DNA from: Neisseriaceae bacterium
GTDB taxonomy: Bacteria > Pseudomonadota > Gammaproteobacteria > Burkholderiales > Chromobacteriaceae
Length of the DNA stretch: 64,000 bases
Assembly: GCA_027489245.1 (NCBI GenBank)
Contig: JAIYAC010000018.1
Location: 43,526 to 107,525, forward strand
Reading direction: 5' to 3'
Positions 1-64,000 of this stretch are shown one piece after another (position 1 is the stretch's first letter; each line of letters opens with the position of its first letter). Position numbers and translations under genes: made by a program. Under the pieces are notes generated by a model, which ran no database searches, was not told the origin of the DNA, and saw only the letters and a program-made list of their open reading frames with translations.

Positions 1-524
1 GCAAGAGCAAGAAGCATATCTTCTGTCTTCTCTGCATCATCGAGAGAGCCGATACGCAATGGGCGCGGCAACCTAGAGCTAAACACGGGATCGGCACCAC
101 CCGCTTTTCCATCCTCAGCCCAGCCTCCACGGCTATCGTCACCACCCTGCGGATCCCAGGTTGTTCGAACCTTCTGATAGTTCGGACCGGCCCATAGCCA
201 CCGACTTTTGACAATCAGCAAACCATCTCGCCCGGTTTTCCACTTGGCGTCAACATTGCCAATACCCTCTGGAATGTGCACCTCAAGCTGGACCTCTGAT
301 GGCTGATCAGGTTGAGCATACTGACTACGGTCGCGGTTCATATCAAAGGCTACCGTGCCTTTCGCCAACTCATACGCTCTCAAAATTGTGGACTTACCCG
401 CGTTGTTCTTACCGACTAGGCAAACAACGTTGTCTAGCTCGATTACAACCCCTTCGTTACCGATACATCCAATATTTCGCACAAAAATACGTACAAGTTT
501 TGACCGATTTGCAGCTGCCATCAT
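1..524 (-). CDS. OLD-family-like AAA ATPase/nuclease, N-terminal part (runs off the left window edge)
   Basis: Reverse-strand reading from ATG at 524 gives MMAAANRSKLVRIFVRNIGCIGNEGVVIELDNVVCLVGKNNAGKSTILRAYELAKG..., with a Walker A GKNNAGKST and no stop to position 1; GGAGG just upstream. Absent from the ORF track because it is open-ended. Confidence 0.75.
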   Translation of the reverse strand, partial: MMAAANRSKLVRIFVRNIGCIGNEGVVIELDNVVCLVGKNNAGKSTILRAYELAKGTVAFDMNRDRSQYAQPDQPSEVQLEVHIPEGIGNVDAKWKTGRDGLLIVKSRWLWAGPNYQKVRTTWDPQGGDDSRGGWAEDGKAGGADPVFSSRLPRPLRIGSLDDAEKTEDMLLAL

Positions 525-721
525 TCCTCCACTGAGTGTGATTTGGGTATCAGGTGGGTGGTCCTGTCGTGGTAGTTGGCATTCTATCAACCAAAAAATG
601 TCGAATGTATAAATCTACATCAATAAAAATTGCATACTATTAAGTTGGCTCAGCCGAAGCTTGTTACAAAACCGTGCAAAGTAACTGATTGATTTATTTT
701 GAAATTCGTCTGTTTACCCAG

Positions 722-761
722 TCACAGCACTCCCCCCGCTGTGAAATTTTCACCAGTGAAA
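722..761. promoter_or_regulatory. Operator-like palindromes between the divergent OLD-like and XRE genes
   Basis: TCACAGC(722-728)/GCTGTGA(738-744); GTGAAA-T-TTTCAC (741-753) and TTTCAC-CA-GTGAAA (748-761) share half-sites. Confidence 0.5.
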
Positions 762-861
762 GTACAACAAATATTTGATTATTAATCAATGATTTACGTT
801 TGACTTGCTGATTTAAAATACTTACCCTGTCTGTTGTTGCAAGTACCCGCAGAAGTCCAAC

Positions 862-1287
862 ATGAGCCCATTTTCCAGATACCTACATCAGCTCCGAATG
901 CAGCATGGCATCCGCCAAGCCGAACTTGCGGAGTTGATGGGCTATGAGCAGAGCTACATCTCTGCCCTGGAAATTGGTAGCAAAGGACCTCCAACGGCTG
1001 AATTCATTGAAAAACTTATCCAAGCAGTTGAATTGATACCAGAGGAACAAGCGGAGCTACGCAGCGCAGCAGCTGCCTCGCAACGGAAACTGGTCGTACC
1101 TGCAGACGTCCCAGAAGAAACCTACTGGTTACTACAGGATTTGCGAACAAACATAGGTGAGTTGCGACCAGTACAAATTCGCCTGATACGCGAGATTTTG
1201 CAGATACAGAATGAGCTGAACCGCTGCTCATCCGATCCGGTGAGACGGTTGCGGCGGAGACAGAGTAAGGAGGGCCTAGAAATGTAA
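862..1287 (+). CDS. XRE/Cro-C1 family helix-turn-helix regulator
   Basis: MSPFSRYLHQLRMQHGIRQAELAELMGYEQSYISALEIGSKGPPTAEFIEKL is a classic XRE HTH pattern; lies upstream of the tns genes. Confidence 0.8.
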   Translation: MSPFSRYLHQLRMQHGIRQAELAELMGYEQSYISALEIGSKGPPTAEFIEKLIQAVELIPEEQAELRSAAAASQRKLVVPADVPEETYWLLQDLRTNIGELRPVQIRLIREILQIQNELNRCSSDPVRRLRRRQSKEGLEM

Positions 1288-1529
1288 AACGGGACAAACC
1301 TTGCGGCTTGCCCCGAGTTTGTAAGTATCTGACGACACTCACGGTTTGCAGACTTCAGTATCGTCACCTCAGACACGCACGTCAAGCCGCACTCCCCTAT
1401 CTTCCCCTGAAAACTGCGGGTAACACACCCGTTGCGGGGCATTCATACGCCCAATTTCAGGCATATCGATCTGTACTGCTAGTACCGACAGGATCAGTGC
1501 ACTCTGTTGGTACTGGCCGGAGACGTGCC

Positions 1530-2249
1530 ATGCTGCACCCACTTCATCCCACACAGAAACTTGCAGACCAGTTATTACAACAGGCAGAAGAGGCATTCAG
1601 CAGCCCGCCTGATCAAGCAGGTGTCGTTCATGGACGGCGACGCATTACGCAAGGGCAAAGAGGCCGTCGTACGTCGCTTTTCCCGAGCCGTAAAAATGAT
1701 GTCACGCTTGCACTTGAAAGTCAGGTGGAGGAAGCCTATTGCCTTCTTCTCGAACAGGATAAGCGTGTCATCGGGTATCGGTGCCAATCCCTCGAAATCC
1801 CATACGCGCCTGGACGGTGCTGTTACACAGATTTTCTTATTCGTACCTGCGGCGGGAGTTGGCTTCTCAGTGAAATCAAACCCGATAAGAACCACCTCGA
1901 TGTAGAAAGCAAGCTACGCTTTGAGACAGTACAAAGATTATTGACACATTGCGGTTTTGAATTCTGTGTTGTCGATAAGAACGATATGCCAAGTGAAACG
2001 CATTTTGACAACTTGTACTGGTTGTATCACCAATCAGCCCAGCGCTACTGGGCCACGCAAGAAATCGAGTTAGCGCTTCAACTTATCCGTCATTGCCCCC
2101 ACCCCAAGACGTTCAGGGCACTGCAATCACAATTCATCAATGCAGGGCTCCCTCCTTCGCTTGTGGAATACCTGCTTTTTCACGGGAAGTTGGCTACTAA
2201 CCTTGACCGGCCTATCCAATTGGGCACACCGGTGTGGGGAATGGAATGA
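1530..2249 (+). CDS. tnsA: TnsA-like endonuclease subunit of a Tn7-like transposase
   Basis: ORF 1308-2249 opens at a TTG; the ATG at 1530 is more plausible. RRRITQGQRGRRTSLFPSRKNDVTLALESQVEEAYCLLLEQD...YTDFLIRTCGGSWLLSEIKPDK fits a TnsA PD-(D/E)xK nuclease; overlaps the tnsB-like start. Confidence 0.8.
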   Translation: MLHPLHPTQKLADQLLQQAEEAFSSPPDQAGVVHGRRRITQGQRGRRTSLFPSRKNDVTLALESQVEEAYCLLLEQDKRVIGYRCQSLEIPYAPGRCCYTDFLIRTCGGSWLLSEIKPDKNHLDVESKLRFETVQRLLTHCGFEFCVVDKNDMPSETHFDNLYWLYHQSAQRYWATQEIELALQLIRHCPHPKTFRALQSQFINAGLPPSLVEYLLFHGKLATNLDRPIQLGTPVWGME

Positions 2250-4219
2250 GTCAGACCTATACCCCTAAAACAGGAATGCGGTTCGTCATTCACGGGTGCG
2301 AATTTGAAATAACATATGTAGCCCATGGCTGGGTACGCTATGCAGCGACGATTGGTGGAAAGCCTTACCGCATTCCCTACGAGCGTTTTATGGAAATGCA
2401 GGGCTCTAGCTCTCTACTTATTCAGCCTCAAGATACTGCACGTCTATCTGCAGATGGCCATGCTTTGAAAATTTCAGAGCTATCCGACGCAGAGGCACGA
2501 GCAACCATACGAAGAGCTCGGTACGTTGAGGCTGCCATTGCTCAATTAACCCACCCTAGGTCGATTAAGCAGCTCACCGCGCTAATCCCAACCCTTGCAT
2601 CCCAACTGGAAGATGAAACCCCACCGAGCTCACGAACGGTTTGCCTATGGGTGAAAAAATATTTTGATGCAGGCCGTATCGGTGAGGCATTTGTTAGCCA
2701 AAAACATAAACGTGGCAACCGGACACTGCATTTCTCTCCAACTATAGAAATATTAATCACGGAAGGAATTCAACAGGTCTATCTACAACCAGAGCGACGG
2801 GACTGCAAGGACGTTTTAGTGTTTATTGTCGGCAAACTCGCCGAACAAGGAATGCTGACCAAAGAGGCGACCTCTCTTCGCTTACCAACGCTACGCACAA
2901 TACAGCGAAGGGTGAAAGCACTCGATCCCTACGTCGTAGCACGGGCACGACATGGTAAAGAAGCAGCGGAACGGATAGCACGTGCGGCAGGTCGGCAGAT
3001 CATCAGCCCCAGATCAATGTTCCTGGTCCAGATCGATACGCATTACTTGGACATCACCCTACTAGATCCAGATACCGGAGAAGTCATCGGCCGACCATTC
3101 TTGGTTTGCATCATTGATGTGTACACACGGGCGGTCGTGGGGGTTGACATCAGTATGCTGCCACCATCGGCCACAACCACCTTAGCGGCCGTCAAGGACA
3201 TGCTGACCCGGCTCGCTCGTGGGCTGCCAGGAGGCATTCCAGTCAAAATCATCCCGGATAATGGCGTTGAATTCAAAAACTCTGCCTTTGTCAGGTTGTG
3301 CGGTCGATTAGGGATAATTATCAATCCTGCTGAGGTTCGTGATCCCAACGACAAGCCTCACATCGAATCGTTTTTCCGCACTTTGACCTATTTTCTCGTC
3401 CAAAAGTGCGCAGGAACAACTTTTTCCAATCCCGGCGCCCGTGGCGATTACGACTCGCATCGTAAGGCTGCCTTAATCCTCGAAAAATTGATCGAGTACA
3501 TCAACGAATGGATCGACAATGTGTACCACCAAACCATTCACTCTCGTTCCGGCCGAGCGCCAATCCTTGCCTGGAAGGATGCCACTCAAAATTGGGAGGC
3601 ACCGATCTTCGAAGCCGGTGAAATTGATGCCATTGCCCGTCGTCCTGAAACACGCACAATCCATCGCGGGCGTGTTGTTGTTGACCACATTGAATACTTT
3701 TCACATGCACTCGCAACACTGGAAGCACTCAAGGAAACGCGCGTCACTGTACTAGTCAATGAACTGGATCTTCATGAAGTCTATATCGAGCACCCGTCTG
3801 AGCGCGGCGTACTGATCCGTGCCGAATCTACAAACCCCGACTACACGCACGGGCTGACTTGGTATGAACATCAGGAATCTCAAAGAATCAAGGCGGCCAT
3901 AACTGAATCGGACCGACAACGCCTGGGTCACTACTGCGATCTTCTAGCGCGGTGGACCTTATTTCAGAAGATCCAAGCAGACTCCGCCTTGGCACGACGC
4001 CAGATTGCCCGCCTCACCAATGGCAAGGGACGGCAGCAACCTCAGTTGCCAGAAAATGCTGTTGAGACTTTATCCCACTCCACTTTGGCGTTGCAGCAGA
4101 CCATTACAGCTGCCTTACCAGAACATCTGGCGCTACAACTCCCTTCCCCCTCTGAAGACTTGCCATCCGCAGCAGCTGGCAATGCAGTAACCACTTACGA
4201 AGTCATCGATCTGGAGTAA
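2234..4219 (+). CDS. tnsB: TnsB/TniA-like DDE transposase
   Basis: rve integrase core with QIDTHYLDI (D), IIPDNGVEF (D), DKPHIESFFRTL (E) and a C-terminal Mu/TnsB-type domain (VVVDHIEYFSHALATLEALKETRVTVLVNELDLHEVYIEHP). Confidence 0.9.
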   Translation: MGNGMSQTYTPKTGMRFVIHGCEFEITYVAHGWVRYAATIGGKPYRIPYERFMEMQGSSSLLIQPQDTARLSADGHALKISELSDAEARATIRRARYVEAAIAQLTHPRSIKQLTALIPTLASQLEDETPPSSRTVCLWVKKYFDAGRIGEAFVSQKHKRGNRTLHFSPTIEILITEGIQQVYLQPERRDCKDVLVFIVGKLAEQGMLTKEATSLRLPTLRTIQRRVKALDPYVVARARHGKEAAERIARAAGRQIISPRSMFLVQIDTHYLDITLLDPDTGEVIGRPFLVCIIDVYTRAVVGVDISMLPPSATTTLAAVKDMLTRLARGLPGGIPVKIIPDNGVEFKNSAFVRLCGRLGIIINPAEVRDPNDKPHIESFFRTLTYFLVQKCAGTTFSNPGARGDYDSHRKAALILEKLIEYINEWIDNVYHQTIHSRSGRAPILAWKDATQNWEAPIFEAGEIDAIARRPETRTIHRGRVVVDHIEYFSHALATLEALKETRVTVLVNELDLHEVYIEHPSERGVLIRAESTNPDYTHGLTWYEHQESQRIKAAITESDRQRLGHYCDLLARWTLFQKIQADSALARRQIARLTNGKGRQQPQLPENAVETLSHSTLALQQTITAALPEHLALQLPSPSEDLPSAAAGNAVTTYEVIDLE

Positions 4220-4224
4220 AAACC

Positions 4225-5193
4225 ATGGAACAAAGCTCAAAAGAACACGGTGGCTCGCCAGTCGAACGCGTTGCACGCCTAGATAAAGCGATTGTGCGCC
4301 ATACAGACTTCGATCATGCCATCCAGGGAATTCAACACGCCATTCTTCAATCGTCACATTACCGCGAAGCGGTCGGATGCATGCTACTGGCCGAGGGTGG
4401 CATGGGTAAAACCATAGCCTGCAATATCGTCATGGCTGGCTTCAAAGGTGGAGTTGTAGTTGAAGATGGGCTGGAAGTCACCAAAAGGCCGGCCTTCTAC
4501 TTGGAAGCCCCTGCTCCCGCCACCGTTAAAGCAGTTGCAGCAATGATGCTCAGCAAACTTGGTGATCCACGCCCCCTACTGGGTAGTACACCGCATATGA
4601 CCGAGCGTCTTATCAGATTGCTGAAGGCATGCGGAACACAAGTCATTTTTCTAGACGAATTTCACAATCTCTTGAAAAGCGGAAAAAGATCGACCTCTGT
4701 CAACACGGAGGTTTGCCGTTGGTTGCGTAACATCGTTAACGAGTCCGGAGTAACAATCTGTTTGGTTGGCACGCCCGATTGTGCGTTAATCATTGATTCA
4801 GATATACAGTTTTCCAGACGCTTCAAATTTAAATTTCACCTAAAACCATTAAAACCAGGTACGACAGAAGATAAAGGCTCACTGCAGATATTCCTTGAAC
4901 GTATCTGTCACGAAGCAGTTCGCCGTGTCGAGTTGGATAATATGCCAGCACTTGGCAACCAGCTGGAGTCACTAAGAATTTATGCTGCCACCAGCGGCAA
5001 TCCAGAATTCATTATGTTCTTAATTAAACAGGCACTACTCATTGCACTGCAGGCAAATCGAAACACTGTCGTTATTGAAGACTTTGCGCGTGCCTGGGAC
5101 CTCGGCATCACCAGTACAGTGAGTATCGCTCGGAGCAATCCCTTTAGAATGTCGGAAGGCCAGCTATCCTCGGTGTTTCGGAGGCTGAAATGA
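4225..5193 (+). CDS. tnsC: TnsC/TniB-like AAA+ ATPase
   Basis: Walker A LLAEGGMGKTIACN, Walker B VIFLDEFHNLLKSGKRS; sits between the TnsB- and TniQ-like genes. Confidence 0.88.
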   Translation: MEQSSKEHGGSPVERVARLDKAIVRHTDFDHAIQGIQHAILQSSHYREAVGCMLLAEGGMGKTIACNIVMAGFKGGVVVEDGLEVTKRPAFYLEAPAPATVKAVAAMMLSKLGDPRPLLGSTPHMTERLIRLLKACGTQVIFLDEFHNLLKSGKRSTSVNTEVCRWLRNIVNESGVTICLVGTPDCALIIDSDIQFSRRFKFKFHLKPLKPGTTEDKGSLQIFLERICHEAVRRVELDNMPALGNQLESLRIYAATSGNPEFIMFLIKQALLIALQANRNTVVIEDFARAWDLGITSTVSIARSNPFRMSEGQLSSVFRRLK

Positions 5194-7271
5194 TACAACA
5201 TCCACTGCCGATTCGACCTATTCCCTATGGAGATGAATCACCGGCCAGTCTCTTGATACGCGCTGCGGAGAACAATGGCTTCGTCAGCGTCCTGCAATTA
5301 CTTTCTGCCTACAGATTCCCATCCCAAAGTGATGAGTGGCTAGTTGCATCATTTGTCGATCAAACCCGTTTTGCCAAGATTATTCGCGCGATGGGCTTGC
5401 ACACAGATTGCATCAGTTTGGCCTATCGTCGGACGGGACCAACCAGTAAATCTCCACGCGAGATGAATGGTATGGGTCTGCCAGAACGACTCTTTCGCAA
5501 TGGAGCCAATGTATATTGCCCGGAATGCCTTAAAGAACAGCCTTACTGGCGTAAAGGGTGGTCAATCCTACCAATCGCGACATGCAATAAACATGGAAGT
5601 CGTCTATTACAGGATTGTCCCTTATGCAAAAAACCATTATCCCTAACCAGAAACCGCTTATTGCATTGCTCATGTGGACATGATCTCCGCCAGGGAAAGG
5701 CGGAGATGGCCGATCCCAAAGGCACTCAGTGGTGGCTCTCCCTCATCGCTGCGCAAAACCAAGATGCACTAGACCGGATGCTGTCATTCTGGTCGGCATT
5801 GCGAGAGGTCGACGGATTAGAAGATAGCACCACAGCAGAGGGCTGGCGTCTTCACACCACGATGAAATGGTGGCATGGCGACAGATGCATTGATGAAGTT
5901 CTAGCCATAATTGAACCACGCTCCCCGTACATTCATCCACGGCTTCAACTGTTACCCTTTCTTCGCGAAAGGGGTGATTTATGCGGATTTGCTAAACAAG
6001 TATTGAATAGACACTCAACCTTCACATTCGCTACCAATCCAAGACAGCATGAAGGTCAAGTAAACCAGGAGGAAGCTGCAGCAACACTCGGAATAACACC
6101 GTGGCACATAAGAAGAATGATTAAAGCCGGCCAAATAAATTCCACTACACCTCATCTTGGTCGAGCAAAATTGATCTCGCCGAACGAGATTGAGCGGGTT
6201 CTGCGCCAATTAAGTGCAACGCAACAAAATAATCACACCCGTCAAAAACTATCTGGTCGCCATAGTTTGACAGGGATCATTCAGAATATTATTTCAGGCT
6301 ACGCACGTACAGATGGATATGACCTAGCGGAAGGACTACTGACATTACAATTCTCCGGCATGGTGGAGATGGTGTCATCTGATCCAGATTGGCTGGCCAT
6401 CCCGGCGATAGCTACAAAGTTGGGCATGCACCCGGTCGTCGTTTGGAACATTATCAAGCATCGACTTCTACCAGCGCAGCAGAAAATAATAGGAAGAAGT
6501 AAGAAGAATGTAGTCCATATCAAAGACATAGAGGCATTCGAAGCCAGTTTTGTAACTGCAGGCCGATTGGCACGATCAGTAGGAGCTAGTCAAATTACAT
6601 TCGCGCACAAACTCATGCACATGGGAATAAGGCCAATAGCAGGTCCCAGTATTGACGGAACGATTGTATATATTTTTAGAAAAACAGACTTGCAATGTGT
6701 AAATTTAAGCGATCTAAAATCAAGTAGATTTAAAGCACCACCAGGTCGAAGATACACGAGCTCAAAAGATGGAGCTCCTTCTGCACTTCTTCTTACAGAG
6801 GTAACAAAGTTATTAGGGCTAAATAATATTCAGCAGACACTCATACTGGTGAAAAAAGGAATTCTGGAAAAGCAACCATCTATCGAACGTGCTGTTCGCA
6901 TCACGGAAAAATCCGTCGCCCAGCTAACCCAAACGCTGTCAGACCCAAACCTAGTCGACATAAATGAGGCGATAAAGATACTAAATACAACTGAAACAAT
7001 ACTATATTTACAGTGGGTACATACTGGTGCGATGAAAGTATTAGATTTTGCACACTGGAGATTCGTTCGCAAAGATGAACTCCAATATGTTTTAGAGTTA
7101 CAAGAAAATTACTACACTGCATCACAAGCTGGAACATTTCTCAATGTTCATCGAAGTCACGTTCCAAATCTTGAACGAAAAGGATTGATTAAATCGTTAA
7201 TCCTTGAAGGAAAAAGACGCTTACGCCTTTACCGCCGAGAAGACGTGGAAGCACTTGCAATAGTGCAATAA
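5190..7271 (+). CDS. tniQ: TniQ/TnsD-like target-selection protein (693 aa)
   Basis: N-terminal TniQ pattern PIRPIPYGDESPASLLIRAAENNGF; Cys/His zinc-binding YCPECLKEQPYWRKGWSILPIATCNKHGSRLLQDCPLCKKPL...CSCG; several HTH-like segments; 4-bp overlap with tnsC. Confidence 0.88.
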   Translation: MIQHPLPIRPIPYGDESPASLLIRAAENNGFVSVLQLLSAYRFPSQSDEWLVASFVDQTRFAKIIRAMGLHTDCISLAYRRTGPTSKSPREMNGMGLPERLFRNGANVYCPECLKEQPYWRKGWSILPIATCNKHGSRLLQDCPLCKKPLSLTRNRLLHCSCGHDLRQGKAEMADPKGTQWWLSLIAAQNQDALDRMLSFWSALREVDGLEDSTTAEGWRLHTTMKWWHGDRCIDEVLAIIEPRSPYIHPRLQLLPFLRERGDLCGFAKQVLNRHSTFTFATNPRQHEGQVNQEEAAATLGITPWHIRRMIKAGQINSTTPHLGRAKLISPNEIERVLRQLSATQQNNHTRQKLSGRHSLTGIIQNIISGYARTDGYDLAEGLLTLQFSGMVEMVSSDPDWLAIPAIATKLGMHPVVVWNIIKHRLLPAQQKIIGRSKKNVVHIKDIEAFEASFVTAGRLARSVGASQITFAHKLMHMGIRPIAGPSIDGTIVYIFRKTDLQCVNLSDLKSSRFKAPPGRRYTSSKDGAPSALLLTEVTKLLGLNNIQQTLILVKKGILEKQPSIERAVRITEKSVAQLTQTLSDPNLVDINEAIKILNTTETILYLQWVHTGAMKVLDFAHWRFVRKDELQYVLELQENYYTASQAGTFLNVHRSHVPNLERKGLIKSLILEGKRRLRLYRREDVEALAIVQ

Positions 7272-7272
7272 A

Positions 7273-7310
7273 AAAGAGGGAAGCTTAGCTTCCCTCTTTT
7301 AGTTTTTTTG
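7273..7310 (+). terminator. Rho-independent terminator after tniQ
   Basis: AAAAGAGGGAAGC-TTA-GCTTCCCTCTTTT followed by a T run. Confidence 0.85.
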
Positions 7311-8067
7311 CCTTCGCTCATCCATCCACGCCAATCAACCAGCACGGTACGCTTGCACATCATAGAAAGCATGATGCCATGGCCGCTCCTATCCAGTTTC
7401 TTCGTAGCTTCTCTAATAGAAAGTCTACGGCCATCCACTAAAACCGACGGCCAAAACTTAAAAATACATTACGACTAGCCAGAGTACACACTTCGTTAAG
7501 CTGTTTTGGATTTGAAAATGGTAACGAAGATCCTCTTGATCGCAGAGCTGGCAGGTCTCCGTTGCTTGTCCATGGTCAATCGTTCTCTCTGTAAACGATC
7601 ACTCTTCGAACGCCCCTGGCACCGACCCGCCCAAGGACATGGGCAGAATGTTGTCCCGAACTCGCTACGTGTAAAAGCCCATCTCAACTCCTTGGCGCTT
7701 TCGCCACTGGTACCTATCTACATGGTAACCGAACATATACAGAGGACACACATATGCCATGTGGCTATAACGAAACACCTAGCGTTACAGTCGTGAGAAA
7801 GCGACGCCCCTAACACACTATTGACATTGGCATTAATTTGTGTGCATCCTCACTTCTTATAGGTAAGTCGTCAAGTGGCCATTACACACATCAAGACGAA
7901 ATGCCCAAAACTCGATGAGATGGACTACTCGGCATTTCAAGTGATTGGAATTTCTACCCAATCGATGCCGCACTGGCATTTTCTGTAATCATGGTCGTAG
8001 CAATACCTTTGGAGGGAAGAATGCCCAGTATGAACCATAAATATGTCATCAATACTCTCATGAAACA

Positions 8068-9129
8068 ATGAAGAAAATCATTACCATTAATCGACAAACC
8101 GTGCTCTTTTGTTCGGGAATGCTGCTATTAACTCTGTCCAATATTTATCCGAAGTTGGCATCAAGATTAATATTAATACCATTAATTCTATCCATGGCTG
8201 TACCATGCATAGAACGAACCATCCTGCTAATTAGGCACTTAGCGCCAAAAACAATAAGGAAAATTTGGAAAGGGATTATAATTTGTAGGAGAGTTTTTTC
8301 TGTATCACCTGAGGTAGAGCTTTTTCACGCTCTTGCTTTCTTGCTGATGATGACCACATCCGCCTATGTTATCATCTACAATGATTTTTTGGCCGCCAAA
8401 CCGGTTGGCAATATATTGGCATGGATATTTTTAGTTGCCACTTTTCTTGATTCTACCAAGAAAATCTCCACAATCCTGAGAAAGACTTGGGCTAAGATTC
8501 TTGGAAAAATTTTGATTGCATCTTCTGGTGCAACACTAGTATATCTGGCTACTGCCATAGCGAAAAACAGTATCCAGAGTGCCGTTCATTTTGACCCAAA
8601 ATTTCTCCCAGAAAGCACTGGACTACTAGCCACCATCACGATTCCTGCTCTTTATTTCGCTTTGGTGATTATTATATTATCAGCATGGGCAGTACTTCAA
8701 TTGCTAATACTAATCCCCCTTGGAATTATTTTTATTCTACCCAAGAAATACCCTCTCACCATGAAAGAAAGTTGCTTTATCAAACTTCTGAATCGAGCCA
8801 AGACAGGGAAAAAATTTCCAACCATTGAACCAAGCGGATGGCACAGCACAGTGATGGCTGCAATTTTTAGGCCTGCTGGCATGATAATAAGCATTTGTAT
8901 GGTTATTGACTATACGAGTCAATTAAATAGCCACTACAAAGATGGCCTTTTTTCGCATTTAACTGCGGCCGCAATCCAATTCGACTACAAAAGTGGCAGT
9001 ACATGTAAAAACTTAAAAAGTGACGCAAGAATAATCTACCTAGACAATGGCTTAGTTTCGATACTCAACGAAGTAGGAAGTAAAAAATACGCGATTAAGA
9101 AATGCATAACAAGCGAAATTAGCAGCTAA
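8068..9129 (+). CDS. Multi-spanning membrane protein of unknown function
   Basis: 353-aa ORF with several hydrophobic segments (LFCSGMLLLTLSNIYPKLASRLILIPLILSMAVP..., ALYFALVIIILSAWAVLQLLILIPLGIIFIL); no recognised family. Confidence 0.6.
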   Translation: MKKIITINRQTVLFCSGMLLLTLSNIYPKLASRLILIPLILSMAVPCIERTILLIRHLAPKTIRKIWKGIIICRRVFSVSPEVELFHALAFLLMMTTSAYVIIYNDFLAAKPVGNILAWIFLVATFLDSTKKISTILRKTWAKILGKILIASSGATLVYLATAIAKNSIQSAVHFDPKFLPESTGLLATITIPALYFALVIIILSAWAVLQLLILIPLGIIFILPKKYPLTMKESCFIKLLNRAKTGKKFPTIEPSGWHSTVMAAIFRPAGMIISICMVIDYTSQLNSHYKDGLFSHLTAAAIQFDYKSGSTCKNLKSDARIIYLDNGLVSILNEVGSKKYAIKKCITSEISS

Positions 9130-9364
9130 ACAAGACATGTTCACGGAATATATTTCTAGCACATAAGCATCAACAACATGGGCAACACCATAAATCACCA
9201 ACTAAGACACATCTATGTCACTCTGGCAACCGTACCTACGCAGCAGAAGAAACTATTCGAACTTCTTCTCGCCGGCTTGGGGGCTGACAAATTATTTTCC
9301 ACATGATGTAGTACTCTTTCGGTGGGAAATAGAAACATTTATGTAGGATCGCAAAGGACCTGCT

Positions 9365-12300
9365 ATGGCAAAACCAGAGATTGACTTCAAACGCATTCGC
9401 GAGCACCAAGGTACGAAACATGGCGGATTCGAAGAGCTATGCTGCCAGCTCGCTGCCTTGGAGTGCTCTGAACTTGATTCGACCTTCATCCGCAAGGGCC
9501 CTGGGGCGGACCAAGGACTTGAGTGCTACCAGCGCTACGCGTGCGGCCGGGAAGTCGGCTGGCAGGCTAAGTACTTCGAACTGTTTGGCAAAACCCAAGA
9601 GGACGACGTCGACGACTCATTGACACGCGCTCTGGCTGCCCACCCTGCACTCGACACCTTCATCCTTTGTTTGCCCATTAACCTGCGCGACAACCGGTCG
9701 GGCAAGAGCCTGAGCCCGCTCCAGCGATATGAGACATGGTGCTCGAGGCGTATCGCGCAGGCCAAAGCAGAAGGACGCAAACTCGATATAGAACTCTGGA
9801 GCGCCAGTCGCATTGAAGAGCGGCTGAGCCGTAACAATCCACTCTATTCTGGACGTCTTCGATACTGGTTCGATGTAACGCGCCTGACACCCGGCTGGTT
9901 TGCGGAGAAGTTTGAAGCACAACGTAGAAATCTGGGTGAGCGGTACACACCGGAGAGCCATGTTGACCTGCCCATTCAAGAGGCACTACAGGCCCTTGCC
10001 CGAGACGCGGAATTGCTGGCCTGGCCTCACCAGTGGTCAGCAAAAATCACCACCGCCTTGGACGAGGTCACTAACAGCCTTCGGATAAACAAGAAGACTA
10101 CGACCCGAGATTTTTTGTACTCAACGGTTACCGCCCTAACCGACGCTCTCGACAGCCCAGTAGTCACACCGGACAGCATGGTGCAGGTAGACGCTTGGTT
10201 GAAACTGACCGAGGCAGCAGAAGAGTCAGTCCGCCAAGCCATCTGCGTATGCGAGGACATTGAGGGCACTCCCCGTACCACCGTCCTCAATAACCTCTTC
10301 GCCCTGCTCACTGCACTGGATCAGGTTCATTCAGTCCTCGCGGGCAGTATCTGGAAGCTAGTCAACCAGCGGATCCTCGTTGTGACTGGGCAGGCTGGAA
10401 TTGGCAAGTCTCATCTGCTCGGTGATTTCGGCGCGAGGCAAATCTCGCACGAGCGGCCATGCATCCTAGTGCTCACTGGCACAATGAACGAAAGCGACCC
10501 TTGGGAGCAGATTCGTACCCAGCTGGACCTATCTTCGCTTACCACGGAGGACTTCCTCGGTGCTTTGGATGCCGCTGCAGAGGCTGCAGGCTGCCGGGCG
10601 GTTATTACTATTGATGCGCTCAATGAACGTCACGGCATCCAGCTTTGGACGTCTCGCCTGCCGGGTTTCCTTACTACCATCGAGAGGTTCCCACGAATTG
10701 CTGTCGCACTGACGATACGAGACACATACACCCGGTACTTCCCTCTTAAGGACCTGCCGCAGTTGGTTCACAACGGCTTTGCCGGGCACACGGCGCAGGC
10801 CGCAAAGATTTACCTTGACCGCCGCGGCATCGCCCGGCCAAGTTCTCCGAATCTTTCGAGGGAGTTCGAGAACCCATTGTTCTTGAGAACCTGCTGTGAC
10901 TTCTTGGACACTCAGGGGCTTAAACAACTGCCCAAGGGCGTGAAGGGCATCACGCAGCTTTTTGACTTCTATCTGGATGCACTTGCCGAGTCAGTCGAGC
11001 GGGCTTTGCAGCTTGACTACCATCAGCGAATTCCGCGCAGGGCTCTGAACGCATTCCTTCAGGCCTGCACGGCCGACGATGCTCAAGGCTCGCTTCCGAA
11101 AAACCACGCTCTGGAGCTCTTCGAGCGGTTTCTGCAGTCGTCCGGTCGCGTTGACAGGAGCTTATTTTCGGTATTTCTGTCCGAAGGTGTGCTGACCCTC
11201 GATATTTTTCCGAGCGAAGATGGGGTCGCCGAGTTGGTCCGATTCACGTTCGAAAGACTATATGACCACCTGCGGGCCAAGGATTTATTGGCCACACACG
11301 TGAATACCAATGACATTGCTGGATCCTTCTCGCGTGCGCCTCTGGTCAGTTATTTTAGCGAGGATGCGCTCTGGTCAAACGCCGGCGTTGTCGAAGCGAT
11401 GACTATCCAGTTGCCCGAATGCTTCGGCATTGAGCTATTCGATGTTTTGCCACCAGAGGCCTTGCACGACTCGATTTTGGTCGATGCTTTTGAGGCTTCT
11501 CTCGTTTGGCGGCAGCCAAACATGTTCACTGAAGGTACGCTGCATTGGGCCGAGAGAATAGCTGAGGCTCATAACAAAAGCATCTTCGCCGCTCTCCTCC
11601 TGGTTTGCACGGAACCTGAGAACCGCTTTAACGCTGATTGCCTTCACGAACAGCTCAGCGTACTAAGCTTGGCAGAGCGTGACGCTGGGTGGTCCGTGTA
11701 CCTTGCGTTGGACGACCTTGACGAAGGCGGCCCAGTGGAGTCGCTTATTGATTGGGCATGGCAAGTTGAGCCCGTGGCCGTGGAGCCGGAACGCCTCCGC
11801 TTAGCTGCGGTAGCACTTACATGGCTCCTATCGACCTCGAATCGGGCGGTACGTGACTTGGCCACCAAAGGACTCGTGCACCTTCTTTCCACGAACCTCA
11901 GTCAGGTTGCTGGTTTGCTAGAGGGGTTCGACGGCGTCAACGACCCATACATAATGGAAAGGTTGCTTGCGGCCAGCTATGGGGCCGTACTGCAGGGGAC
12001 CGACCGTCCTGGCTGCAAATTGTTGGCACACATGGTCTGGACGCTGTTCTTTGCACCTGGCAGACAGCCTCCGCTGCACATACTTTCCCGAGACTACGCT
12101 CTTGGCATCCTGGAATACGCACAAGCGGTCAGTGAGCTGCCTCCTGATATCGACCTCAATACATGCCGAGCGAGTTTCATGTCCGCATGGCCGCTTGAGA
12201 GTGTGACAAATGCCGATCTCGAAAACTTCAAGGAAAATGGCCTCCGGAATTCCATCGCCTACTCGATGGACGAGTTCGGGGACTTCGGAAATTACACCGT

Positions 12301-13858
12301 TAGCAGCTGGCTGCATGACATCACTGAGATGCCAAAGTCCTTCGCCGGCCGAACCTCGAGGAACATCTTTGCCGAGTGGGAAACGCAGTTTCTGGAAGCA
12401 GCAACAACTAGACAGCTCGATTCTTATGTAGAAGTCCAACAAGCCGCCCAGAATTACCGGCGGCGACAGGAGTGTAAGGTTGATCTCGACAACTTCTTCA
12501 ACAATGAAACACGCGAAGAAACTGATCGACTATGGGAGTTGCTTTGCCATGTGAATCAGTCTTTCCGAGCCGAGTTGAACAAAGCTAGTCTCGAAAAATA
12601 TGAGGCGTTTGCCGAACACTATCTGCTCGAATCTACCCGAATGGACAGCGAAGGCATCGGCCCACGAAACATCGACCATGCACCTGTGCGACGCTGGGTG
12701 TGCGCGCGGGCTCACCAGCTTGGGTGGACACCGCAACTGTTCTCAGAGTTCGACGATGGTCCTCACATATCCCGTGAGCGAATCGGTAATCACAGAGTTG
12801 AGCGTGTGGGCAAGAAGTACCAGCGCATCGCGTTAGCTGAAGCAACGGCGCAGATTACGGACAACCTGACTGTCAGCTCATTTTCTGAGCGGGGTCTTCT
12901 CAAAGCGTTCGAGTCGGGACCCGAGAGCCTCTCCAGTATGCGAGATATTGATCCATCGCTACTGCTTCGGCGTACACAGCAAACAGGCTGGGCCTCGACA
13001 CCAGTGACATGGTGGACCCCGACACAGCCCCAGTTGCCCGCTGGAACCACCGAGGTATTACTGGCTTGGCTGCAGGTACGCTCTGACTTATGTGACGGGC
13101 CGGAAAATATCGAGGTCACTAATCCTGAGGATGAGAGCTGGCTTATCCTGGATTGCCACCGTCATTGGCGTGTTCCGGGCCAGAACAAGAGAAATCACTC
13201 GGATGCCTGGTCTCACATCACCTGTCTAATTACGTCGCGCGGCAACGGAAAGCAACTTGCCCGTGATCTCTTGAGACAACACCGAGGGGATGCCAGCCGT
13301 TTTCCTGGTAATAGGGATCTCTCAAGTTTTCTCGGAGAGCATGGTTGGCGGGATGGTGGGGAATTTGAGCTTCAGACTCATGAATACAGTGGAATTAGAA
13401 TACCGTGCACGGTCTGCATCAACTCGTTGACGGGTGGCGGACACTCTGCTGACAACTCTGTAGAGGAGGCGTTCACGTTACACGTTCCATCCTCAGTGCT
13501 TATGCGAACCCTAGGATTGAAGCTTCGTAACGGCATGGCGCCCGAGTATGTAGATACCAACGGTATCGTGCGATTTGTAGATCCCTCACTTCGAGCCCGA
13601 GGGCCAAGCGCTGCTGTAGTATCCAGAGACTTTTTTTTGCAGGAACTTGAGCATGCCGGATGGGAGCCAGTTTGGGTAATCGCAGGAGAGAAAAATGTCT
13701 ATGCAGGTAGCACGATGAGCATGAAAGGGTTTGGTGGCCGCATATGCCACACCACTGTTTATCGAGTTGAGAATGGGGTAATTGTTAAACAAGGCGAGCT
13801 CATACAAGAACATGCAGCTTCACCAGAGCAACTCAAAGCATTACATAGTTCAAATTAA
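9365..13858 (+). CDS. 1497-aa Mrr-like nuclease + STAND/NACHT-like NTPase (Avs-like candidate defence protein)
   Basis: N-terminus GPGADQGLECYQRYACGREVGWQAKYF fits an Mrr/PD-(D/E)xK core; Walker A ILVVTGQAGIGKSHLL; Walker B AVITIDALNE; STAND-like FENPLFLRTCCDFLDTQGL...LPKGVKGI; long C-terminal region. Confidence 0.72.
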   Translation: MAKPEIDFKRIREHQGTKHGGFEELCCQLAALECSELDSTFIRKGPGADQGLECYQRYACGREVGWQAKYFELFGKTQEDDVDDSLTRALAAHPALDTFILCLPINLRDNRSGKSLSPLQRYETWCSRRIAQAKAEGRKLDIELWSASRIEERLSRNNPLYSGRLRYWFDVTRLTPGWFAEKFEAQRRNLGERYTPESHVDLPIQEALQALARDAELLAWPHQWSAKITTALDEVTNSLRINKKTTTRDFLYSTVTALTDALDSPVVTPDSMVQVDAWLKLTEAAEESVRQAICVCEDIEGTPRTTVLNNLFALLTALDQVHSVLAGSIWKLVNQRILVVTGQAGIGKSHLLGDFGARQISHERPCILVLTGTMNESDPWEQIRTQLDLSSLTTEDFLGALDAAAEAAGCRAVITIDALNERHGIQLWTSRLPGFLTTIERFPRIAVALTIRDTYTRYFPLKDLPQLVHNGFAGHTAQAAKIYLDRRGIARPSSPNLSREFENPLFLRTCCDFLDTQGLKQLPKGVKGITQLFDFYLDALAESVERALQLDYHQRIPRRALNAFLQACTADDAQGSLPKNHALELFERFLQSSGRVDRSLFSVFLSEGVLTLDIFPSEDGVAELVRFTFERLYDHLRAKDLLATHVNTNDIAGSFSRAPLVSYFSEDALWSNAGVVEAMTIQLPECFGIELFDVLPPEALHDSILVDAFEASLVWRQPNMFTEGTLHWAERIAEAHNKSIFAALLLVCTEPENRFNADCLHEQLSVLSLAERDAGWSVYLALDDLDEGGPVESLIDWAWQVEPVAVEPERLRLAAVALTWLLSTSNRAVRDLATKGLVHLLSTNLSQVAGLLEGFDGVNDPYIMERLLAASYGAVLQGTDRPGCKLLAHMVWTLFFAPGRQPPLHILSRDYALGILEYAQAVSELPPDIDLNTCRASFMSAWPLESVTNADLENFKENGLRNSIAYSMDEFGDFGNYTVSSWLHDITEMPKSFAGRTSRNIFAEWETQFLEAATTRQLDSYVEVQQAAQNYRRRQECKVDLDNFFNNETREETDRLWELLCHVNQSFRAELNKASLEKYEAFAEHYLLESTRMDSEGIGPRNIDHAPVRRWVCARAHQLGWTPQLFSEFDDGPHISRERIGNHRVERVGKKYQRIALAEATAQITDNLTVSSFSERGLLKAFESGPESLSSMRDIDPSLLLRRTQQTGWASTPVTWWTPTQPQLPAGTTEVLLAWLQVRSDLCDGPENIEVTNPEDESWLILDCHRHWRVPGQNKRNHSDAWSHITCLITSRGNGKQLARDLLRQHRGDASRFPGNRDLSSFLGEHGWRDGGEFELQTHEYSGIRIPCTVCINSLTGGGHSADNSVEEAFTLHVPSSVLMRTLGLKLRNGMAPEYVDTNGIVRFVDPSLRARGPSAAVVSRDFFLQELEHAGWEPVWVIAGEKNVYAGSTMSMKGFGGRICHTTVYRVENGVIVKQGELIQEHAASPEQLKALHSSN

Positions 13859-13928
13859 ATTTTGCCACCTTGAAACGACAAAAGCATTACCCAAATCACA
13901 CACTCAAAATTAACCCAAAAGATAACAG

Positions 13929-14420
13929 ATGTGCACAAATAATTTAATTGGAAAACTGGTTGAAACAGATAGCCCTGACAAATGGGCAGACATGACCAGA
14001 CACCTTGCACCGACCGAAAAAAGAATGGTCTTTGATGAAGCGGAGCCGCTTTGGATAAAACGTATGTGGTTGGATGGAAAACTACTAATTCATCCAGATG
14101 TGGCCGAACAACTTTCTAGCATGAATTGGAAGCCAAATGATCTGCAAAAAAAAATGATCTGGGCAAGTGTTCTAGCTTCGTTCAACAGCTCTGATAGCCA
14201 AAAGCGTTTTCATGACATCAAGCAGCGCATAATAAAAAAATATGGAAACTCATGGTGGTTTGATGTCTACAAACGCCTAAAACCAGCCTATGCGGCTAGA
14301 GTGCAGATAGAAAAAACATTTGGCCCGGCCCTTGAACATGCGGCATCAATTAGCAAAGTTCTTGGCGCTGCTTCGTATGAAACTCGGATGTATATTTTCC
14401 AGAGAATTCCGAAAGTGTAG
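13929..14420 (+). CDS. Hypothetical protein (163 aa)
   Basis: ORF MCTNNLIGKLVETDSPDKWADMTRHLAP..., 71 bp after the STAND gene and on the same strand. Confidence 0.5.
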   Translation: MCTNNLIGKLVETDSPDKWADMTRHLAPTEKRMVFDEAEPLWIKRMWLDGKLLIHPDVAEQLSSMNWKPNDLQKKMIWASVLASFNSSDSQKRFHDIKQRIIKKYGNSWWFDVYKRLKPAYAARVQIEKTFGPALEHAASISKVLGAASYETRMYIFQRIPKV

Positions 14421-14556
14421 CCTCATATACCAGCCCCATATGCCACACAGCTCGCACGTGGTCGCCGAGTTAATTCGTTCTAATCAATTGCGAGTTGCTC
14501 AGCGATATATTATATTTACATAATCACTTTCGTAATGGCGCATAAGGAGCGTAATT

Positions 14557-16143
14557 TTGAAACCAGTACTTGGGCTATTCGACAATGAAGATCAGTTTCG
14601 CGATTTCCTAGCTGTTAACCTCAATCTCATTGAGCAGGGACTGAGGCTTGTCAGCACAAACTACTCTGTCACTACGCAGCAAGGTGCCAACGGAGCGTTG
14701 GACATTCTTGCCAAGGATAAGCATGGTTCATTCGTTATTATCGAGGTGAAGAGAAGCGAATCTGCCGCCCGACAAGCGCTGCACGAACTCAGCAAGTACC
14801 TAGCCGCATTCTTGACGACTGAGCGAGTCGACGAACACAAACTAAGATGCTTTGTTGTTTCCACTTTGTGGCACGAGCTCGACACGCCATTAGCCTATTT
14901 CCGTAGTACTACAAAGGTGGATGTCAAAGGATTCGAGGCGACCGCGCTGAGAGGTAACGTTAAAGTGGCAGAGAGGGTATTGCCACCGATCGACAACTTG
15001 CCAAAATTGTGCCCCGATACACGTCTCGTGCAGGTCGTGCCCGGACATTTAATGATCGCAATCATTAACGACCTAGAAAATGCGTTGAAGAAGCTACCCA
15101 TGGTGCGAGTTGGGCTACTTCAATTTGAGCCCCAAGCGGGTCATGAAGATTTGGCAGTTCTTTGTTTATGGAGAGTTGCGGATAGTGAACTTGAGCAGGT
15201 CCGAACCATACTTGGATTAGATTACTGCAGCAACAATGCTGCTTATTATCCAGAGTGGGCGGAAGAGTCAAATATTCTCGATTGGATAATGGACCAGAGC
15301 TTGGCCATCGCCCCCAACTTCAACGAAATGCGCTTAGGAACGCCAGAGAAGATTACGTCCTTGCTGGAAAAGCGTCCTTTCCAGAAGCTGGTCAAATTGG
15401 GAGACTGGCCATCAAGGGACCTCGTACATGACTTAAGTGAAATGCAACGATGTGTAGTTGCTCAAGACATATCGTCTTCAGGTAGAAGGTCGAACCGATA
15501 CCTCTTCAATGGTTCATCCAGTCCGAAGACGGGTCCGTCATGGAAGTACATGTCGGCAGCGTTCTCGTCCTTCATAGGATTTGAACCGTTCTGGCAGTCG
15601 GAGGTTGAGCGTTTCCTTGCGACCATCGGAACTTCGTCTGACGTCGAATTTTACGGTTATGACACTAGGCACTTTCAATTTCGAATCTACCAATATCTCA
15701 ATAACAGCAAAGCACAGTTGTCCCAGTTCAAGATCACAGTCTCAGATATATCAGGTGCAACTACCCACCTCATGATAGGTGGCTGGGCTTGGGATGGTGA
15801 GACATGTCCAGACGACGCTATTGCCAATTTGATAAACACTTATGGCTCAATAGATTTGGCGCGCGTCATGTTGTTCAGTTCGAAAGACGACCGCCGGTAT
15901 GAGTCAGCGCTTCTCGCTCATGGCTTTCATCCGTTTGTTATCGAGCTAGAGACAACAACCAATCAAGGTAACATCTACTGGTGTGAGCCTTGCCCAAAAA
16001 ACATCAGCCTCGAACTCGGCATAGATGAGTTCGTCGCGAGAAATAAGCCCTACTGCCAGAAAATCAAAGAGGTTTACGCAGACATTCCTCCTGAACCGAA
16101 CGGTATCCGCCGTGCCGTGTTCTTCGAGTTGACAGGGCAGTAA
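14557..16143 (+). CDS. NucS/DUF91-like PD-(D/E)xK endonuclease domain protein (528 aa)
   Basis: QFRDFLAVNLNLIEQGLRLV...GANGALDILAKDKHGSFVIIEVKRSESAARQALHELSKYLAAFL, the D...ExK core typical of NucS-like nucleases. Confidence 0.7.
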   Translation: MKPVLGLFDNEDQFRDFLAVNLNLIEQGLRLVSTNYSVTTQQGANGALDILAKDKHGSFVIIEVKRSESAARQALHELSKYLAAFLTTERVDEHKLRCFVVSTLWHELDTPLAYFRSTTKVDVKGFEATALRGNVKVAERVLPPIDNLPKLCPDTRLVQVVPGHLMIAIINDLENALKKLPMVRVGLLQFEPQAGHEDLAVLCLWRVADSELEQVRTILGLDYCSNNAAYYPEWAEESNILDWIMDQSLAIAPNFNEMRLGTPEKITSLLEKRPFQKLVKLGDWPSRDLVHDLSEMQRCVVAQDISSSGRRSNRYLFNGSSSPKTGPSWKYMSAAFSSFIGFEPFWQSEVERFLATIGTSSDVEFYGYDTRHFQFRIYQYLNNSKAQLSQFKITVSDISGATTHLMIGGWAWDGETCPDDAIANLINTYGSIDLARVMLFSSKDDRRYESALLAHGFHPFVIELETTTNQGNIYWCEPCPKNISLELGIDEFVARNKPYCQKIKEVYADIPPEPNGIRRAVFFELTGQ

Positions 16144-16424
16144 AGTTGTAATTTACACAAGACGATGATGGCTCACTGAGTAGGCAACTTTGGACCAAAT
16201 ACTGGCCTCCGCAGCCCGTTTACAACACTATATCGGATGGTGAAGCAGCATGCCCCAACTTCCGCCATGGCTGACGATATGTTAGTGGGCAGCAACTGGT
16301 CGGCCAGATCGGTCATTATCGTCGTACTTCCTGAGTTTTTAACATATCTTGACCACCATTTGAGACACCGCTCAGATGGAATCTACGGCCATACTGTATA
16401 TAAAAACGTCAACCAAGGGTTTGC

Positions 16425-16916
16425 ATGCAAATCTATATTTCTATTCTCTCTATAATATTCTCATCAATTGCACTTATTTTCACCTTCAAAAAAGACATGC
16501 ATCGCTTGCATATCTCAATTGAATACCGGAAAAATCATTATCATGACATACTATCAATTAATAATGACGCCTCATTTCCTGTAGGCATTTCTGCCGTAGG
16601 TCACGTAAACCTTGCTGGAGGTATTACCTGGTTAACTGATTTGGGAGAGTATCGAGAAAACAAGCATGTGAAATACCCACTCAGGATAGATCCGCGCAGC
16701 ACTTATCTCTGTACTGTAGTACATGGCCCAGACTTTCCTAGAAAACAAAATACATACGGTTATTGCGTACAACTTGAGTGTGGTAGAACCTTTTTCTGCA
16801 AAGGAAATCTTCCATGGCTTTTATCTATAAAACTTACTTCCCAGTCTCTCATTTCACGAATCAGTTCAGGACGCTATGGTTTTCCTAAGAACAAAATTTA
16901 TGTAAGAAATTCTTAG
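16425..16916 (+). CDS. Small single-TM protein of unknown function
   Basis: 163-aa ORF with N-terminal TM segment MQIYISILSIIFSSIALIFTF. Confidence 0.45.
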   Translation: MQIYISILSIIFSSIALIFTFKKDMHRLHISIEYRKNHYHDILSINNDASFPVGISAVGHVNLAGGITWLTDLGEYRENKHVKYPLRIDPRSTYLCTVVHGPDFPRKQNTYGYCVQLECGRTFFCKGNLPWLLSIKLTSQSLISRISSGRYGFPKNKIYVRNS

Positions 16917-17013
16917 AATTAATCATACTTGGTAATTTACAAATTCGCTAATAGAATTGCTGACAAGTAGAAGTTGACGATTACAAACCTGCGACCGTTC
17001 TGCCCTATCAGAG

Positions 17014-17161
17014 TATGCAAGCTTATCTGTCACACATAAAAAATATGCATGGTTATGTGTCGCTGACTTGGTGCTTTATCTGTCGCCACATCCCGTAAGC
17101 GACTGATTCACATAGGGATGCATTGCAAACTTATGTGTCGCTCGGCGCATTTTTATTGACA
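17014..17161 (+). repeat. Cluster of about 20-22 bp repeats; candidate TnsB-binding end of the Tn7-like element
   Basis: TATGCAAGCTTATCTGTCAC, TATGCATGGTTATGTGTCGC, TTGGTGCTTTATCTGTCGC, ATTGCAAACTTATGTGTCGC; cores at 17023-17033, 17053-17063, 17076-17086 and 17131-17141, all in one orientation. Confidence 0.65.
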
Positions 17162-17172
17162 TTTGGCTATGT

Positions 17173-17203
17173 AAAAGGCACACTGTTTAAGTGTGCCTTT
17201 TTT
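17173..17203. terminator. Hairpin terminator
   Basis: AAAGGCACAC-TGTTTAA-GTGTGCCTTT followed by TTTATT. Confidence 0.75.
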
Positions 17204-17267
17204 ATTATTTTCAAATTGAAAGTATGCGCAAAAATGCCGCACGCCCAAATTAAACCACCCGGACAAA

Positions 17268-18455
17268 TTGACAATGGAAAATCTAATCTTACTAGAAGAT
17301 AAGCGCCTAAATTGCACTACAACATCAGGAGTCATAAGTGCAGACGACTATTTGGAAATCGTACAAAAGGCTTACGAAAATAGAGGCGGCATTGAAGGGC
17401 AGCGAGCACCATTAAAAACAAAAACTGCAATTGTTATTCGGAAAAGAATGATTGCGGACGTTATTAATGGGGCCATTTTGCCGGCAGTTGTGCTGGGTGC
17501 AGTACTGACGTCAGAAAAAATCAATGAGCTTAGAGGAATAACAAGAAATGAACAATTGTCTGAGTTTCTGCGTGAGCTTAGTGGTGATGAAATCTCAATT
17601 ATCGATGGAGTTCAGCGAACAACTGCACTATCCCAAGCGATCATTGAAAATGAAAAAGTCAAGGAAAGCTACATAAGGTTTGAACTTTGGGCCTCAGAGG
17701 AAGTCGGTGCCTTAATATATCGAATGCTTGTGCTTAACACAGGTCAAGTTCCATGGGACATAAAGCGTCAACTTGAAACAGTATACCGACAAGTAACCAA
17801 AAAAATTAATATAGAAATCCCTGAGATCAGCCTATTGTCAATTGATGAATCATCAAGAAGATCGTCGCATGGTCAATATAGGGCAGCACTGGTTGTAGAA
17901 ATGTTTCTCGCATTTACTTCCAGGTCACCGCACGTTGACGTAAAAGAGAAAGTTGCAGAAGACTTCATGCGAATGGACGCCACTGAGATATTGGCAAAGA
18001 ATGAATCCATGAACGTTTTCATCAAGACACTAAAGTGGCTACATAAAATAGATAGCAGCATTTCCAACTACTCCCCAGACAATGATCTTGATGGCCGATT
18101 CGAAAAGGGCCTTGACTTATTTACTAGCAATACGGCCTGCGTTAGCTTTGTAGCATCATTGGCTTCGTGGATATATGGAGAATCAGGTGAAAATTTCCCG
18201 GATGCTTATATTGCAAGCAAAGTATCCGAAATTGATTATGCAATTGACAACCTCGCTAAAAATTTAAATGCAACAATAGGCACAGATGGTGCAGATGAGT
18301 TCATGGACTTTCCCGCTCTCAATGAAAGATTGTCAGCCAAGGTCGGAAAGGTAGGCGAATTCGAGCGCGATCTTTTCTATAGAGCATTTAGGAAGATTTT
18401 AGAGAAAAGTGGCAATCTAAGCAGCATGACAATATGTTGGTCCGTGAGAGTTTGA
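17268..18455 (+). CDS. DGQR-type (DndB/DGQHR or ParB/Srx-like) protein
   Basis: ISIIDGVQRTTALSQAI resembles DG(Q)R signatures; also RMLVLNTGQVPWDIKRQLETVYRQV; overlaps the next gene by 22 bp. Confidence 0.55.
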   Translation: MTMENLILLEDKRLNCTTTSGVISADDYLEIVQKAYENRGGIEGQRAPLKTKTAIVIRKRMIADVINGAILPAVVLGAVLTSEKINELRGITRNEQLSEFLRELSGDEISIIDGVQRTTALSQAIIENEKVKESYIRFELWASEEVGALIYRMLVLNTGQVPWDIKRQLETVYRQVTKKINIEIPEISLLSIDESSRRSSHGQYRAALVVEMFLAFTSRSPHVDVKEKVAEDFMRMDATEILAKNESMNVFIKTLKWLHKIDSSISNYSPDNDLDGRFEKGLDLFTSNTACVSFVASLASWIYGESGENFPDAYIASKVSEIDYAIDNLAKNLNATIGTDGADEFMDFPALNERLSAKVGKVGEFERDLFYRAFRKILEKSGNLSSMTICWSVRV

Positions 18456-19612
18456 TGAGTGCCGATATCTCAAAATTAACTCGATATTTCCTAGAAAAAT
18501 CCTTTGATATAAATACCTCATCATCATCAATAAAGCTGCCATTGGTTAGTGCGGGTGAAAAAATCAAAGATCTTTGCGTAGAAATACATCGCAATGAAGT
18601 TGGAGGCATTGCCATATCATGCTTTACAGCATATGGAAATACGTACATAGCTGTAGATGCCAAGGAGAAAAAGCTAGATACCAGATCAATGGAGGAAGAC
18701 GAGGAATTACTCTGCAAGACCCTAGTCGATCATGGACAAGTTTCAGAATTATTTAACAAGGACAAATCGGTATCAAGCAAAATTACTCTTCATGCCCTAT
18801 ATAAACTTGAGACAAAGGTAACCATTACACCGAAGGAGCAAGAAAATTTATTATATGCAGCAACCGACCCCGATGGAGATGTGGACTTCCTTGATTTTAT
18901 CGTACTGTTTGGAACCGTCTCAATTTTTAAAATAGATCGACCTCGCCATGAAACAGGAGCATTAGGGCATGGTCAATTAATTTCTTACATAGCAACTTTT
19001 GCAAAAAGAGATGGCGCCATATCATCTAGCCTTGTAGTAGAAAAAATACGCGAGTTGATAATTAAAAATTACAAATATCTACCATATGAGAATCTCTCTG
19101 CGTGCATGGAACAAAGAAAGGCTTCATACGCATTCCTCGAAGTATACAAATGTATAGAATTGATTTTTCCATTCTACAGGATTTTGCAGCTCATCAAAAA
19201 AATTGATGACAACTCCCTAATTGCCAACCCTGACTTCTTATGCCCAATGCAAATTACAACCATAGCAAAAGACATGCTAGGATGGAGAAGAGGTGAGTTA
19301 GATTCTCTTGTAAAATGGTTCAAGTTAATTGGGGAAAAGGATCCTGCCATTTTGGATCTACTTGAAATACCAACAGGCAAGCTTGGCGCAAAAAAAAATA
19401 CGGGGAAAGAAATTTCTGAAGAAAAAATCAACACCCTTGCAGATAGATACTATCAATTTAGAAATAAAATCGCCCACCAAACATGGGAGCGCAATAAAAC
19501 AACAGAAAGCGAGTATGAGTGCCTAATTTTTTTCAGCCTGCAAGCAATAGACAGTATTTATGCATATATAACAAATGCAACCAGGCACAATCAGCACGGT
19601 AGGTTGGGTTGA
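18434..19612 (+). CDS. Protein with C-terminal HEPN-like R-x4-H motif
   Basis: RYYQFRNKIAHQTWERNKTTESEYECLIFFSLQAIDSIYAYI near the C-terminus matches a HEPN motif (RNKIAH). Confidence 0.55.
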   Translation: MLVRESLMSADISKLTRYFLEKSFDINTSSSSIKLPLVSAGEKIKDLCVEIHRNEVGGIAISCFTAYGNTYIAVDAKEKKLDTRSMEEDEELLCKTLVDHGQVSELFNKDKSVSSKITLHALYKLETKVTITPKEQENLLYAATDPDGDVDFLDFIVLFGTVSIFKIDRPRHETGALGHGQLISYIATFAKRDGAISSSLVVEKIRELIIKNYKYLPYENLSACMEQRKASYAFLEVYKCIELIFPFYRILQLIKKIDDNSLIANPDFLCPMQITTIAKDMLGWRRGELDSLVKWFKLIGEKDPAILDLLEIPTGKLGAKKNTGKEISEEKINTLADRYYQFRNKIAHQTWERNKTTESEYECLIFFSLQAIDSIYAYITNATRHNQHGRLG

Positions 19613-19629
19613 GCGTAGCGAAGCCCAAC
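19603..19629. repeat. Palindromic intergenic repeat GTTGGGTTGAGCGTAGCGAAGCCCAAC
   Basis: Imperfect inverted repeat at the island/backbone junction; it contains the HEPN gene stop codon. Confidence 0.6.
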
Positions 19630-19646
19630 GTTCACCGCGAAGCCTT

Positions 19647-19694
19647 AAAAGGTTGGCCGCCTCACCACTCACCCGGCGTGCAGCCAACCTTTTT
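19647..19694. repeat. Inverted pair of the AAAGGTTGGCCGC word
   Basis: AAAAGGTTGGC(CGC) at 19647 and GCCAACCTTTTT at 19683-19694. Confidence 0.7.
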
Positions 19695-19895
19695 GCTTCT
19701 GCCCTTGCCTGCTACCTGTTTGCCGGCGCTACGCCCTTCCCCAGATGCGCCGTTGGCTTATCCGGGCGACGGATTACACGTCGTAACCGTGGTCGGATGG
19801 GTCAAGTGGTAACCACCCGCCGCCTACCCGGCAGTTGACACGCCCCCGCCTAGCTGCCACCCTTCCACCCTCATTTTTTTCTGCCCCTACCTGCC

Positions 19896-20372
19896 ATGAA
19901 CATTACAAAAGACACCGCCGTTACCCTGCGCATGAAAGTGACCGACAGCCAGGGCAATATCTACGACGACGGCAAAAAGCCGGTTTCTTACCTGCACGGC
20001 GATTACGACAACCTGTTTGCCAAGCTGGAAGAAGCGCTGGAAGGCCAGGAAGCCGGCTTCCAGACCACGCTGGAGCTGAGCCCTGCCGACGCGTTTGGCG
20101 AGCGTGACGAAGCGCTGGTCACCACCATGGCCAAGGTGGATTTCCCGCCCGGCGTGAAGGTAGGCGGCCAGATTCAGCGCACCGGCCCCGACGGCGAGCC
20201 GCGCTACTACTTTGTCACCAAGATCAAAGGCCCTACCGTGCTGCTGGACGGTAACCACCCGCTGTGCGGCAAAACCCTGCGCTTCGCCATCAAGGTGGTA
20301 GACGTGCGCGCGGCCACGGCCGAAGAGATTGCCCACCAGCACGTACACGGCGAGCACGGCCACCAGCACTGA
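19896..20372 (+). CDS. slyD: FKBP-type peptidyl-prolyl isomerase, SlyD-like
   Basis: MNITKDTAVTLRMKVTDSQGNIYDDGKKPVSYLHGDYDNLFAKLEEALEGQ...HGEHGHQH with His-rich tail. Confidence 0.85.
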   Translation: MNITKDTAVTLRMKVTDSQGNIYDDGKKPVSYLHGDYDNLFAKLEEALEGQEAGFQTTLELSPADAFGERDEALVTTMAKVDFPPGVKVGGQIQRTGPDGEPRYYFVTKIKGPTVLLDGNHPLCGKTLRFAIKVVDVRAATAEEIAHQHVHGEHGHQH

Positions 20373-20556
20373 TCGCCCGCTGGCCGGTACGCATGCAGCC
20401 CTCCCATGGCGGAGGGCTTTTTTTTGCCCGCGCCCGGTGCACGGCGTCAGCTGCGCTGCGGCACAGGGCGCGGGGGCGGAAAGGTTGGCCGCATGATGCT
20501 TCCCTGCCCGGCTGCCGCGGCCTATCATCCACCCCCCGCTCTTGTTGCGAGTTGCC

Positions 20557-21423
20557 ATGCCTTATTTGTTGATTGTTACTGCCCTGTGGGCGTTTTCTTT
20601 TAGCCTGATCGGCCAGTATCTGGCCGGGCAGGTAGATAGTGATTTTGCCGTGCTGCTGCGCGTGCTGATTGCTGCCGCGCTGTTTTTGCCGTTTACCGTG
20701 TGGCGCGGCCTGCCCGCCCGCCTGCTGGGCGGCTTCTGGCTGGCCGGTGCGCTGCAGTTTGGTGTGACTTACCTGTGCCTGTATCGCAGCTTTCATGTGC
20801 TGACCGTGCCGGAGGTGCTGCTGTTTACCGTGCTGACACCGCTGTATGTGACGCTGTTTGACGATGCGCTGGCGCGCCGCTTTAACCCCTGGGCGCTGCT
20901 GGCCGCGGCGGTGGCGGTGGGTGGCGGGGTGATCATCCGCTTTCAGCCGCTTACCGGCGACTACCTCACCGGCTTCCTGCTGCTGCAGCTGGCCAACTTT
21001 ACCTTTGCCGCCGGCCAGGTGCTGTGCCGCCGTTTGCTGCAGCAGTACCCGGTAAGCCAGCCACTGCACCACTACTTTGGCCATTTCTTTCTGGGCGCGC
21101 TGCTGCTGGCGCTGCCGTCTTTCCTGCTGTTTGGCGATATGCAGCGCCTGCCGCATACAGCCCTGCAGTGGGGCGTGCTGGTTTACATGGGGGTGTTTGC
21201 CACCGCGCTGGGCATGTACTGGTGGGTAAAAGGCAGTACGCAGGTGAGTGCTGGCACGCTGGCCATCATGAACGAGCTGCACGTACCGGCCGGCCTGCTG
21301 GTGAACGTGCTGATCTGGAACCGCGATGCCGACCTGCCGCGCCTGGCGCTAGGCGGCGCGGTGATCATGGCGTCGCTGTGGATCAACCGCTGGGGCCGCG
21401 CGCGGCTGGCCACGCAGCCCTAG
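20557..21423 (+). CDS. EamA/DMT family transporter
   Basis: Many TM segments; MPYLLIVTALWAFSFSLIGQYLAG...; VYMGVFATALGMYWWVKGSTQVSAGTLAIMNELHVPAGLLVNVLIW. Confidence 0.8.
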   Translation: MPYLLIVTALWAFSFSLIGQYLAGQVDSDFAVLLRVLIAAALFLPFTVWRGLPARLLGGFWLAGALQFGVTYLCLYRSFHVLTVPEVLLFTVLTPLYVTLFDDALARRFNPWALLAAAVAVGGGVIIRFQPLTGDYLTGFLLLQLANFTFAAGQVLCRRLLQQYPVSQPLHHYFGHFFLGALLLALPSFLLFGDMQRLPHTALQWGVLVYMGVFATALGMYWWVKGSTQVSAGTLAIMNELHVPAGLLVNVLIWNRDADLPRLALGGAVIMASLWINRWGRARLATQP

Positions 21424-21510
21424 GCTGGCGTGCGGCCAACCCTGTAGCCCGGCGCCCTGCCGGGCTTTTTGCTGCCGGGTGCCACCACGGCGCATGGCAA
21501 TATAAAATTC

Positions 21511-21526
21511 ATCTAGACGTCTAGAT
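21511..21526. promoter_or_regulatory. 16-bp perfect palindrome, operator candidate
   Basis: ATCTAGACGTCTAGAT, followed by ATTGACA, upstream of the phosphatase-hemopexin gene. Confidence 0.5.
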
Positions 21527-21589
21527 ATTGACACGCCAGTGTCTTGCTACATGCCTAGCATGGTGCGTTCCACCACCAAAGGAACCACC

Positions 21590-23347
21590 ATGCAAAACAC
21601 ACTGAAAGGCCTGGCCGGCGCGGCACTGTGCCTGGCGCTAGCCAGCGCCCACGCCGCCCCCAAGGCCCTGCTGATCGGCATAGACGGCGCGCAGCTGGAA
21701 AAGGTGCAGGCGCTGAACCTGCCCAACTTCAAGCGCCTGAACATCGCCAAAGGCTATACCGGCGGCGTGGCCGGCAGCGCCAGCGAGCAGGAAACCTACA
21801 GCGGCCCGGGCTGGGCCACCATCCTGACCGGCGTATGGCGCAACAAGCACCAGATCAGCAGTAATAGCGACGGCCTGGCCAACCCGGCCTTCCCCAGCCT
21901 GTTCAAGCGCATCCGCGATGCCTACCCGCAGGCCTACATTGCCAGCGTCACCAACTGGGGCAATATCAACAAGCAGTTTTTTGCCAATGATATCCGCCGC
22001 AATAACTACAACGCAGAAGGGCTGAGCGACGAGGCGGTGGTAAGCAAGGCGGTGGAGCTGATCGGCACCACGCCGGCCGATTTCATCTTTGTGCACCTGG
22101 ACGACCCGGACCACGCCGGCCACGACAGCGGTTTTGGCCCGGCGTACGACAAGGCACTGCGCCAAGCCGATGCCCACCTGGGCCGGCTGCTGGATGCAGT
22201 CGCCACCCGCAAAGGTGCCAGCGGCGACAACTGGCTGGTGCTGGCGACCACCGACCACGGCCGCGACCCGGTAAAAGGCCAGGACCACGGCGCGCAGACA
22301 CGCAGCGAAAAAACCGTGTTCATCGCCAGCAACCAGCCGATGAATGCCGAGTTCACCAGCCCGGTCAGCCCGGTGGCCAACCCGGCCTTTGACGGCCTGT
22401 ACGGCCACGTCGCCCAGACCTGGATCGCCCCGACCGTGCTGCGCCACCTGGGTATAGCGCCACAGCGCAGCTGGCTGCTGGATGGCGCACCGCTACAGGG
22501 CAGCGTGGCCGTGCGCAAACTGCTGCCGGCCAGTGGTACGGCCAACGGCTTTAGCTGGGCCGCCAGCAGTGGCCCGGTAGAGATTTACCGCAACCAGCAG
22601 CTACTGGCCACCGTGCCGGCTAGCCAGCAAAGCTATGTGGATACCAGCAGCCCGGCCGGTTTGCAGGACTACACCCTGCTGCTGGGCGGCGTGCCGGTCA
22701 GCCTGCGCATGGGCCGCCCCGGCCTGCGCACTGCGCTGGACTGGAGCGCGAGCCGCAGCTATTTCTTTCTGGATGACGGCAGCTATGTCCGTTACAACCA
22801 GACGGATGACAAGGCAGAGAGCGGCTACCCCAAAAGCACCAACAACAGCAGCTGGCCCGGGCTGGGCAGCTACGCCGGTCAGCTAGCCAGCGGCTTTAGC
22901 AAGGACGCCAACACCGCCTACTTTTTTCTGGGCAATGGCCAGTACGTGCAGTACGACAAGGTGGCCGACAAAGCCCTGCCCGGCTACCCGCAGCCGGTAA
23001 GCGAGCAAAGCTGGCCGGGGCTGGGCGCCTACGCCACCCAGATCAAGGCCACGCTGCGCCTGCCGGGTAACAAAGTGGCGTTCTTTCTGAAAGATGGCCG
23101 CTTTATCCGCTACGACCTGGCGGCCAACCGTGCCGATGGCGGCCCGCAAGCCATGGACAATACCAGCTGGCCGCAGCTGGGCGTGGATGCACGCCGCATC
23201 ACCACGGCCTTGAAATGGGACGACAGCCGTGCCTACTTCTTTCTGGATGATGGCCGCTATATCCGCTACAACCTGACGCAAAACCGGGCCGAAGCGGGCT
23301 TCCCCAAGCCGGTTAACAGCCAGACCTGGCCCGGCCTGCTGCCTTAA
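21590..23347 (+). CDS. Alkaline-phosphatase-superfamily phosphodiesterase with C-terminal hemopexin-like repeats
   Basis: Signal peptide; ALLIGIDGAQLEKVQALNLPNF, TTDHGRDPVKGQDHGAQTRSEKTVFIAS; four hemopexin-like repeats of the type AYFFLDDGRYIRYNLTQNRAEAGFPKPVNSQTWPGL. Confidence 0.8.
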   Translation: MQNTLKGLAGAALCLALASAHAAPKALLIGIDGAQLEKVQALNLPNFKRLNIAKGYTGGVAGSASEQETYSGPGWATILTGVWRNKHQISSNSDGLANPAFPSLFKRIRDAYPQAYIASVTNWGNINKQFFANDIRRNNYNAEGLSDEAVVSKAVELIGTTPADFIFVHLDDPDHAGHDSGFGPAYDKALRQADAHLGRLLDAVATRKGASGDNWLVLATTDHGRDPVKGQDHGAQTRSEKTVFIASNQPMNAEFTSPVSPVANPAFDGLYGHVAQTWIAPTVLRHLGIAPQRSWLLDGAPLQGSVAVRKLLPASGTANGFSWAASSGPVEIYRNQQLLATVPASQQSYVDTSSPAGLQDYTLLLGGVPVSLRMGRPGLRTALDWSASRSYFFLDDGSYVRYNQTDDKAESGYPKSTNNSSWPGLGSYAGQLASGFSKDANTAYFFLGNGQYVQYDKVADKALPGYPQPVSEQSWPGLGAYATQIKATLRLPGNKVAFFLKDGRFIRYDLAANRADGGPQAMDNTSWPQLGVDARRITTALKWDDSRAYFFLDDGRYIRYNLTQNRAEAGFPKPVNSQTWPGLLP

Positions 23348-23425
23348 GCCGCCGCAGGGCATGGCTAAGTCTGGCTAGCACAGGCTGCGCGCGCCCTGCC
23401 ATGTGCCGCCAGCCTGGCGGCTGAC

Positions 23426-23462
23426 AAAACACCCCCCGTTTACATTGCATGCGGGGGGTGTT
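23426..23462. terminator. Rho-independent terminator
   Basis: AAACACCCCCCG...CGGGGGGTGTTT. Confidence 0.75.
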
Positions 23463-23540
23463 TCCGTGGGAGCGCTGCTGGCGTGCAGTGCTGACGCGGC
23501 GTGCTGGCTTGGCTGCGGTGCAGTGTGCGGCCAACCTGGC

Positions 23541-23765
23541 CTAACCAGGGCACCAGCGCTGGCGTAGCAGCGCATCCATGGCGACCAGGTGTGCTGCGCT
23601 GTGCTGCAGCTTGCGACGCGGGGCGGGCTGCAGGGTTTTGCTTTCATGCAGCCATTTGTAAAACGTGCCGCGCGATATACCGTGCTTGCTGCACAGTACC
23701 GACACATTGCGTACGGTTTTGTAGTCGTTGAGTACGTCCAGACGCTTTTTATCCGGGTAACACAT
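23541..23765 (-). CDS. Small helix-turn-helix protein (transposase-HTH-like)
   Basis: MCYPDKKRLDVLNDYKTVRNVSVLCSKHGISRGTFYKWLHESK, an HTH of IS3/Hin type. Confidence 0.45.
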   Translation of the reverse strand: MCYPDKKRLDVLNDYKTVRNVSVLCSKHGISRGTFYKWLHESKTLQPAPRRKLQHSAAHLVAMDALLRQRWCPG

Positions 23766-24115
23766 CAAGCCTCCTCGGGCGGTGGGGGCGCAAGCGGGCC
23801 GTGACACGCTGCGATGCTAGCGGGCAGCGTGGTCATGCTATGTGCAGTGACGTTGAGCACCTGATCCAGGTGGCCATGCCAAAGCTTGGACCGCCATAAA
23901 AGGATTATTTTTCAAGCGGATGCATTGTAATAACGCCACTTTTTGCCCGGATTGATTCAGGTCAAACGCCAAGACCGTGGCCGCAGCGTGCGGTAGCCCG
24001 CCGCAGGCCATACCGCCCGGGGTGCAATTGCCCACCCGGCCACCCCGGCCTTGAGGTACCCTGTGCGCCGTTGCCAACCCTGCGGCCACCGCGCCGCCGC
24101 CATACCGAAGCACCC

Positions 24116-25171
24116 ATGCGTATTCAGGACTTACACCAGATGCTGGCCGCCATTGGCGCCCGCCCTTGCCACATTGGCCGTATCAACCGCGCCTGGCTCA
24201 AAGGCCTGCCGCTGGATAGCGGCACACGCCATCAGAAAAGCGAGCATTACTTCCCCCTGCCGGTACGCGAGGGCCTGCCTGCCATTACGGCACAGGTAGA
24301 AGCCCTGGCGCGTATCCAGTCGCAGCACCCCGGCGCCGATGGCTCGCTGCGCTTGCTGGTGGCGCTGGCGGATGAGCAAAGCGTGGAAAGCGTGCTGCTA
24401 CCGCGTGACGGGCTGTGTGTGTCCAGCCAGGTAGGCTGTGCCGTGGGCTGTACCTTTTGCATGACCGGCAAAAGCGGCTTGCTGCGCCAGCTGGGCAGTG
24501 CCGAAATCGTGGCCCAGGTGGTGCTGGCACGGCGGCTGCGCCCAGTAAAGAAGGTGGTATTCATGGGTATGGGCGAGCCCGCGCACAACCTGGACAATGT
24601 GCTGGAGGCCATCCACTGGCTAGGCACCGACGGCAATATCGGCCACAAGAACCTGGTGCTGTCTACCGTGGGCGACCCGCGCGTATTCGAGCGCCTGCCG
24701 CAGATGCAGGTCAAGCCCGCGCTGGCACTGTCACTGCATACCACCGATAGCGCCCTGCGCGTGCGCCTGCTGCCGCGCGCACCGCGTTACGACCCTGCCG
24801 AGCTGGTGGCGCTGGGCGACGCCTATGCCCGCCAGGTGGGCTACCCCATCCAGTACCAGTGGACGCTGCTGGCCGGGGTAAACGATAGCCAGCAGGAAAT
24901 GGACGGCATTATCCGCCTGCTGAAAGGCCGCTTTGGCCTGCTGAACCTGATTCCGTATAACAGCGTAGAAGGCGACCACTACCAGCGCCCACCCGCCGAG
25001 GCGGTGGCCGACATGCGCCGCTACCTGCACAGCCACGGCGTGCTCACCAAGGTGCGCGACTCGGCCGGGCAAGATGTGGATGGCGGCTGCGGCCAACTAC
25101 GTGCCAGGGCGGCAGATATTATCGACCACAGCCGGCTGCTGCGCCGCGCAGGGTCAGCCGGGCAGGCTTGA
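24116..25171 (+). CDS. RlmN-family radical SAM RNA methyltransferase
   Basis: CAVGCTFC radical SAM motif, VFMGMGEPAHN, and a C-terminal GCGQLR Cys motif. Confidence 0.85.
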   Translation: MRIQDLHQMLAAIGARPCHIGRINRAWLKGLPLDSGTRHQKSEHYFPLPVREGLPAITAQVEALARIQSQHPGADGSLRLLVALADEQSVESVLLPRDGLCVSSQVGCAVGCTFCMTGKSGLLRQLGSAEIVAQVVLARRLRPVKKVVFMGMGEPAHNLDNVLEAIHWLGTDGNIGHKNLVLSTVGDPRVFERLPQMQVKPALALSLHTTDSALRVRLLPRAPRYDPAELVALGDAYARQVGYPIQYQWTLLAGVNDSQQEMDGIIRLLKGRFGLLNLIPYNSVEGDHYQRPPAEAVADMRRYLHSHGVLTKVRDSAGQDVDGGCGQLRARAADIIDHSRLLRRAGSAGQA

Positions 25172-25274
25172 TACCGCTGGCGGCGCTTCAAAAAAACCGA
25201 CACAGCCCATCAGCTTTCTTCGCCATGCGGCGGGCGGCAATGCGTGACAATATGCCCCTGACCAAGGAGGCATC

Positions 25275-25976
25275 ATGCTGATCAAACGCCCGGCCGCCGA
25301 ACGCGGCCACGCACACCACGGCTGGCTGGAGAGCTACCACAGCTTTTCATTTGCCGGCTATCACGACCCCGCGCACATGGGCTGGGGCAATCTGCGTGTT
25401 ATCAATGACGACCGCGTGGCGGCCGGCGAGGGTTTTGGCCGCCACCCGCACCGCGATATGGAAATTATCAGCTACGTGCTGGCCGGCGCGCTGGCACACG
25501 AAGACAGCCTGGGCAACCGCAGCACCATTCAGCCTGGCGAAGTGCAGCGCATGAGCGCCGGCACCGGCGTGCTGCATAGCGAGTTCAACCACGACAGCCA
25601 CGCCACCACGCACTTTCTGCAGATCTGGCTGTACCCGCACACAAGCGGCATGGCACCCGGCTACGAGCAAAAGACGATCCCGCCGGCCAGCAAGCGCGGC
25701 CAACTCTGCCTGATCGCCAGCCCGCAGGGCGGTGAGCACGCCGTGCAGGTTCACGCCGATGCCAGCTTGTATGCCGGCCTGTTTGACGGGCAAGAGCAGG
25801 CCACGCTAACGCTAGACCCGCAGCGCAAAGCCTATGTGCACCTGATCAGCGGCACGCTGCAGGTCAATGGCGAACTGCTGCACGGCGGTGATGCACTGAA
25901 GGTGGCGGGTGAAAGCCAGCTGCATTTCAGCCAGGGGCAGGCAGCCGAAGTGCTGGTGTTCGACCTGGGCAACTAG
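25275..25976 (+). CDS. Pirin family protein
   Basis: GWLESYHSFSFAGYHDPAHMGWGNLRVINDDRVAAGEGFGRHPHRDMEIISYVL... Confidence 0.9.
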   Translation: MLIKRPAAERGHAHHGWLESYHSFSFAGYHDPAHMGWGNLRVINDDRVAAGEGFGRHPHRDMEIISYVLAGALAHEDSLGNRSTIQPGEVQRMSAGTGVLHSEFNHDSHATTHFLQIWLYPHTSGMAPGYEQKTIPPASKRGQLCLIASPQGGEHAVQVHADASLYAGLFDGQEQATLTLDPQRKAYVHLISGTLQVNGELLHGGDALKVAGESQLHFSQGQAAEVLVFDLGN

Positions 25977-26002
25977 TGCTTGTGGTAAATATTGCCGCAC
26001 GT

Positions 26003-26049
26003 AGCCAGCCGGTAGCCGGGGGCACCGCCACCGCCGCTACCGGCTGGCT
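26003..26049. terminator. Hairpin terminator after the pirin gene
   Basis: AGCCAGCCGGTAGC...GCTACCGGCTGGCT, then TTG. Confidence 0.65.
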
Positions 26050-26449
26050 TTGTTGTAACCGGTGGGCATGATCGGGCAGGCAAGGCACGGTAAAAATTTA
26101 AAACAAACGATTTATTGGTAATGGTTTGTTTATATTTATAGCCAAAACCATGCCATACATGCCGTATGGTTTTTTTGCCAGGCCAGCACACCCCTCGCCG
26201 CCCGCCTTGCCTGGTCGCCCAGCCAGGCCGCCTGGCGCAGTGGCACGCAGTGCAGTGCAATCCATTGGAATAGCGGGCTGCGTTGCATTTCTATAGATTA
26301 GCGTTGCAAAGCCTTGGCCGCATATAATGCAGGTGCGCACGCTCGGCAAGGTCACGCCCCACCGTAGCTGGCACCTATTTCCCGTGCTTCCCTCGCAGTA
26401 CGCCTGCGTGCGCAGCGTACGAAGCCGTTCTTAGCAGGACATCATTGCT

Positions 26450-27607
26450 TTGCATAGCCCCACCCTTGTAGCCATCGCCGCCATCCTGATGGTGCTCATG
26501 ACGCTCATGCTGCTGGCAGCCTGGCGCTTGAACCCGCACATTCCTGGCCTGAAAGGCTGGACGCTGGCGTTTGGCTGCGGTCTGCTGGTCTGTCTTAACT
26601 TGCTGCTGCGTGGTAGCGGCCATGAATGGCTGATGGTGATCCTGACCCAGCTGTCGTCATTCTTGCTGGCCTGGTTAAACTTGGCGGCGGCACGGCGCTA
26701 CCTTGGGCGGCGCTCGCTACCGGTGCTGGCAGGCGTGGCCTGTGCCGCAATAGTGCTGGCCTGCGCCTTGTACTTCACCCTGGTGGAGGTCAACCAGGGC
26801 GCCCGTTTCCTGCTGCAAAGCTATACCGCCGGCGTGCTGTTCGTGATGGCAGCCAGCCAGATGGCCACCGGTGGTGTGCGTAATTACCCGGCTCGCTACC
26901 TGTTTGCCGCCATCAGCGGCAGCCATGGCCTGTTCTTGCTGCTGCGCCCCTGGCTATTCCGGCTGGGGCAGCAAGGCATGTTTGATAGCCACGGCACGCT
27001 GGTGGTGTCGCACCTGGCGGTAGTGGAGTCCATCATTGCCGTCGTGATGCTGGGGTTTAGCGTGGTGATGCTGGCCAATGAGCAGGTAACGCTGGCGCTC
27101 AAGCACATGGCAGACCGCGACCCGCTGACCGGCACCTACAACCGCCGTGCCTTTATGGCCACGCTGGAAAAAGCCACGCTCTATGCATCGCGGCTGGCCT
27201 TTCCGGTATCGGTACTGCTGATCGACCTGGACCACTTCAAGCGCATCAACGACACCTTTGGCCACCAGCGCGGCGACGATGCCCTGCGCCACGTGGTGGG
27301 GGTCGCACAAGACTGCCTGCGCGAGGGCGATATTCTGGGCCGCCTGGGTGGCGAGGAGTTTGCCATTGCCCTGCCCAATGCCAACCAGCACGAGGCCGAG
27401 CAAATCGCCAGCCGGCTGCGCCAGGCCATTGCCGCCCAGCCACTGCAATACGCCGGCACCTTGCTGCCGCTTACTACCAGCATCGGCGTGGCGGCGTGGC
27501 TGCCACCGGAAAGCCCGGACAGCCTGCTGCACCGAGCCGACAAAGCCATGTACCAGGCCAAACGCCAGGGGCGCAACTGCGTGGTGCTGGCACCGCAAGC
27601 AAACTAA
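26450..27607 (+). CDS. Membrane-anchored GGDEF diguanylate cyclase
   Basis: N-terminal TM region; DRDPLTGTYNRRAFMATLE...GRLGGEEFAIALP. Confidence 0.9.
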   Translation: MHSPTLVAIAAILMVLMTLMLLAAWRLNPHIPGLKGWTLAFGCGLLVCLNLLLRGSGHEWLMVILTQLSSFLLAWLNLAAARRYLGRRSLPVLAGVACAAIVLACALYFTLVEVNQGARFLLQSYTAGVLFVMAASQMATGGVRNYPARYLFAAISGSHGLFLLLRPWLFRLGQQGMFDSHGTLVVSHLAVVESIIAVVMLGFSVVMLANEQVTLALKHMADRDPLTGTYNRRAFMATLEKATLYASRLAFPVSVLLIDLDHFKRINDTFGHQRGDDALRHVVGVAQDCLREGDILGRLGGEEFAIALPNANQHEAEQIASRLRQAIAAQPLQYAGTLLPLTTSIGVAAWLPPESPDSLLHRADKAMYQAKRQGRNCVVLAPQAN

Positions 27608-27745
27608 GCAGCTGCTGCACAGTGTGTTCTGCCCTATTTCGCCTGGCCAGGCTTTATCCCCCCGCATACGCCCCCATCTAGCAGCCATGCCGTGCGCACG
27701 CGGCCAACCTTACGCTGCCCCGCGCAGCCAGATACGGAGCGTTTC

Positions 27746-28594
27746 ATGAGCGACACTACCCCGCAGTACACCCCGCCACGCATCTGGGAATGGAAACAGG
27801 CCAATGGCGGCCAGTTTGCCAATATCAACCGCCCGATCGCCGGCCCGACTCACGAGCAGGACCTGCCGCTTGGCGAGCACCCGCTGCAGCTGTATTCGCT
27901 GGCCACGCCCAACGGCGTGAAAGTCACCATCCTGCTGGAAGAGCTGCTGGCGCTGGGCCACGCCGGCGCCGAGTACGATGCCTGGCTGATCCGCATCCAG
28001 GAAGGCGATCAGTTTGGCAGCGGCTTTGTGGGGGTGAACCCCAATAGCAAGATTCCGGCGCTGCTGGATTACAGCGGCGAGGCACCGGTACGGGTGTTCG
28101 AGTCGGGCGCCATCCTGCTCTACCTGGCGGAAAAATTCGGCGCCCTGCTGCCGCAGGATGTTGCCAGCCGCACGGAAACGCTGAACTGGCTGTTCTGGCA
28201 AATGGGCAGCGCGCCTTATCTGGGCGGTGGCTTTGGCCATTTTTACCAGTACGCGCCGGTCAAGATCGAATACGCCATCGACCGTTTCAGCATGGAAGCC
28301 AAGCGCCAGCTGGACGTGCTGAACCGCCGCCTGGCAGACAGCCCGTATCTGGGTGGTAGCAGCTACAGCATTGCCGATATTGCCGTGTGGCCGTGGTACG
28401 GCGCGCTGGTGCTGGGCCAGCTGTACGGCGCCGCCGAGTTCCTGCAAGTAGACGACTACCCGCACGTGCAGCGCTGGGCTCGCGAGATCGCCGAGCGCCC
28501 GGCAGTGCAGCGCGGCCGCCGCGTCAACCGCACCTGGGGCGACGAGGCCGAGCAGCTGGCCGAGCGCCATAGCGCCGCCGACCTGGACCGCTAA
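27746..28594 (+). CDS. yghU: Glutathione S-transferase family, YghU-like
   Basis: MSDTTPQYTPPRIWEWKQANGGQFANINRPIAGPTHEQDLPLGEHPLQLYSLATPNGVKVTILLEEL... Confidence 0.8.
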   Translation: MSDTTPQYTPPRIWEWKQANGGQFANINRPIAGPTHEQDLPLGEHPLQLYSLATPNGVKVTILLEELLALGHAGAEYDAWLIRIQEGDQFGSGFVGVNPNSKIPALLDYSGEAPVRVFESGAILLYLAEKFGALLPQDVASRTETLNWLFWQMGSAPYLGGGFGHFYQYAPVKIEYAIDRFSMEAKRQLDVLNRRLADSPYLGGSSYSIADIAVWPWYGALVLGQLYGAAEFLQVDDYPHVQRWAREIAERPAVQRGRRVNRTWGDEAEQLAERHSAADLDR

Positions 28595-28601
28595 ACGCCA
28601 C

Positions 28602-28642
28602 AAAGCCCAAGGCCGCTGCATAGGCAGCGGCCTTGGGCTTTT
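28602..28642. terminator. Bidirectional terminator
   Basis: AAAGCCCAAGGCCGCTGC-ATAG-GCAGCGGCCTTGGGCTTTT between convergent genes. Confidence 0.85.
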
Positions 28643-28661
28643 CACGCAGGCAATAACGCGT

Positions 28662-29162
28662 TTAGTCGCGGAAGTTGTTGAACTGCAGCGGGAAGCCGTT
28701 TTCCATATCGCCGGCAATTTCCTTGCGCATCAGCGCAATCACGTCTTGCAGCATGTCGCGCTTGGCGCCCGATACGCGTACCGCCTCGCCCTGGATGCTG
28801 GCCTGCACCTTCAGCTTGCTGTCCTTGATGAGCTTGACGATTTTTTTGGCTAGGTCGGTTTCCAGGCCTTCCTTTACGGTCAGCACCTTCTTCACCTTGT
28901 TGCCGCTGACTTTTTCCAGCTTGCCGTACTCCATGCAACGCACGTCTACACCGCGTTTGGCCAGCTTGGCCACCAGAATGTCGTTTACCTGGTCCAGCTG
29001 AAACTCGCTGTCGGCAAACAGGGTCAGCGTCTTGTCGCCGGTTTCGATACGGGCATCGCTACCCTTGAAGTCATAGCGGGTGGACACTTCCTTGTTGGAT
29101 TGGTCTACCGCGTTGCGTACTTCGATTTTGTCCACTTCGGACACAATGTCAAACGATGGCAT
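28662..29162 (-). CDS. yajQ: YajQ family protein
   Basis: [40 protein letters not shown]... Confidence 0.92.
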
Positions 29163-29194
29163 ATCGCCCTTCCTTTCGTGTTATGGCGCGTATT

Positions 29195-30052
29195 CTAGCC
29201 CAAGTTGGCCGCAAACTGCGTGGGGGGCACCACTAAGGCACCCTGGTACAGCAGCCAGCCCAGCGCCGCCACGTTCAGCAGCACCGTGAGCCAGTACAGG
29301 CGGCGAAAAGACGGCTTGGTGGATTTGTGATTAAACACGTACTGCGCCAGCGCCGCCCCCGGCCAGCCACCCAGCAGCGCCAGCGCATGCAGCGTGCTTT
29401 CCGGCGTGCGCCACTGCTGGCGCTGGGCTGCGTGTTTGTCGCGGCCATAAGCCAGAAACAGCAGCACGCTCAGCAGACCATACGCCGCCAGCACCCAGGG
29501 CGCCAGCCGCCCTGCCTGCCACAATGCGGCCAACATCAGCACCATCGCCAGGGCGAGCCATGGCCGCGGGCGGCGGTCCGGTTTAAGGCTAGCCAGCACG
29601 TGCAGGCCGGGTAGCGCCGCGTAGTTCGCCCACACGGCTACCGGTTTGCCCTGTTCGTTCTGGCCGGCCTTGTAATACACCTCGTCGCCCGCCACCGGCC
29701 GCCTGGGCGACACCGGAAACGCCGACACGTGCACAAACAGCGACTGCCCGTCTGCCGTACCGATAAACCCGAAACCACGGCTATCGTCCCAGCGCAGCAG
29801 CGTACCTTTGTGCCGTGCGCTAGCGGCCTGCTTGGCGGTGGCTACTTGCGCCCACACGGCCTGTGGCCGGCCATCGCGCCCTGGCCCGGCACGGTAGTGC
29901 ACCGGGTCGCCCGCTGCTGGCAATACCCCATCGGCAAATACGCTGGCGTGGGCAAACAGCCGGCTGCCATCGGCCTGGCGGATAAAACCGAAACCGCGCG
30001 CCGCGTCCCAGCTGGCCAGCGCGCCTTCACTTGTGTTGTGCGGTGTGCTCAT
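29195..30052 (-). CDS. Two cold-shock-like domains fused to a DUF1294 membrane domain
   Basis: Two GFGFI-containing CSD segments (ARGFGFIRQADGSRLFAHASVF and SRGFGFIGTADGQSLFVHVSAF), then TMs with YGRDKHAAQRQQWRTPESTLHALALLGGWPGA. Confidence 0.8.
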   Translation of the reverse strand: MSTPHNTSEGALASWDAARGFGFIRQADGSRLFAHASVFADGVLPAAGDPVHYRAGPGRDGRPQAVWAQVATAKQAASARHKGTLLRWDDSRGFGFIGTADGQSLFVHVSAFPVSPRRPVAGDEVYYKAGQNEQGKPVAVWANYAALPGLHVLASLKPDRRPRPWLALAMVLMLAALWQAGRLAPWVLAAYGLLSVLLFLAYGRDKHAAQRQQWRTPESTLHALALLGGWPGAALAQYVFNHKSTKPSFRRLYWLTVLLNVAALGWLLYQGALVVPPTQFAANLG

Positions 30053-30252
30053 TTCAGCAGCATGAACTCCACCAGCACGTTCTTGAACACAAAGCCCACC
30101 ACGCCGAAGCCCAGTACGACAAACAGGGCGATCATGCCGGTTTTGCCGGCATTGGATTTCTTGCCCAGGTCATAAATGATGAAACCCATGAAAAGGATCA
30201 GGCCGGTCAGCAGGATACCCATGGACCAGTTGGTAAATTGTTCTTCGCTCAT
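30049..30252 (-). CDS. DUF2788-like small membrane protein
   Basis: MSEEQFTNWSMGILLTGLILFMGFIIYDLGKKSNAGKTGMIALFVVLGFGVVGFVFKNVL. Confidence 0.7.
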   Translation of the reverse strand: MSEEQFTNWSMGILLTGLILFMGFIIYDLGKKSNAGKTGMIALFVVLGFGVVGFVFKNVLVEFMLLK

Positions 30253-30302
30253 GATGTCTCTGCGCTAAAAGGTTGGCCGCCATTATAGAAGCGGCAACAA
30301 AA

Positions 30303-30327
30303 AACCGCACCCCGTGGGGTGCGGCTT
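30303..30327. terminator. Terminator downstream of argG
   Basis: AACCGCACCCCGTGGGGTGCGGCTT hairpin. Confidence 0.7.
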
Positions 30328-30350
30328 GTAGGGGTCACGACCTGACCTGC

Positions 30351-31571
30351 TTACTTGTTCAGGCGACCGGCAATGCGCATGCGCAGTGCGTTCAGCTTGA
30401 TGAAGCCGCCAGCGTCGGCCTGGTTGTAGGCACCGCCGTCGTCGTCAAAGGTGGCGATGTTCATGTCGAACAGCGAGTTGGTTTTGGAGTCGCGGCTCAC
30501 CACGATCACATTGCCCTTGTACAGCTTCAGGCGTACCCAGCCGTTCACGGTTTGCTGGGTGTAGTCGATCAGGGTTTGCAGCGCCTTACGCTCCGGTGCC
30601 CACCAGTAGCCGTTGTAGATCAGGCTGGCGTAGCGTGGCATCAGGTCATCTTTCAGGTGGGCTACTTCGCGGTCCAGGGTAATGGACTCGATCGCGCGGT
30701 GCGCCTTCAGGATGATGGTACCGCCCGGGGTTTCGTAGCAGCCGCGGGACTTCATGCCCACGTAGCGGTTTTCCACCAGGTCCAGACGGCCAATACCGTG
30801 CTTGCCGCCCAGCTCGTTCAGCTTGGCCAGCACGTCGTGCGCAGCCAGGCGTACGCCGTTCAGCGCCACGATGTCGCCCTTCTCGAACTCTACGTCCAGG
30901 TACTCGGCTTCATCCGGTGCCGCTTCTGGCGACACGGTCCAGCGCCACATGGCTTCTTCGGCCTCGGCGGACGGGTTTTCCAGATGGCGGCCTTCGAAGG
31001 AGATGTGCAGCAGGTTGGCATCCATGGAGTATGGTGCGCCACCGTTCTTGTGCTTCATGTCTACCGGAATGCCGTTTTTCTCGGCGTAGGCCAGCAGTTT
31101 TTCGCGGGACAGCAGGTCCCATTCGCGCCACGGGGCAATCACTTTGACGTCCGGTTTCAGGCCGTAGTAGCCCAGCTCGAAGCGCACCTGGTCGTTACCC
31201 TTGCCGGTCGCGCCGTGCGATACCGCGTCGGCACCGGTCAGGTTGGCGATTTCGATCTGGCGTTTGGCGATCAGCGGGCGGGCAATGGAGGTGCCCAGCA
31301 GGTATTCGCCTTCGTAAATGGTGTTGGCGCGGAACATCGGGAACACGAAGTCGCGTACAAACTCTTCACGCAGGTCATCGATGAAGATGTTTTCCTGCTT
31401 GATGCCGAACTGCAGCGCCTTCTGGCGTGCCGGCTCCAGCTCTTCGCCCTGGCCCAGGTCGGCGGTGAAGGTCACCACTTCGCATTGATAGGTGTCTTGC
31501 AACCACTTCAGGATCACCGAAGTATCCAGGCCACCGGAATAGGCCAATACCACTTTATTGATGTCTGCCAT
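30351..31571 (-). CDS. argG: Argininosuccinate synthase
   Basis: [53 protein letters not shown]... Confidence 0.95.
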
Positions 31572-31599
31572 CGTCTTCTCTCTCAGTCTACAAGCCGGG

Positions 31600-32523
31600 T
31601 CAGTCGTGTACACGACCCAGCATCAGGTATTCAATCAGGGCTTTCTGGGCGTGCATGCGGTTTTCCGCTTCGTCCCATACTACGCTTTGCGGGCCGTCTA
31701 TCACGTCGGCAGCCACTTCTTCGCCACGGTGCGCGGGCAGACAGTGCATGAACAGCGCGTCCGGCTTGGCTTGCTTCATCAGCGCATCGCTTACCATATA
31801 GCCTTCAAACGCATCACGGCGTGCTTCTGCTTCGCCTTCGAAGCCCATGCTGGTAAACACGTCGGTGGTCACCAGGTCGGCGCCGGCCACGGCAGAGGCC
31901 GGGTTGTGGAAGGCTTCGAAACAGTCGCTGTCGTAGTGCTGGCCGTCCAGCACCTGCAGCTCGTAGCCTACCGGCGTGGCGATTTTCAGCTTGAAGCCCA
32001 GCAGCTTGGCGGCCTGCAGCCAGGTGCGGGCCATATTGTTGCCATCGCCAATCCAAGCCACGGTCTTGCCCGCTATGCTGCCACGGTGCTCGATATAGGT
32101 CAGGATGTCGGCCAGAATCTGGCACGGGTGGTATTCGTTGGTCAGGCCGTTAATCACCGGCACGCGGGAAAATGCGGCCAACCTTTCCACCATGTTTTGC
32201 TCGAACGTGCGGATCATGATGATGTCCGCCATGCGCGACAGCACGCGGGCGGTATCTTCTACCGGCTCGCCGCGGCCGATCTGCGAGCTCTTGCCGTCCA
32301 GGAACATGGCGTGGCCACCCAGCTGCGACATGCCGGCTTCAAACGATACGCGGGTACGCGTGGAGTTCTTTTCGAAGATCATGGTCATCACCCGGCCTAC
32401 CAGGGGGCGGTACAGCTCGCCGGACACTTGTCGTCGCTTCAGTACCTGGGCTCGCTCGAAGATGTGCTGGTACTCCGCGGCGGAAAGGTCTGTGAACTGG
32501 AGAAAGTGTTTGGGCTGCTTCAT
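31600..32523 (-). CDS. argF: Ornithine carbamoyltransferase
   Basis: [27 protein letters not shown] ... [13 protein letters not shown]. Confidence 0.95.
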
Positions 32524-32855
32524 ATCGGGTTCCGAAAAAAATTAATGCCACGGCGCTGTGAAAACGTGGCGTTTTCATGCGCGGCGGCACATTACTACAC
32601 GCAAACCATCTGTCATCGGGTTGATCAACGCAATTTTGCGCATGATGAATTCATGATTTACAAAATTGCGACATGGTTATATGTATACGAAATCCACATT
32701 GGTGACAAGCCCAAGCCGGTTTCAAGCGGCCGCCATCCGGCAATAAAAACGCCGATACACTGCAAGATCAATCACTTGCGGCGTACCGGCATTTTTTCAG
32801 GCTTTTAGCGAAGCAGCACAGCTGTTTAACAAAACGCTACCCGCTGGCCATAAGG

Positions 32856-34814
32856 TCAGTTGAACCAGGCACGGCTAGGCAAGCCGGCCAGCTCGTCACC
32901 CCGCAGCACCCGCACGCAGAACTCGCCGCCCTCCTCGGCCAGGCCGTGCATTTCTATGCTCTTTTGTGTTTTCAGCAGCCGTGCCATGTAGGCCACGATA
33001 TTGGCTTCGATCACCTGCCCCGGCACCAGCACCGGTATACCCGGCGGGTACGGCACGATCTGGTCGCAGCACACGCGGCCGGTCAGCGCAGCGTTGGGCA
33101 GGCCGTCGTCGTCCAGCAGCGGCAGGCGCTCCCCCGCTTCGTAAAACGCGTCACGCGGCAGGCAGGCCAGGCGCGAGAAACCGGGGATTTCCGGCATTTT
33201 GCCCAGCGCACGGGGTGGGCGCTGCTCTTTGGCCAGCCGCAGCAGCGCATCAAACAGCCGCGACATCTTGCTGCGCGTGGTACCTACGGTCAGCAGCAGG
33301 GTGATGGTATTGAAGGTGGATTTTTCGATCTGGATATTGAAGCGCTCGAACAAGGCACGCTGCAGCTCGTCGGCGGAGTAGCCGCTTTGCGAAATATCCA
33401 CCGTCAGCTTGGTGGGGTCCAGCTGTACGCCGTCGTCGCGTACCGACTCCGGCAGCAGGTCATCCAGCTCCAGCACGCGGAAGGCACCGGTGGAGTTGAT
33501 CTTCTGCCGCAGCTCCTGTGCCAGCTTCAGTGCACGGTCCAGCAGGCGGAAGCCCTCGGTTACCGCCTGCTTGCGCGCCACGTCCAGGCTGGCAATCAGG
33601 TTGTATTGCGGGCTGGTGGAGGTGTGCATATTGAAGTTTTCGCGGAACAGGTGCTCATCAAACGTGGGGTCATTCACGTGGATCATGCTGGCCTGCGAAA
33701 AAGCTGACAGGATCTTGTGCGTGCTCTGGGTCACGTAGTCCGCGCCGGACTCCAGCGCCGTGGGGCGGAAGGCGTGGTGGAAGCGTGCGTGGCCGTACCA
33801 GGCCTCGTCCACGATCACCTTGATGCCGGCGGCGTGCGCCGCCTCGATAATGGGTTTCAGGTCGTAGCGCAGGCCGTCGTAAGTGCAGCTGGTCAGAATC
33901 AGCACGCGGGCGTCAGGGTTGGCCGCAATGGCGTCAAAGATCACCTGTTTGGGCACCGGACCAAAGATGCCGTACTGGCGGTTAACCGACGAATCCAGGT
34001 ACACCGGCTGCGCACCGGACAAAATCACGCCATGGTGCACGGATTTATGGCAGTTGCGGTCCAGCAGCAGCTTGTCACCCGGCGCCAGCAGGGTCTGGAA
34101 GATGACCTTGTTCGAGGTGGAGGTGCCGTTGGTGGCAAAGTAGGTTTTGCGCGCGCCAAACGCTTTGGCGGCCAACGTTTGTGCCTCGGCAATCACGCCG
34201 GTGGGGTGCAGCAGCGAATCCAGCATGGGCACCGATACCGACAGGTCGGCGCGCAGCATTTCTTCGCCGACAAAATCGTAAAAATCGCCCACCCACGGGC
34301 TGCCTTTCAGCGAGTCGCCGCCAGCGTGGCCCGGCGTATGCCACGAATCCTTGGCCATGCGCACGTACTGTTTGAGCTTGTCGTAAAACGGCGTGGCGGC
34401 TTTTTCGCCCATCTCGGCCGCCAGAATGCGGAACCAGCCGTTGAAATCGCGCTCGTCACGGTAGAAATAGCCGTCGATGGCGTGGCTGGCCAGTTCTTCC
34501 ATCAGCACTTTTTCGTCGTCATCCTGCAGCAGGATGTACAAGGACAACTCGGGCCGCAGCCGGTTGATCTGGTTGGCCAGCTGTACCGCCGGCTGGGTAG
34601 CGCCCTTCTCTTTCAGGCCCTTGTCTACCAGCACGATCTGCACTTCGCCGTCGCTGCCGGCGCGGGCCAGCGCGTCGCTGCTGCGGCCAACCCCTTCAAA
34701 ACACAGGCCAAACGGGTTGGCCATCTTGACCGCTACCGCAGCCAGCTCGGCCAGTACATTAGCTTGCCAGGCGGCATCATCGCTTACCACCAATACTCTG
34801 CTCACCGGATTCAT
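32856..34814 (-). CDS. Orn/Lys/Arg decarboxylase (PLP-dependent, class I)
   Basis: PLP-lysine region VTQSTHKILSAFSQASMIHV; response-regulator-like N-terminal wing domain; YPPGIPVLVPGQ. Confidence 0.88.
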   Translation of the reverse strand: MNPVSRVLVVSDDAAWQANVLAELAAVAVKMANPFGLCFEGVGRSSDALARAGSDGEVQIVLVDKGLKEKGATQPAVQLANQINRLRPELSLYILLQDDDEKVLMEELASHAIDGYFYRDERDFNGWFRILAAEMGEKAATPFYDKLKQYVRMAKDSWHTPGHAGGDSLKGSPWVGDFYDFVGEEMLRADLSVSVPMLDSLLHPTGVIAEAQTLAAKAFGARKTYFATNGTSTSNKVIFQTLLAPGDKLLLDRNCHKSVHHGVILSGAQPVYLDSSVNRQYGIFGPVPKQVIFDAIAANPDARVLILTSCTYDGLRYDLKPIIEAAHAAGIKVIVDEAWYGHARFHHAFRPTALESGADYVTQSTHKILSAFSQASMIHVNDPTFDEHLFRENFNMHTSTSPQYNLIASLDVARKQAVTEGFRLLDRALKLAQELRQKINSTGAFRVLELDDLLPESVRDDGVQLDPTKLTVDISQSGYSADELQRALFERFNIQIEKSTFNTITLLLTVGTTRSKMSRLFDALLRLAKEQRPPRALGKMPEIPGFSRLACLPRDAFYEAGERLPLLDDDGLPNAALTGRVCCDQIVPYPPGIPVLVPGQVIEANIVAYMARLLKTQKSIEMHGLAEEGGEFCVRVLRGDELAGLPSRAWFN

Positions 34815-34994
34815 CGGTGCTCTCCTCTGGATACAGCGTGTTTTTATGATGTCTGTCGTACTGTTATGGCCGCGGCACGGTGCGGCTTTGTTTGACGCTA
34901 TCGTAAGCACAGCACGGCCACAATGTCATGCTGCAGGCGCAAAACTGCATGGTGGATGTCGCCTTGGCAGCAGGGGGGGCGCCAATCCGTTACA

Positions 34995-37139
34995 ATGCCG
35001 CCCATGCTGACCGACATCGAAAAAAACCTGCTGCGCGACCACTATCGTGCCATTTCCGAAAACCTGCCCGGCTTCCGCCCGCGCGCGGCGCAGCGCCGCA
35101 TGCTGGCCGAAATCGCCAACGCCTTTGGCCGCTGCAGCATGCCGCCCACGGACAGCGAGCAGGAACCGGAAGACAATAGCGGCGACAGCATTGTGGTAGT
35201 CGAGGGCCCTACCGGTGTCGGCAAAAGCCTGGCCTATTTGCTGGCGGGTGGCGTAATGGCCAAGTCGCGCGGCAAAAAGCTGGTGGTCACCAGTGCCACC
35301 ATTGCCCTGCAAGAACAGCTGGTCAACCGTGACCTGCCCTTTGTGATAGAAAAAAGCGGCCTGCCGCTGACCTTTGCGCTGGCCAAAGGCCGTGGCCGCT
35401 ACCTCTGCCCGTACCGCCTGTACCAATTGACAGCCGATACCGCCCAGGGCGAGCTGCTGGCCATGGACCCGAGCATGGCGCTGTGGGAGCGCAAGCCAGA
35501 GCAAGCCGAGATCGATGCCTTGCGCGAGCTGGCCGACGCCTTCTACTACCGGCGCTGGAACGGCGACCGCGACACCTGGGCCGAAAACATCCAGGACGAC
35601 CTGTGGCGCCGCGTCACCAACGACCGCCACGGCTGCCTGAAAGCCGGCTGCCCCAACCGCGCCGAATGCCCGTTCTACCTGGCGCGCGACACGCTGGAAA
35701 ACGTCGACGTGGTGGTGGCCAACCACGACCTGATGCTGGCCGATGTCTCCATGGGCGGCGGCGTGATTCTGCCCGCGCCGGAACAAAGCCTGTACTGCAT
35801 CGACGAGGCGCACCACCTGGCCAAAAAAGCAGTCAACCAGTTTGCCGCCGAACACAGTCTGGCCCAGGCCATGGCCTGGCTGGACAAAGTGCCGGCACTG
35901 GCTACCCGCGTGCAAACGCTGATCGACAAGCCCGAGCTGTGCGCCAACGCCATGGACGCGGCCGGTGCCTGCATGGAAAGCCTCACCGAATGGCTCTGGC
36001 TGCTGCAAGGCGTCACCGAGCTGGAAGCCAATAGCGACAACCTGGAGCCCAGCTGGCTGGTGGAAGACGGCGTACTGCCCGAGCACATGAAGATCCCTGC
36101 GGCCAACATGGCGCTATCGGCCCGCGCACTATACAAAAACCTTACCGGCATGGCCGACGCCATCGGTGCCCTGCGCAAGGACAAACAGCAAGACGCCGTA
36201 CTGCTGGACAAGCTGAACTCGGATGCCGGTTTCTTTGTGGGCAAGGTCGAGCCGCTGGTCGCCCTGTGGGACCTGTACGAGCGCGAGCCAGACGAAAACG
36301 CCCCGCCCATCGCCAAGTGGGTCACCCGCCGCGCCGACGGCAAGGGCGACTACATTTTCTCGGCCTCGCCGGTGAGCGCAGCCGGCAGCCTGGCGGCCAA
36401 CCTGTGGCGGCGTGCCTCGGGTGCCCTGCTCACCTCGGCCACGCTGCGCTCGCTGGGCAATTTCGACCTGCTGCTGTCGCAAACCGGCCTGAAATGGCTG
36501 CCAGACGTGCAATGCGTGGCGCTGGATTCACCGTTCAATTTCAGTGAACAAGGCGAGCTCTACCTGCCGCCGCTACACGCCACGCCCAAGGACCCGGCCG
36601 CCCATACCCGCGAAATCATCGAGTGGCTGCCGCGCCTGATCGACCTGAGCCAGCCGCTAGGCACGCTGGTGCTGTTTACCTCGCGCCGCCAGATGCAGGA
36701 AGTGGCCGAGGGCATCCCTGCCGAGCTGCGCCAGTGTGTGCAAATGCAAGGCGAGCTGCCCAAGGCCGTGCTACTGGCCAACCACTACACAGCGCTGAAA
36801 GAGCAGCGCCCCAGCGTGCTGTTTGGTCTGGATTCGTTTTCTGAAGGGCTGGATTTGCCAGGTGAGGCTTGCGTGCATGTGATTATTGCCAAGCTGCCGT
36901 TTGCCATGCCGGACGACCCGGTGGGCCGCACCCTGTCACGCTGGATAGAAAAGCGCGGCGGCAACCCCTTCATCGAGCTGACCGTGCCGGAGGCATCCAT
37001 CAAGCTGGTACAGGCGGTAGGCCGCCTGATCCGCACCGAAAGCGACTACGGCCGCGTGACGATTCTGGACAACCGCATTGTGCGCCAGCAGTACGGCAAA
37101 CGCCTGCTAGCGTCACTGCCAGCATTTCGCCGCCTGTAA
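34995..37139 (+). CDS. dinG: ATP-dependent DNA helicase DinG
   Basis: VVEGPTGVGKSLAYLLAG, CxnC Fe-S region, DEAH (YCIDEAHHLAKKAVNQ), QAVGRLIRTESDYGRVTILDNR. Confidence 0.92.
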   Translation: MPPMLTDIEKNLLRDHYRAISENLPGFRPRAAQRRMLAEIANAFGRCSMPPTDSEQEPEDNSGDSIVVVEGPTGVGKSLAYLLAGGVMAKSRGKKLVVTSATIALQEQLVNRDLPFVIEKSGLPLTFALAKGRGRYLCPYRLYQLTADTAQGELLAMDPSMALWERKPEQAEIDALRELADAFYYRRWNGDRDTWAENIQDDLWRRVTNDRHGCLKAGCPNRAECPFYLARDTLENVDVVVANHDLMLADVSMGGGVILPAPEQSLYCIDEAHHLAKKAVNQFAAEHSLAQAMAWLDKVPALATRVQTLIDKPELCANAMDAAGACMESLTEWLWLLQGVTELEANSDNLEPSWLVEDGVLPEHMKIPAANMALSARALYKNLTGMADAIGALRKDKQQDAVLLDKLNSDAGFFVGKVEPLVALWDLYEREPDENAPPIAKWVTRRADGKGDYIFSASPVSAAGSLAANLWRRASGALLTSATLRSLGNFDLLLSQTGLKWLPDVQCVALDSPFNFSEQGELYLPPLHATPKDPAAHTREIIEWLPRLIDLSQPLGTLVLFTSRRQMQEVAEGIPAELRQCVQMQGELPKAVLLANHYTALKEQRPSVLFGLDSFSEGLDLPGEACVHVIIAKLPFAMPDDPVGRTLSRWIEKRGGNPFIELTVPEASIKLVQAVGRLIRTESDYGRVTILDNRIVRQQYGKRLLASLPAFRRL

Positions 37140-37309
37140 CATTAGGGAAAACCGCTTGCGCAATGTATTGCTAAAACGTGATGCACAAGCGATTTTAGGC
37201 TAGAATTAGGGTCAACCCGAATGACCTGCTAGGCAATACCATGCCCTTTTCAATAAAGCAGGCTACGGGCTGAGACCACACCCACAAGAACAAGCGCCCG
37301 GTTAAAGCC

Positions 37310-37624
37310 ATGATCTGCAACCCGTATGAAATCGTAATACAAGGCCTCACCTCTGAAGGCCGCACCTTCCGCCCCAGCGACTGGGCAGAGCGTCTGGCCG
37401 GCATTCTGGCGTCGTTCGGCGACGATCAAAAACTGGCCTATCACCAGTTTGTGCGCCCCATGATGCTGGACAATGTCCGTTGCGTGGCCGTGGACAAAAA
37501 GCTGGAAAAAATCCAGCCGCCGGTTTATCGCTTCCTGATGGACTTTGCCAAAGACAACGATCTGCGCATCGTGGACTGCCGCACCCTGATTGACGAAGTC
37601 TACCCCAACCAGTTTCTGGCTTGA
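37310..37624 (+). CDS. DUF3579 family protein
   Basis: MICNPYEIVIQGLTSEGRTFRPSDWAERLAGILASFG... Confidence 0.75.
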   Translation: MICNPYEIVIQGLTSEGRTFRPSDWAERLAGILASFGDDQKLAYHQFVRPMMLDNVRCVAVDKKLEKIQPPVYRFLMDFAKDNDLRIVDCRTLIDEVYPNQFLA

Positions 37625-37747
37625 TTGATTCAGATTAACTGAACGTTAATCAGGCTGTCACCGGCAGCTCATTGCAGTGCAACATTTCGAACGCACAATT
37701 GCCCCGTTTTCAAAAAACACCCGACACACGGGATAACGGAGCATTAA

Positions 37748-38875
37748 ATGCAAAAGAAACTGCTTGCCAGCCTGATCACACTTTCCCTCACCTCTTTCGC
37801 TGCCCACGCCGAGATTACCTGGTACGGCTTCCTGAGTGCCGGTGTTGAATCGGTCAAAGCCTCGGGCAACGGCGACTTCAAGAAAGACGTACCGTCCACC
37901 GGTCGCGTTACCGATCAAAGCTCCCGCCTGGGTGTAAAAGGCTCTACCAAAGTAGAAGACGACGTGACCGTTTACGGTCAGATCGAGACCAGCCTGCGCG
38001 GCTTTGACCAGACCGGCACCAATGACAAGGGCGAAACCGCCACCCTGGCTAGCCGTAACTCCTTTGTGGGCATCGGCGGCAACTTCGGTAAATTCGAGCT
38101 GGGTCAGAAAGACTCCGCTTACAAATCGCTGACCGACATCGGCCTGGACGCCATGTCCAACACCACGGCCAGCAGCCACGGCAGCAGCAATACCTTCTCC
38201 CGCGGCGAAGCTCGCCTGAAAAACAGCGTGCACTACCTGTCGCCAAACCTGTCCGGCTTTGACCTGGGCGTATCCTATGGCTTTGACGAAGCCCGCACCC
38301 TGGCCGCAGATGGCAGCCGCCAGAAAAACGACCGCTTCTCGCTGGCCGGCAAATACAAAGCCGAAGGCCTGCAACTGGCCGCCGGTTATGACCGCCAAGG
38401 CAGCAAGAACGACAGCGGCAACACCGTCAAAGAGCTGAATAGCACCGTTTACACCAAACTGGTGGCCAGCTACGCCCTGCCAAGCGGCACCTTCATTGGC
38501 GCCGGTATCGAACAGGCCAAAATGGACTATGCCACCGGCAAAGACCCGAAACAGACTGCTACCACGCTGACGCTGGGCCAGACCATTGGCAAAACCACGC
38601 TGCGCGCTTCTTACAGCACCCTGGGTGCCCTGAAAAACGCGCGTAGCGGCAACGAAGGCGACTACAAAGCCAAGCAGTGGGTAATCGGCGCAACGTACGA
38701 CATCTACAAGCAAACCCAGCTGTACGCCTACGCCACCAAGATCAAGAACGAAAAGTCGCAAAACGCCAACTTGGGCAACCCGGTTTACGACACCGCACTG
38801 GGTACCAGCTCGGCCAGCCTGACCAAGGGTAACGACCCGCAAGCCTTCGGCGCCGGCATCCGCTACACCTTCTAA
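37748..38875 (+). CDS. Gram-negative porin
   Basis: Signal peptide, EITWYGFLSAGVESV..., C-terminal aromatic GIRYTF. Confidence 0.92.
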   Translation: MQKKLLASLITLSLTSFAAHAEITWYGFLSAGVESVKASGNGDFKKDVPSTGRVTDQSSRLGVKGSTKVEDDVTVYGQIETSLRGFDQTGTNDKGETATLASRNSFVGIGGNFGKFELGQKDSAYKSLTDIGLDAMSNTTASSHGSSNTFSRGEARLKNSVHYLSPNLSGFDLGVSYGFDEARTLAADGSRQKNDRFSLAGKYKAEGLQLAAGYDRQGSKNDSGNTVKELNSTVYTKLVASYALPSGTFIGAGIEQAKMDYATGKDPKQTATTLTLGQTIGKTTLRASYSTLGALKNARSGNEGDYKAKQWVIGATYDIYKQTQLYAYATKIKNEKSQNANLGNPVYDTALGTSSASLTKGNDPQAFGAGIRYTF

Positions 38876-38903
38876 GCCAGGCGTCTTCTATCGACAGAAA
38901 CCA

Positions 38904-38928
38904 GCGGGCACTTCGGTGCCCGCTTTTT
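38904..38928 (+). terminator. Rho-independent terminator of the porin gene
   Basis: GCGGGCACTTCGGTGCCCGC + TTTTT. Confidence 0.85.
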
Positions 38929-39008
38929 CTTGCCATCACACCACCCCCCGTTTACCGGCAGGATTTGCTACCATACTGCGTTGACACATCAAACGACCCC
39001 ACCCAGCA

Positions 39009-39809
39009 ATGTCCATTGTTATCAAAAACCAGCAAGACATCGAAAAAATGCGCATCGCCGGCCGCCTGGCTGCCGAAGTGCTGGACTACATCACCCCGTT
39101 CGTAAAGCCGGGCGTGACCACCGAAGAGCTGGACAAGCTCTGCCATGACTACATGGTGAACGTACAAGGCACCATCCCCGCCCCGCTGAATTACGCGCCG
39201 GATGGCACCAACCCGTACCCGAAATCCATCTGCACCTCGATCAACCACGTGATCTGCCACGGTATTCCCGATAACAAGCCGCTGAAAAAAGGCGACATCG
39301 TGAACCTGGACATTACCGTGATCAAAGACGGTTACCACGGCGATAACAGCCGCATGTACTACGTGGGCGAAGTCAGCGAATTTGCCCGCCGGCTGTGCAA
39401 GGTCACCTACGAGTGCATGTGGAAAGGCATTGAAAAAGTGAAACCAGGCGCCCGCCTGGGCGATATCGGCTACGCCATCCAGCGTCACGCCGAAGCGGCC
39501 GGCTACAGCGTGGTGCAAGAGTTCTGCGGCCACGGCATTGGCACCAAGTTCCACGAAGAGCCACAGATACTGCACTACGGCCAACCCGGCACCGGGCTGG
39601 AAATCAAGGAAGGCATGATTTTCACCATCGAGCCGATGATCAACCAGGGCAAACGCCACCTGCGCCTGCTGGCCGACGGCTGGACCGTGGTAACCAAAGA
39701 CCGCAGCCTGTCCGCCCAGTGGGAACACACCATTCTGGTGACCGCTACCGGCTACGAGATCCTGACTACCTCGGACGGTACGCCACCCAAGCCAGTATGG
39801 AAGCAATAA
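39009..39809 (+). CDS. map: Type I methionine aminopeptidase
   Basis: ICTSINHVICHGIPDNKPLKKGDIVNLDITVIKDGYHGDNSRMYYVGE... FCGHGIGTKFHEEPQILHYG. Confidence 0.95.
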   Translation: MSIVIKNQQDIEKMRIAGRLAAEVLDYITPFVKPGVTTEELDKLCHDYMVNVQGTIPAPLNYAPDGTNPYPKSICTSINHVICHGIPDNKPLKKGDIVNLDITVIKDGYHGDNSRMYYVGEVSEFARRLCKVTYECMWKGIEKVKPGARLGDIGYAIQRHAEAAGYSVVQEFCGHGIGTKFHEEPQILHYGQPGTGLEIKEGMIFTIEPMINQGKRHLRLLADGWTVVTKDRSLSAQWEHTILVTATGYEILTTSDGTPPKPVWKQ

Positions 39810-39826
39810 GCCCCCGCCCTGCCATA

Positions 39827-39855
39827 AAAAACCCCGCTACACGTAGCGGGGTTTT
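39827..39855. terminator. Bidirectional terminator between map and prmB
   Basis: AAAACCCCGCTACACGTAGCGGGGTTTT. Confidence 0.85.
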
Positions 39856-39881
39856 GTTTTGCGACCAACCTTCGCGATAGC

Positions 39882-40826
39882 TTAGAAGTCGTCGTCGGCA
39901 AAATCGTCGTCGTTCATCGGGTCGCCCAGGCCGGCAGCCACCAGGTCTTCGCGTGTCAGCAAGAACACAAAGCCATCGCCACTCTGGGTTTCCATCCACA
40001 TGAACGGCAGGCTGGGGTAGGCAGCTTCCAGCACATCGCGGTTATGGCCGATCTCTACCAGCAGCACGCCACCCGGGGTCAGCAAACGCGCGGCGTTCTG
40101 CAGAATCACGTGGGTAGCATCCAGGCCATCTTCGCCCGAACCCAGCGCCAGCTCCGGCTCGTGCAGGTACTCCTGCGGCAGCGCTTCTACCGACGGCGCA
40201 TCCACGTACGGCGGGTTGGAGATGATCAGGTCGTACGGCTCTTCCAAGCCTTCTACCAGGTCACTGTGAATCAGCTGGATACGCTCTTCCAGACCGTAGT
40301 TCTGGATATTGATGCTGGCCACTTCCAGTGCGTCCAGCGAGATATCCACCGCATCGATCTCGGCATCCGGGTAGTGGTGCGCCAGCTGGATCGCCAGGCA
40401 GCCGGAGCCAGTGCACAGGTCCAGTGCGCGGTGAACCAGCTCGGGGTGCTCGATCCACGGCGCCAGCGGCTCGCCCATCAGCTCGTAGATGAAACTGCGC
40501 GGCACAATCACGCGCTCGTCCACGTAGAAATTGAATTCGCCCTGCCAGGCTTCGTTGGTCAGGTAGGCTACCGGCACGCGCTCTTCGGCGCGGCGCTGGA
40601 TGCGGCCAAGCACGTCTTGCACTTCCGACGGCAGCAAGCGTGCATCCAGATACGGCTCCAGCTGCTGGATAGGCAGCTTCAGCGTGGACAGAATCAGGTA
40701 GGCGGCTTCGTCGTAGGCGTTGCTGGTGCCGTGGCCATAGGTGAGCTCGGCTTCGTTGAAACGCGACACGGCAAAGCGCAGCAGGTCGCGTACGGTATGG
40801 AAAGCACTGGCGGCTTCAGCGTACAT
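39882..40826 (-). CDS. prmB: Ribosomal protein L3 N5-glutamine methyltransferase
   Basis: DLCTGSGCLAIQLAHHYPDAEIDAVDIS... LIISNPPYVDAPSVEALPQEYLHEPELALGSGEDGLD. Confidence 0.9.
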   Translation of the reverse strand: MYAEAASAFHTVRDLLRFAVSRFNEAELTYGHGTSNAYDEAAYLILSTLKLPIQQLEPYLDARLLPSEVQDVLGRIQRRAEERVPVAYLTNEAWQGEFNFYVDERVIVPRSFIYELMGEPLAPWIEHPELVHRALDLCTGSGCLAIQLAHHYPDAEIDAVDISLDALEVASINIQNYGLEERIQLIHSDLVEGLEEPYDLIISNPPYVDAPSVEALPQEYLHEPELALGSGEDGLDATHVILQNAARLLTPGGVLLVEIGHNRDVLEAAYPSLPFMWMETQSGDGFVFLLTREDLVAAGLGDPMNDDDFADDDF

Positions 40827-40873
40827 CGGGTGTCCTTTCTGTTCGGCAGCGCACTCCTGGCGCTGCCCATGAT

Positions 40874-40899
40874 AAAAGGTTGGCCGCAGCCAACCTTTT
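40874..40899. repeat. Inverted pair of the AAAGGTTGGCCGC word (terminator-like hairpin)
   Basis: AAAAGGTTGGC-CGCA-GCCAACCTTTT between pgm/pmm and prmB. Confidence 0.75.
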
Positions 40900-40949
40900 G
40901 GTCTTTCATGCATGCCCGGGGGCAATCGCGGCTTGGCCGCGATTATCGC

Positions 40950-42323
40950 CTAGAACGGCAGCGTTGCGCTGGTTTCCTGCGCCAGAACACGGCGGAAATC
41001 GTTCTGGATGCGCGCCAGGGCGGCCTCGTTGTCGGCCTCGAAACGCAGCACGATCACCGGCGTGGTGTTGGAGGCACGCATCAGGCCAAAGCCATCGGCG
41101 TATTCCACCCGCAGGCCATCGATGGTGATGATGTCCTGCGCGCCGTCAAACTGCGCGGTTTCCTGCAGCTTGGCGATCAGGCTGTGGTTTTCGCCCTCGG
41201 CGGTTTTCAGGTTCAGCTCCGGGGTGGACAGCGCGTTGGGCAGCGCGTTCAGCACGGCGGACGGGTCGGCCACCTTGGACAAAATCTCCAGCAGACGTGC
41301 GCCGGTGTACAGGCCATCGTCAAAGCCATACCAGCGTTCTTTAAAGAACACGTGGCCGGACATTTCGCCCGCCATGCCGGCGTCCGGGTTGGCTTTCAGT
41401 GCAGCTTTCATGAAACTGTGGCCGGTACGGTTGATCATCGGCACGCCACCGGCGGCCTGGATGGCTGGCGCCAGCAAGCGGGTGCATTTCACGTCGTAGA
41501 TGATCTTGGCGCCAGGCTGGCGGCTGAGTACGTCCTGGGCAAACAGCATCAGCTGGCGGTCTGGCCAGATGATGTTGCCGTCTTTGGTGACCACGCCCAG
41601 GCGGTCGCCGTCGCCATCAAACGCCAGGCCGATTTCTGCGTCGGTTTCCTGCAGGGCGCGAATCACGTCTTGCAGGTTTTCCGGCTTGGCCGGGTCCGGG
41701 TGATGGTTGGGGAAGTGGCCGTCTACCTCGCAGAACAGCTCGTGCACGTCGCAACCCAGGGCTTTGAACAGGCGCGGGGCAAAGTCACCCGGCACGCCGT
41801 TGCCGCAATCCACGATAACCTTCATCGGGCGCGCCAGTTTGATGTCGCCAATGATGCGCTGATGGTAAGCCTCGGCAATATCGTGCGTACGGTAAGCGCC
41901 CTCGCCTTCGGCAAAATCGTTATTCACGATGCGCTGGTACAGAGTCTGGATCCAGTCGCCGGCCAGGGTATCGCCGTCCAGCATCATCTTGAAGCCGTTG
42001 TAGTCCGGCGGGTTGTGGCTGCCGGTTACCATCACGCCAGAGAAGGTTTCCAGCTGGTACGCCGCAAAATACAGCATGGGCGTGGCCACGCGGCCAACGT
42101 CGATCACATCGACACCCGCAGCGCGAATACCGTCAGACAGGCGGCCGGACAGCTCGGGGCCGGACAGACGGCCATCACGGCCGATGCAGATGGCGGACAC
42201 ATTGCGCAGGCGTGCTTCACTGCCAATGGCGCGGCCAATCAGGAAAGCAGCGTCGGCGGTGAGGGTGTCACCGACCACGCCACGAATGTCGTAAGCCTTG
42301 AAAATGGATTGAGCGATTGTCAT
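40950..42323 (-). CDS. Phosphomannomutase/phosphoglucomutase
   Basis: IFKAYDIRGVVGDTLTADAAFLIGRAIGSEA... VTGSHNPPDYNGFKMML; DGDGDRLGVV. Confidence 0.93.
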   Translation of the reverse strand: MTIAQSIFKAYDIRGVVGDTLTADAAFLIGRAIGSEARLRNVSAICIGRDGRLSGPELSGRLSDGIRAAGVDVIDVGRVATPMLYFAAYQLETFSGVMVTGSHNPPDYNGFKMMLDGDTLAGDWIQTLYQRIVNNDFAEGEGAYRTHDIAEAYHQRIIGDIKLARPMKVIVDCGNGVPGDFAPRLFKALGCDVHELFCEVDGHFPNHHPDPAKPENLQDVIRALQETDAEIGLAFDGDGDRLGVVTKDGNIIWPDRQLMLFAQDVLSRQPGAKIIYDVKCTRLLAPAIQAAGGVPMINRTGHSFMKAALKANPDAGMAGEMSGHVFFKERWYGFDDGLYTGARLLEILSKVADPSAVLNALPNALSTPELNLKTAEGENHSLIAKLQETAQFDGAQDIITIDGLRVEYADGFGLMRASNTTPVIVLRFEADNEAALARIQNDFRRVLAQETSATLPF

Positions 42324-42386
42324 GAAAATAATGGCATCTATGGGAAAGGTTGGCCGCAAGCACCGCACCCGGGCTTGCGAATGGCA

Positions 42387-43412
42387 TTAATCGATATTTT
42401 GACTCAGCTTCACCAGCGCGTCGAGCTTGGCACGTGCTGCGCCGCTATCAATCGCGGTGGCGGCGGCCTGCACACCATCAGCCAGCGAGCCAGCCACACC
42501 AGCGGTATAGATGGCGGCACCGGCATTCAGCAGCACGATATCGCGTGCTGGGCCCGGCTCGCCGGCCAGCACGTCCAGCAGGAAGCCGCGCGAAGCCTCG
42601 GCAGTTTCCGCGCGAATGGCAGACAGCGGCGCCAGCGACAGGCCAAAGTCTGCCGGGTTCAGCGTGTAGTCCATGATCACGCCGTCCTTCAGCTCGGCCA
42701 CACGGGTGTCGCCAGACAGGGTGATCTCGTCCAGGCCATCGCAGCCATGCACGATCATCACGTGCTCGCTACCCAGCTCGCGCAATACACGCGCCTGGAT
42801 GCCCACCAGGTCGGGGTGGAACACACCCATCACCTGATTGGGGGCGCCAGCGGGGTTGGTCAGCGGGCCCAGAATATTGAAAATGGTACGTACAGCCAGC
42901 TCTTTGCGCACCGGCGCCACGTACTTCATGGCGGTGTGGTGGTTGGGGGCAAACATGAAGCCCACGCCGATGTCGTCGATGCAGCGTGCTACCTGCCCTG
43001 CGTTCAGGTTCAGGTTCACACCCAGCGCTTCCAGCACATCGGCACTGCCAGAGCTGGACGACACCGAGCGCCCGCCGTGCTTGGCCACGCGGGCACCGGC
43101 AGCGGCGCTGACAAAAGCAGCGGTGGTGGAAATATTGAAAGTATGGCTCTTGTCGCCACCCGTGCCACAGGTATCTACCAGGTGGTCTCGCTGGCTCACC
43201 GGCACCAGGGTGGCAAACTCGCGCATGACTTGCGCGGCAGCAGCAATTTCCGACACGCTTTCCGTTTTGACGCGCAAGCCGATCAGGATGGCAGCAATCA
43301 GCGGCGGCGGCACTTCGCCACGCATGATCTGGCGCATCAGGTCCAGCATTTCGTCGTGGAACAGCTCGTTCTGGTCGATCAGGCGGTTAAGGGCGGCCTG
43401 CGGTGTGATCAT
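42387..43412 (-). CDS. trpD: Anthranilate phosphoribosyltransferase
   Basis: [49 protein letters not shown]... [18 protein letters not shown]. Confidence 0.95.
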
Positions 43413-43445
43413 GCCTTTATCTCCGGCAAAAGGGTCGTAAACGAC

Positions 43446-44015
43446 TCAGGCAAATTCTTTCAGGAAGTTCTGCAGCATCTGGTGGCCGTGCTCGGTCAGA
43501 ATCGACTCGGGGTGAAACTGCACGCCCTCGATCGGCAGCGTCTTGTGACGTACGCCCATGATCTCGCCGTCTTCAGTCCAGGCGGTGATCTCCAGGCAAT
43601 CCGGCAGCGTCTCGCGCTCGATCACCAGCGAATGGTAGCGCGTGCAGGTTACCGGATTAGGCAAATCACGGAACATGCCCACATTATGGTGCGACACCGG
43701 CGACACCTTGCCGTGCATCAGCTGCTTGGCGTGGATGATCTTGCCGCCAAAAGCCTGGCCAATGCTCTGGTGCCCCAGGCACACGCCCATGATGGGCAGC
43801 TTGCCGGCAAAGTGGTGAATGGCCGGCACCGAAATACCCGCCTCGTTCGGCGTACACGGCCCCGGCGACAACACCAGGTACTGCGGATTCAGCGCTTCGA
43901 TTTCTGCCAGCGTGATTTCGTCATTACGAAATACCTTTACCTCCTGCCCCAGCTCGCCAAAGTACTGCACCAGGTTGTAGGTAAAAGAATCGTAGTTATC
44001 GATCATGAGCAACAT
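43446..44015 (-). CDS. trpG: Anthranilate synthase glutamine amidotransferase component
   Basis: [32 protein letters not shown]... [29 protein letters not shown]. Confidence 0.95.
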
Positions 44016-44272
44016 ATATAGCCTAACGCCTTGATTTGATTGGTTTGCAGGTTGCGGCGATCACAGTGCGACTCACTATGTTACGCACGCCGCATTCAGC
44101 AGGCACGTTGCACACTACGCCTCGCATGGCTGTTGATGCCAGCGATAGCAGGATGCCGATGGTTACTGGCCTCGGCGAGTGCTTGCGCGCAAGGATGCGG
44201 TATAGGGTGGGGAAATGATAACCCGCCAGCGTTCGAATGTCTTTCCAAGCATCATCGCTGCCCATGCGCCAT

Positions 44273-44312
44273 AAGATAAAGCCAGCCGATGGTAACTGGC
44301 TGGCTTTATCTT
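44273..44312. terminator. Terminator-like perfect inverted repeat
   Basis: AAGATAAAGCCAGCC...GGCTGGCTTTATCTT, 15-bp arms. Confidence 0.65.
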
Positions 44313-44384
44313 AGGCAGGGCTGTCAAACCAGCCGGTACAGCAAGCTTGTGCCACGCCATGCCTAGATGATGGTGGCTAGGCAG

Positions 44385-45164
44385 TCAGCGGCTGGCCACC
44401 TGCTCTGCTTGCCAGCAGGCCAAGACCGATTCTGCCGCTAGCCGATAGTCTTGCGCCGCCCTGCTTTGCCCTGCATAGATACCTAGCGGCTTACCTGCGG
44501 CAAACGACTCTGCCAGCCGTATATCATTGCGAATCGCCGGCAACATCCGCAAGGCACCAAACTGCTGCCCGATTTCGTCAAGCGTGCGCCGATGCATGCC
44601 AACCCGCTGGTCGTACATCACCGGTAGCAAGCCAAGCAGGCGCAGCCCCGGGTGGTTGCCGCCACTGGCGATGCGAAACAGCGTGCGCGCCAGCTGCCGC
44701 ACGCCTTCACCCGCCAGAAAATGCGGCACAAACGGCACCAGCACCCACTGCGCGGCATGCAGGGCATTGAGCAGCAGCACATCCAGTGAGGGGGGCGTAT
44801 CCAATACGATGATATCGAACTCGTCGCACAACCCTTCGTGCTGCAAGGCGCGATGCAGCAACAGCGCATCCTGGCTACCCGAACCGTGGGCAAAGAGCGG
44901 GTTGGCTGGCAGCAGCCATAGCCCGGGCCAGACCGTAGCCTGCAGCGCAGGCCGCAGGGGCGCCCCTTTGGAAAACAGGTCGTGCACCGATGGGCTCAAG
45001 CGGCCAGTCGCCACACCCAGGCCCAGTGCGCAATGGCCCTGCGTATCCAGATCGATCAGCAGCACACGGTGGCCTGTAGCAGCCAGGTTGGCCGCAATAT
45101 TCACGGCACTGGCAGTTTTGCCGCTGCCGCCTTTGCGGTTGCTCACCGCCAGTATCTGCACCAT
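44385..45164 (-). CDS. ParA-family ATPase associated with a chemotaxis cluster
   Basis: MVQILAVSNRKGGSGKTASAVNIAANLAATGHRVLLIDLDTQGHCALGLG. Confidence 0.88.
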   Translation of the reverse strand: MVQILAVSNRKGGSGKTASAVNIAANLAATGHRVLLIDLDTQGHCALGLGVATGRLSPSVHDLFSKGAPLRPALQATVWPGLWLLPANPLFAHGSGSQDALLLHRALQHEGLCDEFDIIVLDTPPSLDVLLLNALHAAQWVLVPFVPHFLAGEGVRQLARTLFRIASGGNHPGLRLLGLLPVMYDQRVGMHRRTLDEIGQQFGALRMLPAIRNDIRLAESFAAGKPLGIYAGQSRAAQDYRLAAESVLACWQAEQVASR

Positions 45165-45166
45165 GC

Positions 45167-46429
45167 CTAAAACAGCTCGATAGGCGGCCGCGCCGCTGGC
45201 GATGGCTGCACTGCCCCCAGCGACTCGGCATGCGCTTGCCGCTGGTCTTCCATGACATAGCGCGTCAAATGCGCATCCAGCCGCTGCTGTAGCGTACGCT
45301 GCAATGCCGTACCCTGCCCCAGCTGCTGCAGGTGCTCGTCCATTTCACGCAGCGCGTATTGCACCTGCTCGATACGCTGGCGTACCACATCCTGAAACTG
45401 GATATAACCCAGCGCGTCGGATAGCTGCTGCAATACCTGCTGGTTGCCCGCCTCTACCGACCCCATGACCACTTGCATGAAGTGGCTGGTGTCGGCAAAG
45501 CGCTTTTCCATGTCGGCCAGGTCGGTCACGATCACGCCCAGGTTGGTCACGCTGGCATTGCTGCTGAGCGCACTTTGCGCCAGGTGCAGCTCTTGTTCAG
45601 CCCGTTCCGTCGCTGCCGTAATGCGAATCGAGATTTCCGATGCGGCATTGGCAGTTTGCGACGACAGCTTGCGCACCTCATCGGCGACCACGGCAAAGCC
45701 ACGGCCAGCCTCGCCGGCACGGGCCGCTTCGATCGCAGCGTTCAGTGCCAGCAAGTTGGTCTGCTTGGCGATATCGGCAATCACGCCGACCAGCGGCGCC
45801 AGGGCCGCCACATCGCCACTCAGGCGCTCGGTACGCGCCAGCGTCTCGCGCATCACCACCTGCTGTTCATCCATATGGTGCTTCAGGATGGCCACCACCT
45901 TATGGCTGTGCTCGGACTGCTGCTGAATCACCTCGGACAGCTGCTGGCCATTATTCATCGATTCGCTGATGCGGCGCATTTGCTCTGTGGAAATGCCATA
46001 CACCGAATTGATAGCGTTGATGATGGCCACCGCACCACGCTCGACCTCTTGCAAGGAGCCCTGCAGCTGTTTGTCCATCACCCGCAAGAAAGGCGATGTG
46101 CCCTGCATTTCATTCACAATGAGGGCATGTTGCTGCTGCAAGCGCTGCTCGTCGCCGCCACTGCCCAGCCGGTGCAGCAGCCAGGCCACCTCACGGCGCA
46201 GCAAGGGGACGGCCAACAGCATGAACAGCAGAAAAAAGGTCAGCAGCGATAGCGTGGCAAACAGCACATCGCTCGCTTCGCGCCCCAGGTTCATTCCGCT
46301 ACGCCACGCCTCCCACCAGGAAGATAACAGTACCGCCAGCATGGCATTCAGCATGACTGCGGCCAACAGGGCCAAACCCAAACGGCGCCCGGCGCCGGGT
46401 TGTAAGGAGCTCAGGATGGTTTGCGGCAT
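45167..46429 (-). CDS. Methyl-accepting chemotaxis protein
   Basis: Two TM segments, then [46 protein letters not shown]. Confidence 0.9.
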
Positions 46430-46433
46430 GATG

Positions 46434-46808
46434 TCAGCTACCGGGCAGCACTTGTTTGATGACTTTGACCAGATCAGAACCGGACACTGGCTTCACCAGC
46501 CAGCCGGTCGCCCCCAGGCGTTTGCCTTCATCGCGTTTCTCGGGCTGGCTTTCGGTCGTCAGGGTCAGGATAGGGGTAAAGCGGAAGCCTGGCAGCGCCT
46601 TGACATGGCGAATCAGCTCCAGGCCGGTCATGCGTGGCATATTGATGTCGGTAATGATCAGATCCGGCTTCAAGCCCCCCTTGAGTTTATCCAGGGCTTC
46701 CTGGCCATCACTGGCCGTGGCGACCTGGTAGCCATTCATTTCCAGGTTCCCCTTTACACTCATCAGCATGGTAGATGAGTCATCAACAATGAAAATCAGT
46801 TTGGGCAT
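46434..46808 (-). CDS. CheY-like response regulator
   Basis: [20 protein letters not shown]...[22 protein letters not shown]...KPVSGSDL. Confidence 0.9.
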
Positions 46809-46812
46809 GGTG

Positions 46813-47067
46813 TCACCTCTTTTCTGTCTGGGAAAGGGTTATGGCCGACTGCAGCCAGCGCCGCAGCTCAGCCTGTTCCGGCCAGGCTTTCACCCTGGGG
46901 GCAGCAGCCATCAGCACCTGCAGGCTGGCGGGGTGCAGATAGCAGCAGCTCGCCAGGTCTATCTGGGCGGTACGGTGCTTTTGTAACCAGCTCAGCAGCA
47001 CTTCGGCCTCTTCCACACCGACGTGCTCGCGGCATACCACCAGATTTTTTTTGAACTCGATGGGCAT
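46813..47067 (-). CDS. STAS-like small protein in the chemotaxis operon
   Basis: 84-aa ORF ...EAEVLLSWLQKHRTAQIDLASCCYLHPASLQVLMAAAPRVKAW; overlaps the cheA stop by 1 nt. Confidence 0.6.
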   Translation of the reverse strand: MPIEFKKNLVVCREHVGVEEAEVLLSWLQKHRTAQIDLASCCYLHPASLQVLMAAAPRVKAWPEQAELRRWLQSAITLSQTEKR

Positions 47068-49694
47068 TACAGCAGTTCCTTTACATTCAGCACCATCAGT
47101 ACCGAGCCATCGCCCATCAGTGCCGAGCCGGCATACGCCGTCAGGCCGGACAGCACGCTCGACAGCGGTTTGATAATGACGCTGGTGGTAGCGTGAAAGT
47201 CATCCACCAGCAAACCTGCCACCTCGCCCCCAAAACGCACCAGCAGCACGGCAAACTCGTCATCCTCGTTGCACAGTGGCGGCGCCGCCATGCCCAGCAG
47301 CTGATTCAAGGCTTTTAGCGGCACAATACGGCCACGCAGTACGGTGGTCAGGCTGGTCTTGATGGTGTGGATATCGCGCCGTGCCACCCGCACAGTTTCC
47401 ACAACCGCATCCATCGGCACACCAAACAGCTGGCAGTCACTCTGGATCACCATGACATTGCTGATCGCCATGGACAGCGGCAGGCTTAGCCGCAGCTGCG
47501 TGCCACGGCCCTTCTGGCTTTGCAGCTGGATGCTGCCGTTCACCTTCTCTATAGCACTACGCACCACGTCCATGCCAACTCCGCGGCCAGACAGGTCGGA
47601 CACGACCTCGGCGGTAGAGAAGCCTGCCGCAAAGACCAGGTTGATGGCGGCCTGGTCGCTCAGGCGTTCCAGCGTGCTTTCATCGATAATGCCGCGCTGG
47701 TAGGCCTTGCGCTTGACTACCTCCGGGTCGATACCGGCGCCGTCGTCGATGATATCGATAATCACGCGGTCGGCTTCTTGCACCGCGCGCAGCGTCAAGG
47801 TGCCATACGGGGGTTTGCCGGCCGCCTGACGCTGGGCCGGCAGCTCGAAACCGTGGTCCAGACTATTGCGTACGATATGCACCAAGGGGTCGCCGAGCGA
47901 TTCGATAATGGTCTTGTCGGCGGCGGTTTCCTCGCCCTGCAACACCAGCCGCACGTCTTTGCCCAGGCGGCGCGAAATATCGCGCACCAGGCGCGGAAAG
48001 CGCTGAAACACCGACGACACCGGCAGCATGCGCACCTGCAGGATGGCATCCTGCATTTCGTCGGCAATGCGGTTGATCACCACGTACTGTGCTTTCAGCT
48101 CGCGTGCCAGCTCGCGGCAGTGGTAAACCGACTCGGCTCGTTGCGCCAGGTACGGCAACGCGTTTTTGGATACCACCATTTCGCCGATCAAGTTGACCAG
48201 GTGGTCGATTTTTTCCTGATCCACTTTCAGGCTACGCGACAGCCCGCCACCGCTGTCGCTGCGTTTGATCAGCGACATGTCCGGCTCGGCAGGCAGTGCC
48301 TCCGACAACGCCACCTCGGGCAACGCCGGGGATGGCGTGTGCGCTGCCGGCGGCACAGTGCCAGACAGTGCCTGCAGGTAATCCAGTAAAGGTTGGCCGC
48401 TGCGCAGCGCCTCGGCCTGCGCCAGCGCCTGTTGCAGCTGGTCTTGTGTCTGGCTATCTGCTGGCAAACATGCGCGCAAACTGTGCGCGGCAGCACGCAA
48501 GCGGCCCACGTGCCAATCATCGCTGACCGGCAGCTGTAACACCTGCTGCTGGATGCGCAAGACCTCCGCCCGGGTACCCTCGGCCATGTCGAGCCCGACA
48601 ACGGCCGCCTTATCCTGCACAGGGTTGGCCGTAGAATTGGCTGCGAGCAGGGTCATGGGGTGCAGGCATTGCAGCAAAGCCTGCTGGCGAACATAGTTGT
48701 AGGGCTCTTCGGCCATGACCAGCCGCAGCCAGCGCAGCACGCCAGACTGCCACAACGCCGGACTGGAAAGCGCCAGCACGGCGTCGGTAGCGCGCCGCAA
48801 GGCCGCCGCATCGCCTTGCAGCAGCAAGGGCCAGGCTTCGGCAATGAAATCTTCGTATATCGGCCCGCCAGACGGCCCAGCCAAAGGCAGAATGAGATCC
48901 TCTACCGACAGGGCGTGCAGCGTGATGGCATCGGGCGTGTAGCGATAGTATTCCTCCAGCTCGTCACGGCTGGCATCGGACAACAGGTGAAAGCCCAGTA
49001 CACAACGATACGCATCCAGCAGCGCCAATTCCGGCCAGGGCTCGCGGGCCACCACTTGCCCCCACAGCTGGCCCGGCGTATGCATGGCCTGGTGCAAGGG
49101 GTCCAGCCCTTGAAAAAAGCACTCGGCTTCCGGCTGATACTGCACGGCAAACACCTGCCCGCCCTGGCACAGGTGCTGATAGATCACCATACGTTGCGGC
49201 TCTGGTACCGCAGCCAGGTCAAATGGCGGGTTCAGCAAACCCCACGCCGGCGCCGGCTCTGCGGCCAACGCTAAAGTACCGGGCGCCAGCTCGGGTACCG
49301 CGGGATCGCTACTGGCAATCTGCCGGCGCAGCGTATCGGCCAAGGCACTGGCCACCCCCGCATGGCTGGCGGCATAGCTGCCGTGGTTTTCAATTTCGTC
49401 AAACAGCAGGTCGACAAAGTCTGCCGCCTGCAGCAGGCTGTCTGCCGTCAGCTCGGTAAAGGGCTGCTTGCCATCGCGCACCACGGCCATCAGGTCTTCG
49501 CCGGCATGCAGCACCCTGGTCATGTCGGGGAAGCTGAACAAGCCGCTGTTACCTTTCAGCGTATGCACATGGCGAAACAGCTCGGCCACCAGGCTCGCAT
49601 CCCCTGGCCGGGTTTCGAGCTGCATCAGCTGTTCGCCTATGGCTTGCAGCGCATCGCGCCCCTCTGACAGAAACTGCTCGAGCAAGGGGTCCAT
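47067..49694 (-). CDS. cheA: Chemotaxis histidine kinase CheA
   Basis: HPt ELFRHVHTLKGNSGLFSF; HATPase VHIVRNSLDHGFELPAQRQAAGKPPYGTLTL; DLSGRGVGMDVV; C-terminal CheW-like domain. Confidence 0.93.
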   Translation of the reverse strand: MDPLLEQFLSEGRDALQAIGEQLMQLETRPGDASLVAELFRHVHTLKGNSGLFSFPDMTRVLHAGEDLMAVVRDGKQPFTELTADSLLQAADFVDLLFDEIENHGSYAASHAGVASALADTLRRQIASSDPAVPELAPGTLALAAEPAPAWGLLNPPFDLAAVPEPQRMVIYQHLCQGGQVFAVQYQPEAECFFQGLDPLHQAMHTPGQLWGQVVAREPWPELALLDAYRCVLGFHLLSDASRDELEEYYRYTPDAITLHALSVEDLILPLAGPSGGPIYEDFIAEAWPLLLQGDAAALRRATDAVLALSSPALWQSGVLRWLRLVMAEEPYNYVRQQALLQCLHPMTLLAANSTANPVQDKAAVVGLDMAEGTRAEVLRIQQQVLQLPVSDDWHVGRLRAAAHSLRACLPADSQTQDQLQQALAQAEALRSGQPLLDYLQALSGTVPPAAHTPSPALPEVALSEALPAEPDMSLIKRSDSGGGLSRSLKVDQEKIDHLVNLIGEMVVSKNALPYLAQRAESVYHCRELARELKAQYVVINRIADEMQDAILQVRMLPVSSVFQRFPRLVRDISRRLGKDVRLVLQGEETAADKTIIESLGDPLVHIVRNSLDHGFELPAQRQAAGKPPYGTLTLRAVQEADRVIIDIIDDGAGIDPEVVKRKAYQRGIIDESTLERLSDQAAINLVFAAGFSTAEVVSDLSGRGVGMDVVRSAIEKVNGSIQLQSQKGRGTQLRLSLPLSMAISNVMVIQSDCQLFGVPMDAVVETVRVARRDIHTIKTSLTTVLRGRIVPLKALNQLLGMAAPPLCNEDDEFAVLLVRFGGEVAGLLVDDFHATTSVIIKPLSSVLSGLTAYAGSALMGDGSVLMVLNVKELL

Positions 49695-49695
49695 A

Positions 49696-50064
49696 TCAGT
49701 CAGCCCCCAGTAGCAAGCGCACGTGCAACAGCAGCTGCTCGGGCTTGACCGGTTTCACCAGGTAATCGTTGGCACCCGCGGCAAAGGCCTGTTCTTTGTC
49801 TTCCTGGTCGGCCTCGGTGGACACCATGATGGCGGGGGCCTGGTGTATCTGCAGGTTGCTACGCATTTCACGCAGAAAGCCATAGCCATCCAGCTTGGGC
49901 ATGTTCACATCCACCAGCAGCACGTCATAGGCGCCACACAGCAGTTTTTCCAGTGCCTCTATGCCGTTCATGGCCTCGTCTACCTGATAGCCCTGCTCAG
50001 TCAGAATGGTCCGGTGATAAAGCCGCACCGTGGCGGCGTCGTCCACAATCAGGATCCGCTTCAT
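49696..50064 (-). CDS. CheY-like response regulator
   Basis: MKRILIVDDAATVRLYHRTILTEQGYQVDEAMNG...DVLLVDVNMPKLDGYGFL...KPVKPEQL. Confidence 0.9.
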   Translation of the reverse strand: MKRILIVDDAATVRLYHRTILTEQGYQVDEAMNGIEALEKLLCGAYDVLLVDVNMPKLDGYGFLREMRSNLQIHQAPAIMVSTEADQEDKEQAFAAGANDYLVKPVKPEQLLLHVRLLLGAD

Positions 50065-50903
50065 TACGCCTCCCTGGGTTTTTGATAAACGATGGCATCG
50101 GGAAATTTGCGCACTTTGTACAAGGCGGAGATGCGGCTCATGGACTCAGAATGCCCCAGCAGCACGAAACCACCGGGCTTGAGCGCATCGTAAAAGGTTT
50201 CCGCCGCAGCCTTGCGCGAAACATCATCAAAGTAAATCAGCAGGTTACGGCAAAAGATCACGTCAAAATTACGGTAGGCGCGGGTGTCTTCACGGTCGGA
50301 CAGGTTGACCCGGGTAAACTCCACCGCCTCACGCAATGCATCACAGATCTGGTAGCCGCCTTGTTGCCGCTCAAAATATTTCTGCAGGTACATGGCAGGC
50401 ATTTGCGCGACCGAGCGCGCCGAAAAATGCCCTTGCCTGGCCGTATGCAAGACTTGGGTGTCGATATCGGACGAGATGATTTCCACGTCCCAGTCACTGA
50501 TTTGCGGCCAACATTCCAGCAGCGACATCGCGATCGAATACGCTTCCTCGCCCGTAGACGAAGGAATCACCCAGATGCGTATCGGGTCGCGCTGGCGATG
50601 GTGCAGCAGGATCTCGGGCAATATGGAGCGCACCAGGCAGTGAAACTGGTAATCTTCGCGAAAAAAATACGTTTCGTTCACCGTCATCAGGTTGGTCAGC
50701 ACCTGGAGCTCTTCCCCCGAGGCCTGAAAGCGCACAAAAGAAAAGTACTCGCGAAAAGCGCTATAGCCGGTAGTTTCTATGCGCTCGATCAGCCTTTTGT
50801 CGACAAAGTAGCGCTTGCTATGCTCGAAATGAATGCCGGTTTTACGGTAAAAGAATTCTCTGAATTTCTCGAAGTCATCCTCGCTAATCGACAATTTTGT
50901 CAT
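50064..50903 (-). CDS. cheR: CheR methyltransferase
   Basis: FEKFREFFYRKTGIHFEHSKRYFVDKRLIERI...IWVIPSSTGEEAYSIAMSLLE...DVIFCRNLLIYFD. Confidence 0.9.
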   Translation of the reverse strand: MTKLSISEDDFEKFREFFYRKTGIHFEHSKRYFVDKRLIERIETTGYSAFREYFSFVRFQASGEELQVLTNLMTVNETYFFREDYQFHCLVRSILPEILLHHRQRDPIRIWVIPSSTGEEAYSIAMSLLECWPQISDWDVEIISSDIDTQVLHTARQGHFSARSVAQMPAMYLQKYFERQQGGYQICDALREAVEFTRVNLSDREDTRAYRNFDVIFCRNLLIYFDDVSRKAAAETFYDALKPGGFVLLGHSESMSRISALYKVRKFPDAIVYQKPREA

Positions 50904-51537
50904 TACGCGACCTGCTCTCTGTGACACGCATGAAGGCCAAGTCGGCAGCAAACTGGATATATGGCTCATCGGCAAAGCGCGAGCGCACCTGCGTGATGGC
51001 GGCCTGCGCGCGCACGGTACCGACCTCGGCCAGCAAATCCAGTGCGGCCGCGCAGACATTGACATGCTCGTCCTGGCTAATGACCTGTATCAGCCAGGAC
51101 TCCACATCGGGGTGGCAAAGTGACTCCAGGATATTGACGGCAAAAATACGCAGGTCTGGCTGAGGGCTGGCCAGCAGCTGCTGCATGATGGGAGCCACCT
51201 CCTGCGGCAGCTGCTGCATGCAGACGATAGCTTCGTTGCGCAGCGCCGCGTCCTGGCTTTGCAGGCAGGCCATCAGCCCGTTAACGGCGGCCTCGTTCCC
51301 TAGCCGTGTCAATGTGGTGAGTACGACCTCGCGCACCGACATATCGGTTTCCGTCGCCAGCCGGGCGACCAATGCCGGTACCGCTTGCGGGCAGTCCAGC
51401 AGGTCTCGCGCTGCCCAGCGGCGGGCCACCGGGCTGGCATCCTCCAGCTGCTGTTGCAGGCTGTCGCAGCTGCGGGTGCGGCTACGCTTTTCGGTAGCGG
51501 GGGTCTCTGGTGCGCTATTTTTTCTGATCAAGCCCAT
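50884..51537 (-). CDS. HEAT-repeat-like protein in the chemotaxis operon
   Basis: Repeated SPVARRWAARDLLDCPQAVPALVARLATETDMSVREVVLTTLTRLGNEAAVNGLMACLQSQDAALRNEAI... Confidence 0.7.
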   Translation of the reverse strand: MGLIRKNSAPETPATEKRSRTRSCDSLQQQLEDASPVARRWAARDLLDCPQAVPALVARLATETDMSVREVVLTTLTRLGNEAAVNGLMACLQSQDAALRNEAIVCMQQLPQEVAPIMQQLLASPQPDLRIFAVNILESLCHPDVESWLIQVISQDEHVNVCAAALDLLAEVGTVRAQAAITQVRSRFADEPYIQFAADLAFMRVTESRSRNDKIVD

Positions 51538-51556
51538 GGTTAGCCCATCCCCTGCG

Positions 51557-52630
51557 CTAGCGCTTTACCCACAGGCCAAGCTGTGCGGCGACTTTTTCGA
51601 TTGGCAGCACCATGCTGGCGCCACCCCGTGCGATCAGTTCGGCGGGCATGCCAAACACCACGGCGGAGTCTTCCGACTCGGCAATGGTGCGCCCGCCACG
51701 GCGCTTGATCTCGGCAAAAGCATCGGCACCGTCGTAGCCCATGCCGGTGAGCAACACGCCAATCAGGTTTTCTGCCGGCACGTGATCCAGCGCCGAGCGC
51801 CCTAACAGCTCGGCAGACGGGTGCCACAGGTACTGGGTGTTTTCCGGTTTGGCGATCACCATCAGGCGGCCGGCACGCTCTACCAGCAGCATGTCTGCTC
51901 CGCCTTTGCCGATATAAATGTGGCCGCTTTCCACCGCCATGGGGGCGGACACCTCCACTACGTCCAGCGCGCACAAGCCATTCAGGCGCTCGGCAAACGA
52001 ACGGGTAAACGCAGCAGGCATATGCTGGGCAATCAGCACGGGAAAGGGGAAGTCGGCGGGCAGGCTAGGCAGCAGTTCTTCCAGCGTACGGGGCCCGCCG
52101 GTCGAAACGCCGATCAGCACCAAGCCAGGAAAACGGCTGGTACCGGGCATCCTCGCCGGGCGCGATAGTGCCTCGGCGCGCTCGGCTTTCATGCGCTGCA
52201 CCAGGCCAGCGGGCTTGTCTGCTTTTCTGGGCTGCAGGCGTGCCTTCAGCGCCGCATTGACCTTGCGCAGCAGCTCGTCGCGTATCTGGTCGATGCTCAG
52301 GGAAATCGTGCCACCAGGCTTGGGCAGGTAGTCCACCGCCCCCAGGTTCAGCGCCTCGAAGGTAGCGAGCGCCCCTTGCTCGGTCAGCGAGGACACCATG
52401 ACCACCGGCACCGGCCGCTGTGCCATGATCAGCGACAGCGCGGTGATGCCGTCCATTTCCGGCATGTTGACGTCCAGCGTGATGACATCAGGCTCGAAGC
52501 TGAGATTTTCGGCTACCGCCTCGGCACCATTACGCGCGGTGCGTACCAGAAACCCCCCTGCCTGCTGCAGCATGGTCGACAGCTGCCGCCGCATTAATGC
52601 CGAATCATCCACGATCAGTACTTTTTTCAT
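51557..52630 (-). CDS. cheB: CheB methylesterase
   Basis: REC domain KVLIVDDSALMRRQLSTML; LIGVSTGGPRTLEELLPSLPADFPFPVLIAQHMPAAFTRSFAERLN; GMGYDGADAFAEIKRRGG. Confidence 0.93.
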   Translation of the reverse strand: MKKVLIVDDSALMRRQLSTMLQQAGGFLVRTARNGAEAVAENLSFEPDVITLDVNMPEMDGITALSLIMAQRPVPVVMVSSLTEQGALATFEALNLGAVDYLPKPGGTISLSIDQIRDELLRKVNAALKARLQPRKADKPAGLVQRMKAERAEALSRPARMPGTSRFPGLVLIGVSTGGPRTLEELLPSLPADFPFPVLIAQHMPAAFTRSFAERLNGLCALDVVEVSAPMAVESGHIYIGKGGADMLLVERAGRLMVIAKPENTQYLWHPSAELLGRSALDHVPAENLIGVLLTGMGYDGADAFAEIKRRGGRTIAESEDSAVVFGMPAELIARGGASMVLPIEKVAAQLGLWVKR

Positions 52631-52666
52631 ATCTGTCTCACTGATTCACCCAGATGGGGCGCGCTT

Positions 52667-54226
52667 TTATGCCGCCAGGTTGGCCATACCCTCCAGATCT
52701 TGCGGTGCCAGCAGGTGGGCTGGCTCGATCAGCTGCACCATACGTTTTTGTTTTTCCAGGTTGGCCATGCGCGCCAGCAGCTTGGCCTGCTCGTCGGACA
52801 GGCGTGGGGCCGGCTCAATGGCCGATTTGTGGATGCGCAGCACCTCGGCCACGGAGTCCACAATAAAGCCGGTGCATACCCCGGCAATCAGGAACACCAT
52901 CACACGCTGGCTTTCATTGCGCTCGATACTGTCCAGCCCCAGGCGGCGGCGCAGGTCTACCACAGGCAGCACCGTGCCGCGCAGGTTGATCACACCCTCC
53001 ACGCAAGCCGGCGCCTTGGGGACGTGCATCAGCTGCTCGGGGACGCGTACGATTTCCTGCACGCTTTCGATGGACACACCAAATTCTTCACGGGCCAAGC
53101 GAAATACCACCACCTGCTCGTCATCGTCGATCTCGTCATCCAGCGTATCGGGCTGGCCGTCCCCAGCCTGGTCTGACAGCAGTTCCACGTTCTTCAGTGC
53201 CTCCCGGATGTAAGCATGGTCAAACAGGTTGGCCGCAGTAATGATGGACACCAGGCGCTTGCCGCCGTCCAGCCGGCAGATGCGGTCTATCTCGGCCATC
53301 TGCCCCTCGCGCACCAGCAAGCCGGGCATGTCGTCTACCTGGGCGCGTGGCACCCGCAGCACCTCGTTGACGTTATCCATCACCACGCCTACCGATGCAC
53401 TGCCCAGTGCCACCACCACGATACGGCTGTGCTCCTGTTCCGCCTGCGCGGGCAAGCCAAACAGCGTACGCAGGCTCACCAGTGGCAGCAGGCGCTGGCG
53501 CAGGGTCATCACGCCAAGCACATGCGGCTCGGCACGCGGTATGCTCACGATGTGCTCGGGCAGCTGCACAATCTCTTGTACGTCCTCGATGGCGATGGCG
53601 TATTCCTGCCCGGCCACGTCAAAGCTCACCAGCTGCAGCTCGTCGCTTTCTTCTTCCGCCGCCTCGGCATCGGCCTGCGCGGCCAGGTGCACCAGGTTGG
53701 CCGCATCGCCCCCCAGGCTGGCCAGCGCCTGGAATTCACCCGACATCAGCTTCTGGAAATCCAGCACCATCACCATCGGGTAGCCACCCACATCCTTGAT
53801 GATGCCGGTCAGCAGGTCGGTATCGATGCTGCTGCGGATACTGTCCACGCTTTCCACCCTGCCGGGTTCGACCCCCACCACGCTGGTAACCCGATCCACG
53901 ACAAAACCCAGCGGCTGGCCGATGTCGATCACCAGCGCCCGCGTACTGTCGTCGTGTTCGCTACGCGAAAAGCCGAACATGTGGCGTAAAGAAATGATGG
54001 GCAGGATCTTGCCCCGCAAATTGGACAAACCATCCAGTGCGGCGGGGGCCAAGGGCACACGCACCACGTCTGGCACCCGGATAATCTCCAGCACCGGGGC
54101 CATTTCTACCGCAAATACCTCGCCCCCCGTCTGGAAGGTAACGTACTGGCAGGTGTCTGCCTCTTGCACATCCTGCGTATCGCCGGGCTGATCTAGTGCT
54201 CCCGGCGAGCTTGTTTCATTGGCCAT
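52667..54226 (-). CDS. Protein with three tandem CheW domains
   Basis: Three CheW-like segments: YVTFQTGGEVFAVEMAPVLEIIRVPDVV...NLRGKILPIISLR; LVSFDVAGQEYAIAIEDVQEIVQLPE...RLLPLVSLR; VVVFRLAREEFGVSIESVQEIVRVPE...NLRGTVLPVVDLRRRLG. Confidence 0.9.
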   Translation of the reverse strand: MANETSSPGALDQPGDTQDVQEADTCQYVTFQTGGEVFAVEMAPVLEIIRVPDVVRVPLAPAALDGLSNLRGKILPIISLRHMFGFSRSEHDDSTRALVIDIGQPLGFVVDRVTSVVGVEPGRVESVDSIRSSIDTDLLTGIIKDVGGYPMVMVLDFQKLMSGEFQALASLGGDAANLVHLAAQADAEAAEEESDELQLVSFDVAGQEYAIAIEDVQEIVQLPEHIVSIPRAEPHVLGVMTLRQRLLPLVSLRTLFGLPAQAEQEHSRIVVVALGSASVGVVMDNVNEVLRVPRAQVDDMPGLLVREGQMAEIDRICRLDGGKRLVSIITAANLFDHAYIREALKNVELLSDQAGDGQPDTLDDEIDDDEQVVVFRLAREEFGVSIESVQEIVRVPEQLMHVPKAPACVEGVINLRGTVLPVVDLRRRLGLDSIERNESQRVMVFLIAGVCTGFIVDSVAEVLRIHKSAIEPAPRLSDEQAKLLARMANLEKQKRMVQLIEPAHLLAPQDLEGMANLAA

Positions 54227-54285
54227 GACCTGCTCCTGAGCGTTGACTGGCTGCTGCGCTGCCGCTTGCCTGTGCCGGGTAGGGC

Positions 54286-56208
54286 TCAGGCGCTTTGCAA
54301 TTCGTCTGCGAGCGAGGCAATTTCCTCAATCGCCATGGCCAGCTCCTCTGCGCCCTGAGCCTGCTGGGTAGACGCCGATGCCGCCTGGCTGGCCGACTTG
54401 TCGGCTTCTTCGGCGGCGGAGGCGATCTGCTCTACGCCTTTTTTGATCTGGATAATGGCCGACGCAATTTCGCCTGCGGCGTCCAGTATCTCTACCGAGC
54501 CACGCTCTACCTCGGCCACGTCGCCTTCAATCTGCAGCAGGTTGGCCGAGCTGAGTTTGGCTTTCTCTGCCTCTGCCGCCGCCGAGGCAGCGATGTCTTC
54601 CAGGTCGCGCCCCACCAGGCCGATCTGGTCTTGCACACCTTTGACCAGGTCTTTTATCCGGTCTGCGTTTTCTGCCGAGTCATGCGCCAGATTGCGGATA
54701 TCGGTCGCCACCACCACAAAACCCTTGCCGAACTCACCGGCGCGGGCCGCCTCGATAGAGCCGTTCACGGCCAGCATATTGGTCTGGATGGACACCGTGG
54801 TGATGGCATCCACGATTTTGTCGATACGCCGGGAAACCAGCTCAAGGTCCTTGATCTGCCGCATGCTGGCGCGCGACGCCAGCACCGAGCTGTCGATACC
54901 GGTAATCAATGCATCGATATTGCGTTTGTTCGATGCCAACAGCCCCTTGATGGCCAGCACCTTCTCGCCGCTGGCGGTAGCACGGGCCTGGGCCAGCTCT
55001 ACCCCTTTTTCGATCTGGGTCACGGCAGCCGCGGCTTCCTGCGTGGCAGAGGACTGCGTTTCGGCACCTTTGCGAATCTGCTCGATCGCCGCCATGATCT
55101 GGGTGCCGGAGCGGTTGATTTCCTGTACCGCGGACGACAGCTCCTCGGCCGCCGACGCCACCTCTTCGGCACTTTTTGCCACGTCCGTGGAATTTTTCAG
55201 GTCTTCCGCCAGCTCGGACAAGCTTTCTGCCGTCTGCTCGCACTGCGCCAGCGCCACGGCCTGCTCGGCTACCGTGCGGGCGGCCTCGGCGGCGGCGGCG
55301 GCTTGTTCTTCTGCGGCGGCGGCAATATCTTCCGAGCCTTTCAGTGCCTGGCGCGAGGCCGAGGCCGACTGCGAGGCGCCGGTGGCAATTTCGCGCACGC
55401 CGCCCACCACTTCCAGCGCATCCAGGCGGATCTGGTCCAGCTGCGTGACAATCACCTTGCCGTTTTCTACTTCGCTCTGCACGCTGCTAGCCGACTCGCC
55501 AATGCCCTCGGCAATCACCTTCACCTCGCCCTGAATCTGTGCCACCAGGTCCTGAATCTGCTTGGCGCTCTTTTCGGAGGTTTCCGCCAGCGTACGCACC
55601 TCGTCCGCCACCACGGCAAAGCCTTTGCCGTGCTTGCCGGCCCGCGCAGCCTCGATCGCCGCGTTAAGCGCCAGCAGGTTAGTCTGGTCTGCAATGCGCG
55701 CCACGGCTTTCACGATGTCGCCAATACTGGCGGCCTGGCGCTCCAGCTCGCCCACCATGCTGACCAGCGATGACTGCCGCTGTGCGGCCAGACCCACATT
55801 GGCCACCAGCACCCCGATATCACCACTGGTTTTGGCCACCAGCACCTGCATGGCTTCCACCTTGGTCTGGCTCAGGTCTGCATTTTGCAGCTGGCGGCCA
55901 ATGGCGGTGCCCACTTGCTCAAAGCCAGCCAGGGACTCTTGCGCCGCCCCCGACGCTTGCTCGGCACCGGTGGCAATCATGTCTACCGCACGCTTGAGTT
56001 CCTCCGCTGCCGAGGCAGCCTCGGCAATACCGGAAGACAGCTGCCCGGTGGCCGCGGCGATGCGCTCGGCCGCCTGCTGCTGCTTGCCCAGCGTGCGGGC
56101 GCGCTTGCGCTGGGCTTCGGCTTCGCGCGCAGCGGCAACCGATGAGGTAGCCGCGGTCGCCCGGGCAGGAGTGTGCGGTGTAACAGTGGATTTCTTGACG
56201 AGCGCCAT
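54286..56208 (-). CDS. Soluble MCP with two signalling hairpin tips
   Basis: [38 protein letters not shown] and [38 protein letters not shown] in one ORF; no obvious TM segment. Confidence 0.85.
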
Positions 56209-56436
56209 GCTGAAGCCTCCGTGCCGGGCCAAGGGCCCTGATAAGTTTTCTCAGACTATCCGCTTAAATTCATTACAAATTAATTTAAAATATAATTATC
56301 AACATAGACCGCATTGTTATTAATACAAGCAGCCAAAACAAACATTACAGAATCGGCATGGGCACAAGCTGATTGCCTGGCTGTGCCATTAGCCGCGCAG
56401 CGCAGGCGGGTACCGCGGCAAGAGCGCACCGCACAT

Positions 56437-56475
56437 AGCCCAAGGGCCTGTCGCATGGCGACAGGCCCTTGGGCT
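56437..56475. terminator. Strong hairpin terminator
   Basis: AGCCCAAGGGCCTGTCGC-ATG-GCGACAGGCCCTTGGGCT. Confidence 0.75.
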
Positions 56476-56521
56476 TGGCATCAGGCACGGGCTGCCAGCA
56501 GGCTACCCGTACACATCAGTA

Positions 56522-57310
56522 TCAGAAGGCCGGTACGACAGCGCCCTGGTACTTGGTCTCGATGAATTTCTTGGTTTCCGGGCTGGTCAGCGCAGCGGCC
56601 AGTTTCTTGATAGCCGGGCTATTTACGTTGTCCTTGCGGGCCACCAGCAGGTTGGCGTACGGCGAGGTGGTTTCAGCAAACAGGCCGTCTTTTTTCGGGT
56701 TCAGCTTGGCTTCCAGCGCGTAGTTGGCGTTAATCAGCGCCAGGTCTACCTGGTTCAGCACGCGCGGCAGGGTGGCGGCTTCCAGTTCTTTCAGCTTCAG
56801 GTCTTTCGGGTTGGCCGCAATGTCTTTCTTGCTGGGGTACAGGTTCTTGCGGTCTTTCAGCTTGATCACACCACCTTGGTCCAGCAGTAGCAGCGCGCGG
56901 CCGGCGTTGGTCGGGTCATTCGGAATGGCCACGGTCGCGCCCTTGGGCAGGTCGGCTACTTTCTTGAATTTGGCGGAGTAGGCAGCAAACGGCTCGATGT
57001 GTACCGGCTTGCTGGCCACCACCAGGGTGGTGCCACGGTCTTTATTGAACTTGTCCAGGTAAGGAATGTGCTGGAAGAAGTTGGCGTCCAGCTGTTTTTC
57101 CTGCACCTGGGTGTTCGGCAGCACGTAGTCGTTGAATACTTTTACTTCCAGGTCTACGCCCTGCTTGGCCAGCGCAGGTTTCAGCGCTTCCAGGATTTCG
57201 GCGTGGGGTACCGGCGAAGCCGCTACGGTCAGTTTCACGTTTTCTGCCTGGGCGGCAAAGGCGATGGCGGCCAGGCCAACGGCGGCGGCCAGTTTGCTGA
57301 TGCGGGTCAT
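56522..57310 (-). CDS. metQ: Methionine ABC transporter substrate-binding protein
   Basis: Signal peptide; VKLTVAASPVPHAEILEALKPALAKQGVDLEVKVFNDYVLPNTQVQEKQLDANFFQHIPYLD. Confidence 0.93.
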   Translation of the reverse strand: MTRISKLAAAVGLAAIAFAAQAENVKLTVAASPVPHAEILEALKPALAKQGVDLEVKVFNDYVLPNTQVQEKQLDANFFQHIPYLDKFNKDRGTTLVVASKPVHIEPFAAYSAKFKKVADLPKGATVAIPNDPTNAGRALLLLDQGGVIKLKDRKNLYPSKKDIAANPKDLKLKELEAATLPRVLNQVDLALINANYALEAKLNPKKDGLFAETTSPYANLLVARKDNVNSPAIKKLAAALTSPETKKFIETKYQGAVVPAF

Positions 57311-57399
57311 GGTTTTTCCTTTTTGAGAGAAAGTCTTCCCCCTGCCCGGCCGGTTCGGCGCGGGCATGCGGGGCACAGCATGATTAACAGGGAAATGTC

Positions 57400-58077
57400 T
57401 TAGTCGAAGCGACAGCGGCGTACCAGGCTGTCACCGGCCGATTGCAGGCCTTGCACCAGCGCCAGCAGCAGCACCACGGTGACGATCATGATTTCGGTCT
57501 GGAAGCGCTGGTAGCCGTAGCGGATAGCCAGGTCGCCCAGGCCGCCGCCGCCAATCACGCCGGACATGGCGGTGTAGCCCACCAGTGCCACGGCGGTCAC
57601 GGTGGCTGCGCCAATCAGGCCCGGCAGCGATTCCGGCAGCAGCACCTTGAACACGATGTGTGGCAGGCGCGCGCCCATGGACTGGCTGGCTTCAATCACG
57701 CCGCGGTCTACTTCGCGCAGCACGTTTTCTACCAGGCGGGCAAAAAACGGTACCGCACCCACCACCAGCGGCACGATGGCACCCGCCACGCCGATGGAGG
57801 TGCCCACCAGCAGCAGGGTGAACGGCATCAGCACGATCAGCAAAATCACAAACGGCAGCGAACGCAGCACGTTCACCAGGAACGACAGCACCGCGTAAAG
57901 GCGCGGGCGGGCACGCAGCTGGCCCGGGGCAGACACAAACAACAGCACGCCCAGCGGCAGGCCGGCCAGCACGGTAAACAGCATGGACACGCCCAGCATG
58001 GTGAGGGTATCCAGCGTGGCTTCGCCGATTTCGACCCAGTCGATCTCCAGCAGCAGGTTCCAGTCAAAATCCAGCAT
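57400..58077 (-). CDS. metI: Methionine ABC transporter permease
   Basis: ATLDTLTMLGVSMLFTVLAGLPLGVLLFV...GAVPFFARLVENVLREVDRGVIEASQSMGA. Confidence 0.93.
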   Translation of the reverse strand: MLDFDWNLLLEIDWVEIGEATLDTLTMLGVSMLFTVLAGLPLGVLLFVSAPGQLRARPRLYAVLSFLVNVLRSLPFVILLIVLMPFTLLLVGTSIGVAGAIVPLVVGAVPFFARLVENVLREVDRGVIEASQSMGARLPHIVFKVLLPESLPGLIGAATVTAVALVGYTAMSGVIGGGGLGDLAIRYGYQRFQTEIMIVTVVLLLALVQGLQSAGDSLVRRCRFD

Positions 58078-59088
58078 TTACAGCACCTCGCAACGCACAC
58101 CCTCGCGGGCAAAGATGGCCGGCAGTGCCGACACGTCTACATCCGACGCCACCACGCCAGCCAGCAGCTGGCCAAACGGGGTGTCCTTGATTTCCGACAG
58201 CGTGCCGGACAGCAGGTTGACGCGCAGGCCAGCCTCGCGGCCAACCTTGTCCAGCACTGGCTGCAGCGTGGGCTCGCCGACAAAGGTGAGCTTGATCACC
58301 GGGGTAGCCACGCGCTGGCGCCAGATGCCTTGCAGTGCGCCCTGCCCCATGCCGGTTTCGGCCAGCAGACTTTGCGTCACCGCGTGCTGCGGTGCCAGGA
58401 ATACGTCCAGCACCTTGCCTTGCTCCACTACGCGGCCGTGGTCCAGTACCGCCACGCTATCGCACAGCTGACGGATGACACGCATATCGTGGGTAATCAG
58501 TACGATGGTCAGGCCCAGCTGGCGGTTGATGTCGGCCAGCAGCGCCAGGATGGCGTCGGTGGTTTCCGGGTCCAGCGCACTGGTGGCCTCGTCGCACAGC
58601 AACAGGTCGGGGTGGTTGGCCAGCGCACGGGCAATGCCGACGCGCTGTTTCTGGCCGCCGGAGAGCTGCGACGGGCGCTTGTGCTTGTGATCCTGCAAGC
58701 CAACCAAGGCAAGCAGCTCGTCTACGCGGGCATCCATCTGCGCCGGGCTCAGGCCACCGGCCAGCTCCAGCGGGAAGCGCACGTTGGCCGCTACGGTACG
58801 CGAGCGCAGCAGGTTAAAGTGCTGAAACACCATGCCGATGCGCTGGCGGCGCTGCTGCAGGGCACGCTCGTCAAAGCGGGTGATGTCTTCGCCGTGCAGG
58901 CTGACATGGCCGCTATCGGGCCGCTCCAGCAGATTAAGGCAGCGGATCAGCGTGCTCTTGCCGGCACCGGAGCGGCCGATAATGCCGTAGATCTCGCCGC
59001 TGGCAATCTGCAGGCTGACGTTATCCAGCGCGGCCACGCTTTTGCCGCCGTGCTGGTAGTGTTTGCTGATGTTTTGTACTTCGATCAT
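58078..59088 (-). CDS. metN: Methionine ABC transporter ATP-binding protein
   Basis: MIEVQNISKHYQHGGKSVAALDNVSLQIASGEIYGIIGRSGAGKSTLIRCLNLLERP; LSGGQKQRVGIARALA; C-terminal NIL-like domain. Confidence 0.95.
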   Translation of the reverse strand: MIEVQNISKHYQHGGKSVAALDNVSLQIASGEIYGIIGRSGAGKSTLIRCLNLLERPDSGHVSLHGEDITRFDERALQQRRQRIGMVFQHFNLLRSRTVAANVRFPLELAGGLSPAQMDARVDELLALVGLQDHKHKRPSQLSGGQKQRVGIARALANHPDLLLCDEATSALDPETTDAILALLADINRQLGLTIVLITHDMRVIRQLCDSVAVLDHGRVVEQGKVLDVFLAPQHAVTQSLLAETGMGQGALQGIWRQRVATPVIKLTFVGEPTLQPVLDKVGREAGLRVNLLSGTLSEIKDTPFGQLLAGVVASDVDVSALPAIFAREGVRCEVL

Positions 59089-59262
59089 GCCTTGCCCTAG
59101 CCCAGCTGCCGCAACGGCGGCTGGTTTTGATAAATATGGGCCTAGTCTATAGCGATCGATTGGATACAAAAAATAATATAATACGAAATCTTTATTTCAA
59201 AAAGTTATTAGCAGGGCGATAATCATGCCCTACAGCCATATTGCCGGTATCACCGCACAAAT

Positions 59263-59294
59263 AAAAAGCCACCCGTCTAAACGAGTGGCTTTTT
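59263..59294. terminator. Rho-independent terminator of the HD-GYP gene
   Basis: AAAAAGCCAC-CCGTCTAAACGA-GTGGCTTTTT. Confidence 0.75.
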
Positions 59295-59316
59295 ACTGCG
59301 CAGCATACCGTGAGCC

Positions 59317-60321
59317 CTATGCTGGCGGCAGCGGGTCGTCACGCAGGCGGGTATGGATATCCAGCACCTGCTCCAGGCTAGCCATGAAGGCGTCCAGCAC
59401 GGCGGGGTCAAAATGCAGACCACGCTGGCTTTCCATGAAGTCCAGTGCCCGCCCTACCTCCCAGGCTGCCTTGTAAGGGCGCGCCGAAGTCAGGGCATCA
59501 AACACGTCGGCCACCGCCACGATACGTGCGGCCAACGGTATGGCCTCGCCACGCAGGCCTAGCGGGTAACCCGTGCCATCAAACTTTTCATGGTGCCCCA
59601 GCGCAATATCGTAAGCCATGCGCAACAACGGCAACTCGCTATCCTGCAAAAATTCGGCGCCCCGTGTGGGGTGCGTTTTCATCACATCAAATTCTTCGAT
59701 GCTGAGCTTGCCGGGTTTAAGCAGGATATGGTCCGGAATCGCCACCTTGCCGATATCGTGCATGGGGGCAGCCAGGAAAATACGTTCTTCGATTTCCGGC
59801 CCCAGGTTCAGGCCAGTAGCAATAATGCGCGCGTAGTAGGCCATGCGCTCGATGTGGCGCCCGGTTTCCGGGTCACGTGATTCGGCAATATGCGACAGAC
59901 GAATCACCAGGTCTTGCGCCGCCACCTCGCGCAGCTGGCGCTGGGCGCGGCGTAGCTGTAGCAGGTTCTGGATACGGGCGCGTGTTTCCGGCGGGTCTAC
60001 CGGCTTGGTCAGAAAATCGGTAGAGCCGCCCTCCAGTGCACTCTGGCGCACCCCCTTCATATCACTGGTGGTGACCATGATGATGGGGATGTCGTGAATA
60101 TGTGGCATGGCCCGCAGCGCCTGGATCAGGGCCAGGCCGTCCATGCCAGGCATCATGTAGTCGGTCAGGATGAGATCCGGGCTGTTATTACGGCACCATG
60201 CCAGCGCAGCCAGCGCGTCCTGCATGGTGACAGGCTCACAATTGTCTATGCGGCCAACCAGGTGGCGCAGCACCATCAGGTTGGCCGGATTGTCATCGAC
60301 AATCAATACCGTCATTCTCAT
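59317..60321 (-). CDS. Response regulator with HD-GYP c-di-GMP phosphodiesterase domain
   Basis: VLIVDDNPANLMVLRHLV (REC); HDIGKVAIPDHILLKPG; HHEKFDGTGYPLGLRGEAIPLAARIVAVADVFDALTS. Confidence 0.93.
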   Translation of the reverse strand: MRMTVLIVDDNPANLMVLRHLVGRIDNCEPVTMQDALAALAWCRNNSPDLILTDYMMPGMDGLALIQALRAMPHIHDIPIIMVTTSDMKGVRQSALEGGSTDFLTKPVDPPETRARIQNLLQLRRAQRQLREVAAQDLVIRLSHIAESRDPETGRHIERMAYYARIIATGLNLGPEIEERIFLAAPMHDIGKVAIPDHILLKPGKLSIEEFDVMKTHPTRGAEFLQDSELPLLRMAYDIALGHHEKFDGTGYPLGLRGEAIPLAARIVAVADVFDALTSARPYKAAWEVGRALDFMESQRGLHFDPAVLDAFMASLEQVLDIHTRLRDDPLPPA

Positions 60322-60519
60322 GGCAAGCCTTGCTATACGTTAAATTTATCGAAACCAATCCCGACTACAACCTTATGCCATTACAGTGCAATGTCAACCT
60401 CCCTGCCATGATGTATGACAAGTTTCTGATCTTGGTGCGGTTGAATGCTGCATCAGGGGGTGCATTTTTGTAGCAAGCATTCATAATGAAGTGTCCATTC
60501 ACAAGCAAGGAGCAAAAGC

Positions 60520-61023
60520 ATGCTGAAATCTGCACGTACTTTGTTGGCATTTTCTCTGATCACTGTATTCTCTGCCAATGTATTCGCACTGGATAAACCA
60601 GCTGGGCGCCCCATCCTTACCGTGTCTGGCCTGATTGCAGAAAAGAATGCCGGCAATGATGCCCAGTTTGATGCCGCCATGCTGGACAAGCTGCCGCAAC
60701 AGAAAATGACAGTAGAAACCCCGTGGTACAAAACCGCCCAGACCTTTGAAGGCCCGCTGTTTCGCGACGTACTGAAAGCCACCGGGGTAAAGGGTAAAAA
60801 ACTGTATGTGGTAGCGCTGAACGACTATGCCGCTGAAATTCCGCTAGCCGATCTGGAGAAATACGACGTGATCCTGGCCCGCAAGATCGATGGCAAAGTA
60901 TTGAATGTACGAGACAAAGGCCCGTTATTCATCATGTACCCTTTTGACAAGAAGCCTGAACTGCGCACCAAAGATGTCTACTCGCGCTGCGTGTGGCAGG
61001 TAAACCGCATCCGTGTGGAATAA
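60520..61023 (+). CDS. Secreted oxidoreductase molybdopterin-binding-fold-like protein
   Basis: Signal peptide; ILTVSGLIAEKNAG...WYKTAQTFEGPLFRDVLKATGVKGKKLYVVALNDYAAEIPLADLEKYDVILARKIDGKVLNVRDKGPLFIMYPFD. Confidence 0.65.
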   Translation: MLKSARTLLAFSLITVFSANVFALDKPAGRPILTVSGLIAEKNAGNDAQFDAAMLDKLPQQKMTVETPWYKTAQTFEGPLFRDVLKATGVKGKKLYVVALNDYAAEIPLADLEKYDVILARKIDGKVLNVRDKGPLFIMYPFDKKPELRTKDVYSRCVWQVNRIRVE

Positions 61024-61050
61024 ACCCGTGCTGCTGTCGGAGTAACGCAG

Positions 61051-63660
61051 GTGACCCTACGCCCCGCCAACCGCCGCGTCAGTAACCAGCTATGGCTGCT
61101 TGCCATCCTCATGGCCGCAGCCCTGCTGGTAGTGGGTATGCTTTACCACCGGCAGCAGTCCGAAATGCAGCACTTCGCCGAACAGGGCGAAGACAATATC
61201 GTCTGGGTCTACTCGCAGCTGGGTATCGACTACTACCGTACCCTGGGTGCGGCCAAGGTAGCCGTGGCTACCGGCCAGCTGCAAGACCTGGACGAATTGC
61301 AGCTGCGCTACGACATTCTGGTATCTCGCATTACTCTGCTAAGCGAGTACCGCTACAGCCTGCTGTTCAAGAATGGCAACTGGTACAACACCCAGATGTC
61401 AGCCCTTACCCGGCTGGTCGCCCTTACCGACAAAAAACTGGCGGCCGGCGACGGCTACTTTACCCAGCGCACCGCGGGCGAGCTGGTACAAGACCTGAGC
61501 GCCATCGTTGAAAACGTGCGCGAGCTCACCATCGGCGCCAACAGCCGCCTGACCGAACAGGCCAACGAGAGCAACCGCAGCCTGCAAACCATCAATACGA
61601 CTGTCGCCGCCACCGCAGCCATTCTCATGCTGGTCGCCAGCCTGATGGCCGCCATGGCCTACCGCAACTTGTCGCATAGCGAAAGGCGCCGCGAAGAGGC
61701 CGAGCAACTTAGCCGCGAGCTCGATCAGGCGCTGGCCCAGGCCGAAGCGGCCAACGAGGCCAAGAGCGCATTTCTGGCCAATATGAGCCATGAAATCCGC
61801 ACCCCGATGAACGGCGTCATCGGCATGACCGAGCTCACCCTGGACACCGAGCTGTCGGCAGAACAGCGCGAGTACCTGGAGCTGGTTAAATCGTCGGCAG
61901 ACGCCCTGCTGATCATCATCAACGACATCCTGGACTTCTCCAAGATCGAAGCCGGCAAAATGACCATAGAGTCCGTACCGTTCTCGATACGTGACCTCAT
62001 CACGCAAACCGTTTACCCCTTTGCCCTGCGCGCCAGCAACCAACAGCTGGAAGTAATCTGCCGCATCTGCCCCGAGCTGCCCGACCGAGTGATATCCGAC
62101 CCCTCCAGGCTGCGGCAGATACTGAACAACCTTATCGGCAACGCCATCAAATTCACCCATAGCGGTGAAGTCGTCCTTACGGTAAGCGGTGACACACAAG
62201 CCGACGGCCATGTGATGCTGGGCTTTTCCGTGCGCGACACCGGCATCGGCATCCCGCCGGAAAAACAGAAGCTCATTTTTGATGCCTTTGCCCAGGCAGA
62301 CAACAGCACCACACGGCGCTACGGCGGCACCGGCCTGGGGCTGTCCATCACCCAAAAGCTGGTCCAGCTGCTAGGTGGCCACATCAGCGTGCAAAGCACA
62401 CCAGGCAGCGGCTCGGATTTCCATTTCAGCGTACCGGTACAGCTGGCCGCCGAGCAGCCCGCCCCGCCGCGCCCCAGCGAGCTGGCCGACATGCCGGTGC
62501 TGGTGGTAGACGACAATCCCACCAACCGCAGCTGGCTGGAAGCCATGCTGAAAAACTGGGCCATGCGGCCAACCCTGGCCGCAGACGGTTTCGAAGCACT
62601 CGAGCTACTGGCACGCCAGCCCTACCCGCTTATCTTGCTGGATGGGCATATGCCCGGCATGTCCGGCTTTGACGTTGCCCAGCAGATACAGGAAGACCGC
62701 CGCAGCGCCACCGTCATCATGCTGACTTCGTCCGGCGAGCGCGGCGATGCCAAACGCTGCCAGGCACTGGGTATACGCGGCTATCTGACCAAACCGGTAT
62801 CGCAAGACGAACTGCTCACCACGATCCGTCTGTTACAGAACCCAGACCACACTGCCAGCTCTGCGCTGATAACACGGCACACCGTACGCGAACTGGGGCG
62901 CAGCCTGAGTATCCTGCTGGCAGAAGACAACCCGGTAAACCAGAAACTGGCCGTTACCATCCTGCATCGGCGGGGCTACCACGTTACCGTGGTCAACAAT
63001 GGCCAGGAGGCGCTAGACACCTTACAAGCGGCGCACTTTGACCTGGTACTGATGGACATGCAAATGCCGGTGATGGATGGTCTGGAAGCCTGCCAGCACA
63101 TCCGTGCCATGCAGGCAGCGGGCCAGCTGCCGGCCCTGCCCATCATCGCCCTCACCGCCAACGCCATGAGCGGCGACCGCGAACGCTATCTGCAGGCTGG
63201 CATGGATGGCTACATCAGCAAACCCATCGATGCCACCCGCACCCTGGAAGAAATTCATCGCGTACTGGGCGAGTCACCACCACCCGCCCCCCAGAGCATG
63301 CAGCCTGAGCAAGACTGCACACCCGTCTTCCAGTACCAGCAGGCACTGAAAAATTGCGACGGAGACGAAACCTTCCTGCCACTGTTGCTCGCCGCCTTTC
63401 TGGACGATATGCCGGTTCGCCTGGCCGATCTGCGCCAAGGCCTGCAACAAGGCGACCTACCCGCCATCATCATGGCAGCCCACGCCCTGAAAGGCAGCTG
63501 CCTATCCGTCGCCGCCCTGCAGTTGGCCGCACACTGCCGCCGCATGGAAACGGCCGCCAACGAAGGCCGGTTAGCCGACGCCGCCGCCTGTCTGCCCGAA
63601 CTGGAAGCCGGTAGCGAAGCACTCATCGCCGCCCTGCAGCCCTATCTCACCCCAGGCTGA
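61051..63660 (+). CDS. Hybrid sensor histidine kinase (HisKA-HATPase-REC-REC-HPt)
   Basis: [43 protein letters not shown]; two REC domains; HPt [25 protein letters not shown]. Confidence 0.93.
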
Positions 63661-63936
63661 TGCCCAGCGGGGCATTCGCGCTAGCCAGCATCGATCCGTA
63701 TCTGGCAATAGACAGATACGGGCAGTCCTGCTTTCCAACGCTGCACACCTGCCTGCCGCTGCTAAGCCGCCTTCATCACTATCGCTTATATCAACAGCAC
63801 CCCATCACCTTTTCTGGTTATTGAATAAGTAACGAAGAAATCCTTATTTCTGGAATAACACCCCGGTCAATATCCTGTTGACAGTTATATCGCCCACAGG
63901 ATGCCCCATGAACCACCCTACGCAAGGACGCTACCC

Positions 63937-64000
63937 ATGAGCCGTGCCGCTACGCTGCCCCGCGTGCTGCCCGGCTTCGGTTTGTCGCTGGGTTACACGC
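63937..64000 (+). CDS. cysT: Sulfate ABC transporter permease, N-terminal fragment (runs off the right edge)
   Basis: MSRAATLPRVLPGFGLSLGYT matches the typical CysT/CysU N-terminus. Confidence 0.65.
   Translation, partial: MSRAATLPRVLPGFGLSLGYT

Follow-up and report, generated by a model that had tools for sequence, protein, structure and literature searches.

Introduction

The closest described counterparts of the repeated word analyzed here are the DNA uptake sequences (DUS) of the Neisseriaceae, which comprise AT-DUS (ATGCCGTCTGAA), AG-DUS, AG-mucDUS, AG-simDUS, AG-kingDUS, AA-king3DUS and other dialects (Frye 2013, PMC3630211). So far, DUS have been regarded as a Neisseriaceae trait that originated once Chromobacterium had split off and whose CTG core does not vary. 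A 2013 survey found Laribacter, Lutiella, Pseudogulbenkiania and Chromobacterium to be without DUS and placed their emergence later than the divergence from C. violaceum (PMC3630211). The DUS receptor of Neisseria is the minor type IV pilin ComP (PDB 2m3k, 5hz7, 2nba), whose reported DUS-binding part is the DD region, in which four cysteines form two disulfides (PMC4906244). Neisserial genomic islands are devoid of DUS (PMC7371117). The USS of the Pasteurellaceae (AAGTGCGGT, ACAAGCGGT) follow the same logic, that of a self-recognition word for transformation with subtypes, in a family that has no ComP homologue (PMC4906244). Here we describe a word of the genus Vogesella (Chromobacteriaceae) which we read, with a probability of about 0.88, as a dialect-forming DNA uptake sequence system of the same kind as that of the Neisseriaceae.

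Results

The window, a stretch of 64,000 nucleotides from a Vogesella draft genome, contains nine exact copies of the 12-mer AAGGTTGGCCGC, compared with 0.02 expected, and 21 copies of GGTTGGCCGC, compared with 0.47 expected. The initial annotation had correctly recognized the repeated word and the places of its nine copies, the 13-mers that it listed beginning one base earlier; it had not seen that the word is one base longer. The working motif of Vogesella is AAGGTTGGCCGCA, in which the core GTTGGCCGC is almost invariant and the flanks are graded. The full motif was present at 20481–20493 (+), at 32173–32185 (−) within argF (31600–32523, −), at 40876–40888 (+) and at 42346–42358 (+), near the start of a phosphoglucomutase/phosphomannomutase ORF. 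The other exact 12-mers were located at 19649–19660 (+; 13-mer starting at 19648), 27700–27711 (−), 30269–30280 (+), 48389–48400 (+) within a cheA-like gene (47067–49694, −) and 58237–58248 (−) within a metN-like gene (58078–59169, −), so that the earlier placement of copies inside argF, cheA and metN was confirmed. The copy at 30269–30280 belongs to a 5.6-kb arg region, where it lies upstream of no annotated start and just outside the argG ORF (30351–31613, −).

The 10-mer GTTGGCCGCA was found on the plus strand at 29204–29213, 33918–33927, 45087–45096, 53228–53237, 53696–53705, 56810–56819 and 63522–63531, and on the minus strand at 21431–21440, 23526–23535, 25088–25097, 29525–29534, 34682–34691, 36098–36107, 46358–46367, 49260–49269, 50503–50512, 59527–59536, 60249–60258 and 62564–62573. 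GGTTGGCCGC, with the core and a 3′ end other than A, was found at 23120–23129 and 36393–36402 (both −). The near matches listed previously were accurate to within 2 bases, and further ones at 23120, 23527, 34683 and 60250 had been missed.

The draft genome (3.51 Mb) holds 547 copies of AAGGTTGGCCGC, 255 forward and 292 reverse, whereas the reversed-word control gave 0 and 0. The word was counted 312 times in 464 kb, compared with 7.2 times expected under a 4th-order Markov model, and the core, with thousands of copies in the genome, had a density of approximately 1 per kb. A word of 10–12 bases whose copies number in the hundreds to thousands in each genome and greatly exceed the background is thus neither a chance recurrence nor confined to this locus, two outcomes that the initial annotation had set against its own proposal. 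The comparison across species that it had recommended revealed what it had not seen, a genus-wide distribution: the 12-mer occurs in 485–1050 copies in 13 of 13 Vogesella genomes (1050 in V. indigofera DSM 3303) and in 0–9 copies in other genera. Further Chromobacteriaceae combine this core with a different 3′ end, likewise unseen before, as AGGTTGGCCGAA in 8 genomes and AGGTTGGCCGAG in 2, which gives lineage-specific dialects: GCA in Vogesella, and GAA and GAG in six other genera. The word was mostly or wholly absent from four Chromobacteriaceae genera, and a search elsewhere in the order found none in the 386 genomes sampled from 50 other families, limiting it to one family of the 51 sampled.

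Like DUS, the Chromobacteriaceae word is 10–13 bases long and present in very high number on both strands. In both systems copies form inverted-pair terminators (with overlapping dyads, as in Simonsiella), dialects track phylogeny, and horizontally acquired islands are free of the word. The earlier statement that the word differs from the ATGCCGTCTGAA dialects holds, but is too simple: compared in register, the GAA dialect shares 9 of 12 positions with AG-simDUS and AG-mucDUS (p about 0.01), a likeness that hints at common descent with the known DUS rather than proving it. The A to C change at +9 that parts GAA from GCA also parts kingDUS from king3DUS. The word does not conform to the strict Neisseriaceae definition (CTG at +6 to +8, A at +10; Frye 2013). 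Positions +6 to +8 read CCG in all Chromobacteriaceae dialects, whereas CTG is held to be universal in Neisseriaceae DUS; position +10 is A in the GCA and GAA dialects and G in the GAG dialect, and the interior GTTGGCCG occurs in none of the eight published DUS dialects.

In Chromobacteriaceae the word goes with ComP-like minor pilins of about 140 aa. Their best PDB matches are ComP structures (E 7e-10), not PilE or other pilins, and their Pfam ComP_DUS match is above the cut-off, whereas the other PilE-like pilin of the draft genome matches P. aeruginosa PilE instead. The top fold match of the V. indigofera ComP model was meningococcal ComP, which is supportive only, the AlphaFold model being of low confidence (pLDDT 61). 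Relatedness to Neisseria ComP covers the helix and an 'ENA-FME--Y---G-(Y/F)K-T---WP-LP' stretch. By contrast with the four cysteines of Neisseria ComP, the ComP-like pilins have two globular cysteines, 9–10 apart in 28 of 30 sequences (with one extra in 2), and no extended DD region. ComP carried an N-[TAV]-D-x-G loop in 22/23 cases with the word and in 0/7 without it, a difference that is not significant since it comprises only 2–3 independent contrasts. Some genera have the ComP-like pilin and no word. In Vogesella, comP is immediately preceded and overlapped by a FimT/GspH-like pilin gene, the pair being located near aroB, and near aroK-pilQ in V. indigofera; outside Vogesella, comP is not part of such a pair. 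The draft genome also encodes type IV pilins and DprA. ComEC is present in 11 of 13 Vogesella genomes; it was not found in the draft genome, which is 88% complete, nor in its nearest relative, G058.

These features bear on whether the word could be an uptake sequence that arose independently of the Neisseriaceae DUS or that is read by another receptor, for instance the FimT-like pilin. Such an origin would be a variant of the DUS reading, not exclusive of it, and would recall the Pasteurellaceae USS, whose sequence is unrelated both to DUS and to the Chromobacteriaceae word. It is suggested by the CCG core, by a ComP-like pilin without the DD region and by the gene overlapping comP, FimT being a pilin that reportedly binds DNA in other species (PMC8897410). 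Considering the in-register identity to AG-simDUS and AG-mucDUS, the best match of the pilin to ComP and the absence of such a gene pair outside Vogesella, we regard it as unlikely, though with an appreciable chance of being correct.

Of the word sites of the draft genome, two thirds are genic, occurring in both senses and in all six reading frames with one codon phase favored, although the density is higher between genes (1.1–2.1 per kb) than within them (0.40–0.57 per kb). The favored phase is what a signature of codon usage might leave, and the reader of the word could be some non-pilin host protein, the word then being a restriction-modification or DNA-binding-protein (nucleoid, regulator) signature with no uptake role. 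A codon-usage artefact was rejected on account of the six frames and the intergenic excess. As to the wider group of explanations, relatives of similar GC have no word, single substitutions in the core are nearly absent (0–1 copies each), and the 3′ end shifts by dialect between genera with ComP-type pilins. Restriction sites, moreover, are usually depleted rather than enriched. Taken together, these observations make a signature of this type very unlikely.

Some copies form inverted-pair terminators, with strong hairpins followed by T runs. In the window, the full motif at 40876–40888 is an arm of a terminator-like hairpin made of the word at 40874–40899 (−), AAAAGGTTGGC-CGCA-GCCAACCTTTT, with an 11-bp stem and a 4-base loop (−17.5 kcal/mol, z −4.3). 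Such hairpins and the intergenic enrichment would fit a REP/MITE-type dispersed repeat or a genus-specific intrinsic terminator stem. However, '+-' inverted pairs are formed by no more than about a dozen of the 489 core sites, and the genic majority in all frames does not fit either. We consider this explanation extremely unlikely. Conservation around the word ends at approximately 13 bases and no longer repeat unit was seen, on which ground a long repeat or mobile element was rejected.

A polar chromosome signal of the Chi (RecBCD) or KOPS (FtsK loading) type, which would likewise be short, very frequent, chromosome-wide and non-palindromic, has a negligible probability, because the orientation of the word judged by local GC skew showed no replication polarity (251 leading-like and 251 lagging-like sites), strand polarity being the third outcome that the initial annotation had set against its own proposal, and because the word varies by genus-level dialect, is nearly absent in sister genera and forms inverted pairs.

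Discussion

The DUS reading follows from the genome-wide abundance of the word on both strands without polarity, its genic and intergenic sites, its inverted-pair terminators, its genus-level dialects and the accompanying ComP-like pilin, which together support the DUS-like interpretation first proposed from the window. The word very probably serves in the recognition and import of own-kind DNA. Counting against the DUS reading are the ComEC gap, the genera with ComP and no word, and the lack of a DD region and of a CTG core. A literature search found no paper on Vogesella transformation and, among the matches listed for the word strings, none on DNA uptake.

We propose that the type IV pilus probably binds extracellular double-stranded DNA bearing AAGGTTGGCCGCA (core GTTGGCCGC) through its ComP-like minor pilin. 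Bound DNA would be pulled through the PilQ secretin, enter via ComEC and be recombined with the help of DprA. Because the core recurs approximately once per kb in kin DNA but is almost lacking from foreign DNA, uptake would be biased to kin, and recombination may in turn spread and maintain the word. Part of the copies would also serve as intrinsic terminator stems. The system appears to be shared, with GAA or GAG 3′ ends, by the six other genera, and to have been lost or to be absent elsewhere in the family.

A more far-reaching scenario, which we advance tentatively and whose parts taken jointly fall somewhat short of even odds, is that DUS-guided transformation is older than the split between Neisseriaceae and Chromobacteriaceae. 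In the latter family the ancestral form would be AGGTTGGCCGAA, homologous in register to AG-DUS, and the 'universal' CTG would be the Neisseriaceae state only. Recognition would rest on a ComP that has no DD region, acting in Vogesella alongside a FimT-like partner pilin, and thus on a DNA-binding mode unlike the published one, and a short stretch of ComP (QDGN, QTG, ESGN) would vary in step with the changes from GAA to GCA and GAG.

The DUS reading extends the gonococcal-type uptake signal to a second family, one reported to lack it. With its own dialects, another core, several gains or losses and a simpler ComP, this family provides natural experiments on the joint change of a receptor and thousands of genomic sites. 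In practice, donor DNA supplied with the word should open Vogesella and its relatives to genetic manipulation, and word-free regions should mark foreign islands. One such region is present in the window, where the first 19.6 kb (positions 1–19640; GC 42–50%; no core 9-mers) are taken up by part of a Tn7-like (TniA/TniB/TniQ) island of approximately 27 kb. The core was found 0 times in 27.5 kb of this one island, compared with approximately 27 times expected. The initial annotation had not noticed that this word-free part of the window is a Tn7-like island.

Abundance and definition of the word

The initial annotation had proposed an uptake-sequence-like word in this DNA, and the nine copies of the 12-mer AAGGTTGGCCGC that it located are all present at the positions it gave, against 0.02 expected; GGTTGGCCGC occurs 21 times in the window (0.47 expected). 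k-mer statistics placed GTTGGCCGCA first among 10-mers (23 copies in the window), and the true word is one base longer than had been proposed. The consensus AAGGTTGGCCGCA was found in 67 copies, whereas replacing any base of GTTGGCCGC left 0 or 1 copy; unlike GTTGGCCGC, the AAG at the 5′ end and the last A were graded. Because core substitutions were practically absent while these outer positions varied by degrees, the full consensus is AAGGTTGGCCGCA, nine bases of which form a nearly invariant core. The enrichment far exceeds a Markov background and extends beyond this locus: 312 copies of GTTGGCCGCA were counted in 464 kb of the source genome, compared to 7.2 expected under a 4th-order model, and its whole 3.51-Mb assembly (26 contigs, 88% complete) contained 547 exact 12-mers (255 forward, 292 reverse) and no copy of the reversed control word.

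Sites within genes ran in either sense and fell in every reading frame, one permissive codon phase being favoured. By ORF-based gene calls, intergenic density was approximately 2 to 4.5 times genic density; codon usage was thus ruled out. A mobile repeat was ruled out because flank conservation ended at about 13 bases. Chi was likewise ruled out, since polarity relative to replication, which the annotation had held would count against an uptake word, was absent (251 leading-like and 251 lagging-like sites by local GC skew). Some copies were paired, head to head or tail to tail, as in AAAAAGGTTGGCCGCATGCGGCCAACCTTTTT (fold of −22 kcal/mol, z of −6), and others overlapped as the dyad TGCGGCCAACGTTGGCCGCA; one word-built hairpin in the window lies at 40874-40899. 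Neisserial DUS copies also serve as terminators. The paired and overlapping copies resemble such terminators, as well as the overlapping DUS dyads known in neisserial genomes (PMC3630211).

Dialects in the Chromobacteriaceae

The source genus is Vogesella (Chromobacteriaceae, Neisseriales in the NCBI taxonomy), because over 3.4 kb the L173 locus of V. indigofera DSM 3303 shows no difference from its counterpart in the family genome G052, and both genomes carry 535 + 515 copies. The GCA form, named by its 3′ end, is limited to Vogesella, with 485 to 1050 exact 12-mers per genome in 13 of 13 Vogesella and 0 to 9 in the 48 other family genomes. Core density in sampled Vogesella genomes (725 to 1288 per Mb) is close to that of neisserial DUS, one site per 400-1100 bp (PMC7371117). 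A sample of 399 genomes covering about 51 families of the order showed counts above background in Chromobacteriaceae only.

Sister genera (coded g2-g10) were surveyed for the most enriched word in 100-200 kb samples, followed by whole-genome counts. The core reappeared with a different 3′ end, as AGGTTGGCCGAA (GAA) in g6, g7, g9 and g10 and as AGGTTGGCCGAG (GAG) in g5, and no comparable word was seen in the samples of g2, g3, g4 and g8. Whole-genome counts were consistent with these dialects: AGGTTGGCCGAA occurred 144 and 610 times in g6, 465 in g7, 599 in g9, 468, 68 and 384 in g10, and 417 in G010, the sole positive g2 genome (0-22 in the rest), and AGGTTGGCCGAG 731 and 428 times in g5 (≤27 elsewhere). 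The other nine g2 genomes were at background, making G010 a natural loss or gain experiment. In G034, a GAG-dialect genome, eight foreign GAA words lie inside 7 kb (C1:1158709-1165793); the cluster may be a gene array, or a segment acquired from a relative with the GAA dialect.

Relation to neisserial DUS

Aligned in register, AGGTTGGCCGAA shares 9 of 12 bases with AG-simDUS (AGGCTGCCTGAA) and with AG-mucDUS (AGGTCGTCTGAA; both from PMC7371117). Among random or shuffled 12-mers, ~1% reach nine matches when both strands and seven shifts are allowed, and 0.2-0.4% do so in register; this test used eight dialects, the king3 and wad sequences being checked only against how the paper describes them in words. 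In every published dialect, positions +6 to +8 are CTG and +10 is A (PMC3630211); the core here has CCG, which sets the word apart from the strict CTG-core DUS family in one tested feature. The annotation's statement that the word differs from the neisserial dialects needs qualifying in view of the 9/12 match. The interpretation that the word probably works like a DUS stands, and common descent with neisserial DUS is plausible from the sequence similarity. DUS origin has been dated after the C. violaceum split, neither DUS nor ComP being found there (PMC3630211); by contrast, Chromobacteriaceae have both words and ComP-like pilins. The open-access journal literature searched contained no report of the word or of DUS in Vogesella or Chromobacteriaceae.

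Candidate receptor and transformation machinery

For a 140-aa type IV pilin of the source genome (G000:C1:41422), the top hits in the PDB are the three structures of ComP, the DUS receptor of Neisseria (E 7e-10 to 1.5e-7); the pilin also exceeds the Pfam ComP_DUS cut-off. That name alone is not diagnostic, since a second scoring pilin is nearest to P. aeruginosa PilE. Relatives of the first occur in nearly all Chromobacteriaceae genomes, the clearest ComP relative being in G034 (E 2e-13 to ComP of PDB 2nba). In Vogesella, a FimT/GspH-like pilin gene ends within comP (L173:9561-10417; L043:959-1914), and the two products could possibly form a two-pilin DNA receptor. aroB is nearby and, in V. 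indigofera, aroK and pilQ also adjoin (aroB and aroK identified by their translated sequences); elsewhere in the family the neighbours differ. The ComP-like proteins have a short single-disulfide-type C-terminus with two cysteines 9-10 apart, unlike neisserial ComP, whose DD region, reported to contact DUS, has four cysteines (PMC4906244). A near-C-terminal stretch reads (Q/S)TG with GCA (13/13), QDG(N) with GAA (8/8) and ESGN with GAG (2/2), and QDG is also found in most word-negative relatives. As each dialect group is nearly one clade, this match is a lead, not a statistical result.

DprA was found in the source genome. ComEC was present in 59 of 61 family genomes (11 of 13 Vogesella) but not found in the source genome (88% complete) or in G058, the genome nearest to it. 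An assembly gap is possible, since many relatives have ComEC ~9-10 kb from a contig start; alternatively, this sub-lineage may recently have lost transformation, after which words would persist for a while.

A word-free island and other enriched words

Window 1-19640 and the preceding 7.8 kb, 27.5 kb in all (G000:C2 about 35694-63176), would be expected to hold about 27 cores but contain none, and GC there falls to 42-50%. The genes of this island mark it as a cargo-bearing Tn7-like element: they encode TniB, TniQ and a transposase that has rve and Mu C-terminal domains. Among the cargo are a 1497-aa AAA protein and a nuclease-like protein with a NucS C-terminal domain, possibly a defence load. 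A self-recognition word would be expected to be absent from a transposed island, as seen.

Other words were also enriched. In G045 (L113-L122), GCTTAAGCA, unrelated to the uptake word, was 13-fold enriched (45 versus 3.4 expected), and in the 464-kb sample of the source genome the 8-mer GTCGATCA occurred 72 times, four times the 18 expected. In G037 (L123-L132), CTAACAAAAC / GCTAACAAAACC, ~260-fold or more over-represented in few copies, is probably a dispersed repeat.
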